Part shown: positions 1-64,000 of the stretch, in pieces | Numbering within the stretch: position 1 is the stretch's first letter | How the letters are laid out: each line of letters starts with the position of its first letter | DNA from: Liolophura sinensis | Taxonomy: Eukaryota > Mollusca > Polyplacophora > Chitonida > Chitonidae | Assembly (NCBI RefSeq): GCF_032854445.1 | Contig: NC_088301.1 | Coordinates: 49,287,116-49,351,115, forward strand | Direction of reading: 5' to 3' | DNA length: 64,000 bases | Program-made: the position numbers and the translations under genes | Notes under the pieces: generated by a model | What the model saw: the letters and a program-made list of their open reading frames with translations, nothing else | Database searches by the model: none | What the model was told of the DNA's origin: nothing

Positions 1-1979
1 CGCATAGGCTGTCGGAAGAAAGTACTTCCTTCATGTCAAGCTGAATGGAAATATAACCTGCACTTATGGTAATTATTCGTGCTGAAATAGTTTTAGCATA
101 TGGCATCAGCAGAAATTCCAAATCGTCCCTATAGAATGTACAAATGTAGATGACCTTTCCAAGGTTGACCAAATGCAAGTCAAGGAACAGCCCTTCTAAG
201 TATCTGTACAAATCTAATTATACCTTAGAGGCCTGAATTTTGCATAGTATATACGCCTCCTGCAATCAAATGGAAAAAGTAGTGCTAATTTACAGTACAC
301 TATAGCTGCCGGCTTCTGCCACAGCTCCGTTGAGATACTTCCTCAGCATTCATAGGTGTACGATATGTCACTGGATTCAAGTGAGCATGATAAGAAAAAC
401 TGTCTCTGAAAATATGTTTACTTATTTATTTTAGATTTACAATCAATCATAAGATGGCCGATAATATATAAACATATAAGCGCTATTTTTAGAGCAATAT
501 TTAAGCAAACTTTTACTGGTGGATAATAAGCTAAGAAAAAAATTAAAAGCTGTACCTGGAGAAAGAAAATCTTCTTGTAACGTCAGACACCAGTCACATG
601 GTTCATAGAATTGAAATATTTGAATGCATTTATAACTGTCCTTAAAACCAATCTTAAAAAAGTGAAAATATTTTTACGCATAGTTTTCAGCTGTGTGTAG
701 GGTGAACTTCATTGTTTTTTTTTTCACTTTAAGAACCCCACAACGATACACAGAGCTGCACCTTCACGATCTTATGTATCGCTTTTATACTCTGTTGCAC
801 CTGAGTTCCCCCACCATAAACTATATTAATGGTTGTTCATTTCCGGCATAATTATTTAATGTACCTGTACTATTAGAAAGTACTATTAGAATCATTGAAA
901 TATTAGCTGCCCTCATAAAAATGCAATTCTTGTTCATGCGCGTTTAAATGTTCGCTGTGGTGCATGCTCTCCTGACAATTGAGTTGTTACTAAAAGTAAC
1001 CAGCAAAGGCTTCTCAATGTAGTAATCAAATCTTGAAGAAATTTTTGTTATCACTCCGGAAAGCAAAGCTAATTGTTTCATCAAAACATGTAACAGCCAA
1101 AGATGTGGTAATGCTTTTGTCCAATAACGTTTCGATTTTATCTGGGAGAGTTGATGCAGAAATATCTCAGCTTCCGTTTAATGATATCTGTATGTGATTC
1201 GGGGTTGTAGTCGCAAGGATCTGATGAGTCGAGGCAGTGGCATTGATTGCCTAAAGTGACGAACACTTCAGTTACAATTGATGTGGTTCTTTGGTTCACA
1301 CTCTACAACTTAATTTTCTCATTCATTTCATTTTCAAGAAAGTCTGTTGGTGTCAGCTTGATTACCCAGTCATCCGAAAAGACGATTATACTGGAACCGT
1401 TGGAATGTTGGCACTGCGTACGAGAGAAAGTGGAAAATCGATGTCGTGTCAGCAATTAAATTCGTTTCTAGGGAGCCTTTATCATATTTGGTCTCACAGA
1501 TGTTCAGATACTGATTAAATCTCACCCTGGTCAGCCCTACCTTCACCAAGCCTCGGAGATCGACACCGTATATCTTAGTTGTAAAAACAGAACCCTTTGG
1601 TCAAAAACTAACAAACATTTCCCTAGTACATGGAATTCGATAGACGCCTGAGTAAAACTCGATCTCCAAGTTCTGTGGGATTTACATAGAACGGCCTAGA
1701 ACATGCCGAGCAGCATGCCATTGGGTCTGTTATGAAAACAAATACACTGTATACATCTCTACGAAGCCCTGTATATTTACTGCGTCTGTAGTACCAAGAT
1801 ATCTAAACTTTTTGATAGTTTAACTTATTTTTCATTTCCTTTAAATCATGGAGGCAGCAAAGAAACGGGACTGTTTGGCCACGCGTTATGCTGTAGAATG
1901 TATACTTCCCAAAATGACGTTTAACACACACCACCAAAGAACTAAGAAAATATGTAAGATACGAAATTATAGGACGAAA

Positions 1980-2168
1980 TCATCCGCGGGTTACTGACAG
2001 GCCTTCCCACGTACGGCCCGAGAGGAAGCCAGCATGAGCTGGACTTGAAGTCAAAGCGACCGCATTGGTGGGAACTGGGGCTAAATATAACAGATCTGTC
2101 CCAGGTGGGTGGCATCTGGGTCATTATGCCGCTCTGGTGAGCTAACCTCCTCGGCCACTGAGGCACCC
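1980..2168 (-). repeat. SINE family A fragment with internal insertion
   Basis: The reverse complement matches the head half of the full copy at 52927: a GGCCTC/CAGTGGC start, a CAGAGCGGCATAATGACCCAG-like segment and the GCTGGCTTCCTCTC / ACGTGGGAAGG block. About 55 extra bases sit between the CCGCATTGGTG and CTGGGTCATTA blocks, which are adjacent-like in other copies. The AT-rich tail is missing. The 115-codon open frame crossing it is an artefact of the repeat. Confidence 0.75.
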
Positions 2169-3521
2169 TTGTCGATAATAAAATATGTATCTCAGTTACG
2201 CTATGATTGCAACTGTCCATATATCCAACGCGGCGATTGAATTCAACACGATGAATATTATGCACCGGGCTACGTGTAATTAGAAACAATCATAAAGCAG
2301 ACTGTCAGAGATTATGGACGTTATGTCCATATTTACTTAGAAGAGAACTGTGCTCACTGTGCTTAAGAAACTTAGAGGGAAGACATTTGATGGAATAACC
2401 TTGACTCACTAGTTTTCGCAGTAATAGCTTGTGACGTTGACTAAAATGGTTAGCTAACACACACGCAGGATTTAACAAATGCTACAAGGCGCCAAGTAGA
2501 CCCTAGACACCATGTGCAGAACCCTTCGGTATATTCCTACCCAAATAAGATTTAGGTTACCATAAAATATTCATTTTAAACTAATAAAGTTTTAAAATCC
2601 AACTCATCTCAGAGAGAAACTTTGTGAGCATAAAAGAAAGAATAGCCTGATAGAAGGTGCCAATTCCAAGGCTAATTAATGCCCACGTTTCAGGTACAGT
2701 TTTGCAATATTTAAAATTTGTTCAAGAATTATGATGTCTTACAAATTTAGTCAATCGACCTAATGATGTTGACTGTAAATGTGAACGTCATTTTCATGTG
2801 TTTCTCAGAGCTGCATTTCCCGGAGAAGATGGATCCCATCCCAGAAATGGCCTAACGTAATATATTTTGTAATATATAGGTTGCACAAATAATATATATA
2901 ATGTGTAAAGATCAAGCAAAAACTGGCAAGTTTGCAATCTCTCTCCCGCGGGTATTTGTAGTTCTGGGTTTGTCAAGGTTATCCAAGTGTTGGCGTGTTA
3001 ATTTGTGCATGAAAACAGGTTAAACTTGTTGAATAAGGTTCTGTGGAAGGGTGCCAGTTTCCGATATTTGACACATCTGTCCGCGCATTGCGCATACCTA
3101 TGTGGCTGCCAAAGAATTCTGCGGACTAACGGTTTCCCAAATCGGCAACAGGAAGATTTGTACTCAGGCATAAGGCAGGAAAGTCGGCATAGTGAGTGAG
3201 AAAGTAACAGAGGTGTACAGAGAGAGATGGACATGGGCTTGAGTCAGGAATAGGTCATTTGGGAAAAGTAGCTGCATAAATATTAAGATATAATGCATGA
3301 AGCGCACATCTCAAAGAACATAGTATGTCTTAGCAAGGTTAATGGATCTTCAGTTTGTAGCCTGTTAGCATTTAGAGATAATGAAGGTAGATGTGTTCGT
3401 GTTCAACACAAACTAGCGTTTGCATCCAAGTTTTTGTAATCTAATGCTATAATGTGTTGGCCCAGAGAGCTGGCATTGGTGAAACACAAGAAGATAAGAG
3501 AAGCAAACAGCAATTTATCAG

Positions 3522-3564
3522 CGGGGGTGAGGGGAGGAGGTGGTGAGGGGGGTGAGGGGGGTAA
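3522..3564 (+). other. G-rich tract, possible G-quadruplex
   Basis: Several runs of four to six G are separated by short TGA, AGGA and GTGGTGA spacers. The pattern fits G3+N1-7 repeated four or more times on the plus strand. No gene context is visible. It is seen directly in sequence; folding is inferred. Confidence 0.45.
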
Positions 3565-6032
3565 CATAAACTAATGTTATGCAGTTAGGCTTGGAATATT
3601 TGTGCTACAACAAATTATCATGATGTTTTGCTTGGAGAGTGGTAAACAAAAACATACATTCCTAGATGCCCCTTACACATCCCTAGATGCCCAATGCATG
3701 TAAGGGGCTTAGCTATGTCCACGTGGCTACAAGCGTCATTGTACTTTGCTGGTTGCCCAGGTCTAGCCAAACAGATATACACTCCTGATCTTGCGTTTCT
3801 GTCAACGATAACATACCCATTTATGCTGATAAAAAAAACTTCATTGTGCCTTGATCAAAGTAGTCCCTTAGATGTGAACGAACACCTTCGAGTGCCGATG
3901 TCCATCATGACTGACACGGATTCCCAAGAGACAAATTAATGAAGTCTGGATGGACAGAAAAACTTCTGAGGAGCATTGTTACGTATTTTCCAGTCTCCAA
4001 AGATAAAAACTTGTTTTCACTGCTTTCAGTGTTCAATATTATAAAAAGGACAGCATGTGATGTTTATTTTACTAAACGTGTGCAAACCTGGCAATGAACA
4101 ATGACATGTTCATCCGCCCGTTTTTTTCATTGAGTTACAAGGCAAGAATAGATGCCTGTATTATCAGAACTGGCATTTAAACTACAGGAAAGCATTTTTG
4201 CTACAACAACGGTTCATGCTAACATGACATGTGGTACTTGGAAATGACTTTTAGAAAGAGGAACTTGAAAAGTATCAGCTCTACTACAAGATCTGGCAAT
4301 ACTGACTGACAAAACCAAGGACGGTTCTGTACAGTTGCGGCAGGGAAGAGCTTGTGCATTCTACAGGTACGTCATACGTCATATTTTTCATCATATAGAC
4401 TCAATCGGGGAGGTGGCACCGAGCCGTCAATCAAAAGGAAATGTTTCTTAAACAGTTCAGTTACCCAAAATTTGCAAAAATTCTGTAGTCTAATGAACTG
4501 TCAGGTTAACCCAAATGTCTTGACGTTTGCTGCTGTGTGATTTTCAAAGTGAATTACTGCACCACTAATGAGAACCCTAAATTTTGTAGGGTAAGACTAT
4601 CTATCATATCGCACTAAAAGTCGTGTACGTGCAAAAATTTATAACAACACTACCATCGGATGTATTGATTTGCCAAGTATAATCATATGACCCGGTAAAC
4701 CATTCACCCCTTGAGATCCGTGTACTGTCCCGTGTGGGAATTTTACCGCCCTTTGACACCCATGAAGAATGGCCTGCGCACATCCCCATTTTGAGGTATT
4801 TTCTATGGAATCCCGTGATTATTTATCAGCAGCCAAATTGTGTGATATCAGTGCCCAAGCCAGGAACCAATGAAGTAATACATCTGTCATATCTGACATC
4901 TTTGGGTGTCTTTCCATAATGAATAATTATTATTTTTACTTTTCACCCTGCCGATGCTACAGCGCCAGTTATGAAAGTGCTTTTATTGTGGTCGCAATCT
5001 TGCATTTTCATGAACATCTTTACCGAATCTTTTAACAGATCGGCATTAATTAAGCAAATATGCCACAAAGGACACAACAAAACATCACCAAATCTCCTTA
5101 CATGTAACTCAGTAGTAAGATTACAAAACAACAATAAATTTCAAAGCCACCGATTTGACGCCATACTGATTCTATTTTTAAAGCAGGTTAATTGTGACTT
5201 CCAAGGATGACCAATCTTTTTTCGAGTCCGAAACACATGGAGTTGTAATGCGATAGGTCTCATTCCAAGAACGGAACGCCTCGTAATACAATCGTAATTA
5301 GAAACAGAACGCCGTTGTTTATACACCTGAACCCGGTACTAAACCGTCATCAACAAATCGGTTTTTGTCCTGGATTAATGTAACCGGCGTAAATCACTCA
5401 GAGTACAGGCTTTTATTTGGCTTGTGTGTTCGTAACACCAAGGGAACGCTCCACCAATATCTCCAAGACTTGCCAAGCGTATTTGAACAGATAATGCTGC
5501 GATCGTCCAGGGTATTATTGTCCTCAACATTGCAAGCATACATGTACGTCCCATTTAATTTTCAGCACATCAAATTAGCACATAATTACCTTTAACAGAT
5601 TACCCTTGATGGTTGCTGATTCAGCTGAAAGTAACACTACGTCAAGACATTTCCGTATGCCTTCTTTCTCACCGATTGTCTGAGACAATAAAAGAAAGGA
5701 ACTTACTCTTATTTCATTTCAGAGATTAAACATGGCCGGGAAAGGTTTACCAACATTGTACATATACTGCTCTAACTGATTATCACAGCACTTTGTTCCG
5801 ACTACTTTGTTATGAATATACAACGCGATACGTTGTATGGGAATGCCCCCTTGAGGTCACAGAATGTTGTAACGAGAACAAAACATCCAGAAATTCCATG
5901 GCCATTCATTTATGAAATCCTATCACATACACGCCACCAACTGGATATTTGGAACTGACAGGCAATGGTTAGCTGAACTGGCTCATCGGTTAATGTAATG
6001 TGTATTGTTGTACTTATTTTGTCATTCCAAAA

Positions 6033-6102
6033 ACCGACATCGCATAAGTGAAATATTCTTGAGTACGGCGTAAAACACCAATCAAATAAATAAATAAATA
6101 AT
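6033..6102 (+). repeat. SINE family A, 3' tail fragment
   Basis: Contains the family A tail ATAAGTGAAATATTCTTGAG, then the TACGGCGTAAAACACCAATC block, ending in a run of AAAT units. It is strongly 5'-truncated, as expected for incomplete target-primed reverse transcription. Confidence 0.85.
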
Positions 6103-7184
6103 CATTCCAAAAATGTCCCCAATCAGTAGGTAAGAATTCGAAAGTCTTCAATCTAAACAATCTTACTCTACAAGACTCGTGTTCATATTTTATACAAACA
6201 TGAAATATTTTAATGCCTGGCGCATTGAGTGAGTGGCATCGGAATCGACGCCCAATACCACACCTGCCACTGTTCAAGTGGTGGGCCCATATGGGCTTGC
6301 CACCTCACTAATCCCAATTTTTTACTTGGCTCTACAGGAAATACAAAGTATATTGTAGCGCATCGTTTAGAAATTTGAACTTTACACGTAAACGCATGTG
6401 CCATTATTCCTATAATGGTTGGCCCAGTGTAATGCTTGTTTTGAAAACTGAATGGAGTAAAGAACGCCATCAGACGTTGATAGCGTCATTCGTGATAGTC
6501 CAACAGTATACGCAGTGCTTAATTGTTAATTTTTGCAGGTGTGTAGTTATAGAAGGATGTTTACTAGAGCCTTGCAACGGAATAAACACTTGTTCTCGGT
6601 GATTACCGCGGCGTGTGATATCTGGAGATTTTTGGGTAACACACTCCAGGTTATTTTTTCATTCCTTTTATGCCCATGTGATGATATACGCCCGAATAAT
6701 TCAGTCATTACAAATGGCATGTCTAATGAATAGGTTTTCATATTTTTGAGGCCTACTTACACCTGTGCTGAATGAATTATCATCTGGGGTGATTACGAAT
6801 CAATACTAAAGCTGGTGCAACAAAAGTGCCATGTTCGACTCCAGCAATCTTAGAGGTAAACTGTTGAATATTCCACGACATATATAGTTTTTCGTGGTCT
6901 CTTCTTGTTCCCTCAGCGGGAGAAATGTGGCTATTAACTGTCAGCTGGATTGTTTTGTTATGGCATAAAATGCTTCACAAATTCTATAATCGCTTTAAAT
7001 CCATGTGTAACGTTATATAATATTATAGAACATGGTTTAGATAATGTCTGGCTGCTATCTTATCTTGCTGTTTTATTCTCCTGTATCTATATCTTATGTT
7101 GATTTAACACCTCGTCTGTATTTTGTGGTTTTGTCTCCATACCTGAATGTATGTCTGTAATGTTCAGGGTGAAATTTATTTCTC

Positions 7185-7221
7185 CTGATGATGGCAAAAT
7201 AAAGTGCCGAAATATTAAGTC
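7185..7221 (+). other. Hammerhead-like core motif (weak)
   Basis: CTGATGA (7185-7191), then GGCA, an eight-base loop, TGCC (7205-7208) and GAAA (7209-7212), with GTC at 7219-7221. GGCA and TGCC can pair as a stem II. The order of parts is that of a hammerhead ribozyme core with a very short stem III. There is one unpaired T after CTGATGA, and stem I was not established. Hammerheads of this shape are known from Penelope-like elements and some SINE-like repeats of invertebrates. No reverse transcriptase is nearby, so at most this is a relic. Confidence 0.25.
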
Positions 7222-9629
7222 AAAATGAGTCTTTCGTTTTTCGGAGTTATACCACTCTATTACCATTATGTTAAACTATTCAGTGGAACACAAGGTTTCT
7301 TTACGCCAACACATAGTAAATAATGTACATTGAAAAAGTGCCTTAACCGTCTTTGGCTCACCGTTCTCATTTGACGTCCTTTATTGTGGGTTTTATCTAA
7401 AATGCGAAAAAGACGCTTTTATACTTCTTACACGGGGGCTTAATTACCGTGGCTTCCACGTTTTACGCCATGAAGGAATATATTTAAAGCTTACACATTT
7501 TTATTACAAGCAAAACAACCGGATTTTACCTTGCGTCATTTGATTGCAAACGGAATTGATTTGTTTTTCCGGTGAGATTTATTTCGGCTAAGGTATCCTA
7601 GTCAATACTGAAGACATTTTATTGCTCTGTTTATGCGTACAAATAATCACTATTCCGAGAATCGTAGGGCTTCGTATATATATTGCACTGTGCGGAGCCA
7701 TTTACTGAGCGGAATAACGGGTCTCAACAACTCCGTGCCTCTTTCGCCGCTTGAACAAGAAGGAATCTCTGTGCTCCTCATTTCGGTTCTACCCATTAAT
7801 TCTCTTTTAGATGTACATAGTTTAGTTCACACGCTGTCAAGAGTTGTGATTCATCTGTTAATCGACGCAAGTGCTTATTACAAGGCGGCTCATCAATGCT
7901 TCAGCCCACCTTCGAGGCTGGGAGATGACTTCATTATGGGTTATTCCTCTACGTGCCTCGGAAATAATAACAAGCATGCTTTGTGGGAGTATTACGGGAG
8001 GATAACATAAGATAAACCTAACCAACCTTTTTACCATCTGCTCAGTGCGCAATCAGCTCATGTTTAGTCTTCATGTGCATGGCTCTTTCAAATGGATACT
8101 ACATGAAGACTTTGTTTATAACGAATTTCTAAAAAGTGTTCAAAATATACACAAGTGGTCACATATTAAACTAAAACGTAAATCAGCAGATTCAGCTTTT
8201 ATGGTTTAAGGAAAGGCTAAACGGCTCTTGATACATTAAAAGCAATGTTTATTTTAAAAAATCAAAATTTCGGGATACCTGTCTGGGTGATCTAAGCACT
8301 AGTGAATGACCTAATTTGAGAAAAAGTTAACATCTCTCATACCAAAAACAAAGAGATAGCATATCAGGCATACAAACCGCATTTCCATGCGATTATGGTG
8401 TATCCCACACATAGTTAGAAAATGATTTGTCGTTCCCGTAAACTTTCAAAAGGAGCGTAGTCAGAATAGCCATTGAATCGAATACGTTCCTTGTTACCGG
8501 AGAAGCGGGCAAAATAGACGGTTTCCGTCTTTCGATATGCCCTTGAGACGTGTCCTTCGGGTTTGTCCATGGCGCCTAAACCCAAATAACATGATTCCAA
8601 CGTTTAGCCTGCGATCCTGCCGCCCTGAGAGGCGTTTATATCTATGGCGTATCAGGCATTGCATTTTTACACTGAGAAGACTTCTTGTTTATTCACAGAG
8701 CTGTTCCAGCTTTCCTTGAGCTAGCTGGTTCCGTTGACCTTCCTGGTTCACCTTACAGAGTTAAGGATACTGCTCAACAATGACACATCTATTGGGATTC
8801 TGTAACTTAAACTATGAGTATGCAAAAGCTTTGCCCTTACTTTTCCAGGTCCAGCTTTTACAGAAGAATATAATACACTATTCAGAACAATTTGTTTCTG
8901 TAATGGGGAACCAAGAACGGATTTAATGGGTAACATTTTCTTCATAAACTAATATGGCTCCAAGCTGTATCGTAAATTGTTCATTCCTGCCTTCGCCATA
9001 AAGTTTTTATGGGGAAACATAGTTATGTGGTACACATGTATTGTAGAGTACAATGGTCAGTCCAGTTTTCAGACGGATACCCATTATGCCGGGGATATTT
9101 TTATACAATTCTTTTCTTTCTAAACATAAAATAACCATATTGAGGAACCCCAGCATATGTAGTGTGCCCTCAGTACTGGCTGATTCTAGGTCATATGATG
9201 CATAAGTTCAAGACAAGAACCGATTGTTGTGAATGTGTAATGTCATATCTGAACGCTCTTCACCAATAATAATGCCCCTTTAAACCATATAATGGACCTC
9301 AGCACACATTAGTGCCACTTCCCTTAGTTTCTACTAATCGACCATTAAAAACTCTTTGGGCCGACTAAAATTAGTTTACAAAGTATTAATCTATTTACCA
9401 GACAACACCATATGGCTACTCAGTGCTCTAAAGGGCGGCTTCTATATAAAAGGGAAAAATTAAACGTATTCTGCTACGAGTCAGTTATCCAATTACCAAG
9501 AGTGGCAATAGGTTTCAATAAACCAATTTAAGACTGATGCAGGATTTACATGTTACTGAAGAATTGATAATCCAAAACTTTAATACGCTTTCTCACTGCC
9601 TTCTGTGGCTTGCCACACGTTAGTTGTGT

Positions 9630-10640
9630 CTAAACGTTTACAAACCGGTTGATAGGACTGTTCAAAGATTGAACAAGCTAAGTTTTTTGCAACACATTCA
9701 AAGGCTCAACTCGCCTTTTGTCTATGGCAGACAAAACGGCCGAATAATGCAGTTAGTTTAAGCCAACACGCAAGTTGACACTATCTAAAACTTTGTTTGG
9801 TGTGTGTCTAATTTGACCGGGGTTGGGGAGCGAGGGGGGGGGGGGGGTACAATCAAGTTGACATTAGCCTATAATGTATTGGCTGCAGTGACCAGTCAGG
9901 GGTTAAACAAGCGAAGTATCTTTTCCAAACTAGGTTGAACACGTTAGGTGACCGTCACATTGGAATGTCCCATATGTTCATTGTCAGCGTCTGACTAGAG
10001 CTACGTTAAACACGTTAGTTATTAATGGCATGTTTTATATGACGGATGACGGTCAAAAGTTGGTCAAAGACGTTAGTTCAGTCAACATGTTATGTCAGTA
10101 ACTGTTGAAGTGTGTCATAAGGAAGTCGTCACGGTGGTCAAAAGTTGAGTTAAAAAGCTAATAAGGAATGCAACCTAGCTGACAATAACTGACCAAATGC
10201 TTATCACAGTCTTTGAATAGAGTTGCCACCAGTCTGCGGAAGAATCAATGTTAGCACTTGTTGCAAACATTCGGTTACAGGATCATCACTCCGGTTAACA
10301 CAACTGTAAATTAAACACACTGATTTCTAGCATTCGAAAGAAAACCAAACACGCTGACTGGCAGGATTGTGTTCGTGGATCATCACGGTAGTCGCCTGAA
10401 TTCGGCCTATGACGCTGGTTGTGCCAACACTGGACCAAAATCTATACAAACTGGTTGACAGTGTTCGGCCAAAGGCTCACTAAGCTGGTACAACTAATCT
10501 TGTGTGCAACCAGTCTGAGGTTCGACGCAAGGTCAAACGTTCTATTTGAGCGTTGGTCAGGGTCAAATAATTAAAAGGCTTTCCCATTTTGTCCGGTCGG
10601 CGGCGTATCTAAGATTGTTGTGTCAAATGCTCATCATGCT
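9630..10640. repeat. Degenerate dispersed/tandem repeat field
   Basis: Related short words recur irregularly over about 1 kb: GGTCAAA, ACACGTTAG, CAAGTTGACA, AAACTGGTTGACAG, AAGCTGG, and CTCA(C/T)(T/C)A(A/T)GCTGG-like phrases. It looks like an old, decayed minisatellite with a unit of some tens of bases rather than single-copy sequence. The unit was not defined rigorously. Confidence 0.35.
9819..9847 (+). other. G-run with quadruplex potential
   Basis: GGGG-TT-GGGG-AGCGA followed by 14 consecutive G (9834-9847). This satisfies the simple G-quadruplex rule. It may also be a length-variable homopolymer and an assembly-sensitive site. Confidence 0.5.
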
Positions 10641-11566
10641 GGCGGGTACAGCATGCAATTTAGCTGCTGCATGTGTCTTTTGTGTCAGCTATGAGGTTTT
10701 ATCGTAGTAAGCTTTTTCTCGGTCCACCATTCCATCATTACCAGTCTTGGATGAGCCCATTGAACTTCATGGTACACAATCGAACGGCGCAAGCCCTTTG
10801 GACATGAACTAAAACCCTGCAGCTACAATTAAGTTTGATGGAGACTGCAGGGTAATGATGCATATAAATTGATTCGCATTTCGCACTGCATTCAATGCTA
10901 CCAGCCTGGTGTTTCCTCGCGCCTAAGATGAGCGTGTGGTAATGGGAAATGTTGTAGCATTCTAGTTACTTTTATGCGGCAATAACAAGTGAAATTTTCG
11001 GTATTTTAACCCAATAGTTTGGAGGCATCACGAAACACAAATTCATGCCGTGTAAAACTGAGTTATGGAAATACCTGAAATATCGGTTCCACTCCCATAT
11101 TACTGACAGCTTTTGATGCTGGAATTATTAATAGGCTTCAACAGACGCCATGCAGCTACCGCTCTCCTACTTTGCAAACATGACTAGATATTGACCAGGC
11201 AATGGTTATACAACTTTCACACGGGTATGTCGCAATCAATATTAGAACTGTACTCTGTTCCCATGGATGCAAGAATATGTGTGTAAATATTCTTGTGTAA
11301 ACTTGGGAAAAAGAGATTATATGTGTAAATATATACAGAAAAACGTCAATTTTAGTGTCACATGCTTGTATAATGACGACATATGAAAATTTCACGGCTA
11401 TGATGTGCTCACGGTATTGGGTGACGATGGTGTTAACGCATTTTCTGTGAGCGTTTTCTGTTTAGTGCCTTACCTCAGAGACCCAGCCAAACTCCCTGAC
11501 GTTTTGATTAGATTTAATTTCTTCACCACGCAAAAAAGCATTTTATAAAAGATACCTATATCTTTT

Positions 11567-11576
11567 AATATATATA

Positions 11577-11636
<60 letters not shown>
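11567..11636. repeat. (TA)n microsatellite
   Basis: About 70 bases of nearly perfect TA dinucleotides with one phase break (TATTATA) near 11581. Open frames crossing it translate as an I-Y repeat and are not genes. Confidence 0.97.
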
Positions 11637-11641
<5 letters not shown>

Positions 11642-12821
11642 CTGAATTCTCTGCTTCTACGAGATGAAAGAGTTAGGTGGTCATGGGGATAACCAGCATC
11701 CTGTACCTGCATGATCTTCTGTTCCAAGCTGACTTGAAGCTATAAACGACACTGGGATTTTCTTTAATGTCATTTATTTACAATATCATGTCCCGGCATT
11801 ATTTCCATCATATCAGTCATCATTATTAATAAATCACCTTCGCAGTATTATGATATACTCAGGAGCCAGTAAATGTAGCCTACAGATAAGTGCCTGGAGT
11901 AGGTTTCTTCTGTTTTTCCCGGACCTTTAGCCTGATAGGGTTGTTAAGTATCGCCTTTGTCCCCAATGGAACAATTCGTCAAATTGTCACGCACAGTAAG
12001 TAGGGTTGAAGGAGCAATTACCGTTCAGTGGTGGCATCGATGCCTTCGTGAAATACGCCAAGTATATATCTCTCACGGCAGTTTAAATTTTTACAAACAC
12101 AGCCACTCAGGAGTTCAATTTGACTGAGTTTTTTTTATAGTTTTCCGATTTTAGTACCTTTCCTCTGTTGAACACACCAGGGCTGGTTCTTGTCTGGATC
12201 GCCTGCGTATAGAGTGAGGCTTTTGTATGATTAATGGTTATGTTGCTTCCACTCTAGTACCGCGGCTTTATCATTAGTGTTACCAGCGTACTTATCTGCA
12301 TCCGGGCTTTTCGGGTGAGCCAGGTCACAAGAGTGGATGACGGATTAGCCATTTCTCAGTCACGAGGCAATACACGCAATGCAAATGGCCAGAGAATTCA
12401 ATGGAACATAGCGTTCTTGCAGAGGATCCGAATGAAAGGAATAGGACGGGTTTACTCGAGCTAAAGAATATTGTCCACATTAAGGCACCTATACGTAAAA
12501 GTATAGTTGTACGTTTGCCAATAACACCAGGATCCTACAAGAAGAACAATGCTCTTTCACGTTATTAACTACATGACACTTTACCTGTTTGCAAGTCAAG
12601 CCAGGCGGCGAAAGAGCATCATGGATGCCAACTGTTACCTTGGCAACATTACATGTGAACTGTATGGGTGTCGCTATGTACAATCAATACAGAAAATGAC
12701 TACACCTGCGTTTTGTTTCCTTTTCAGCCATGTCTCCTTGTACGCAACATTCACTTTCTTTATATTAATTCCATATATTCATAGACGCTACCCAATCTGT
12801 AAATTACTGGAAACATTTCAG

Positions 12822-12943
<122 letters not shown>

Positions 12944-13417
12944 CAACATAAAATGTTCTTTTACGCACATTTGAGCTCCTTGTAGCAATGTACCCATAGA
13001 TCTACAAAGTCCAAAGGACTCAAATGGACCCAAAAGCCCCAAGTGATATTTGCGGTATGAATTCCGCTCTCTACAGAATGACATGCTCCTGGGACATATA
13101 AAGTGCATTGTCAAATGAGATTTACATGAAAAATTCATACAGCTAGTTCCATACTAGGTTTCTCTGCGGTTAGTATTGATACATACATGTTCACATTCAC
13201 CAATTTAGAACCGTCAGATATTGATTTTGGTACAAGGAACTCTTCTACTGGTAGGGCCAGTTGAACCGTTCCAGCTGGACGACATGATATTTGTTCCGGA
13301 TGGGATTTTGTGGTATGGTTGAGAATTCCATCGAGTACTGAAAACAAAGGAGTCAGACCATAAACACACCGATATACAGCGTACTTGCAAATACACTAAC
13401 TCGTCTCTATCCACGCG

Positions 13418-13754
13418 TAGAGCGAGCCATGGGCTAGTGATTAAACTTTCAATCATTGGCACACACGAAGTAAGGGTTCAAAACCGACCTTTGGACAGAG
13501 AAATTGAAGATTCTCCTGCTTTCACTGATTGTTGGACGTTAGTGACGTTCGTGTGACTGTTTGTGTGCAAGCTTACATTCGTTGAATACCACTTGGCTTC
13601 TACTAATATGGTGCGCACATCTATACGCCACATGTGGGAAATTGATTGGCCAGAGTGGTTTAACCAGGGCATTGCAATTTTCTCCTCTCCTCCCATAATC
13701 GAATAAATGAAAAATTATTGATCATGACCAAATACAACAACCAAATAAATAAAT
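13418..13754 (+). repeat. SINE family C, apparently full length
   Basis: The head is tRNA-like: an A-box-like CATGGGCTAGTGATTA (13428 onward) and a B-box-like GGGTTCAAAACC about 45 bases further on, the spacing expected of an internal RNA polymerase III promoter. An unrelated central body follows. The 3' end has CAGAGTGGTTTAACCAGGGC and TCCTCCCATAAT blocks and finishes in (AAAT)n. Head and body differ from families A and B. A tRNA-derived SINE of about 335 bases is the best reading; assignment to a named molluscan SINE family is not possible here. Confidence 0.7.
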
Positions 13755-13799
13755 CTACTATCACGTGTATACAGAATTAAATTAAAGGAGAAATCTCTG

Positions 13800-13894
13800 C
13801 CTGGTTTCATCCCACCATAATGCTGGCCGCCGTCGTATAAGTGAGTCATGAGTACGGCGTAAAACACCAATCATATAAATAATTAAATAAATAA
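13800..13894 (+). repeat. SINE family A, 5'-truncated copy
   Basis: Begins within the CCTGGTTTCATCCCACCATA block and continues through TGCTGGCCGCCGTCGTATAA and GTACGGCGTAAAACACCAAT to an AAAT-rich tail. It lies about 80 bases upstream of the universal stress protein exon at 13977 and just downstream of the family C SINE. Confidence 0.85.
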
Positions 13895-13976
13895 AAGAGA
13901 AATTGTAACAGGACCACCTAAAGCATGGAAGTCTGCAGCTTTTAATATCCATGTCACTTTTGTCTCCCCTGTCTAG

Positions 13977-14922
13977 GTCAAAGTGTTCTGGAGCAAGTGA
14001 TGAAGGAAGTAGATTCCAAAGTGAAGAGGCTGAGCGAAAAGTACAAAGACAAGCTGGAAAAGACAGACGTAAGGATTCCATCATTTTCTGCGCGTGTACG
14101 TTTGACATGTGACTGATAGCTTTGAACGTATAGCTTACGTTAATCGTTGCAAACCGCTGGCGATACTGTCAGGGCAAAATATATTTGTGTCCAATACGTT
14201 TATAACTTTGACCAACTTAACCTTTCATCAAACGGATGAGGTGTCATGAGGTGAGCTTTCTGTGCTTTTTCCAGGTTTTTACTGGCTTCCGCCATTTATA
14301 TAGCTGAACACTGTCGTAATAGCCTAAGTATACTATTCTCGAATTAAAAGTAATTATTCTACAAACCTACAACATTTCTCAGGAGGCGGCGAGGTACACA
14401 TGCACCAGTGACCCGTTGAATGTATGGTCATCGAACACAGTATACGCTAATTGTATTGTTGTATCCACGATGAATCCTAGCCTAGAATTCAACTGATCTT
14501 TAGGATAAAAACTTCCCACTCACCATATGCAGAAATATATCCAATAACATGATTTTTTGTTAGGCTATAACCTATAGGTAAAACATATTTTCCAGATGTA
14601 TCCAAATGGGCTCTACTCTACATGTTGGCGTACGTAGGTTCACCCAGCGTATGTATACATGCATATCATATCTGAAGTTTTCTTTGTAATCTGTGTATTA
14701 CAGCTGGCTGGGAAATTTAAAACTGGTGTTGGAAAGCCTGGTGAAGTCATCGTGAAGGCGGCTAAAGAAGAGAAAGCAGCGCTGGTCATAACGGGAACAC
14801 GTGGCCTGGGTAAAATCAAACGTGCCTTCCTGGGAAGTGTTAGTGACTTCGTTGTGCACCATTCCATGGTGCCGGTGCTCGTGTGCAGATTTGACACCAA
14901 GGACAAAGACAAACGGAATTGA
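13977..14922 (+). CDS. Universal stress protein (UspA family), 3' exons
   Basis: The C-terminal part of a UspA-fold protein, a small cytosolic ATP-binding alpha/beta domain linked to stress responses; animal copies have no settled substrate. The two exons are 13977-14068 and 14704-14922 (stop at 14920-14922), giving about 102 residues. The first exon starts after CTGTCTAG, begins with two bases of a split codon, and encodes the helix around VLEQVMKEVDSKVKRLSEKY; its donor is GAC|GTAAGG. The second starts after TTACAG in frame. It carries G-T-R-G, nine residues, then G-S, the exact G-2x-G-9x-G-(S/T) ATP-binding motif, followed by the SDFVVHHSMVPVLVCR-type last strand. The tail is charged and lysine-rich. 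UspA domains are usually 140-160 residues, so about 40-50 N-terminal residues (the V-D-x-S strand) lie in exons upstream that I did not find. Strong homology; the gene start is unknown. Confidence 0.9.
14069..14703 (+). other. Intron of universal stress protein gene
   Basis: The 635-base intron between the two visible exons runs from GTAAGG at 14069 to TTACAG at 14698-14703. I see no other feature in it. Confidence 0.85.
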
Positions 14923-15140
14923 CACGAACCCATGTCACAAAAATCCAGTATAAAGATTCAGTAGAAAGTGTGAGCTTTAATATTTACGCATAAATTTGGC
15001 CTTGCACCGTTGGAGGAACCTGTCGGAGAACACAATACTGTCCAAGACACTTTGTAACGTACTTGGTATGTTTCACAAGTCTCCATGCGACATGTCGTTG
15101 TAGAGAAGATTCCCAGCACTGATGGTGATATGATCCTTTT

Positions 15141-15146
15141 AATAAA
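15141..15146 (+). terminator. Poly(A) signal of universal stress protein gene
   Basis: AATAAA lies 219 bases after the stop codon. It is the first canonical hexamer downstream, so the mRNA probably ends at about 15160-15175. Confidence 0.6.
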
Positions 15147-15175
15147 CGCTATGTATGACAAAATCGATGCACCCT

Positions 15176-17655
15176 AGTATGCCTTTCCCCTACTGATCCG
15201 CCGTGGGATTATTCTCCTTGATGTTTTCTAAAAGCCAGTGGCTGGTGGCTTATGATTGTGTATTATGTTTGTTAAAAAGAAACACGTGCAAGACGCGTTA
15301 TGCATAGTAATATTCTTGGACTTACACATACTGTCCGCAAGAGGCTGATGTATATGTACATGTAGTATGACATATCATATCCTAGCAGACCAATTTCATG
15401 CGTAGTGTTTTTGTGTTTCTTTCGAGTGTTCCCTGCTAATTTTACCTTAGTAGTTGTTGCACTGCCAACAGAAAAGAAACTATGCTTAAGTGACACATGA
15501 ATATCAGTCGATGAGCCACATTTGCTCTGCCAAACAATGTATGGTCATCGTAACACATGCGTACTGTTGTACTGAAACAATCAAGAAGCGATTAAGTGAA
15601 ATATATTGATCTTCTTCTGTATGATGTGCTGTTGTATTGAACAGGAAACTTCTGTTTTATCTTGGGATCTGTAGTCTGTGTCATGCTATTGTGTTCAAAA
15701 CCAGTGCAACTGGCTGATGTCTTTACTTTTCGTCAGTGGACAAGGAAATACGGAAATTAAAATACCTCCTTTTGCTAGTGTGTTGTTCCGCATAAATCAC
15801 AGATGTATACTATAACTATTCCATATTAAAAAAAGAAACCTTTACATATTCGCCTGTTTGAGTTTCATGGTTGTTTGTTCCTATCACTTCCCAGGTTTTC
15901 AACGCACAAAATCCCATGTCTCACCTTGAAACATATCTAAAAATTCAAAATTAGTAATATTCCATTGTGCTCTGATACCGAACAGGTAGATTTTATCTAC
16001 TCTGACGAAAACACTACGTTAAGACATGTGCGCACACGACTTGTGTGTTACGTGAATGGCCCACAGCCAACGACTGTACTGGTGCACACCTAGCTTAACA
16101 CAGTATTCTCCCCTGAACACATGAATAAAGGCTTTTAGATACTTTCAAGCCTGTAATTTAGGGACACAAATTTGACCAATCATAAATAAGAATTGTCCAT
16201 AAAACATGGTGTGGTTACATCGTGGATGAGTAATTTGCAGAAAATCGAATGGAAAATACATATAACAGTGTGTCTAAAAGAGGCAGTGGGGAATTTCTTA
16301 TTTTGGAACTGTCCAAAAGGAAAAAGACTCACTGCTTCAGCGGTTTCTTCGTTCACTTGAAAGAAAGAATCTGGTATGGTAACGCGCGGAATCGACCCCA
16401 TCCCAAGAAACTGCGCACCTCAAGAAGCGAAAATGAATATAACTGTGAGCGACACACTCGCAAGGCTGCTTCTTTTTCTTATTTGGCAAGCATGTGACTT
16501 ATAAAGCCCCAAACGTGCATTGAAGCGATGTATAGGTCAAAAAATCGAAAAATGGTAGCATGCTCCAGTCACACGGAAATATCTCTTTGGACACAGTAGA
16601 GTGATGGGGAAAATCACTGCTCCACGAATACAACTTTCTGAACAATTGAGCACGCAGTTAAGCACCAGTCACTTAAATAAATATATAACAAATTTAACTT
16701 TCAGCCCTATTGTTAACACGTTAGTGTTAATGATAGCCAAGGACCGCATGTGCTCTCAGCCAGGATTCAAGTAGGATTTCGGTGTAGTTGCTCAACGTTA
16801 CATGATACCTTAGTTTATCCGTTCTAAATCATGATAACATTTAATACAACGCGGCACATATCTTTACTCACACAAGTGTCTTTCCAAATATGAAAAAAAG
16901 ACCGTGATTCGAACTCTTTCTCAAGGTTAAATTTTTTCCCCACAGACTTCCTTCGTCCGCTGTATTATGAAAGGTACCTGTGATACTCTGGAAGAAATAG
17001 CGATTTTAAAATTGCAAAAATGACAAAACTGATCACATTATAAAGTTTATGTTTTACATATGAAGACAAACGTTAACCAAACCCAAACACTGATAGCATG
17101 TTGAAATACACATATGGAAGTTTCAGTCAAGATATTTTTCTGGTTAACGTTGATCGTAATGCTGTAAATTAAAAACACATTACCTCGCTTGAACGAAAAA
17201 TTTGCGTTTTGGTCCAGGAACACATCTTAGGCCGGTTATTACTAAGCAACCATCTCTTACAAGGCCATGTAACTTTTATGGATGCTTTGACCAAGTTTAT
17301 ACTTATGATCTGGAAATTTAGAGAATTGTGCTGGGATTTTAAAATTTGCACTTTCTTACCGCACCTATTTCGGTCCGATTCGACCAGAAGCGATTGAAAA
17401 GGTTAGAGAATTAGGGTCTCATATATGGTATCAAACTGGCAAGTCAGTATACCGCAGGTTAATTCCACCCCTATGTTAAATTCAACAAGCTCTCATACAT
17501 TGTACTTTTCAGCATGTTCAAATCAGCAATCTGGCTTTTGACAACTTGGTTGTATATAGTGGCAACCCTAATTCTCAGAACCAGGAGCTCACATTCTAAT
17601 CGCACCTTCTATAAACTAAAATAAAACAACTCATGTTTATGAACTTAATTGCAGT
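15176..17655. other. Intergenic, no feature seen
   Basis: Between the convergent ends of the universal stress protein gene (plus) and the KMT2E-type gene (minus). The open frames are short and unrecognised. I found no SINE tail, tRNA-like segment or long tandem array here. Confidence 0.6.
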
Positions 17656-17661
17656 TTTATT
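17656..17661 (-). terminator. Candidate poly(A) signal of KMT2E-type gene
   Basis: TTTATT on the plus strand is AATAAA on the minus strand, about 1.29 kb beyond the stop codon at 18952. I saw no earlier canonical hexamer in the 3' flank. If this one is used, the 3' UTR is about 1.3 kb. Not proven. Confidence 0.4.
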
Positions 17662-18213
17662 TGTTCATATAATGCACTCGATGTTAACAGCATTATATTA
17701 CAAGCACATACACGCTACAATCAAGTTTTAAACTATTTGAATGATTTAGATGTGTCAGACGAAGTCTGAATGTGAGAGTTTACACAAACTGACAATGACA
17801 GCGAATTCTCAAAAGGTTCCATAGATAACTCTGAACATTTTCAAAAATACAAAGAGGAACCTATCCGTAAAAGACATTGGCCAGACGTTTCTGTCGCAAA
17901 TACTCAGATATTTGTATACACCCTCCAAAATATTGAAGAAAAATTACTGACTGCAACAACTGTTTCAAAGTAAAAATTACAGGTACTTCTTTACTGTTGG
18001 TTGTTGATTAAAGGAGAGACAAATGTTAGCACAAAATTTTGAAATAATATAATTCTAAAAATGTGAGTTAAAAGAAGGCAAGGTTTTTTTCTTTTAAATA
18101 TAGCCTTGGAGTAAGAACCGAACAGGTTAGCATGGAAAACTATAAATGTTTTCCTTCAAAACTTTGGTATCTGCTGCCATATTGATGCTAGTCAAACACT
18201 ATCCTTTTGGCAC

Positions 18214-18236
18214 AAAAAAAAAAAAAAAAAAAAAAA
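18214..18236. repeat. Homopolymer A23
   Basis: Uninterrupted run of A on the plus strand, in the presumed 3' UTR of the minus-strand gene. Likely length-polymorphic. Confidence 0.95.
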
Positions 18237-18951
18237 CACACCTTGAGGACAGAGTAAAACCACTGAGAACTGAACTCCATACCTGCCCAGACCTAATACA
18301 TACAAACTACCGGTTGTGGAAAAATAACAGACGAACAATTAGTACAATACCACTACAGAATAGCACATGACTTTATCATCATCACATGGTCTGCAAATAC
18401 AAAAATGTTCATTACACAAAATAGACATTATTTACGACTTACTATTAACAGTTTCTAGACAGCTCTCGCCAGTACGCAAAGATAAAGACGATCCAGGCCC
18501 AGCAACGCATGTATTTACAATTATTAGATTAGCTGAATTTGAATGAATCATGGGATGACAATGTACAACTTGATGAATGAATAATTACTGAAGCTCAACT
18601 CACACAGACAGTGCTAAAAATGCAGTAACAGAGCCAACATGATTGCCTACAAAGAATAGGCAAATGCAAATATCATGTAGAAGTTATCATAATTTTTCAA
18701 AATTGTAAAACTCTATTGTTGCCAAAATAGCAAAAAAAAAAACAAAAACAATTTTCTGCACCAAAGTGTGACACTTGGTTCCTCACCAGCACTAACAATT
18801 TTAACCAGGAAACCATGGTAAAAAAAAAAAACAAAAAAAAAATGAATCAGCCTATGTACAGAACCAGCAACACCTTGCAGAATTTAGCAGAGATCACGGA
18901 AATGCAGGTGAACAGCAGCAGTTTACACAGACATAAGGCGCCATGCACCAA

Positions 18952-19370
18952 TTAATAGTGTTTCTTATGATTGTACGAGTGCGATGTAAAGGAGGAAGAA
19001 GTCCTTGATGAGTAGGGTTGTGTCTGTGGGGAGGCTGCAGCTGCTGCCGTTTGTGGGAGAGGTTTGCTTGGGTATGGCTGGTTGTTGGAGGATGGGTGAG
19101 GTGGTGGGGCTGCCCCAGCAGAGTACAGGGGTGGTCTGGTTGGCGCATGAGCTGAATACTGGGTGTGATTATAACTGGGCTGACCCCCTGCCCTCTGCCG
19201 CAGTGGTCCCATGCTGTAGTTGGACTTGTTAGATTGGGGGAAGCCCGGACTTGGATGAGCCACTGTGCGTTGTGATTGAGTGGGTGTGGTGTACACTGCT
19301 GGATGATGCGTAGCCGGTATGCGTGATGTATTATTCACACTTCCCACATGATTTGCTGTATGTAGCCCAC
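18952..19370 (-). CDS. KMT2E: KMT2E-type gene, last coding exon
   Basis: Encodes the final 140 residues: low-complexity, rich in Pro, Ser, Gln, Asn, Tyr and His, with AAAAAS and several NHxQYS/PYPS-like turns, ending in Lys-Lys-His-Tyr. It parallels the His/Pro/Gln-rich tail of vertebrate KMT2E, which also ends without a folded domain. The acceptor is TTACAG. Confidence 0.9.
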
Positions 19371-22300
19371 CTGTAAGGCAAAACACAGAAGTCTTTGTCA
19401 GCAGCCACCCACAAACAGGGAGAATATCAGCTATTAGCATATTACACAGCTTGGGCCATCCAATTTAGAGGAAACCTAACAGAAACTTGCAGCAGAAACA
19501 AAGCTTGCATAATGAATACTGGTAAACTAAGAAATGCACCTAAATGTACAATCCAACACAAGGGGAAGACAACCCAAGAGCATCACTCTCAGGCATAATC
19601 CATTAATTTTCCTGAGGAGATGTTTCTCATGCTCTAAGTCCTAAAGTACGACAGTGGCACTTGCTACCACAAAATCACTTCCATGCTTAAAGACTGAACA
19701 CAATCCTGCATGGTCAAATTTAATTTCTTTGAGACAATAAACTGCATTCGCCAAACAATTCATTTGAAACATTTTCAATAATTTCATATAATGCACAATA
19801 TCTTACAAAGGCTTTTGTGGATGTAGTATACCAAATGAAATCATAATGAAGCAAACAAATTGGGTTGCACAACTTGAAGATTAGACTGAGGTACCATGTA
19901 CATCCCTTAAAACAAATACTTTTGTGACAAGGCTAATGCACTTCTCATAACATAACATACCTTGATATGGGGTTGGTGCAGGTGCTGCTGCTGGGTGAGG
20001 AGGAGGAGGAGCTGCCCCAGGCGGAGGAGGGGGTGGGGACTGGTTGAACACATGGGGAGACTGGTGAGTGGAGTTAGGATGAGACGGATGTGGTCGGGAT
20101 GGAAATGTCTGTAGGGACATCAGTGAAGGAATCCTACCCGGGGGCTGACCAGGCACTGGGGGTCCCAGCCTTGGCTGTCCTCCTGGCGGTGGTACAGGCT
20201 GTGGTATTGCCAGTCCTTGTATACGGGGGTCGTGGTTAGCATACACGGGTCGGTGAACAACTGCATTTTGAGCACTTTGCGCATCCCTACTCAGCTCTGT
20301 TAATAAATGAACAATGTTTGACAAAAGGTGCATAGAAAACACACACAGAAGAAAACATGCTTCTAAAAAGAGATAGTCACCTTTTTATAAACAAATACTG
20401 TTCCAATTAATCTCAGTAAAACATACAGTATGTAAGTTTCAACTAATATTTCATGTCACGACAGCGCAAATGCTCAAGGCTATTTCTAATTTACACAAAT
20501 GTACAACTGCAGAATATTAGTCAAAGGCTTTCTGCTTTCCAATGAACATCGTGCCTCTAACAGCAATAGCATGCAGTAAGCCATGTCAAGCCATCACTCA
20601 CCCACAGGCTTCCCAGGGGGAGGTGGTGGCACACTGCTAGGTGGAGGCGGGGGTGGGGGGGTTTGCGAGGTTTCCCGAGAGCCGACTTTCTTGTCTGCCC
20701 AAGCAGCAATAAAATGAAAATTGTACAAATGTTTTTTTTGTTTGTCATAACATGTCATAACAGACAGCCAGTATTTACAAGAATAACACAATAACACATA
20801 TCTTTGAGAAAATTTTCAACACAAAAAGAGTTAATCAACATACATTTTTCTACAAAGTAATAATTATTACAGGTATAGTGACAGTATAGTTAATTTTCAT
20901 CTATGTTAAATTAAATCTATGTTTATTTCATCCCACAGAATTCAAGTAAACAACCAGAAATGTTATCACTCAAGATGTATCCTGTAACATTCACAGGCAG
21001 GAAATTCCAAATATGTGTTTGATTAAAAAAAAATAACTCATTAAGCATATGATAAAGCGTAAATTAAGGGATGGTGTGTTTTAAACTAGAAAGTTTATGG
21101 AACAGAAGCACAGCAATAACCATATTTGCAAATATTGAAAGACTTTGTTCAATTAAAAAAATGAAAACCAGCAAATGCCAAAAAACTCAACAAGGCATTG
21201 GTGTAAATGAAGCCAAACCTGAAAGCTAAAAGCTGGACACAAATATGTAACTGTATCTTAATGGACTCACCAGGACTAGACTCTTCCTCATCACTGTCAT
21301 CCAAACCAAACTCCATCCGTAGTCGCTCGGTCAGACTGAGAGGTTTATCTCGTGATCTGGATCCCCACCTCACATCTTCATCTTTCTTTAAAGGTGAGCT
21401 AAGCCCATCTGATGAAGCCCAAGAAATTAAAATGAAAGACAAAATATACAACAAAAACAAAAAAATAAAGAATACATCTAATCCCATAAAATTAAGCAAT
21501 ATACATCAGACATTTGGACCTGTGAAATAAGTATATTTCAGGGGGGAAAAAAAGCATTGCAACTATCACTCCTTACAGAGCATGTGCCAATTTGCAGATT
21601 TTAAATCTCTGCCACCTCTGGACAAGTTTGACATCTGAAACCCAATCTGACACACATGGGCTTGCTAGGGGTTAGCATACCCATTAATATTCTTGTGCAG
21701 AATAATCAGCATTTTAATCATGTGGCACACACACTAGATGAAGAGATATGTCTCAAGTATTATACTTTTCGTCTATTGCTGACATTTACTTTCTACCTCA
21801 TCACCATGACCATAATTGCCTTGGCCTTAGTCAAGATTTCTGTATAATATTTGGCATGCAATGGGAGGGAGTAAGGGAGACAATCCATGCCATTTTTTTC
21901 TTCTTTTTTCTTTGCTCTTTATTGCGTGATAGACTGAATGAATGATGACGGACTCCTGATATCATTTGTATCATAAACTGCATGACTGATGACCACTCCT
22001 GGTCTCATTAAAATAAACTGAACAACAAGTTACCTCGGAACTCTGGTCTCCCTGGACTTCCTGGATCAAAGAAAGGTAAAGGTGCAAGAGTAGGGGTGTT
22101 TCTTCCCGGGGCTGGAGGAGTGGCAGGTGCACCCGGAACAGTTTTACTTGGAGTGCCGTTCGAGCTGGTCCCACTTCCCTTCTCCTTCAATCTTTTTCTA
22201 TATTCTAAAAGACTCACCTGCAAATGTCCAAAATGGTATACATTAACACGGTCACCCTGTATAATCTAAGTTGTTTGGGAGGGGAAAATATCTTGGTTAA

Positions 22301-25300
22301 ATGGAAGTACATAAAACCAAATCAATGATCATTTTCAAATATTCAAAACCATGTACAAAAATTTGGCTAAAATTATATTTATTTATTTATTTGATTGGTG
22401 TTTTATGCCGTACTCAAGAATATTTCACTTATACGACAGCGGCCAGCATTATGGTGGGAGGAAACCGGGCATAGCCCGGGGGAAACCCACGACCATCTGC
22501 AGGTTGCTAGCAGACCTTCACACATACGCCTGAAGAAGCTAGTACTTTGAGAATAGTGTACGCTTTAAGATGTATTTAGACATCATAGCACACCAAGCAG
22601 TATCTATATATGGGAAGTGTCGAAATTCAGAAAATGAAAATGTAAGAATCGGGCAAAACGAGTGACTGGAGTCAAGAATGATATTTTAGGTCAAATACAG
22701 TAATATTAGTACACTCTGGTTTTAGTAGGCCGTAACCCATGAATATCGTCTAATTAGTGTTCAACCCTCTATCATAAATATGTGGCAATGAATTTACTTA
22801 AATATTAATGTTCAGTTATACCTTCTTTTTGGCAGGTACAGGTGGTGGAGGTGGCTGTGGGGGTAATGGTGGTGGTGGCAAAGGGGGCGGTGGAGCTGTA
22901 GAGGTGGAGTCTGCAGACATCACTGTCATTGAGCTGTGAAAGACTCCTGCGGGTGGTTCAACAGGTAGGTTGACGCCCATCGAACTGTCACAGGCTGATG
23001 CTGGCAGACGCTCCCCAACACTACCAGTTATCTTCAGGCTGTCTCCTGATAATGAGGAGACGTGATCTCGCTGCAAGTCTGAAACTGTACTAGAAACACC
23101 GGGAGAAAAAGCCTCATTGGCTTCTAAAGTATCCCCTGAGCCCACACAGGCAGTATGCAGAGCTTGGACAGTCTGTGATGTACTAGATACTGAGGGATCA
23201 CATGCTGGCTGGTCTGGCTCACTACCACTGTCTGTCAATCTCTCTAAGGTACTGCTACTTTCTACATGTAAATTACTACCACTGTTCTGCTCTCTTACAG
23301 AGCCAGACACTAAATTGACATCACAAGTCACTGTAGTCCTGTCAACTGATTCGGTTGACTTAGGTGATGTACATGAAACATCACTTTGGGTACTGAATAA
23401 GCAACTCCTTGCTCCAGCAGAGTCACATAGTCTACTACCCTGGCTTTCCATTACTTCGGAATCTTCATTCACACTAGAACTACTATCTGATGTGGCAGCA
23501 GTAGAGGACGGCTGCGGTGGATTTGAATGGCTCTCCAAATAGTCTTGTGCGCATTTTGAAATCTCAGCTGTCTCTGTTGATGTATCAGCACTACATACAG
23601 GGGCACTACAATCAGTTTCAGAGGAACTACATATTCTATCTTTGTCCACATGTGCTGCCAAGATAACATTGGAGGACACTACGTCACTGTTTTCGTGACT
23701 CTCCATCTCTCCTTCCAGATTGCCCTGTTCTGAAACTGAATGTGTTTCCTGTGAAAAACTTTGTGACAGGCTTGAGTCTGTGACTTCCTCAGCCTCCATA
23801 GCCGATTTGGTATCTGTGCTCACTTCGCTGCACACGTAAGCACTATCCGTGACCACCTCACTTGATGTGGCCATGGTAACAGAAGTGTCAATATTCACAT
23901 TGGATTTCTCCTGGCCTACTGAACTGTCAGCAACAGTCATCTCCAGCATTTCCTTACAATGAGGTCCGCTGGGATGTTCTGCTGACACAAAACCTTCACT
24001 ACCTGCTGGATGAACACCACCAGGCATCTGTAATACAAGACAAAAAACCAGCATGAGGTGAGAGACATACAGTCACAGATTTCACATGCCACAGGTATAT
24101 ATAGTTTTTTGATGCAGATGCTAGGTTTCAAATTATAACAGGTTTATTCCACTTTTAAGGTGTGAATTTTAAATTTGCTGCACCTGATATGAACCAGACT
24201 ACTGAAGCAAGAATCACCAGTAATTAGATATACAAGGAGGAATAAAACACTACTTATAGTGTACAGGATTCTCATTAGGACTCCCTTACAAAATAGTTAT
24301 CATAGTTTTAAGAAAAGTTGTCAAGATATCAGACCTCCTGTGTTGTGCATGCTGATGATTCAGGCACAGTGGGATAACTCTTAGTTGCATCCTCCAAACT
24401 GAAGGCTGCAGATCCAGCTGGCTCATCCCCCGTGCAGGAAAGTGGAGGCGAGAGCGCGGACGGAGTGGGAGGTTGGTCAGCTGATAAAGATTCCCGGGCA
24501 AGACGACGCTTCTTTAATGGAGTGACAAAGTCTGGAACACGAGCAGGACACAAGAATAAAAACATTTCAGGTATTTTAACAATATTTAGCTCAAGAAAAC
24601 CTTGACAATTAATTTACACTCAAATCTGATTAAGATTTGTGTCAGGAGTAGAATTTGGTAGAATTGGTTTTTTTTATGTTTGTGACCATAGAGCTTATCT
24701 GCTGAATTGCTGTCTGACATGGAAGCAATACACCCAGTGCATCACAGATGACAATGCATCAAAATGATTAAACATCAAAATACATCCAGTCACACATTTC
24801 CAACAACAGACTGACCAGTCCTTAAACCACATGAAAATGTGAGAAATGCATAGTGAAGAGTCTACAGAATTGTATTTCACTAAGAAAACTTACCCACAGG
24901 AGGGGAGCCCCCTGGACTATGCATGGTGGCAGTGTGACATGGGCTGGTATCATCACAGCACAGGGCTGGAGACTCTTTACCGCTATCAGAACTTTGAGTG
25001 CTCTCGCACATTGCCTGACGCAGCCACCTCTGTGGAAGGAAAAAAAAACAACAATCTTACAAACACAGAAGAATTGTAGAATCAGTTTGTGGATCAAAAT
25101 ACCTGTATGGTCATTTAATCTAGTAAGGCTACCAAAGTGCTTGACTGTAGAAGACAGATAATATAAAACTTCAACTCAATACATAAAATACTGAAGTTGT
25201 GAATTTGGTAATTTGCGGAAATTAATACGTTTGCACACAGAGCATCAGTGATGAAACATCTCCATTGTACCATTGTGCTTTATATGTCTGTAAACCTTCA

Positions 25301-28300
25301 GCTAAATACATGCACCACTTTCTACAATGCCACCCCTAACATTTACCTTACCATTGATCCTAATAATTAATATGCCCACAGCTAATGAATGATGGAAACT
25401 CCTGCTTATGTTATGAGCTCAGGCATTACTTTGTAAGAAAATACAACTAACATTTTGCTTACACTGCTTTCCCTATTAGTGGTGAATGCCGCCACTGTTC
25501 ACTGCAAGGCAAAGTTATGCCTGTGCTTTGTTCAGGGGTGCTAAAAACAAACTGCAGTATTTATGACACATTATAACAATTATAATATACATTATTACAA
25601 TTTCAACTTACTAACACTTAGTTTTTCACAAAATGCGCCCTTGCAGAAAGAGTAGCTCTTCACACACCTTTTTGGCAGAGCCAATACTGCAGCCTTGTCC
25701 TTGTTTGTCCCCAGAGCTATGACTGTTCCTCCTCATGTACTCCAGTGTATTCCTTGGACTTGGCAAGCAGGTGACAAACATGGTCTCCTCAACATTTACC
25801 TCCAAAGGTTCTATTTTCGGGATGCAGGTTGTTGCAGGAGCACTAAGAGTGGCAGGCAAAGTGGGAGGTGCATTCGGTTGACTTGTAACTGGTGGCAAAG
25901 GACACACCTGTGTTTTCTCACTTAGCCACTCATTCATCAGATGCTACAAAGCAAGGCACAATGATCAATTTTACTTTGGATCAGCTTGTTTGATGGCAGC
26001 ACTCAACAACCACCATAACCAGTACTGGAAGTATTACATTGCCATAGCAGTGACCTGACCGAAAGTCAAATAGCAAGTTTCTTTTTTTTTTTGACATTCA
26101 GTAGTAATTTCACATGGTCTATCAAAGAACATCAAACTCACCCTTTTGGTTTTTACAAAACGAAAATTTTTATCTGATGAATTCGGACATCGTGTGTTGT
26201 TGGCCTCTGCATTAGGAGAAGGAGTTGTTGGAGCACTGGCTGGCATGCCCATATTGCTGTCCTCACTTCCTACTGTGCACTCAGAATTGCCACTGCTAAC
26301 ACGACTGCGTCTGAAAACAATGCTTACTTTATGTACAAATTTCACAACATTTCCCGTTATTTAACTTGACACTAGATGTACATGTAAATGCTACACGAAA
26401 ATAACACTGATACAGGATTTACTTTTCGAAAACGAAATAATGAATATTTATTTCTTTATTTGATTGGTGTTTTAAGCCACACTCAACATTATGGCGGAAG
26501 AAAACCGGGCAGAGTCCAGGGGAAACTAACAACCCTCTGCTGCTTACTGACGTATTTCCCCTGTACGGCTGAAGAGAGAGCCAACAAGGGTTTGACTCAC
26601 AGCGACCGTATTGGTGAGAGGCTCCTGGGTCATTGCCCTGCACTGACATGCCAACACCTTCAGCCACAGAGACCCCTAATACAATGAAAAAATCTGATTC
26701 ATACCTTCTCGCTGGATGACTTTTCCTTCTCTTCCTGCAAAGAAAACCAAGCACATAAACATCAATGCCTAGAAAGTCACTTCATACATATTGCTTGATG
26801 TCAGTTAAAAACATATAACCAATTACAAAACTCAGTTCAGGCTTGATCATCACACAAATCTATGAAAACACCAATCTCTTCAGAATTTGGCAAACTTTTA
26901 TCAATGATACAGGTGTCAAATCCAACTGACCTCTGAACTGCTTTCACGGATATTTAAATTAAAACTTTTGCCACAGAAACTCACCCTTTTTGTGGCTTCT
27001 GCTCAGCAACAACTTCTTGTTTAACTTCAACAGCTGGTAGAGATTCCAAGTCCTAAAATGAACAGAAGTTGAATTTATCTCTTGTTTTTTTTTTCTTCCC
27101 TACATCCTAAAGTTAGAAAGCAAAAAAACTGTTCCTTTCTACAACTAACTTCTTAACATTTCAAAATTTTTGTCGACTTCTCTACCTTCCATATTTCTTA
27201 CCTCTGACTGTGATTTTTCCACCTTCGTCTTTTTGGCAACTTCTAACCTGGCCAATGCTTCTTTCCTTCGTTCTTCTCTTTTCTCCAGCTTTTCAAATGC
27301 TTTCATTATTGCCTGCATTTTTCTCTCTTCTCGAGTCTGAAAAAAAAAATTGAGTTAACCATATCTTGTGCAAAATAATCATAACATGTTGTCCAACACC
27401 AATTACTTCCTAAATAAAGATTAGGGTAGACAAAATGATGACACACTTTGGGGATACCAGAATGAAATAATGCTTCTCTTTGGAAACTATGAAATTTTTC
27501 AATTAACAGTCTTACCAACTTTCTTTCCCGTTCAGCAGCCTGCTCTTCCGTTTCTCCCTCCATCGGACCAGTAGATGATATTGTATTATCTGAACTACAG
27601 ATATGGTTGTTATCAACAGTATCCACCTTATGCGGGCTATCCTGAAAGCATAGATTTACATAAAAAATAGCAACAAAAAAGACAAGAAGCAAATTCTGCT
27701 GGGAATTCTGTGTACTTCAGTAGACTAAACTTTTACCTGCACCCAATGTAGCAACCACCTGTAATTAAGGTCAAACAAAAACTTATTCATTAAATATTCA
27801 ACAACCATATGGATCAGGCTAATGTTTTATCAGAGATTCCACAAAATGAGCCTAGGCACCAAATTTTATCACATATTTGCAGGAGTTATTGCAATGCACA
27901 GTAACCAAAGTGTGACAGAGACACAGATCCAAACTGAAACTCCTGTTTTTTTGCCAAAGTTCAGAATAAAAAACAAAAGCAACAATATACTCACATCTGA
28001 GGAAGACAAGGGTAATTCTGACAAAGATTGTTCGGCCATTGAGACTGCGACAGCAGCATTAGCTAAGCTCTCCAAGAAACTGGTATCTGGTGGAGCAACT
28101 GTAGGGATTACAGGTACTTCTTCTTTCTTCACTTCTTGCTCTCTTGCCTTTTGAGCCTGACAACGCTTGCTTGTACGGAATACCACTGGACTTGTATCTG
28201 CGTTGCTGATAGAAATACAGAAACACAAAGAAATATATTGAACAGTAAATAACTTTGTTTCAGGAATGCCTGTACTTTAACCAAAATTACCAAAGGATAT

Positions 28301-31300
28301 TATAATAAGGTCAATAAATAGGTATATGTCATATCTGAGCACATTTTATGGACTTTCTGCTGCTTACTACATGTGTTATTGCCATGTATTGTAATATTAT
28401 ATTTCCTAAACCCAAGGATATTCTTTACTGGAAAATAATGAAAACTAAACAGTTGTACCTGTTTTGAACACTGTTGCGTTTCCTTTTCTTTTTGGACACA
28501 ACACAATTGACTTTTGAGCAAGAGCACTCCACGTTATATGAACTGAAAATATAAAATAAGTGACATATTAAGAGCCATGAATATGTACATGTACTGTTCT
28601 AGCACGTACTAAAATTCTCATGCCATTTATCTCCAAAGAGTCCAGCAAGCTGTACTTGTGGAGGATGAGAAATATGTACATGCACTGGATCGTTCTTTTA
28701 CATGTAAACTAGTAAAAGTATGTACCTGGCAAATCAAGATTAGCAAATATCAAGGAATCCAATTAATGTTCTTTCACAAAAATTACTGAACTGTTTAACA
28801 GTAAGATTAGAAAGATAGGTTGTTCAATGCAATGCTTTTGAACTCCTGGACCATGCACAACGATCAGCCAAAATTGCATACAGGTGCATTTTGCACAACC
28901 TAAAATATTAACGCCTAAAGGTAATTCAAAGCATCTTCTCAAGGATCAAAACTATCCTCAGACATGAAATACACCTTATAAAAGCTGTCCGTATGAAGTA
29001 GACTGATTGAGTGATCCCACTGCTAAGACTCAATGGTACTAATGAGAACTGGCTAAAATCATCAGTCCAATCCTGAATATGTCTGAGTCATGTGGTCCTT
29101 TGTGTGCAAGTCATGGACTTTAATGTCAGTAAATGATTGAAGTGTGGTTTAAGAGATTGGATCACGTGTACCTCACACAAACCATGCTATTCAACTGCAA
29201 TTTTACTACATGTCTTACCAATCTTTATACTGGTAGTCAAATGGGATTGTAATTTCTGTGCCCTTTGCAATCTCTGTTGTTGAGAAAATGTAAAACCGGA
29301 TATTCCCAGATGAAACAATGTGTCGTATCTGAAAAAGAAAACATATACTTATGAGGAGTTACATATTTAAAACAGTCAAAAGTGTTAGGTAATAAAATTA
29401 TCAAAATTGGAATCATTACTGCTGTTTTTTACCCTGTTGAAAGATTACACATGTATCATTTACCTCAGCATTTGGTGTGCATGACCTGCGAACAAACCGC
29501 GCATCATTTCCGTAGTTACTGGCATCAATACACAAACTCGTGTTATCAAACTTGGTGTAAAATAGTACAAATGGATGAAGTCTGCAAAAAAACAAAGAAA
29601 AAAAAAAAGAGGACATAACCTATTAGACATAAAATAATATATTTTACATCCTGACTTTTTTAAATACACATGCACAAAATATCTCACAAAATGTCACTGA
29701 TCAAATCCGTAATAAAGTTTTTAAAATTTATAAAATGGGATCCATCATCACTTATTCAAACTTTAGAACCCTTTCAACACTATATACAGTACAGGCACGA
29801 GTCAGATATTTACTGAAAGACAATAATTTCAGCTGTTCTTGGTAAATAGAGAAAATATGATTTTGATTCTCAAAGATCTCTGGAATACCTTCTTTACTCT
29901 AAGGAACAGTATAGAATAATGCAGAAATAGTATTATACTTCTTACTATTGGCTCATACAAGACTTACATTTTGAAGAAGATTTTCTCTGTGTCATATTGA
30001 TCTTTCAACATGACCCTGCCCACATATTCTATGATAGCTTCATTTTCTTGGATCTGCATGGAAGCCTTCAAACCCTAAGTACAAAAATCACAAAATGGAC
30101 AGTCAGTTACACTGGTTTTCTTGGACATTCATTGCTTTAATATCATGCAATGAAACTAACTACTAAAATATAAATATCATACCATATTTTACAAAAAGAC
30201 AAGAGAGTCACTTTTACCTTTCTATTTTTCTTAACATCAGCCACACAGCAGAGCTGAACCTGCAGCTCTCCAACCTTCTTGACTTCATCTGCCTAGAAAC
30301 CAAAAAAGATAGACACATCAGGGTGACGATTCAAAAGAATACAAGAAATTCTGACACTTTAAAAAATTTCATTAATCAACTTATGCCATTTTGTCATTCA
30401 CTTGAAATTATGCCATTTTGTCAATAACCATACAAATCCTATTTACGAATACATATGCAAAGGTTTTAGTCCTATGTTAAAATGGTATTCTTCTATGGCA
30501 GTTTAATTCAACCTGCAGTCATTAAAACCAACATGTACAAATAAATGAACAATCACTTACATGTTGTCCATTGAACTTGTTCACAGATAATATTTCTTGA
30601 AGAGCAGAAGAATAATGGTTGTTTCGGGCTGGTTCATACCCATCTGCCCATGGACTACAATAGAGGCAATGACCAGTCAGTGGAAATGTGGGAAATAACA
30701 TCTGACCTCTGGAATACATGTATTTTCTTTCACAAAGTTAAATTCTTATTTCACTTTGTGAAAGAAAATTACATTACATCAATCTGTCAATCATCTAGCT
30801 TGTAAGAACACAGAGAAAAACGAAACTGTTTTCATTTCCAAATGGACACTGATAATGAATGGTACACTTCAATAACAGTGCTCCTCCCCCTGTAACATGA
30901 TCTTTGCTGCACAGAATGTCAAGCAGGCAACATACAACCGTTGTACTTTTTTGCCCGTACGTCATTAAGGACTACTAGGGCGTTTTTCACCTTCAGGGCC
31001 ATAACTGCTGGTATATATCCATTGAACTGTTATTTTTGACTACTGGAGAATTTCGGTATCGTGGCTAATAACTGTCTTGAATTACTAAAGTTGCTTGGCA
31101 TGCCATAAAGTTAAACGCTAGAATACGAAGACAAATTCAGTTAGAAAACCACGTTTCAACACCTTTCTGTGTTATGCAAAAATATTCATGTATTATGCAG
31201 ACAGTTTTCAAAACCGGTTTGATCCTGGGTTTCCTAATGCTTACATCATTAATATAAAAAAGATGACTGGACCAAATCAACAATGTGGGATTCAGCCACT

Positions 31301-34300
31301 TTTCACTTACCACAGTGTATTAAATTTAATTATTTATCGTATATGTGTTTATCACATGATCTCTGAATGTTGTCTGGCTGCCAAAAAATGGAATGATAAG
31401 TGTCCATTTTGTACGAACTCTGCCAAGCAACTTTCTACATCCCTATACCATAATGCTCATTAATTTTCGTGCATTGAAATGGTATTAAAGAAAGACTAAG
31501 AAAATTAATTACTGCTTAAAACACAGAAAACAGAAAAAACACAGCTAATGGAGGAAAAATATAGAAAGCTCAGTCCTAATTGCTTCTCTTTTATGAACAA
31601 ACGTATGGAGTATATATACACCTACCTCACAGAGCTGTTCCAAGCATCTCTGGTTTCATCCAACTGGAAATCCACTGAACGATTTTTCTTACATGGCTGT
31701 AAATAACAAGAGTTTTGGAATCTCAAGGTAACTCGACAAACTGAATAAGGAATCTTAAATTATGGCAAAAGCAAACCATGACCCCTGCAAATTTGAACTG
31801 TAAGAAATATCCCTGTAGCAAAGTCCACAGCAGAAAAAAAGCAGCCATAAATCTGAAGAAACCAAACAAACAAGCCAAAAACTGAAACTGTAACTTGTCT
31901 TGTTGAAGCCAAACACAACAAAAACAGCCAGAATATTGTTGAGAATGGACAGCACTGTCTGAAGTCTGAATTTGTTTTGTAACTGGTGAAGATATGTAAC
32001 AAGTTTTAATTGAATCTGAAGGCAAGCCTGGAAAACTGTGTAAATCCAAATACAGGACAAAACTTGGTTGCAGAAGAACGAAATGGACACAAACTCGAAA
32101 TGATCTGTAAGTCATCGTGACAAAACTATGAACCATTAATTCAACACGATGAATGATGTAAAGAAAGAAGTCTAGAAAATTGATTCGTTATGGTCTCAAT
32201 TAGTACTGGTAGGGTACACATGACAGACACCACCAGCCTCAGTGTTGAACCTGATGATCAAAAGGCACATGTTCGTCATATTTTCAACTCTTAAGTCAAG
32301 TAGTTCTTCAACTACAGTTGTAAGGCCAATACAAATGAACAAGGGGCATAACCGTGTAAATTTTAAATCAATGTGTCTGATTTTCAGTATGCTTCAGCTT
32401 TGGAGGTAGAGATCAAAAGACAACAAATTTTGAAACTATTACCAAAAGTAGTTCTGCAAATATAGCAGTAATGCCAAAATGTTTACATGTGGACACACAA
32501 GGCCATGCTCCTATTTAGTATGAATAACAACGCCATATTGCACAGGTGCAAATAAAAATCAGTCCATCAGCAGTGCAAACGCAATAAAAGTCTTGATTGT
32601 GAATCTAAAATCGTTGGTCTGTTTGTATTTTGGATTCTAGGCATATAGCCCTCACCATGCAGTTTTCCTACTGGATAATATATATACAAAGTTTCAAGTA
32701 ATCATAATGAAGCTTTTAGCAAAAACTAAAAACAGAGAGAATGATCACGAAAATCTGCCACTGGTTCAGACATGCAAACATCTCTTCAGGATCCATTTGT
32801 AGATTATCAATAACATCATATCATTTACGGTCTTCAACCTTTTCAACCATTAAAACATTTTTTCAGTAGAAATTATGCACACAATTATTATGAAAATGTT
32901 AAAATGATTTGTTTGTGCCATTAAAGAGGCAAGCTTCACAAAACTGCAAATTATTTCTCCGCACCCCATAGTTCTCTCAGAATGTTTCAAAATATTGGTT
33001 GCAGAATCTGCTGAAAATGTTGAAGAATATGCATATATTCCAATTTTTACCCACCTTAAGCTGTGCAAGTTTCTTGGCATTTTCTTTATTATTTTGTAAC
33101 TGTGGAACAAGATAAGGAAAGCAACTAAAATATAAAATTAGGACTTCGCAAAAAACATGACAAAGATTAATATATCTCGATGCTGAAGGTATAATATCTG
33201 AAAGTAGTACAATGATGTTACACCATGCCACTACTTGAAAAACTTGCCAGATAATTTATTGTATATGGGATATGGTAATAAAATACTCATATACACATAT
33301 AAAGCACCATGGCTAGAGCCAGTCACTGTTTTACCACGAACTGGAGAATAAGATACTAACCTTATTAACTGTTGATACATCAGTGTTGTTCGTGTTTCCA
33401 AGTTTCCTTTTTTTCTCTTTCTGGTCCTTTTTCTTCTCTTTCTCCTTTTTCTGTTTTCGAGGCTTGAGGTCCTTAGTGATATCTTTCTTAAGCGCCTTCT
33501 TACTCTTTCCTTTCTTGTTTGCATTTGCTTGGGCTTTGAGTAAGGCTAAATGGTGAGCAGCTTCATCAGGATCTGTATCTGTTGCACTGGAATCTGGAGA
33601 AAAAACCTAACTCTACTAACCACTTCAACAGATTAAATTTAAACACAACAGACACCGAAGGGAAAGACATATAGCTGAAGGAACAGGACCTTGCAGATAA
33701 AAACTTCTTATTTATCCTTGAAGTTCTGAATAAACAAAAAGTTATCCATAACACTTAAGAATAAAACAGAAGAAGTTATCTACAAAACTTTGTGCCTTCA
33801 GCATGCTCACAGTCTCCAAAGCCCTTACAGCAAGTATGTCACAAAGCTGTGAAGGTAAAGCCTTATCATTCTGTACTACTGAATAATTATTTTCATGACA
33901 TCTGCATTACACTGGTTCAGTTGTTTTGATGACTGAAATACCACTGATGCCAACCAAATTGTTAAAATGTCCTGTGACATGCACACGTTGGTATCTCATT
34001 TCATGGATATGAGGAGAGTGAGCTGCAGTTTGAGTGTATATCTGCGTGCTCTCAGTTGAACTCCTCTTCACGTCCCTCACTCACCCGTCATTTCTTCTCG
34101 TTTTCTGGCTTGAAGTTCTCTGGCTTTCTGTTTATCGACAACCCGGGGTTCACATTGTTCACAGCAGTAAGCGTCTGGGATGTTGTTTCGGTCTATACTC
34201 ATACAGTCAATATGCTGCCAAACACTGTTAGGACAGAGCGAGAGACAATGAGACTTTGCCCCCATGGGTTAGGATAAACTGACATCATGCTGTGATGGTG

Positions 34301-37300
34301 CTAGAGTTTTACAAACCTATTTTGGAAACTTTGGAGCTCTTAAACAAAGAACACACAAGAAAAATAATGGAAAATAGGGAAGGAAAGAAGATGGATATGT
34401 ATATTCACAATATACACATAATCCTGCTGATACTCATCACTTCCTCACAAATGAACATCCCATAATATAACAAAAAAGACTATTTAGACACGTCTTATGT
34501 TTATGTTATGAATGCCTCCATTTCTGTTACTTTTCTTGGCTAAAAAAGTATGCAGTTAAGTACTTAAAAGTGATGTCTACAAGAATTCTATATTCTTACC
34601 TGCATTTGTCACAGCAAATCATGTAGCCATCATCATGTTGGTAATCACATATGCACCTTGTTATACTATCATCCCCGCTATCTCCTGTTCCCTGGTTTAA
34701 CTCGCTCACAGCCTTTGCCACTACTATGTTCACCGTTTCCTCAACAACATCAATATGCCCATTCACCTTTACACATGGTGGTGGTGACTGGGGAGGTGTT
34801 GGGGGCGGAGGTGCACCATAGTTATGGTCCTGAATTTAAACAGAACGATGTTAGAAAAGCAAAGCCATCTGAAGACGTGAATGGACTGGACAATGTCATT
34901 AAGTATAAGACTTAGAAAAGTTAACTAAGAAACAAGCTGTGTAGCTGACATATCACTCATAATTATGTTATTACGAGACAAACTGTCGTTTTCATTATGT
35001 GCCAAATAGTAAATCCTAAAGAGAAAGGTGAGAGACACCAGAAAATCCAGGCTGGCTGACCTTGCATGATTGAGAACAGTACAAGATGTCTTGTTCAGAA
35101 TATCAGTTGTTACATATGGAAAGATGGACAGACACACAGATTACATTTCAAAATCCTCTCAACGAAAAAAAAAGCTGGTACACGAAATCACTGACTGAAC
35201 ACAGCAAGGAAGACATCATGAGTGCCTTGTTACTCAAAAAAACTGTACTGTCACTTTTGACTCTGCAGAAGTGCACGACGTATAACATATCTAGGATTTC
35301 TTATTGGCACATGTATGCAATGTGAACATGTAATACTTTACTTCTGTAAGACCAGACTGGCCCACAATATTTCTCTGCTTTCTCATGTTATTTTCAGGCT
35401 AGATCATGAAATAGTTGTTACAGACTCGCAAACAAGAAAGCTCAAGATCCTCAGCAACTGGTAGTCATAACGTGTTGTCGAGTGTCTATTGCAGAAGTTT
35501 ACATGCACAAATAATTCTTATACCTACTGTTACCTATCTGGGATATTTACAGAGTTGTCTGTACAGTTCCATGTCAAATCAATGCTGCCTTGGTACCTTT
35601 ACTTATATGGACTACCAAGACTAGTGGTTTCCCTCCTGCTACAGCCAACAGTCAAACAATAACTTGTAGAATCAAGCCTACATACCTGATAGGGAAGTCC
35701 AAAACAACTGGAATAAGTCTGCTGAGGAGGATGATACACATAAAGGTCCTCGGGTACAGGTGATGCCTCCATAGAATCAGGACTGTTAACAAAAACAGTA
35801 AAAAACATTGAACACGTCTTTCTAGTACATGGATTTGAACCACTTAACAGTTACACTGAAATTTCAAAGCTTTTCACATCTTGTCCTGTTTTGTATTTTG
35901 ACATAATTTCAAATCAACAATCAAATTTAACAATTTTGCAGTCAAATGACGATGACAAGTCAGTAGGTGTGTGTATATACACTATGCTCTCTTGTGGCAA
36001 GGCAAGTCCATGCCTCCAAAGTACTGTCACCACTGAAGCAATATACAGAATACACCAGACATGACATTACACTGACAACGAGCAAACCAGTCCTGTTTCT
36101 TTGCTCTGCACTCTCACTGCTGAGCAGCAAGCAAGGCAGCAGCAAATACCATTATGGAAGTCTTCGGCTTGAACTGACCCAAGTTTGATCACAGGGTCTT
36201 CCTACTCTGAGGCGGACGCTCTAACCATTAGGCCACCAAAACGGCACAGGCTTTAAGTGTTTTCAATACCTCTCTTATAACCTCTGAGAAGGACATCCAA
36301 GGAAGACAACTTTTAAGTCATGTACAAAATTAACACTTAATACTAAATTGATTTTAAGAAAAGAAACTGGGCAAAACATTAAAATATAGCAGCCTAATGT
36401 TCAAAAGAACAATTACAAATAAATCATCTGAGATTTTTATTGGGGTGATAGACTTTTTAAATCTTACCATCAATAGGCCTACACTGAATTACCTCCCTTG
36501 TTACATGACAACAATTTGCCCGTTCACATGGTCACATTTAAGCCAGTTTAGTAATTACGACGTCATCATGACCTCCAAGTATCAGGGACATTTAAGCCAG
36601 TTGCCATTCACACAACACAGATAAATCGGCTCAAGAACTGAAACTGGCTTAAGGCCAGGTCTCTGGCCAACAAAACACTCAAGATTTCCACTTTACACAA
36701 TTACCCCCCTTGAATTAAGAGTGAGTGAGTGCTTGGGGTTTAACGTCGTTCTCAACAATTTTTCAGTCATATGACGACGAAACATTTTATTTTCGGTCCT
36801 GGAGTAAATGTGAAAAAAGCGTTTTTTTGCTTATTCCACACTCCATACAAAATCAAATCACTGCAAGCTAATTTGGACATTAGCACCAACAAAAAACACA
36901 TGTGGAAATACTGACTATCCATTTTCATGAAGCAAATGATTATATGGTTAAGATAATCTTTTGAACAGTATTAACACAATAAAATAACCACAACTGCAGA
37001 TTTTGTAAATCTATCATTTCTAAAATTAGAACGTGTGAAATTTTCTCTATTCGTAACTTATTACCTATAAAATTTTAAAACAAAAGTATGATATTTTTTA
37101 AGAGGCAGATGAAAAATCTGACATGGAAAAGTAGGCTCCTTTCTGGGAACAACCTTCTACTTCAAAAGACAATGAAACCTTTCCAACATAATGGAATGGC
37201 TACGAAATATAAAAATCACTGTATTTCATTTACAGCTCACCATTTTTCAAGTGACACATTTTGCTTGATTGTGACTTATTCATCCATCTTTTAGGGCCAC

Positions 37301-37484
37301 TCAAGGGAGTGGTAAAGTTTAATTAATTTCATGTTAGAAAAAATTAAAAGTTGTCACACTTTTCAAACGTCATATTTCCCAATAACTTTTGTACATGTAC
37401 ATGTATTACTCACTCTGTGCCAGCAGCCATCTTCAGAGCCGTGCTCTCAGACTGGACAGCTCCTATACGAAGCACAACACTCAT
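18952..37484 (-). CDS. KMT2E: KMT2E/MLL5-type PHD-SET protein (28 coding exons)
   Basis: Chromatin regulator: the PHD finger of this family reads H3K4me3 and the SET domain lacks activity; fly upSET and yeast Set3 work with histone deacetylases. Coding exons in transcript order: 37484-37414, 35782-35686, 34829-34600, 34224-34085, 33593-33361, 33099-33055, 31696-31626, 30654-30561, 30292-30218, 30074-29968, 29581-29464, 29328-29219, 28542-28459, 28205-27995, 27641-27516, 27336-27202, 27052-26985, 26734-26705, 26310-26142, 25943-25668, 25029-24894, 24531-24335, 24027-22822, 22217-22034, 21408-21271, 20694-20602, 20296-19961, 19370-18952. They total 5,199 bases (1,732 residues plus stop), all GT-AG, with every phase consistent. 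Human KMT2E is about 1,858 residues. Order: start resembling human MSIVIPLG, DHNY motif (57-60), PHD (115-157), Lys-rich stretch (about 180-257), SET (about 330-475), coiled Arg/Lys/Glu helix, Ser/Thr-rich exon, Pro-rich tail. In most invertebrates one gene corresponds to both KMT2E and SETD5; the PHD finger makes KMT2E the closer name. Confidence 0.95.
19371..19960 (-). other. Last intron of KMT2E-type gene
   Basis: 590-base intron between the last two coding exons, both phase 1. It is AT-rich and I see no repeat or other feature in it. Confidence 0.8.
19961..20694 (-). CDS. KMT2E: KMT2E-type gene, proline-rich exons 26-27
   Basis: Exon 26 (20694-20602) and exon 27 (20296-19961), both phase 1 at each end. 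Exon 26 has seven consecutive Pro and a PPPPPG motif; exon 27 has [16 protein letters not shown] and APPPPHPAA-like segments. Such tracts bind SH3, WW or EVH1 domains in general; a partner cannot be named from sequence. Both exons are a multiple of three in length (93 and 336 bases), so skipping either keeps the frame. Confidence 0.9.
20695..21270 (-). other. KMT2E-type intron 25, no feature
   Basis: AT-rich intron of 576 bases; nothing recognised in it. Confidence 0.75.
21271..21408 (-). CDS. KMT2E: KMT2E-type gene, acidic exon 25
   Basis: 46 residues with [20 protein letters not shown], a short predicted helix followed by an acidic patch. Length (138 bases) is a multiple of three. The acceptor lies at CATCAG|AT, which keeps the reading frame with exon 24. 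I do not recall a matching human segment, so this may be an invertebrate feature. Confidence 0.85.
21409..22033 (-). other. KMT2E-type intron 24, no feature
   Basis: 625-base intron. It has a short T-rich stretch near 21890 and no recognised repeat. Confidence 0.75.
22034..22217 (-). CDS. KMT2E: KMT2E-type gene, exon 24 (VSLLEYRKR motif)
   Basis: Begins [13 protein letters not shown], directly after the PAKKK that ends exon 23. Human KMT2E has [12 protein letters not shown] at the matching place, so this is one of the best-conserved landmarks of the C-terminal half. The rest of the exon is Pro/Thr/Gly-rich. Confidence 0.95.
22376..22530 (-). repeat. SINE family A copy in KMT2E intron 23
   Basis: The plus strand reads (ATTT)n, then TTGATTGGTGTTTTATGCCG, then TCAAGAATATTTCACTTATA, then CCAGCATTATGGTGGGAGGA and GGGGGAAACCCACGACCATC, ending in CAGACCTTCACACATACG. 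The tRNA-like head is missing (5'-truncated). It has the same orientation as the host gene. Confidence 0.9.
22822..24027 (-). CDS. KMT2E: KMT2E-type gene, giant Ser/Thr-rich exon 23
   Basis: 1,206 bases in frame (402 residues, about 942-1343), almost a quarter of the protein. Very rich in Ser, Thr, Glu, Asp and Val with many S-D/S-E and T-E pairs typical of CK2-like sites. It ends in a proline run ([18 protein letters not shown]) and PAKKK. No folded domain is seen. It replaces the diverged middle of vertebrate KMT2E, and only its last few residues align. Acceptor ATTACAG, donor AAG|GTATAA. The internal Met at the exon start is not the protein start. Confidence 0.92.
24335..24531 (-). CDS. 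KMT2E: KMT2E-type gene, exon 22 (TPLKKRR motif)
   Basis: Encodes [17 protein letters not shown] and a Pro/Ser stretch. Human KMT2E has SLPDLTTPLKKRRFYQLL, so the TPLKKRR block is conserved; it can also serve as a nuclear localisation signal. The donor GAG|GTCTGA is weaker than the other donors of this gene. Confidence 0.93.
24894..25029 (-). CDS. KMT2E: KMT2E-type gene, exon 21 (RWLRQA motif)
   Basis: Starts [10 protein letters not shown] right after the AKK that ends exon 20, matching human SCKKRWLKQALEEE across the junction. The rest is a Ser/Pro/Cys-rich linker. Ends in phase 1 at GTGG|GTAAG. Confidence 0.93.
25030..25667 (-). other. KMT2E-type intron 20, no feature
   Basis: 638-base AT-rich intron; nothing recognised in it. 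Confidence 0.75.
25668..25943 (-). CDS. KMT2E: KMT2E-type gene, exon 20 (NEWLSEK motif)
   Basis: 92 codons starting [10 protein letters not shown]; human KMT2E has KTKKHLVNEWLSEK, with KTK at the end of the preceding exon here too. The rest has Pro/Thr-rich and Ser-rich segments. Confidence 0.95.
26142..26310 (-). CDS. KMT2E: KMT2E-type gene, exon 19
   Basis: Continues an Arg/Ser-rich patch (RRSRVSSGN), then a Ser/Thr/Pro/Asn linker, and ends FRFVKTKR before exon 20. Phase 2 in, phase 0 out. Confidence 0.9.
26444..26677 (-). repeat. SINE family A, near full length, beside exon 18
   Basis: The plus strand reads (ATTT)n, then TTGATTGGTGTTTTAAGCCA, then CATTATGGCGGAAGAAAACC, and ends with the reverse of the tRNA-like head (GAGAGGCTCCTGGGTCATTG, then CAGCCACAGAGACCCC). 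The piece between GCCACACTCA and ACATTATGG is deleted. Same orientation as the host gene; its head starts 27 bases beyond the exon 18 donor. Confidence 0.9.
26705..26734 (-). CDS. KMT2E: KMT2E-type gene, 30-base microexon 18
   Basis: Thirty bases encoding the basic stretch KRRKSHPAR across phase 2/2 junctions; acceptor TTTGCAG, donor AAG|GTATGA. The neighbouring exons only join in frame with or without it, because its length is a multiple of three, so it is a natural cassette exon. It adds a basic cluster before RRSR, possibly strengthening a nuclear localisation signal. Confidence 0.75.
26985..27641 (-). CDS. KMT2E: KMT2E-type gene, exons 15-17 (charged helix)
   Basis: Exon 15 (27641-27516) ends [11 protein letters not shown], exon 16 (27336-27202) begins [20 protein letters not shown] and continues through [12 protein letters not shown], and exon 17 (27052-26985) closes the segment. 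Human KMT2E has [20 protein letters not shown] and then [20 protein letters not shown], so this long charged helix is the best-conserved part after the SET domain. Exons 15 and 16 are phase 0 at each end. Confidence 0.95.
27642..27994 (-). other. KMT2E-type intron 14, no feature
   Basis: 353-base intron; nothing recognised in it. Confidence 0.75.
27995..28205 (-). CDS. KMT2E: KMT2E-type gene, exon 14
   Basis: 70 residues after the post-SET region: a basic stretch ([19 protein letters not shown]), a Pro/Val/Ala linker and a Ser/Leu-rich end. Not clearly alignable to human beyond its charge pattern. Frame and splice sites support it. Confidence 0.88.
28459..30292 (-). CDS. KMT2E: KMT2E-type gene, SET domain exons 9-13
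   Basis: Exons 30292-30218, 30074-29968, 29581-29464, 29328-29219 and 28542-28459, residues 328-491. Landmarks: [20 protein letters not shown] (SET start), [34 protein letters not shown] (413-427), [16 protein letters not shown], and [14 protein letters not shown] as the cysteine-bearing C-flank. Active SET enzymes carry N-H-S-C-x-P-N at the cofactor site; here Arg419-Arg420 replace the Asn-His, exactly as in human KMT2E (RRSCTPNAE). The domain is therefore probably not a working methyltransferase. A lysine/arginine tail follows (KKKRKRN). Confidence 0.96.
28543..29218 (-). other. KMT2E-type intron 12, no feature
   Basis: 676-base intron within the SET-coding region; no recognised repeat. 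Confidence 0.75.
29582..29967 (-). other. KMT2E-type intron 10, no feature
   Basis: 386-base AT-rich intron within the SET-coding region; nothing recognised. Confidence 0.75.
30561..31696 (-). CDS. KMT2E: KMT2E-type gene, exons 7-8
   Basis: Exon 7 (31696-31626) and exon 8 (30654-30561), joined through a split serine codon. Exon 8 has [18 protein letters not shown], which aligns with human [20 protein letters not shown] just before the SET domain; the AWN in exon 7 matches the human KAWMD. This is the family's pre-SET helix. Confidence 0.92.
30655..31625 (-). other. KMT2E-type intron 7, no feature
   Basis: 971-base intron; open frames in it are chance. No SINE tail was seen. Confidence 0.75.
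31697..33054 (-). other. KMT2E-type intron 6, no feature
   Basis: 1,358-base AT-rich intron. I found no repeat or recognisable exon in it; open frames on the minus strand near 31.7-32.1 kb are rich in Phe, Cys and Leu and unrelated to the family. Confidence 0.7.
33055..33593 (-). CDS. KMT2E: KMT2E-type gene, exons 5-6 (lysine-rich)
   Basis: Exon 5 (33593-33361) is acidic first ([11 protein letters not shown]) and then carries a run of Lys/Glu/Arg of about 50 residues, likely a nuclear localisation and nucleic-acid-contact region. Exon 6 (33099-33055) is a 45-base exon, phase 0 on both sides, encoding [15 protein letters not shown]; it can be skipped without a frame change. Human KMT2E has a comparable Lys-rich linker between PHD and SET (DKRRKKSGEKEQ). 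Confidence 0.9.
33594..34084 (-). other. KMT2E-type intron 4, no feature
   Basis: 491-base intron; nothing recognised. Confidence 0.75.
34085..34829 (-). CDS. KMT2E: KMT2E-type gene, PHD finger exons 3-4
   Basis: Exon 3 (34829-34600) opens with [13 protein letters not shown], aligning with human DHNYGARPPPTPP, and encodes the first half of the PHD finger; exon 4 (34224-34085) the second. Zinc ligands in Cys4-His-Cys3 order: C115, C117, C129, C132, H137, C140, C154, C157. W135 and the Asp-Asp-Gly-Tyr-Met loop correspond to the human H3K4me3-binding surface. Identity to human across the finger is very high ([12 protein letters not shown] and VWQHIDCM are unchanged). Confidence 0.97.
34225..34599 (-). 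other. KMT2E-type intron 3, no feature
   Basis: 375-base intron splitting the PHD finger within a serine codon; nothing else recognised. Confidence 0.75.
34830..35685 (-). other. KMT2E-type intron 2, no feature
   Basis: 856-base intron; nothing recognised. Confidence 0.75.
35686..35782 (-). CDS. KMT2E: KMT2E-type gene, exon 2
   Basis: Encodes [20 protein letters not shown] and ends SSCFGLPYQ. Human KMT2E has EPESVEASPVVVEKS and SYIGLPYA at the same places. Phase 2 in, phase 0 out; the exon 3 start DHNY follows directly. Confidence 0.93.
35926..36245 (-). repeat. SINE family B, apparently full length
   Basis: The reverse complement begins GCCGTTTTGGTGGCCTAATG, then GTTAGAGCGTCCGCCTCAGA, a clear tRNA-like A-box (TGGCCTAATGGTTAG), with a B-box-like GTGATCAAACTTG about 45 bases later. 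The body ends near CAGTCAAATGACGATGACAA on the plus strand, which matches the tail piece at 36719. About 320 bases, in KMT2E intron 1, same orientation as the gene. Confidence 0.75.
36719..36785 (-). repeat. SINE family B tail fragment
   Basis: The plus strand reads GAGTGAGTGAGTGCTTGGGG, then TTTAACGTCGTTCTCAACAA, then TTTTTCAGTCATATGACGAC. The last part matches the tail end of the copy at 35926. Strongly truncated. Confidence 0.65.
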
Positions 37485-37494
37485 CTTGCTGGTT
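37414..37494 (-). CDS. KMT2E: KMT2E-type gene, start exon
   Basis: The start codon is at 37484-37482. The exon encodes [20 protein letters not shown] and then AGT plus a split codon; human KMT2E starts MSIVIPLGVDTADTSYLEMA and then AGSEP, so the start is well fixed. Donor GA|GTGAGT. A possible acceptor (AATGTAG) lies ten bases upstream of the ATG, at 37494/37495; it has a poor pyrimidine tract and is uncertain. Confidence 0.9.
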
Positions 37495-40400
37495 CTACAT
37501 TGAGACGATGTATTTTCAAGTTAGGAATGGCGTAGAAAATGCGATTCACTCTACCTCGTAGCCGCATCATACAGTCACTGTAAAAGATATTTATTCATTT
37601 ATTTATTCACTTGCTTGGTTTCATATGAAGATAGGATGTACTCAAGAAAACTATAAAAGATATATCAAATAACAGATAACATATTGTACATGCACATGTA
37701 TCAGGCCTGTATTTATTGGTATATTCTTGTGACCTGCACCCATTCAATCTCTTCCTTGAAATAATATCGAATTGTTTTAATTATTTCCTCTGTGACAGAT
37801 CATAGAAAACTTTAGCACCACTATTCGGAAATTTCTTTTGAGAAACTGTCAGTCTAAATTGTTTGACCTTCTTTGGAGCAAGTAAAATATTATCAAACTA
37901 TGGGCAAAATGAAACTGTCAAAATGATCTAACCTTGCAACACAAGAGGCTGACTGAACCTGTTTTACAAAGATCTGTGGTAGCGCTACTGATCGCCAATG
38001 TGCATTTTGTGAATTTCAGTTTTGTGAAATTATTTTCCGATGTCGCCACCTTGGCGAAGCAATATCATCCTACCATGTTACAAGAATATTTGGTTTTGGA
38101 GGCATTTTCATTTTATTCAATAATGTCGGGAATGGGACTTCTGCACTGTCCATCATCAAACCAAAACCTATGCGAGTTCAGTCTGTGCTTGTTTACACAT
38201 GCACTTCATATGAAAGAGAAATAACCTAGGAAAAGTATCCGGTCTGTGTGCGTTGACATATGTATTGAGTTGCTCCCCTTTAAACCAGCGAGAATACATG
38301 TGGTCCTCGAACGGGAAAACTTCATGTCGTCTCAAACTCCTTAGAGGGGATAGGAGAGAATAGGGCTATAAATATTAATTTCACATTTTATTGTTTATTT
38401 ATTTGACTGATGTTTGGCACTATACTCAGTAAGATTTCATTTGTATGGCGAGGGCCAGGATTATGGTGGGGGAAATCTATAGTATACCTCCACAGAGCAA
38501 GCCAGTCTAAGCTCGAGGAACTCGCAGCAACCGCACTGGTGAGAGAGTTGTGTGGAGGTTGTTTTTTTGTTTTTTTTAACTGATTCACTGCTTTGCTTTG
38601 AGTTTTCATGTTGTGAATTTGTTACGACTGTATAATTGTCAAAATGGCTAAAAAAAATTCTGACCAGAACAACCACATTGGCAAATAGGAGAAACAAGAA
38701 CTGACTGAAAAACAAGTTCTTTTTGGCTTGTATCTGCACACATTCATGAAGAAGATACAGGTTAAAAGTTATAAAGCTGTTCAATTATTTCAGAAAAATC
38801 ATCGAGCTACCTGGATCTCAAGAGAGTAAACTAATTTAGCTAATGAAAATGCTTTCGTACATCATGTATTTCTAGATATACATATTAGATTATACAATCT
38901 TGTTGATCATTCCTAATTATTGAGCATACCTGTATTAACATGGGCTTTGTAAAAGAAGTTTGTGAAAAATTTGTCACTCAATGGCTAAAAGCATCTTGCA
39001 TAAAGATGCCTTTCATTAAGGACTAGATTCTTTTCAGCACGGAATCATAACTGGGTAACATAATTGTGCACTAGTTTACTCATTTCTTGCAAGTAATATG
39101 TTATTTGTCCATTTAAAGTTTGGCTCAAAGCAAATGCATTACACAAAGTCAAATGCTGAATTAACAGTTTACTGAAATGCTAAATATATACATTTTTTTT
39201 TCAGTATAAAATAGATACACACGTATACCAGTGTATAGCTGGAGGAAAGAGGGAAATAAAGGAAATCTATTGCATGGGCCAAACAAAAAACTTGAGATAT
39301 AGCTGAAAACAAAATTAAGAGCCATTTAGAACAAAACCCAGCAGTGTTGAAGTAACACCATGCTCCACATCGCATCTTGATTAGACAATTATCTATTCCA
39401 CTGGACACCACACAAGCAAAACAAGAAAACAGGTAAAGGTATAAAGTTCTCTCTAAATCCTCTTTTGTTAAAGCCTGATTGGCAGTTTATTACCGTATCG
39501 GTTATTACATAAAGCAGTTTTTAGCTGCGATAAATAGCTCTTGAAGTCAATGTTTGTGACCAACTTTTATCAGCTAACAAGGGGCCATTCACTTAACAAG
39601 CAGCATACAAGCAAGAGGAAAGGAAACTTATCATTTGGTCAACATTTTAAAGGATGCCTCATCTTATTTCTCACAGCCAGCAATTGATACTATATGCACT
39701 TCTTACAATGCACATGATATTCAATGAAGAATGTTTTGAGTTGAATGCATGAAAACTCTCCGACACAGAACTATGAAATGGAGAATCTTTACAAAGATTT
39801 AAATCTGATTTGATTTTTGTTTGATGCCATAACAAGTGCCGTATATTATCGTGTACTTTCTTCATGTATTTATTTTTGTCCTGTGATATTTTTAAATTAA
39901 AATGTAGAAGTTTGCAGATCAGCGAATGAATTTATCTAAATTTATGATAATTGCATGTTTGCCCACTGCAAAAGATACTACCAGTATGACGCATACACTG
40001 TCTGCAAATTTGCAATGGTTTGTGAATGTTACCGGCAAATAAGTGGCAAGGTATGAGATGCACACACTGTCTAACAGAGTGATGCAGACTTTCATGAGTT
40101 GAGATTTTTTATCAGGTGTTTAAAAGCACAAAAACACAAATCAAAACCAAAAATCAAAAAAATCACGGCCTTTAAATCCACTTTACTGGCTACTTAAAAT
40201 AATTACAATACAGGGCATATACAGAAAGACATGAAAGCTTTCTATTTCAAATCATACAGATGTTTTTTACAATACTCAATTAAACTCCCTCCATTTATTA
40301 CATGCTGGCACTGTATAACTATGTCAAACTTCAAAAGCCCAGCAGCAGGACCTTATGTCATTTAACTGACTTTCAATGTTACTGTCCATGCGGATCATGA

Positions 40401-41821
40401 CGTCACATCAAAGCCAGAATGAAGTTACAGTAGAAACTGATGCACTGTAACATTGGGAAGTTGCAAAGACTAGGGTGATATTTACGCGTAACTTTCTACG
40501 TCACTACTTACATCTATTCGTTAATGCTTCCCTGAACTAGGCTAGCCAAGTATGGAAGAGACCCTTTTCAGATGTAGTCTGTGCATTCAACCCTTATCTG
40601 TCTTACAGACATCTAAAAACCACACTTTAGCACAACTACTCGAGTGGTGTAGTAGTATCAGCAACATGCTACGAATCTGACAGGCTGTCTCATGGAAGTT
40701 TGAATAGAGATCGTTTCACAACAAACTACGGAAATCCTTTCAAAAATGTACGAACCACGAATAATACAGTGCAGAAATCCCATAAGTAATGGTGACACGT
40801 GAAAGAATCTAGAATGATAAATGTTTTATATACTTTGTGTTTCTTAGTATGCAAGCTGGACATCTCCACATTCAATTTTAACCAATGAAAAATCAGTTAA
40901 AGCATGCGACCATGGGGGAAAAAATGACATCAGAATGCACGTGGAAATCATCATGTAAATATTACCCTAGTATTTACAACTCTGTAACATTGTAGACCCT
41001 GTGCTTCAAATCATTTTTGATGTTACAATAGCTCAAAGTCTTGCTTTGTCCTCATTTCTTACATGCTTTTCTGGTTGGACCTAACAGATACTACAGTTTT
41101 GTTGCAAGAGTTTTGACTTTACCAAACACCCTGGCTGACAATTTTCTACTGTCACTCCATATTCTAATACTCAAATATCATCTTAACATTCACAGGTCTT
41201 TCTTTCATCTAAATGGGCAGTGGACACTCTTGTGGAAACTATGAAATTAAAGGGGAGCAGAAATTGTTGACTATGTTGACTGTGGTGTACCACACCAGAC
41301 TAAAACTGAACACATCAGTCATATTTATGTTGAATTCATCACAAAATAAGGAATGACATCCTCATATGAAGAACAAACCTATAAAGGAGGTAGGCTACAT
41401 CAACAAGATTTGCCCTTTACATTATCATTATCACTTGCCTACAGAGTTCCTAGTTTTTTAATACCTCAAAGCACTGAGCAATATGGCACATCTACAGAAC
41501 AGTGGGGAAGATGTTTTTCCTTGTGTAATCTGACTTTAAGTTTGACGTCTTCACACTGAACGACAAATAAACAGAGATATTTTGCCAAGAAACAGAAACC
41601 GTGTGAGGAAATGAAAAGAATTAGCTAAAACATCCATCAACTAACACAAATCTCGTCCTTGGAATAGTATCTCGCTCTAATCAAAGACACAAGAAAGCCG
41701 GGTCTCTTCTTACCCAGTCATCTTGCAGTTAGGCCAAGGCCAAGACGAGCTGACTGGCAAAGATATGCCTTAATTTTTCCATGCCAAATTTATGTGCAAG
41801 ACCAATGTAACATTTACTTAC
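37495..41821 (-). other. Presumed 5' UTR intron of KMT2E-type gene
   Basis: No coding exon is seen. The region holds a decayed family A SINE (38391-38548). The rest is AT-rich with nothing recognised. It is called an intron because a strong donor is found at its far end (41822) and an acceptor-like site next to the start codon. Confidence 0.5.
38391..38548 (-). repeat. SINE family A, decayed copy
   Basis: The plus strand reads TTGTTTATTTATTTGACTGA, then TACTCAGTAAGATTTCATTTG, then a GCGAGGGCCAGGATTATGGT block, and ends near ACCGCACTGGTGAGAGAG, matching the family A order with many substitutions and an internal deletion. Confidence 0.7.
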
Positions 41822-42010
41822 CCCTTCAACAACAGCCCATGATAAATCCCAACCATACGTTTGTCGCCTCCTATGAGGATGCATTGAGGCTGTGCATACG
41901 CAAGAAATACACTGATTTAAGATAATGTCTTAGAATACAGCAAAATATCTAAACAATCCAAGCAGACACCATCGCCTTAGCTTTTCCTTGTTTACAAATG
42001 TCAAGCGGCT
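41822..42010 (-). other. Candidate 5' non-coding exon of KMT2E-type gene
   Basis: On the minus strand a strong donor (GAAGGG|GTAAGTAAATG) follows a segment without extended coding capacity. It lies about 0.7 kb from the divergent CADPS start. The upstream limit (transcription start) is unknown, so the 42010 end is arbitrary. Confidence 0.35.
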
Positions 42011-42099
42011 ATAAAGTCGAAACAACTCATGTGTTCTCATTGATTCCATCTCATACACAGTCGCTGCGACTCCAATGTACTGTTACAACAGTTGGTAAA

Positions 42100-42558
42100 A
42101 GCAAACATTAAAAGACGAGTCCATGACAAGTCAATTTCAATAAAATTGAACAACTGTCAATACTATGCCTAATCTTTCATCATGGCGGCCATTACATTTG
42201 TGATTCTGAGGGGCTTTTTCCCAATGAACATGGGGTACCAAACACGAATGACGACACTTCCGTTATTTAATTAGCGGATTGTTTGAGTAAATTTTACCTG
42301 TTACCAGCTATTTTTTATACATTTAAATATTTACACATTTTGGTTGATTTCTTTCCATTACATAAATATTCTGCAGCGAAAACCTGATTACGGAATATTC
42401 CGTCGTCTGCTCCCGTAGTCCGCATGCGTGAAGCATTCAGGCGATGGATGTCGGTCAGAGCTGTCAAGAGAGTGCCGATGTTGTGTTCAGATTTTGTGTT
42501 CGTTTGTGGCACTAACTGTATATTCAAGTACTTTGCGAGCAGCTAATAATCTGTCAAT
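42100..42558. promoter_or_regulatory. Divergent promoter region, KMT2E / CADPS
   Basis: Lies between the candidate KMT2E 5' exon and the CADPS start codon. It holds a palindromic ATGGCGGCCAT (about 42183-42193) containing an ATGGCGGC core like that bound by YY1, and CCGCATGCGTGA (about 42419-42430), close to the NRF-1 consensus. I saw no convincing TATA box. Both motifs are typical of promoters that fire in two directions. Function inferred. Confidence 0.45.
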
Positions 42559-43344
42559 ATGTTGGACCCATCGTCTAGCGAAGAAGAGTCTGAAAATGAA
42601 ACGCTTGAAGATGAAAACTCCGACGTCCTCAGCTTGCCTAGCGCCGATCAGCGTAGCTTGTCAGCAAGTGGGGATAACTTGAGTGTCGTCGGTGGACACT
42701 CTAGATCAAACAGTATTCGACCTTCTAGTCCAAGTCCTTCTCTCGTAAGTGAAAGGGACAAAGTTGATGATATTGATAAAATTGAAAAGGAAGAAGAGGA
42801 GAGAAAAAAGAGGCTACAGTTGTATGTATTTGTTATGAGATGCATTGCATATCCTTTCAATGCCAAACAACCAACTGACATGGCCCGGCGACAGACCAAA
42901 GTAACTAAACAACAATTACAGGCTATAAAGGAAAGATTCCATGCATTTCTCAATGGAGAAACAAATATAGTTGCGGATGAAGCTTTCACAAATGCAGTAC
43001 AGAGTTACTATGAGGTGTTTTTAAAGAGTGACAGAGTAGCTAACATTGTGCGAAGTGGTGGTTGTTCAGCAAATGACTTCAGAGAAGTATTCAAAAATAA
43101 CATTGAAAAACGTGTACGTAGCTTGCCAGAGATAGATGGTCTAAGTAAAGAAACAGTTCTTAGCTCTTGGATGACGAAGTTTGATGCTATATTCCGTGGA
43201 GAAGAAGACCCACGTAAGCAACCTCAGAGGGTTAGCACTGCACCATCAGAGCTAATCTTGAGCAAAGAACAGCTTTACGAAATGTTTCAGAACATTCTTG
43301 GTGTTAAAAAATATGAACATCAGATCCTGTACAATGCCTGCCAG
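42559..43344 (+). CDS. CADPS: CADPS exon 1
   Basis: 262 codons in one exon. Acidic Ser/Glu start (1-25), Ser/Pro linker (26-66), charged helix (about 69-88) and a long conserved block, including [37 protein letters not shown] and [15 protein letters not shown], all close to vertebrate CADPS. Ends NACQ at CAG|GTGAGT. The open frame runs 56 codons further into the intron, to a stop at 43515; that extension has no match to the family. Confidence 0.97.
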
Positions 43345-46300
43345 GTGAGTATTATAAAGGTGATGGAATTTATACTATACTATTGTCATGAGATGGTGTT
43401 TCTCAGTTTGTTCAAGCTCCTACAATGGAGCGAATGGTCAGTGCTTTGTCTTCGTTCTACATGTATTCTTCTTTCAGAGCAACAGTGGCAGCTGGTACTG
43501 GCTTGTATTTTGTAAATTTCCTTGGTTTTCTCTTTAGCAGTGGCAAAATAGTAACTCAAAGGGCTGAAATCAGTGACGACAAGCTCAAAAGTGACATTAT
43601 CACTCATATGCCATGATGTTTCAATCGTTACCTTTGTGCCAAGCATTACTTACTGTCGCATAGCTTTCTTACAGTCTACTATGATTTCTTCCACCCCAAA
43701 AAGTCTGCACTGCGAACAGTATAGAGCATCATTGCTGAAAGTGCTACAGGCCTGAAGTAAACTATAACGTCTCACTCTCTATCAGCAAACCTCACAGCCA
43801 TTACTGTTACCATTATTTGTAACGTTTACCTCATAAATTTTTCCTTGAAGGAGTTTGATTTTCTTCAAATCATATAACTCCTTGTGCACCAACCAAATCC
43901 TATTTTCATTTCAGCGTGCTACGATGTAAAATACCTCAGAGATTAATGACGACGTAAAACCTGAAGCATACATACATACAATCAAAGATTATTCTGAAAG
44001 ACCAATCTATCAAAGGTGAATATAAGAGGGCACTAAGGTAGTGGACAGACAAGAGATCTTGAATTTTAGTTGAGGCATGTAGCACTGTCTGCATAAATGC
44101 CTAGTTGGCAGTCCAGACATTCACACAGATAGAGTGGAAGAAGTTACAGGAGACTATGAAGGGAGCCATGTGATTAGATTACCAGAATCTAAATGGCTTC
44201 CCGTAGGTTTGTTTTGCGGGAATCCGCCAGAACCTAGGTCAAAATCTAGTACCACAAAGTATGCAGTTACTCCAATTTTTATTTCGTGGTATATAAGGCC
44301 AAACAGTTCTTGGGATTCCGGGTGACATAAATATCACTATACAGGGGTAGAAATAAGCTCCACAAATCAAAAGGCCAGCAGGGTCTGTTGACTGGGAAAT
44401 CAATAGGCCCTTCCCCAATTTTTTGAGGCCTGGGCTTCATGGTACAAAAAAGCATCACAGCACAAAAGTTTTAACATTGTAGGTTGATCTGATGTACATG
44501 TATATAGTGTATTATTATCTTTGTTCAAAGAATTACATGATTACTGATTACATGAAAATTTTAAGTTCAAAAGTTCTGGTACTAGAGATTTGTAACCAAG
44601 AAATCAGCTGTGAATTATTAACATTGTGTAAGATGTTGGGAGGGCCAGTGATCCTCGCATAGGCCCTAAACCATCCTTAGACCCAAGTTTTTAGCTACAG
44701 AAGTCAGCTGTAGCTGAACAAGTTCCTGACATTTGCAATGGATTCGCTACATTGCTGTGACATTTGACAGTAGCATGCCACATTAAAATCTTCCTTTGGT
44801 TCCAAAACTCCAATGTAGATGAGATCAAATTTACAAGCAAACTGTTTAAAATTGTTTTGATGCCCGCTGTTTCCCATGTTTCATCTCTCCTTAATAGTCC
44901 ACAAAATATTGTTACAGAACTGCATTTATGCACATCTTTTTATAGCTCCAATTTCATCTCATTGCAATTTTTCCATTAGTTTTGGATATGTTTGGGTTTT
45001 GATCGTTAGAACCGCTACCTCTGCTGTAACTGGGAAATGGCCATTGCCTTGTAATCTCATGGCAGAACATCTCCATTATGATTGATTCCCATGTGACATT
45101 ATGGTTGACAAAACATAAAGTTTCTCATTGGCGGCATTTCACTAAAACAAATGGTCAAATGAAGAAAGTGCTCTGCTTTCAGACAAGATAGTCTATAATC
45201 TATATCTTTATTTCCCTGTAACTAGTTATCATATGATGAAGGGTGGATTTTTAAATTCAGCAAAATCCAAATGATCAGTTTGAATTGGAAAACACTTTTC
45301 GCTCGTGTGAGTCCTGCAGTGGCCTAAAGTTACCATATAGGGTACATATACATGCAGTCACAAAATGGGGGGAGGGGGGGAGGAGGCAGTGCAGTGCCTT
45401 GTTATTTACTTGTTGTGGAAAATTAAGAAAACCATTTTATCTTCATTTCACACAAAACCACATTGCTCTGACGTGATGATGGTGTTTAATGACAATACAG
45501 TACTGGTCATTTCCAAGGTCGCCAAATTAAAGCCAATAACCATGTTGTTGTTGAAATGAAATGAACGTGTATACATTTTAAAAAGGAAATAATTTACCTG
45601 GTTATACAAAAAAAAAAAACATCCAGTTTTGTGTCCTATTGTGCTCCTTTTATCAACAGTTTAGATTTAATTTGCTTTAGTCTCTCGTGTGATGGCATTT
45701 TCACAGACGAGCAGTTTCACAGAGCTCTACACTTCGTCTTGCAGCCATGCCGGGATTCATACATTATTCCCGCAAAAGGAAGGTAGTATCTGAAACCTTC
45801 ATGTATACGCACTCACAGTTTAACTTAAGAAGTCACGGTTTCCAAATCTAGGCTGGTATGGCATTGTCGTAAATTATTGGAAAGATCAGCTTACTGTAAG
45901 AGGAAAATGGTGCGAGAACAAAACTGTTTTACGGCGGCCATACAGTGGTCGTGGGATAGGCACCATTTTCCGCAATGGTTCAGCAATGGCTCTCGAGGCC
46001 GCCATTAAATTCGAGGCCTAGTTTTATTGTGATCTCTGTTTGTCAGTGTAGAGGTCTAGTGTTTGAATGTTCTGAAAGTTATCATGGCGAACAACAATAA
46101 TGCCCAATCAAAATAATGTGTAAAAAGCCGAATCAAACGCACATGATGGCGATGTTTATGGTTGTACGTCCACTTACTGATTAAGTGGAGACATAGTTAT
46201 GAATTGGAAATTTCGGAACACTTGGTCATTTCGAAAATTATTTTTGTGACTTTCTTGGTTCAGGGGAGTCATGATTCGACAGATTCCCGTCGAAAGTAAA

Positions 46301-49300
46301 GCCCTGAAAAGTATTGATTGGTGTGGAAGTCTGTGTTGAGTGGGCAATTATGACAATAAGTGCTTGATGCAGCTGGAGAATGACCATATGATATATGAAT
46401 GGGCATAATCCAAATTGCATTTATAAAAGATTGGAAATAGCTGTTATGTTGTGTATTATATATCATGTATTAAAATATATTATGTTATATTGCTGTCAAG
46501 AATGCTATGTATGGAAACCGTTTCTTTGCCTATCCATTTTACTTGTTTCAACACCATGAACATTTGCATTTGGAAAACTCTGCCTGCAGCCTTGTGCTCA
46601 AATAATGGACACCTCCAGTCAACTGTTAATATATATATATATACAGCAACATGTCAATGTAAGAAATTGTTTGTTTTCATTATTTGGCTTGTAAAAATGA
46701 AATGAATTATCTATAGTATATTTCAAGTAGCATTCTTCAAGAGGCAGATTGTTTTTGTGTTTTGTCCCTCTGTTGTGTGAAAATTTTGTGTGGTTTAACA
46801 CTTTGCTAGAAAAAATAATGTACAAAACTTACTGATTTTGGAGAAATTGAGTGTGTAAATTTTGACTGCTTTTGAGATCACAGGTACATGTATGACCAAA
46901 AGTTTCTGGGCAAGGGTTTTCAACTTGAGCCCTAAGCCTGTCAGGTCAAAGTGATGCATGTTATTAGGGTGAATATTTCATGACTAAAGGCCCTAACAGG
47001 AAAAGTTTCATAAAATGCAATTCAGTACTTTTGTAGACAGTAGACTAATTTTTTCAGGTGCTGGTGAAATTTCATCTTGTCTGGAGGGCCTCCCTGTGTC
47101 AGTGCATTTTTCTACTGTGAATGGTTTTCTTGATGACCAGATGAAGTACCTTGTACCTTACATGTTTTAGATAATTTCAGGATACATGCATCCTGATCAT
47201 AAAATATGTTTTTTTTTTTTTTTAAATTATAGTACATGCATCTTCTTTTCTTTAGCGAAGTCAAACGCTGTCAACACAAACATCAAGGGGGGGTAACTTT
47301 GGAAATATTTTACAAGTACATGCCAGGCGCTCCTTGCATTTGAATTCAAGTGTTTGTCTGTGTCCTGAAAACGGACTCTTTAAAAAAATCAAACAAAGGC
47401 TTTTTTTTTTAAAAATCACCTTTTTTCAAAAAAAGTTATTAAAACTCAAATTTGGAGTTTGTCTTTCATACTTAACTATCAACGAGTTTGGTATTTCACA
47501 TAAACGTAAGGGAGGTAACTTCATAATAACAAGAGGGTTAGTGCGCTTAGTGTAGTTGCTAAAGTCTCCATGCAGAGGTTAACCTTAGAGGTAGTGTGTA
47601 GAAGTTGGGGAAGAGTACTTATGAGGAGAGTTTGCTGCTTCGAACGAACAAGGCAATAATGGTGGAACAGAAAGGTGGGGCTGGAGTAGTGGCCGAAAAC
47701 GTGGCAAGGGTTCCAACTGCAGATATGTAAAAAAGCTGATAGAAGGCAAGAATCAGACAAGTTATCAGAATGTTCTACAGCCCACCTACTTCGAATATCT
47801 TCCGAAGGAAAACAGCAGACAAAAGAGGACATCAGCTGCATAGCTGATGACTTAATACAGAGCTGCCCCAATATGTATCTGTGAACGCTGTTCTAATTCT
47901 TATCACAGGTAGTTATGATACATTGTGTTTTTGTTCCTGTCTTTGTCCTAGTTTTGGGGACATGACCCAAAAACACTTAAATTCGTCCAAAAATACAGCC
48001 TAAAAAGTGAACATTTTTTGCTTACCCAACATATTACACAATGTTAATGACCTGTTCAAAAGATGGTAGTCTATACAAACACTGTATCTTATCCTATTAG
48101 AGGTGCTAGTTTCCAGGGCCTGGGCAGATTCTGGAGCCTGGTCTTCTGTGATTCATTTCTCTGTGCACAAGTCAAATAAGGATACAACTTTAAAATCCTG
48201 GATATAACTCTGAGTAAAGGCTTGAACATTGAAGGTTGCATGTTTATTGTTACAGCACCCAAAAGTAATTTGTTGACACATTCATGTTTAATAATCAGAA
48301 CGGTGATATATGTCCAGTCTGAAGTAAAATGGACAGCAAGAAGAGTTGTAACGTGATGAAGACTTACAAATACTATTATTTGCTTGAAGTACTGTGCAGC
48401 TTGGTGTGAGGCCATTCTACCCCTGACATGGGGCTGCCTCCACCAAGAAGATTATTTCCCTGTTTTGGTCAAATTACTTACATTGCTTACACTGGTAGTT
48501 AATGCCTGTCATCTACTTACCATGTCAGAAGCCATATTAAAGTGATCTTCAAAACATTTAAGACAATTTTGTTTGAGGACAACTGTTTGATGCAAATGTC
48601 ACATATTTCTACTGACTCTTAATTTTCTATAACAAATGCGAACAAAGGGGCCTTCATGGTCAAGGGGTTATCATATTTGTGCTGTATAAAGACTCAAGAG
48701 CCCCTCAACAAAGGGGCAGTCATTTCAAGAAGTGATAGCATTTATCATGAGAACAAATAATGTGGAATAAAAAATGGTGATCACCAAAATACTATATTGT
48801 CTAATGAACACAACACCAACAGTAGTATGACATCACAGTGTGCAGCTAGAGCACATGCATCATAGATATAACCATTCAAGTTACAGATATTTGAATATCA
48901 GAGCTGAAGCTTTTGATTTAAACTGTTGCTAGCTACCTTAAATGATAAGGGACTGTTTTAACAGCTTAGTTAGTATTCATGCTTGCATTTACACATACAT
49001 CAGTTGTGGTTCTGTATCTGCTGTAACAGGTATATTAACACAGATCAGTTTATCTGTTTTTCTTTATGATGATGATGATGTGTTCACTAGCATGCATGTA
49101 CATGTAACAAGTGATCTGAATGTATTTCTTGATGTACCCTTTTTACCAAACGTTTGCTGTGACATATTGGTTTCTGAGGCAGGCAGCTTCTTGTGAAACA
49201 GGCAGACTATAGGTGGTTATTTCACAACTAGCATTGTCGTTCTAGAATGTACAAGAGCCGTAGAATTATTGTCAAGAGTTGCTGCGATGTTAAGAGATCG

Positions 49301-52300
49301 TTCATTTTCTATATATATAAGTCATTGTCTATATGCATATTGATCAATATGACTAAAAATTACTGAACAGCAGTAGAATTGATCATTCTGACCAGTGTGG
49401 GGAAAATGACTTTGTTGCAGTTATATATAGTATCCTTAACATTTAAAGTTAAAGCCACTTTTTATACACTCCTGCCATTAGATGGAGCATATTATGTTAT
49501 AGCGATTTTCTTCATATGTCCATCCGTTCGTATTCGTGTTATAATTCCAACACTTTTCTGCATAGAGTTTTCATTTTTGGTGGATATATATATACACAGA
49601 TGACGATGTGCCGCGACTCACATTTGCCCATTTTCATGGTTGACATGGTAACCAGATAGCCTTTTCCATATGTATACTATGTAAATAGATACGATTTCAT
49701 ATCCGGGGTATAACTCTAACTGTTTCCAGTGTAGAATTTAAATTTTTGATGGATACAAATATACCAGACATGATTTTTTTCCGCTTTTTCTTTGTTCAAT
49801 TTCGATTAATTTACCTGTTTTCCGTTTTTTTCTGTGTAGTAACATTTTACTACAGTTCCGATTTATTTCCTCAAAATAAAGTCGAAGATTCTGTCAATTT
49901 GCCGATGCATGGCTACCGAAATCTGGCATTGCCGGAGGTTATAATGTTATCTGAATGGAGTCTATTGTCCAGTCAGATCGTGTGTTTCATTAAGCCGAAC
50001 TGTTTCAACCAATCGAGAACAAGATACCATTATTCGAAGGCAGAAGCAGAGCCAGCCCGGTCAAAAATGGCGGCAACGTCTCGGAGTATCGTGGATCGAT
50101 CAGATAAAGATTTTGATGTGCGTACAGTGGACAAGGGGTTGAAAAACATCTGGAGGTGGGATTGGCTTGAACGGAAGGTCGAAGGGGAATACGTGGGAAA
50201 ATTCATGAGGAAGATAACATCCGCCGGTTTGGCTTTCTGTGAGTTGTGCCACAAAGATGTGCATTATGGGGGTTGCGGATGGAAGGCGCTAGCACAGTTG
50301 TATTCTGTGCCATAACATGCCAATCTAAACATTTGACTGAAAATGACCTGTACACTGCTAACAATGTCTGAACCAGAAAAAATCTGTTACATGTATTAAA
50401 TTTTGGCTTTGGTACAAAAATGCATTATTCTCTCTGTCCAGAAGATTAGAGTTCTGTGGGGACAAAGCAGATGGGAAAATCTGTAAATCAGAAAACAATG
50501 TTGGTTTTCTTCATATTTTACAGGATTCTAGTTTGATTTTAATAGCCAAAAACGTCCCAGAATCCATTTTCAGCCACGCAGATTTTTCTACCTTCCGCGG
50601 CCTAGGCGGCCCCTGGACCCCGGCCTTTTTGGGCTATGATAGTAAATTTCAGCTATTTTCTTGATTCACCACAATCATGTCTGATATACGCAGATGACGA
50701 TGTGTCACTACTCACATTTGTCCATTTTCGGGGTTGTCATGAAAACCAGATAGCCATTTTCCTCATATGAACTACATAAATAGAAATGATTTTGTGTTCA
50801 GGCTACAACTTCAACTGTTTTCCACGATGAAGATTCCGCTCAGGGGTTATACTCACCACAGTGCTGCTGGCATTCTTTCATACATTTCAAACAAATGCAT
50901 ATGTTGGGAAATGTGTTGTGTTCACCTGAACTCTTGCTTACAATGCTAACATTAACTTCAGTTTAAAAGTAAAGTACAATGTACATGTGTGGGTGCTTGG
51001 CATGAGTGTCAGTGCTATTGTGTTTCCAAAACCAGAGATGCAAGCAAGCTGAATGCCATTATGGTGAGACTTATTAGCTCCATATATGCATACAAATGCT
51101 TCAAGAACATGTAGTCATCATATTACTATCTGTCTGGCATCGGCATAGAAAGCAGCTGCCAGGCAGGTGCTCTTATTATTATGTTATCGAGTTTTGTCTG
51201 TTATGTAGAACATTTTGGTATTGGAAAGCCAAATGGATTTGTACAATGTAGTTCTTGCAGTTTGGCTAATATTACAGCACAATCAGCACTACAAGTCTGC
51301 AACACAAACAGAAATTTTTTGGTGAGGGCTGCAACTGGATGCCTAGTTGCATGCAAGGTAGTACTTATAGTTAAAAATATATTTGCAAGTGCTATGCTAT
51401 TTAGAATTGTAAGCCACAACTTGGACGATAGGAGTGGTCTAAGTAAAACATTTCATGCAAGTAAATGTATTTATAAATAGAATAACCTCTATTGAAAGAA
51501 ATGGCTGTACATTAAATACAGTTCAACTGCATGGCTTATTCATAAAGTGGCCTCAAGCCTCAAATATTAGGCTTTAGTGAAGAATGTGTAGGTTGGAAGA
51601 GAACCAGAGTAATTACGTACACATGTACATGTGTGTTAATTACTGTGAAGTTAAATGTTTAACAATATTATGTAAAAAAGCTCACTACTTTTTGAAGGGT
51701 TATCACATTTAACCTTATGAGAACACTACATGTAATTTGGCTTATCAGCAAGACTGGTGTATAGTTTTGATTGAGCCAGCTTTAAAAAAATCCCTATTTA
51801 GTTGGGTGGACCAGAAGACATATTTTGAAATGCCATACCTTATCCATTTTGAAGTTACTATGTGTACATTATCCATGTACATGTATCTCTTTGTTATAGG
51901 ACTACATGTACATGTTCTGCATGTGTGCTGTTCTCTTATGGCAGGGAGAGCATTTGTGGAATGAAAACCGTGTTGATTATCTGAAGTAATGTAAGACAGT
52001 TACATCATGCCTACACTTATTTTATTTCCTTTATTGTACTCATACATGTACATGTTCATATGCTTCCCTAAATGTATGCATGCACAGTATCACTGATGCA
52101 AATAGAATTGGCAGTCACCCAAATTACCAGGATGAAAGCTGTCTACAACACCCTGTATTTTAAGGTGTCTGTCAGCCAATGTCATAGATCTCTGCGCATG
52201 ATGTAGTTTAGCAATACTACTCTGTTGCCAGTGGGCCATATCTCCTCCATTCCTGTAATTTGAGCATAATCAAAGTTAATATATGCTTTTTGATCATGCT

Positions 52301-55300
52301 GATACATTAACCTGTACCAGATTCAAGGGTTGAAATTTACACATCCATAGTATATACATAATTGATAGATCTTTTCAGTATCATTCTGTTGACTGTCACA
52401 TGGAGTGTCAATGTAAACCACTGAAATCTTATAACATTTGTGAAATAAATTATGAATTAATTAAAGACCAGAATTGCCCTCATAGTACTTGACATTAGAA
52501 GTACCAGTTGGCAATGTAATACTAGTATATGGTGTTACAAAATCATGCATGTACATGTAAGCTTTATTGTAAAGGGCATATATTGAAATAATAAGTACAT
52601 GTACCTATGTTCATTATTGTAGTGATAGTGAAGCATTCTTGCATGTACATGTATCTGTCACTTGAGATGACTTGAGATGCTGTAAAAACAATGCCTTAAG
52701 CATAAAAGTTCAAGATTGTTCATTAACAAAATTGCTTGGCATTTTCATAAACTCTTACATTTCATTTCATATGCCGAAAAAATCAACTTCTTGGAAATTT
52801 GAGGCAGAAGAAGGTTTATTTGGATTTGAAGACAGAAAAACTTTTTTTCATAGGTATATTTTGCCACATTTTTGATTACTGTAGTTCAGTATGGAGAACT
52901 TGTACACAGTTACTTATTGACAGATTAGGGGCCTCTGTGGCTAAGTTGGTCAGCATGCTAGTGCAGCATAATGACCCAGGAGCCTCTCACCAGCCAGTTC
53001 AAGTTCAGCTCAGGCTGGCTTTCTCTCCGGCCATACATGGGAAGGTCTGGCAGTAATAAGCGGATGGTCATGGGTTTTCACTGGGCTTTGACAGGTTTCC
53101 TCACCCCATAATGCTGGTTGCCGTCGTATAAGTGAAATATTCTTGAGTACAGTGTAAAACACCAATCAGATAAATAAATAAATATTGACACACTATTTAA
53201 GCTTCAAAAGAGAGCAGCTAAAATTATTTTACACTGTAAACTACATACTTTCAACTACAAACTGCAGCTGTTTTCATGTTTTAAAAAATTGGAATTGTAT
53301 TTACTGTTTAATGTACATTGTGTAATGTTCATGTATTGCTATAGAGGGCCTCTGGGAAGAGCAAATGATTCATTTTAACAGAGCTACTTTCTTTAAGTAA
53401 AGGTTTCATTCATTCATTCATTTACTCACTAAAAGAAAGTTTATCAGACAGGGAGGCTCACGGGGCAGTCACACTCTCTGTTCTCTTCTCATTGAACCAT
53501 CCCATTGGCTTCATTCGGGCCTGTGACCATGGATCATTTTAGCTCAGTTACTCAGTGTGTGTGTGTAAATGTATGTGTGGCCATGGTCAGTGAGAGTGGC
53601 TGACTGTTAAATGCATTGTGGTTCACATGCAGAGCTTCTGCATCTCGTCCTAGATCCACTTTGCACCAGTCCAGGCCCCCTGGGACCCTGCTACTACCTC
53701 ACAGCAGGACCGTTACTATGGCCGCATTGATCAGTATTGAACTGCCTCGGAGCCAATAAGCACTGAAGCTAATGTGGGCTTACTGCCAACTGCATACTGT
53801 ACCTTCCTTAAGTCATTCAATACATATGCAATTGCTAGATGTGTTAAATACATGTAATTCTTAACCTGATAAGGGCAGTTTAACATTGGTTAGTACTTGT
53901 TATTGTATACATGTATTAGTGTATATCAGTAAATAATGTACGCTTACACAGCATGAATTAATATCAACATCTGCTTAAATGTAATTTTTATGAATTGGCC
54001 TGTACATGTATCTCATGTGTAGGCAAAGGTTCATTAGTACTACATCCAATGATAAAGGAAAAGGATTGTATTGTTTACACCACTCTTAAATTTGTTTAAA
54101 TGTGTTTAGCTATTAGTTGTAGCAATTGGTTTTGTTTGGTATTCAATACCCATGCAGTTACCCTGGATTTCCTGAGTTTGCAGACAAAGGAAATGAACCA
54201 ATTAGTCATTTGGCCTGGGTGGATATTGAGTATAATGAAAGCCTGTTACACAATTTACTGGGTTGGGAAGAAAGTACAGTCCAGCTGGTGAATGAAATTA
54301 TGTTCTGAAACTTTCATTGAAAATCAAGTTATGTGTCTGATACATTCACTATAAATGCCTTAACTTTTAGTCACCACCTCAGTCACATTTGTACGGTATT
54401 GTGCTAGGAGAAAATAAAACAGTCTAAAGGAAGACAATACCTGGCTAAAACATATTTCAACCAAATGCAGAACTCTCAAGCCTTCTGAGGGTGCGTCCCC
54501 ATACATGTATATCCATTCTGTTCATTCATGAAAAATAAACCCAAAAAACGAATCAGATCTACGCTAATCGTTTTTCCATCATTTAAATGCTAATTTGAAA
54601 CAGCTTGGTGAGAAAGGTGAAGGAAAAATGAGTAAAAATGATGTATTCTGAAACATTTTGCGCATGAATACAGTAACAGACTGACCTACCAGCTGATGCA
54701 CTCACAACAGGATATTAATCCCTAAGACGGCGGGCAAGATAGCAGTCCGCGGGAGCTCCCACTACCACATGTTCATTCGTTGCAACAACAACAACATGTT
54801 AACTGGCAAGAACAGATTAAGTTACGTATTTTGTCTGCATACCCTTTTTACAGGATCAAATACAATAGTATGCTACATGAAATGCTCAAACTGATTGACG
54901 GACGTCTCTGTTTTTTTCTGTATCCGCACGTTTGTTTCAGATTCATAGAGAAGAGTGTAGCACTTGTGGTGATCGTCCTGGCCAGGTATAGGCCTGAACA
55001 TCTATCGAGGTGTGCTGGCCGTCAATGAACAATGCTTTTCACAGTGTGTAAGAAAAGTAATCCTCTGGTGTGAATTTTCTTGCAATGTTTTGTGTTCCCC
55101 TCGGGTTATTTTTAATAATTGTTTCCATCTCTATAATAAGGTATATTCTCAAATATCCGAATTATGACTTGATGATGCATATATACAGTTGTTAGGTCAT
55201 CCCATGGTGTGTGGTAAACTTCAACATGCTGACCTGACAAACCACACGAAGCTTTTCATCCTATAAACTCACTATGTGACTAGCACACACATATGGCTTG

Positions 55301-58047
55301 GCTTAACAGGGAAGGAGGCGACGGGGGGAGGAGGGGAGTGAGGTGGGGCATCAACGGACGCTAGGCCTACGACACTTACAAATCTGTGATGAAAACCTTA
55401 CACATTTTCAGTCCATGCACCAAGAGAAAGTTGTCCAAAAAAACTGCACGTAAATTTCGGTGTTAGAATTTGTGACGGTATTTTATTGTAACCTGTGTAC
55501 AATTTGATTGGTGCTTTATGCCATATTCAAGAATATTTCACTTTTACGACGGCGACCAGCATTATGGTAGAAGCAAACTGACCGAGCCCTGGCGACTTTT
55601 TGTTCTACGATATTGGTCAGATGTTTTCATTTTTGTTTCAAGGTTAAGAGCTGCAAACATCGGAGTGAACATAATTGTGTGTTTATTAATTGTTTACAAA
55701 GGTATATCGAGAACAAAATAAATAAATATAACAAATAAATTTGTTCAACAAGCTAGCAGTTTATATTTACATTCGATTTGGAAAGTGAAATTTGACGAGG
55801 TAAAACATGCAATGTACAAGCTGTGTGCAAACCTAAATACAGCAGTAGCAATTAGATTCAGATTCAGGGTTAGCCTACTTGTAGACCTAATTTTATTTGT
55901 CGGCAATGAACATAAATTGAAATGCGCTCCTTACTTTGGCACGTTTTTTTTTTGTACGCTATATACCTAAATACTTGCATTATCAGATTCTCTGGTAGTG
56001 TGTCGTTTAAAAAGATTTTGCATGCCAAACACTTTGATCCAATCCAGTGAAATGAACAAGTTTGAACAATATGCCGACCGGGCAGGTACGTTTGATTGTT
56101 GAACACCTGTCTGTACATATCTTATATGTCTGTGTAGCGACCATATTTATCAAGATAACACAACACCCAGTCTTATTTAATCTTCGTTCTGTTTCTCAGA
56201 AAGCTGCCAGTGTACATGTTGGCCTACATGCAGCTGTTATCGTTGTTGCTGTAATCTGTGTGGATCCAGGCTAATGCACCTTTTGATCCGAACCCCTGAC
56301 TCTCCTCAACACTCACCCTAGTTATAAGTTCTCTCCTGCTGCGCCATTTGTAAGTGTTGTATTAGGTGTCACAGACTACTTTTGAAGAAGTCCCGAATGA
56401 GCCATTTCAAATTGGTTTGTTTTTCTTGAGGATAAAACGAATGAAGCTTACACCATTCGTTTTTGTAGTTGGGCTTTTCATTTGCGAAAAGTGAAGAAAA
56501 ATGCAGGATATATGGGGACGCTCCCTAAAAAGTGTCATACTTTATTATTTTAATGAGATTTCACCGAATAACATGACGAAGAAAATCTTAATACTCCACA
56601 AACGGATGAGGTGAAACTAGATAGACATCTTGATAATTTTATCCAATCAAACACGTTGCTATCAGATTGTGCAGCCTAAGCTGTGGCTTTACCCATTCAC
56701 TCTATGAAGTGACAAGATAACTACTGCACATTACATCATTTTGAGGTTGTTTACAACGATTTAGTTACGTATAGCCGAGGGGCCATTTGATACATTGTTG
56801 TGGGACTGGTCTGTATCATTTAAGGACCACCACCAATGTAAAATTTGTTGATTTCCAAGCGGTGTAATACTGAACAACGGTGTCACAAATTACGTCAGAC
56901 AATAGCATACCTTCTTGACCCAGACTGCATTCATCTCCCTAGTAGACCCAAACCTACTTAGACACTGTTCAAATTATACAGATATATTTTTTTTCGTTCA
57001 TTTTACCATTTAGTCAGCAGTTTCTAAATAAATATCGGTCAGTGAAAAATTAAACTGGGTATGTCGAAGGTTGATGAGAATGAGAAGACGGCATCTCACC
57101 TCACAATGCTTAAATTTAATTAAAACTTATGATACAATTTTTTTCTCTAAGTTTATGAGATATAACTTTTCTCTTTCTTGCATACAAGGAATGATTTTCT
57201 GTTTTCTTATATAAAATCTGATGGCTGCAATAACTAGACTGCCTTGACTTTCTATCCTTATGTCAGGAGGCTAATCGGGTACATCAGTATGAAGGCTTTT
57301 ATACTTTAGATCCATCTACATGATCAAAATGATCTGTCATTTTGATCCATCCAATCATTTTGATCCATGCAATCAGATAAATCTGTTTTGTTCATGCATA
57401 GTTTCATGTCTGCATTTTCTGTTGTCTGTAACAGTTGGATAATGCTGATGAGCAAGCAGCACAAGTCAGAAGGGAATTAGATGGACGGCTACAAATGGTG
57501 GAGATTATGCACAGGGTAAGAAAAACTACATCGAATTTGGCATGGAATTTGTGTCATCCATTCTGATTTATTGTCTGCAACATGACATGTATACATGTGT
57601 GTATATGTAATTGTCTACTGCTTATATTATGAGCTTTCCTAAGGTGAAATAATGCGAAAAATATATTTATCCTTTAATAGTTAGTTGCAAAAAATCATAA
57701 AGAATTTGTGGGAATTGAACATGTACAGGAAGTATATTTTGTTCTGTCGTCTCTTAAACAAGGTCCGTATATAAAATGGGTATATCCATGTATGACTAGT
57801 CGGTCAGTCCCTCCCCCCCACCCCCCAAAAGAAATCAAGCCTATAACTGTTATCGTTTTGCATATATGATATACTTTTGTCAGACGAGAAAACATCCAAA
57901 ATTTGTGGTGAAGGAGATGGAGAGCATGTTTCTTGATGAACTTCAGTCAGCAATTAACCTTTTGATGGCTAACCTAGAGAGTTTACCGGTATCCAAAGGC
58001 AGTACAGACTCTAAATACTCACTACAGAAGCTGAAGCGCTACAACAG
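42559..58047 (+). CDS. CADPS: CADPS/CAPS, N-terminal exons 1-3 (partial)
   Basis: Calcium-dependent activator protein for secretion: a cytosolic PIP2- and SNARE-binding factor that primes dense-core vesicles for exocytosis in neurons and neuroendocrine cells. Exons 42559-43344, 57435-57515 and 57884-58047 encode residues 1-343. The start [14 protein letters not shown] matches vertebrate CADPS ([13 protein letters not shown]), which fixes the ATG despite a weak context. A Ser-rich linker, a charged helix ([14 protein letters not shown]) and the conserved [19 protein letters not shown] follow. The C2, PH and MUN domains are not in the window: the third intron runs past its end. All junctions are GT-AG and in frame (phases 0, 0, 2). 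Invertebrates usually have one gene for vertebrate CADPS and CADPS2. Confidence 0.97.
45366..45386 (+). other. G-rich tract
   Basis: G6-A-G8-AGGAGG: a short purine run with possible quadruplex or triplex character, inside CADPS intron 1. Confidence 0.4.
47209..47223. repeat. Homopolymer T15
   Basis: Run of T on the plus strand within CADPS intron 1. Confidence 0.9.
48646..48709 (+). repeat. Decayed SINE head, family A-like
   Basis: Reads GGGGCCTTCATGGTCAAGGGG, then GTTATCATATTTGTGCTG, then ACTCAAGAGCCCCTCAAC. The head of the full copy at 52927 reads GGGGCCTCTGTGGCTAAG and CCAGGAGCCTCTCACC. The order and spacing match with many substitutions and no tail, so this is an old copy or a related tRNA-derived element. 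Confidence 0.45.
49535..50835 (+). mobile_element. Probable DNA-transposon remnant
   Basis: A 135-150-base block near 49590-49740 recurs in the same orientation at about 50684-50835, roughly 1,094 bases away (shared order: CAGATGACGATGTG, CTCACATTTG, CCATTTTC, AACCAGATAGCC, and a TATAACT...CAACTGTTTTCC end). Within the first block a unit of about 170 bases repeats once more (GTGTTATAATTCCAACACTT near 49536 and GGGTATAACTCTAACTGTTT near 49705). Between the blocks sits an 82-codon frame with a half zinc finger. No transposase catalytic region or terminal inverted repeat was identified. Confidence 0.4.
50067..50315 (+). CDS. 82-residue frame with half zinc finger (BED-like?)
   Basis: Starts [13 protein letters not shown] in a good context (AAAAATGG) and has [19 protein letters not shown], a basic KFMRKITSA, then C-E-L-C in [20 protein letters not shown] and a stop soon after. 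The C-x2-C with following basic and aromatic residues resembles the first half of a BED/C2H2-type finger as seen in hAT/ZBED-like transposon-derived proteins, but the two His ligands expected about 20 residues later are absent. Composition is unlike the flanking intron (GC-richer). It could be a first exon, a truncated transposase or a pseudogene. The frame is open upstream to 49746, but that part looks non-coding (Phe- and Leu-rich). Family call is inference. Confidence 0.4.
   Translation: MAATSRSIVDRSDKDFDVRTVDKGLKNIWRWDWLERKVEGEYVGKFMRKITSAGLAFCELCHKDVHYGGCGWKALAQLYSVP
52927..53184 (+). repeat. SINE family A, full length
   Basis: Reference copy for this window. The head GGGGCCTCTGTGGCTAAGTT carries the A-box TGGCTAAGTTGG; a B-box-like AGTTCAAGTTC follows about 50 bases on. 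The body has GGCTTTCTCTCCGGCCATAC, GGTCATGGGTTTTCACTGGG and CCATAATGCTGGTTGCCGTC; the tail has ATAAGTGAAATATTCTTGAG, then AAAACACCAATC and (AAAT)n. About 258 bases. tRNA-derived, moved by reverse transcription. The name of the molluscan family cannot be given from sequence alone. Confidence 0.92.
53446..53800. other. GC-richer patch in CADPS intron 1
   Basis: About 350 bases noticeably richer in G and C than the surrounding intron (for example AGTCCAGGCCCCCTGGGACC, an imperfect palindrome around GGCCCCCTGGG), with short TG runs and many stops in all forward frames near 53550. No coding exon is supported. It could be an older insertion or a regulatory segment. Confidence 0.3.
55502..55592 (-). 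repeat. SINE family A tail fragment
   Basis: The plus strand reads ATTTGATTGGTGCTTTATGC, then TTCAAGAATATTTCACTTTT, then CGACCAGCATTATGGTAGAA and GACCGAGCCCTGG. Truncated at both ends relative to the full copy. Confidence 0.85.
57435..57515 (+). CDS. CADPS: CADPS exon 2
   Basis: 27 codons: [20 protein letters not shown], then MVEIMHR. Human CADPS has [20 protein letters not shown] followed by MADQIARERK. Acceptor GTAACAG, donor AGG|GTAAGA, phase 0 on both sides. Confidence 0.97.
57516..57883 (+). other. CADPS intron 2
   Basis: 368 bases, with a C-rich tract near 57811-57829; nothing else recognised. Confidence 0.9.
57884..58047 (+). CDS. CADPS: CADPS exon 3
   Basis: 54 codons plus two bases: [17 protein letters not shown], then [16 protein letters not shown], then LQKLKRYN. 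Human CADPS has [36 protein letters not shown] and LQKLKRSHN. Acceptor TTTGTCAG, donor ACAG|GTGAGT. Phase 2 out; the next exon should begin by completing an Arg or Ser codon. Confidence 0.97.
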
Positions 58048-58864
58048 GTGAGTTGACTTAAAACACACCATGTGCATGTCTGGGGATGTTGAAGTACATT
58101 TACTATGGATTGTTTTTAAACTCAGTTGCGGTACGCTCATATCATCAGCAAGAATACCTCACCATGCTTCAGTTCATTACTCCCGCTGAAAAACATGGGC
58201 TATTCTGTATTATAGGCCTATCTGGGGAATTCCCTTCGACATGAAATTTACAATCTGCATCAACCATTGAAAGGCGACTTCACACAACGGTTGTACTAAG
58301 AACGTTTACCTTGACAGTGATAGAATTTTCCTTACCAAGTTCGCCATCACCCTGTAGTATCTTGAAATCAATTGATAGTTATGCATTTACATTTTGACAT
58401 GACTGACTAGCAAGAATATTATAACAAGGGTATATCCTTACAACATTTGTCCAGCTCAGATGTGGAGTCATGTTGTTATAGATCTTTGAATTGTATCTCA
58501 TGACATAAGCCATCCAATAATATTTTGTGTATGGATTTTCCTTGTCATCAAAGTTGTTTGGCCATTTCTTTGGATCTCTGATAACTGGATCACCAATCTG
58601 TTTTAACGGAGAATGAGCCTATGTTTATCAGCGAGAGTAACAAACTGAATCATTGTGGGGTATCCTCATATATATTATGAGCGTACAGGTATGAAAGTAC
58701 AAATACATTATCTGTGACGTCTAACACTGAGAGATGAATCTTACCTGAAAGCACTTAGACAAAAAGTATTGAGTTAGACTATTTTTGCTGAGTTCGTAAG
58801 TCTTTGTAGAACAATATTTTTGGCTAGGCACAGGTAATATTATACCCAGAAACAGTGGAGACAA

Positions 58865-59220
58865 TGTTAAGGTCAATGTTACGAATGCTGTCTCAGAAAG
58901 TATGTTATTGTGGTAAGTATTATGCTTAAGTTTTTCATGCATGTAAAGCGCAATAACATGATAGGGATTTTCTGTTGTTGATGCTCTTGAATTAAGTCAA
59001 ATTACAAGATCAGTGTTAGGGTAAATGTTGGGGGTGTTATCTCAAAAAGTATTGTAAAAAGCATGTATTGTGCTCAGGTTTTCCATACATGTAAAGGACA
59101 GTAACACAAGGAGGATGTTCAATCATTGATTCTCTTTGTTGAATTAATTACCATAAATTACAAAATTCATGACCTTCCATGGCTTTTGTGTGTATTAGAA
59201 TCCATGTTACGGTAAATGTT
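58865..59220 (+). repeat. Diverged tandem duplication, ~150-190 bp unit
   Basis: The order GTTAAGGTCAATGTT, (C/A)TCA(G/A)AAAGTAT, TATTGTG(G/C)T, TTTTTCATGCATGTAAAG / TTTTCCATACATGTAAAG, CAATAACA / CAGTAACA, GTTGATGCTCTTGAATTAA / GTTGAATTAATT appears first from 58865 and again from 59014. A third unit starts at about 59206 (GTTACGGTAAATGTT) and quickly fades. Confidence 0.7.
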
Positions 59221-59944
59221 TAATTTCTTTATGTATTGAATTAAAGTTTTGCAGTTCATGTGTCTTAAATGTGAAAATACTCTTCATAGGTTTTAGATTA
59301 GTTTACTGCATGACAAATCATGAACCTCTCATCTTCTGCTCTGTCAAAGGACACCCAGTTTTAGGATATGAGTGGACATTTGTCATTAATGCGGTCATTG
59401 TTAGCTAACTAATATTCTGTGTATTCCAAAATCCTTTGCCGAAAGAGTAAATATTTGCATTGAACCAAATATCCATTTACTTGGTATAGCAGACATTGCC
59501 AGGTACACCTGGAGAGGAGGGCAGCATAAGCTGGTCAAAATAAGGGTTTCATTTATATATTTATAACTAGAAGTAAAACGTCAACAGCTGAACACGAAAT
59601 AGAAGAAGCTGAACTGTTTGTCAGACATTTATTGTGAAACATCTCTACATACGTCAGGGAGGGTCTCTGAAAGCTATTCCTTCGAGGTGTTCAGTGCTTG
59701 GAACTGTACATGTGTCTACTGCAGCAAAAACAACCTGTTGACCTTCCACTAATAGATGGTACTTCTTTTGGTCATCAATGGATAGGTAGATTGGAGACTT
59801 CAAGAAAGTAGTTGTGGATGAGGTTGTGTCAATCTTTGTACAGCCTTTTGTTCATTTAAGGCTATATTTCAGTCAATATGAATGTCCATATCTACATGTC
59901 AGAGATTGCCTGTAATTTGCTAAAGGTCCTAAGGTTTACCTCCT

Positions 59945-60013
59945 GCACTCCAGTTTCCTCTACCCATAAAACTGACATCATTATAAAAGTGGAAAATTCT
60001 AGAGTAAGACATT
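59945..60013 (+). repeat. Decayed SINE-like tail
   Basis: Reads CCAGTTTCCTCTACCCATAA, then AACTGACATCATTATAAAAG, then GAAAATTCTAGAGTA. It shares with 62906 the order TTTCCTC(T/A)(A)CCCATAAAACT, CATCAT, AAAATTCT and resembles the family A end with CCATAATG replaced by CCATAAAACTNAC, so it may be a subfamily. Confidence 0.5.
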
Positions 60014-62126
60014 TATCAACAGTCAAATTATAAATATAATAAACTGAAATGGTTTGATGGATGTACATGTATATTGTTTCATGTTCATCTTGACTGTATA
60101 ACTAAACAGGATGAAATGGGTGTTCACTCCACTACACCAGTCATAATGTGTGGTTGGTACGTCATTGTTTATATACGTCATATATATATTTTACGGTTTT
60201 TCAGCCCTGTTCTTTCCACATAGTGAATCATGTTTTTGTCATCTAAAATCTTTTAGTGATCATTGGACTGGAATTTATATACAGAAGGAGACGCAATTAG
60301 AGGTGTTGTGTTGTCCAGTGCCAGTATTTTGAATAGCAACTAATGTAGCTTACACCTGGCGTGTAAGTGTACGGGATGCTTGTTTGTCTAAATCAAGCCA
60401 TTCAATCGATTACATGCCAATTCTAAAGGTTCACTTAAGGCTTCTGTCCTAATACTGTATGATTGTGTGGGTGGAATGGTTGGTTACAACATTTTTAGAA
60501 TTTTAGAAGCCACAAGGAATGAAATGTCCTTTCATGTATCTTGTTGATCATGTGCATACATCACAGTGTTTTAACTGCTTGTACATGGTTATGTTTAGGA
60601 GCAATAAGCTGATGTGCATGACAGCTGCCCTTGGCACAGGCAGACAAAATCCCAGAACGCCTACACAAACAGATCAGCACTTATGTGCATGTACCTACAA
60701 TAACGTGGATGGAGCTGAAAATAGCCTGCAATATACAAAGCTATCAATAAGTAAACAAACTCCAGCAAATGCCCACATGATCATCAAAGAAAAAAGGATC
60801 ACTTTTCAAACAAAAGAAAAATTAGTTTTTGACTAGTAGTTGAATTTAATATTTAATGAATTTTATGTATTGGAAAGATTTTGTGGAATTCTTTGTTAAT
60901 GTATCTTCTGGGTTTACATGTATACTGTTCACAGCAAACAGAAATTGTTGACATTACATGTGTTTGTTAGGATATTGCAAATCAACTTGGATGTATTTGT
61001 AGAAAATGGAATGTCTAAAATCAATACTTACCTGAAGAGAGATATTTTATGCATTGTACCAAGCAGTATTTTTCATTTTTGATATGTAGGATTTGGCATC
61101 GGTAGACCTGTAGAACATGCTTTCTTGTTATCCATGTGTGTATTAAAATGTCTTTAAGTCACTTCAGCCATCCCGTATGCATGCAAGCCATGATAATGAT
61201 TTTTGCATTGCGTTTGGTCTTCGCATTGTATGACATAAGATGCATGCGATGATATTTTAAACTTGTTTAAACTTGCTTTTACATTAAGAGTAACTGGATT
61301 AAGAGTTCAAGATGCTCAAAAAGTGTACTTTGTTCTGAGTTCTTGAATTTTGATTATGATATCATTTCTTGTCAATGACCGAATCATTACAGCTAACCAC
61401 TTTTTCCTCTACAGTATTTAATTTTGATAGCTTAAACTGTACATCAAACACACAAGCAGTGATATGGAAATATGAAAATGACAGACATGTCATTTGACGA
61501 TTAAAAATAAACAGGAAAGTGTTCTGAATACAGTATGAACATTTAGCTGTTGTATTGTAATAATTGATATTATTCAGTTCTCATTGCCTTGTCGATCAAT
61601 TTGGTTTAATGACTTCTCATTAAATTGGCACATGTATTCTCTTATATTCATAGACCATTCATTGAGCAGCTAAAATTAAACTGATTGTGCACAGTGAATT
61701 TGATGAAGTAAATATTCTTGCACATTAATTTAAAGAGGATGTCCAGTCAGTGAGTAGCAATCATACAGTATTTACTTGTTGATTTAACCTACAGGTTGTT
61801 GATTTACCTTATGTGCACAGGCTGTCATACTCTCCTAGTTCATTCTGAGAACCAGAATAAAACATATTGCAAATTCATGTTATTTTGCTGTCGTGCAGTT
61901 GAGCCCGAAGTAGTAAATATAAAGGTTAGATGCATGATTGCTGCAAATAATTTTCAAGAAGTTTCTATCCAAAATGGTCTTGTTACAGTTATCCAGCTGG
62001 CATTGATATGTTTATTTAGAATAATAATTGACCAAGACGCCTCCTGTCGCACTCTAGTCAATAATAAATTTGCATGATGCCAGCTAATCTGTCTTACAGT
62101 TAAGCTTTATATAGGAGTTATGATCA

Positions 62127-62297
62127 ATGGCAGAATTCATGTGGGAGGTTGTGTGTAGGTTTGCACTATGGTTCTATGAGAAGAGCATGAATCTGGAGCA
62201 GTCACCAGTTCAGAGTAGTATGCAGGACCTGGAGATCAATACGAAGCCGTCAGTGAAATACAAGTGGTTGTGCTGTCCCCCTTGGGTGAAGATATAA
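62127..62297 (+). CDS. Unrecognised 56-codon open frame
   Basis: ATG at 62127, stop TAA at 62295. It contains FALWFYEKSMNLEQSPVQSS and ends CCPPWVKI. Codon choice looks more coding-like than the surrounding intron, and an AG dinucleotide (GTGTAG) lies at 62153-62158, so it might be part of an alternative exon of CADPS or chance. I do not recognise the protein and cannot relate it to the CADPS sequence. Confidence 0.15.
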   Translation: MAEFMWEVVCRFALWFYEKSMNLEQSPVQSSMQDLEINTKPSVKYKWLCCPPWVKI

Positions 62298-62905
62298 AGC
62301 TAAAATATTCTGCTGATACCCAGGAAGCTGTTGAAGCCACACTGATTAGAATACTCAGAATGTTCATGTACATGGCTTAGGACAAGATAAGCTTAACTGG
62401 TATTCCAATATAGGTTTTTGGTTCTGTGCATATACATGTTACACTTCTAGATGATATTTACTGGGCAGTTTTCAAGAAACACACGTAATTTGTCTTTATC
62501 CCATGTATGAAAACAGAATGATTTTATTGGAATCTAAAATTTCTGGTAAGGTGAGGATAATTTGGTAGTGAATTTTGATCCTGGATAAATGGCATAATTT
62601 AAGTTGCTTTTTTTTTTTTCAGTAGCCCGGCTTGATATTGAAAGTATTATTAAAATAAGCTAACTGTATACATGTATACCAGCATTATATTATATGCAGG
62701 TGAAAGGAAGCAGGACGTTACTCAGTTGCACTCATCTTCACTCATTAGCACTGATATATGACACATAAGGTGCAGGTGCATCAGAGCTTGGAGAAGGAGT
62801 TTTAAGATTCCTCCTCTAATTGTTTGCTTGGGTTTGATGACAACAAGATTATACAAGAGGAAAGTTTGTCAGTATTTTGCCACAAAGCTGTGTGTTTACC
62901 TAAAC

Positions 62906-63018
62906 CACTCCAATTTCCTCAACCCATAAAACTCACTAACATCATACATGTACATGTATAAGTAAAAAAAAATTCTTGACTTTGGCACTACAACAATAAT
63001 TAAATTAATCAATCAAAT
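62906..63018 (+). repeat. Decayed SINE-like 3' end
   Basis: Reads ACTCCAATTTCCTCAACCCA, then TAAAACTCACTAACATCATA, then a TACATGTACATGTATAAGTA insertion-like stretch, an AAAAATTCTTGACTTTGGCA segment, and TCAATCAAATG. Parallels 59945 and, more distantly, the family A tail. Confidence 0.5.
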
Positions 63019-64000
63019 GTAAATGCATGATTTGTGTATTGTTACAGGAGAATAGATGTGTTTGTGTGTGAACATTGTTGCTGTGTGTGAATGTACTTGT
63101 GTGAAATACATGTACATGTAATTCTGTAGAAAGGTATTTCTTTCAAACATGTGAAGTCTTTGTTTAATGTTTGGCAGCTGTACTCAGTTAATCAGCTTTC
63201 TGTCTCTTGGCAGACATCCCATTGCATTAGACTGAGAAGATTTGCAAACATATGGATTGCGAGGAATATGACCAGAGGAAAGGTCTAAAGCAAACTTCTT
63301 TGTTAATGTTAACCAAAACTCTATGAATGGAAGTTATTTGGAGATGTGGAAATGGTTTAGTTCCTTGTACATGTAAGGCTGGTTTTAAAGTTAATATGGT
63401 CATATAACTCTTATGTACATGTTTACTGTATGTACACTTTATCTAAATAGGTCGTCAAGAAAGTATTTTCATCTGTCATTTCGCTTTTTCTTACTTGATT
63501 AAGTTCCTTACAGAATGCTCTATGGCAATGCAGTAACTGTACATTCAACGTCCTGTTTATTAATTTATATGTGCCATGTTTACCCCAAAAAGTATAGTGT
63601 AGGTGCCTATATGGCTTCTGCTTAATGTCTCTGTTTTAAACTAAGACTAGGGATCTTTATTCAATAGACAGAATGTAAAGTGTGCCAAAGAAGTTCAGAC
63701 TGGATGTTACTTTTTGTTGACTCTACCTATGGCAAGTGGTAGAGTGTGCGTGTGACTACAGTAGAATCCAGCAATCAGTCTGCCCCTGCGTCTGATTATT
63801 GGTTTAGTGAACCACAAGTCTATTGATTTCCAAACTCTTTGCCACCAGCTTCATCATGAGGACATTACTTTTTATGATCTACCGCCTGCTGGCTGGGCTT
63901 TGTTATGAAGTGAGCTTTGTGTGTGTGTTTACATGATTCTCATTTTTAACAGAGCTCTTAGAGCAAAGGATCAATGGATCATTTCAGAGTTTAACCTTTA

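Follow-up and report, generated by a model that had tools for sequence, protein, structure and literature searches.

A KMT2E/SETD5-type gene and CADPS lie head to head

We analysed a window of 64,000 nucleotides (C7:49287116-49351115, free of any N) in the 609-Mb genome of the chiton Liolophura sinensis. For gene identification, human protein sequences were used as tblastn queries, and the assignments were then confirmed with Pfam and PDB. The window holds a KMT2E/SETD5/upSET-type gene on the minus strand and the first part of CADPS on the plus strand, so that the two are divergent, with 5,074 bp between their start codons. The features are, in positions of the window:

18952..37484, minus strand: KMT2E/SETD5/upSET-type gene, from start codon 37484 to a probable stop; the exon model is approximate, and its C-terminal exons are uncertain
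29219..30074, minus strand: its SET domain exons; best PDB match human KMT2E SET
34085..34829, minus strand: its PHD finger, in two exons; best PDB match human MLL5 PHD
37414..37484, minus strand: its first coding exon, followed by the donor GTGAGT
37485..42558, no strand: intergenic region, devoid of recognisable coding genes, of Rfam matches at gathering threshold and of tRNAs
42200..42799, plus strand: CpG-richer stretch covering the CADPS start; observed/expected 0.98-1.11 versus 0.5 in the whole window
42559..64000 and on to about C7:49368274, plus strand: CADPS gene, start codon 42559, leaving the window
42559-43344, about 57435-57515 and 57884-58047, plus strand: CADPS exons within the window; the model has two more, both tiny and doubtful

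Exons of the KMT2E/SETD5 type follow each other colinearly from 37484 down to about 18952. The rough splice model comprises 26 exons and stops at 19881, which leaves the last exons uncertain. The first coding exon resembles the N-terminus of human KMT2E, though the match is weak when taken alone (E 0.44 and 0.14 in two comparisons); an in-frame stop lies 39 nt 5′ of its ATG. The PHD part has its best PDB matches in the human MLL5/KMT2E structures 2lv9 (E 2e-32) and 4l58 (E 5e-29), the SET part in human KMT2E (5ht6, E 1.9e-37), and Pfam detects SET (1.4e-15), PHD_5 (4.8e-10) and PHD (7e-6) in the protein. It thus carries the MLL5-type PHD finger of the KMT2E/SETD5/UpSET family and, in the alignment to 5ht6, the RRSCTPN motif of the SET domain. 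Residues aligned to the human MLL5 PHD are largely identical, and H3K4me3 binding is a putative function. This type of chromatin reader is present once in the genome; a whole-genome PHD-SET query gave eight matches: six fall within the gene described here, and the other pair, one on C8 and one on C6, span the PHD part only.

The colinear exons of CADPS reach C7:49368274, 17 kb beyond the window end. In the protein joined from exon translations, the domains occur in the order C2, PH, MUN that typifies the CADPS/CAPS family (Pfam C2_CAPS 2.8e-55, PH 4.2e-11, MUN 1.9e-83). This secretory-vesicle factor is also present once in the genome. When its first 860 amino acids were compared with the whole genome (E <=0.001), 14 of 15 matches fell into the CADPS gene, and the remaining one, on C8, is weak (29% identity). 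Bacterial and viral contig collections gave 62 and 16 matches to CADPS patterns, with no relative among them.

The region between the two start codons

None of the six ORFs of at least 80 amino acids that lie wholly inside the gap has a Pfam match above the cut-off; one reaches PUFD at E 0.046, under that cut-off. Rfam (gathering threshold) and tRNA scans of the whole window returned nothing. A clear CpG rise over the surroundings is seen at the CADPS start only; the observed/expected value at the KMT2E-type start is 0.76 and does not stand out, and four of the 23 gap bins of 200 bp range from 0.82 to 0.89. Judged by its CpG content, 42200..42799 is a possible CADPS promoter, while other stretches of the window score equally high (up to 1.2-1.4). 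The two predicted promoters are probably separate.

A bacterial-type promoter scan of the gap found 19 sites versus 19.4 expected. An NRF1-like pattern at 42419 was rejected as being at chance level, as its three window matches were reached in 24 of 100 shuffles. Repeats in the gap comprise 10 short direct families, each with two copies, and 20 inverted pairs, likewise short; counted without a shuffle control, they gave nothing interpretable.

A preliminary description had the two genes head to head, diverging from one short region. Their identities, strands and start codons (37484 and 42559) bear out the arrangement. The divergence and the lack of a gene in between hold as well, but with start codons 5 kb apart the words "one short region" are only partly apt.

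Neighbours of the pair and their human counterparts

The genes recognised downstream of CADPS are SEC13, AASS and CHCHD4, whose identities were confirmed against solved structures. SEC13 is the first of them, so that a single recognised gene stands between CADPS and AASS. A scaffold gap of 200 N (C7:49383877-49384076) separates AASS and CHCHD4 from the pair.

Human KMT2E lies at 7q22.3, CADPS2 at 7q31.32 and SETD5 at 3p25.3, and CADPS is within a 3p14.2-p14.1 deletion described in the available part of PMC4446465. The preliminary description, which had placed KMT2E and CADPS2 on 7q22-q31 and SETD5 and CADPS on 3p, was right according to these published locations. In both human pairs the genes share an arm, far apart and not adjacent. 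According to passages in PMC8962598 and PMC3038855, the human order is PTPRZ1-AASS-FEZF1-CADPS2, with AASS one gene from CADPS2. The closeness of CADPS and AASS is therefore common to human and to this genome, here across the scaffold gap, whereas the KMT2E-CADPS adjacency is not. The local block thus appears to be conserved in part, and the shared CADPS-AASS closeness suggests that this part has been slow to rearrange.

In the accessible portion of PMC5011510, human SETD5 and LHFPL4 adjoin, with SEC13 28 list entries further; SEC13 and SETD5 are also inside one 3.3-Mb deletion. FEZF2, CADPS, SYNPR and ATXN7 share one 8-Mb stretch of 3p14 (PMC4446465, available part). Passages in PMC6834745 give the order LHFPL3-KMT2E-...-ATXN7L1-CDHR3-SYPL1, in which KMT2E is five and seven genes from ATXN7L1 and SYPL1, respectively.

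Linkage along the chromosome

Seven probes, hand-picked from the human 3p/7q stretches, were located in this one invertebrate genome. Six of them map to C7, which at 60.36 Mb makes up 9.9% of the bases, and all six lie inside 15.3 Mb around the pair:

C7 43.52 Mb: FOXP probe
C7 45.67 Mb: FEZF probe, 90% identity
C7 53.04 Mb: ATXN7/SCA7 probe
C7 53.07 Mb: THOC7 probe, human place presumed
C7 55.48 Mb: synaptophysin-like probe, weak match (E 9e-5 over 25 amino acids)
C7 58.79 Mb: LHFPL3/4-like probe

The seventh, RINT1, a close neighbour of KMT2E in human, is on C1. Measured against the contig's share of bases, the binomial probability of six in seven is 6e-6; it becomes 5e-5 when the linked ATXN7 and THOC7 are counted once, and 4e-4 when the weak synaptophysin match is dropped in addition. 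As controls we used COG6 and COG2, whose human genes we take to lie on chromosomes other than those of the pairs on 3 and 7. COG2 is on C6, but C7 also carries COG6, at 50.25 Mb and within the stretch spanned by the probes; since one of the two controls falls there, the contrast with them is weak. Genes of a linkage group share one chromosome, and six of seven probes do so in this small hand-picked sample. The ancestral linkage proposed in the earlier account is partly supported, by the common chromosome of the probes and by the neighbours SEC13, AASS and CHCHD4, but RINT1 and COG6 make the picture unclean. The chromosome that the pair shares is probably very old, and for any two C7 neighbours the human homologues would be expected to fall mostly on these same arms.

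Age and origin of the arrangement

It is very probable that we are dealing with two ordinary, deeply conserved divergent genes, the linkage of which comes from one old bilaterian group, and that slow rearrangement suffices as an explanation. Both genes would share a chromosome because a single ancestral linkage group of bilaterians contained them, a group whose vertebrate duplicates would now be parts of human 3p and 7q. In the order KMT2E/SETD5 - CADPS - SEC13 - AASS - CHCHD4, a close ancestral neighbour would be preserved in at least one case, that of CADPS and AASS, and slow rearrangement inside the old chromosome would be enough to give the present arrangement. In the available text of Simakov et al. 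2020 (PMC7269912), most chromosomes of amphioxus have a counterpart in scallop, the internal order being scrambled; SETD5 does not occur in the available main text. PMC3826523 describes a paralogon with the synaptophysin family, and its main text, as far as available, is without CADPS, SETD5, MLL5 and FOXP. Literature searches on CADPS/KMT2E and microsynteny found no paper joining CADPS with microsynteny, though a wasp genome paper combined KMT2E with microsynteny, and among the matches listed in a further synteny search none had SETD5 or CADPS.

As to the adjacency itself, chances are about even that it is lineage-specific and arose from shuffling within one ancestral chromosome. Such chromosomes show extensive internal reshuffling of gene order (PMC7269912, available text), and both human pairs are far apart. 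FEZF, beside CADPS2 in human, is 3.66 Mb from CADPS here, and rearrangement must therefore have touched the region in at least one of the two lineages. What speaks against shuffling is that AASS is still one recognised gene from CADPS.

We lean somewhat against the alternative that the head-to-head adjacency is ancient (bilaterian or older) and that vertebrates split the pair in both duplicates, although several observations point that way: CADPS and AASS are close in human too, and SEC13, the next recognised gene after CADPS, is within 3.3 Mb of human SETD5. ATXN7/ATXN7L1 and SYNPR/SYPL1 are paralogues. Human KMT2E is near ATXN7L1 and SYPL1, and the 8-Mb stretch around CADPS includes ATXN7 and SYNPR (PMC6834745 and PMC4446465, available parts), a hint that, before the vertebrate duplications, KMT2E and CADPS had ancestors lying close together. 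Yet the human pairs are split (7q22.3 versus 7q31.32, and 3p25.3 versus 3p14), and in the chiton ATXN7, the synaptophysin-like gene and LHFPL are 3.7, 6.1 and 9.4 Mb from CADPS. Moreover, in Drosophila the two genes are presumably on different chromosomes. In the nematode both may be on chromosome IV, but passages of two papers gave no chromosome number to confirm it.

Only tentatively would we propose that a KMT2E/SETD5 - CADPS - SEC13 - AASS block, with the head-to-head KMT2E-CADPS pair as its core, is at least as old as the chiton/vertebrate split and that the human copies kept different parts of it (SETD5 and SEC13 on 3p, CADPS2 and AASS on 7q31). Were the block old, KMT2E/SETD5 and CADPS/CADPS2 would descend from two immediate neighbours, and their scattering over human 3p and 7q would become datable. 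As it stands, the locus is a further local example of slow animal chromosome evolution, that is, ordinary conserved synteny. Three of the four human genes (KMT2E, SETD5 and CADPS2) appear in one human autism gene table; this co-listing may draw readers, but nothing here links the functions of the genes.

The preliminary description had raised shared regulation, or else only slow rearrangement, as what a conserved head-to-head arrangement would suggest. A bidirectional promoter or common enhancers that hold the two genes together are improbable. The divergent orientation with no recognisable gene in between would fit, and a transcription start could lie nearer the middle of the gap, but 5,074 bp separate the start codons, the CpG rise is confined to the CADPS start, and unlike expression is expected, that of KMT2E being broad and that of CADPS neuroendocrine; no positive evidence for shared regulation emerged. 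That CADPS is a bystander of a regulatory block centred on FEZF, a developmental gene, is very improbable, for although in human FEZF1 adjoins CADPS2 and FEZF2 lies in the stretch of CADPS (PMC8962598, PMC3038855 and PMC4446465, available parts), FEZF is here on the same contig but 3.66 Mb away, and such a block is therefore not intact in this genome.

Comparison with known systems

Conserved divergent pairs that share a bidirectional promoter have the same head-to-head orientation, but less than about 1 kb separates their transcription starts, versus 5 kb between start codons here. In the linkage groups of Simakov et al. 2020 (PMC7269912, available text), genes have remained together on one chromosome both in amphioxus and in scallop, as six of the seven probes do in the chiton; that comparison is on the whole-genome scale, whereas ours covers one pair and a few probes in one genome. 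The paralogous regions of human 3p and 7q, as documented in the available parts of the sources, contain the same families, namely KMT2E or SETD5, CADPS2 or CADPS, LHFPL3/4, AASS, FEZF1/2, SEC13 and ATXN7(L1). In human the members of each pair are far apart, whereas in the chiton they are direct neighbours.

Gene models

The genome totals 609 Mb in 632 contigs, and C7 (NC_088301.1), the contig that holds the window (at C7:49287116-49351115), measures 60.36 Mb. The KMT2E-type gene (KMT2E/SETD5/upSET type; minus strand, ATG at window position 37484) was traced as colinear exons by tblastn with a human KMT2E sequence, and 26 exons were joined in a rough splice model. Its first coding exon (23 residues, not shown) ends in a good donor and resembles the human N-terminus with a weak score (E 0.44). 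Since solved human MLL5/KMT2E structures outscore every other PDB family for the PHD finger and SET domain, the name does not depend on the tblastn query. A whole-genome PHD-SET query gave eight matches: six fall within the gene, and two, weaker and limited to the PHD part, lie on C8 and C6. CADPS begins at 42559 on the plus strand, with an in-frame stop 12 nt 5' of the ATG. Its colinear exons reach C7:49368274 and encode C2_CAPS, PH and MUN domains, all found in this order; of 15 whole-genome matches, 14 fall in the gene itself and one, weak, is on C8. Single copies of both genes would be consistent with an animal lacking the vertebrate duplications. KMT2E/SETD5-type proteins are expected to read H3K4me3 via the PHD finger and CADPS to prime dense-core vesicles; our analysis found no tie between these functions. 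C. elegans has the related proteins SET-9 and SET-26. Both are H3K4me3 readers according to the title of PMC6010342.

Linkage on C7

We located relatives of human 3p/7q genes as probes, together with two controls from other human chromosomes.

Probe and control genes in the genome
C7:43.52 Mb, FOXP
C7:45.67 Mb, FEZF (identified by 90% match)
C7:50.25 Mb, COG6 (control)
C7:53.04 Mb, ATXN7 family (SCA7)
C7:53.07 Mb, THOC7
C7:55.48 Mb, synaptophysin-like (single 25-aa match, E 9e-5)
C7:58.79 Mb, LHFPL3/4-like
C1, RINT1 (only probe off C7)
C6, COG2 (control)

In this genome, C7 carries 6/7 probes and 1/2 controls. With C7 making up 9.9% of bases, the binomial chance of at least six is ~6e-6, or 5e-5 with the linked ATXN7 and THOC7 counted once (5/6) and 4e-4 when the weak synaptophysin match is also dropped (4/5), all rough values, as the probes were chosen by us and share of bases is not share of genes. 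Equally rough is the chance that the pair, the six C7 probes and COG6, taken as eight loci, fall within 15.3 Mb under an even spread over C7: it is 5e-4, and merging ATXN7 with THOC7 raises it to 1.5e-3. With COG6 inside this stretch, either it too comes from that old chromosome or the control contrast is weaker than it appears. The FEZF search returned at least 187 zinc-finger matches scattered across the genome; among those listed, many C2H2 matches cluster at C2:15.2-21.5 Mb.

The ATXN7-family gene and THOC7 are separated by 23 kb (C7:53044605-53069472). In human, too, THOC7 lies beside ATXN7, at 3p14.1, so the two may be a better supported conserved pair than the KMT2E-type gene and CADPS. 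Excerpts of a duck study name ATXN7, THOC7 and SNTN together (PMC9317390).

Age of the linkage and of the adjacency

Human gene order was taken from excerpts of published gene lists, several apparently in map order, rather than from a genome browser. One runs LHFPL3, KMT2E, SRPK2, PUS7, RINT1, EFCAB10, ATXN7L1, CDHR3, SYPL1 ... FOXP2 ... PTPRZ1 (PMC6834745), and many of these genes recur in one dog region, listed mostly alphabetically (PMC9897549); others give PTPRZ1, AASS, FEZF1, CADPS2 (PMC8962598; PMC3038855). A 6.1-Mb stretch of 52 genes lists SETD5, LHFPL4 and, 28 entries on, SEC13 (PMC5011510), and a single 3,327-kb deletion takes in SETD5 and SEC13 (PMC7902511). An 8-Mb 3p14 stretch of 19 genes includes FEZF2, CADPS, SYNPR and ATXN7 (PMC4446465).

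The preliminary description proposed ancient linkage from KMT2E and CADPS2 on human 7q and SETD5 and CADPS on 3p. Excerpted positions (KMT2E 7q22.3, CADPS2 7q31.32, SETD5 3p25.3; PMC4394543) agree with these arms for the three genes. The probes on C7 support the linkage: the KMT2E-type gene and CADPS very probably share an old chromosome, in agreement with the amphioxus-scallop chromosome correspondence excerpted from PMC7269912. Shared human arms alone cannot show ancient adjacency, because plain linkage predicts the same pattern. A lineage-specific juxtaposition of the two genes is a plausible account, about evenly poised. Ancient adjacency is possible but rather doubtful: ATXN7- and synaptophysin-family genes near both KMT2E and CADPS in human suggest a nearness pre-dating the vertebrate duplications, yet here these families lie 3.7 and 6.1 Mb from CADPS.

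Start codons and promoters

The two ATGs are 5,074 bp apart, and a Pfam scan of the six ORFs of at least 80 aa wholly within this interval gave no match above a cut-off. CpG observed/expected is 0.98-1.11 at the CADPS start (42200-42799) versus 0.5 for the whole window. The KMT2E-type start, with 0.76, is not exceptional (0.82-0.89 in 4/23 bins of the interval), so that we infer separate promoters mainly from distance; either gene may have an upstream non-coding exon. Shared regulation, raised earlier as possible, found no positive evidence.

Neighbouring genes

Coding-like ORFs were screened, and candidates tested, across 100 kb either side of the window and a further 40 kb downstream. This crude survey may miss genes, and "next gene" means next recognised gene.

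Features flanking the pair
C7:49263337-49263441, indoleamine 2,3-dioxygenase (IDO)-like exon, weak, below Pfam cut-off
Window 14638-14919, plus, exon of a universal stress protein (Usp), past the 3' end of the KMT2E-type gene
C7:49377677-49381802, minus, SEC13, downstream of CADPS (exon pieces versus human SEC13 in PDB, E 6e-138)
C7:49383877-49384076, 200-N gap between SEC13 and AASS
C7:49394604-49407920, plus, AASS (exon pieces versus human AASS in PDB, E 6e-67)
C7:49413468-49415073, minus, CHCHD4 (exon pieces versus MIA40/CHCHD4 in PDB, E 3e-36)

The Usp and IDO-like exons are the sole nameable items that the survey found on the upstream flank, where long TA and TG/CA dinucleotide runs occupy window positions 12824-13153. 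Past CHCHD4, whose human counterpart we place at 3p25.1, come one nucleotide-sugar transporter exon and one FAD-binding, amine-oxidase-like exon. Near-identical amine-oxidase-like exons are repeated at C7:49445110-49464045, likely a tandem gene array, and by eye we take the exon at C7:49489737-49489886 to resemble urocanate hydratase.

SEC13 adjoins CADPS here and lies some distance from SETD5 on human 3p, a weaker sign of conservation than AASS. In the excerpted human lists FEZF1 alone stands between AASS and CADPS2, and here one recognised gene separates AASS from CADPS; the closeness of AASS to CADPS/CADPS2 in both genomes is local conservation.
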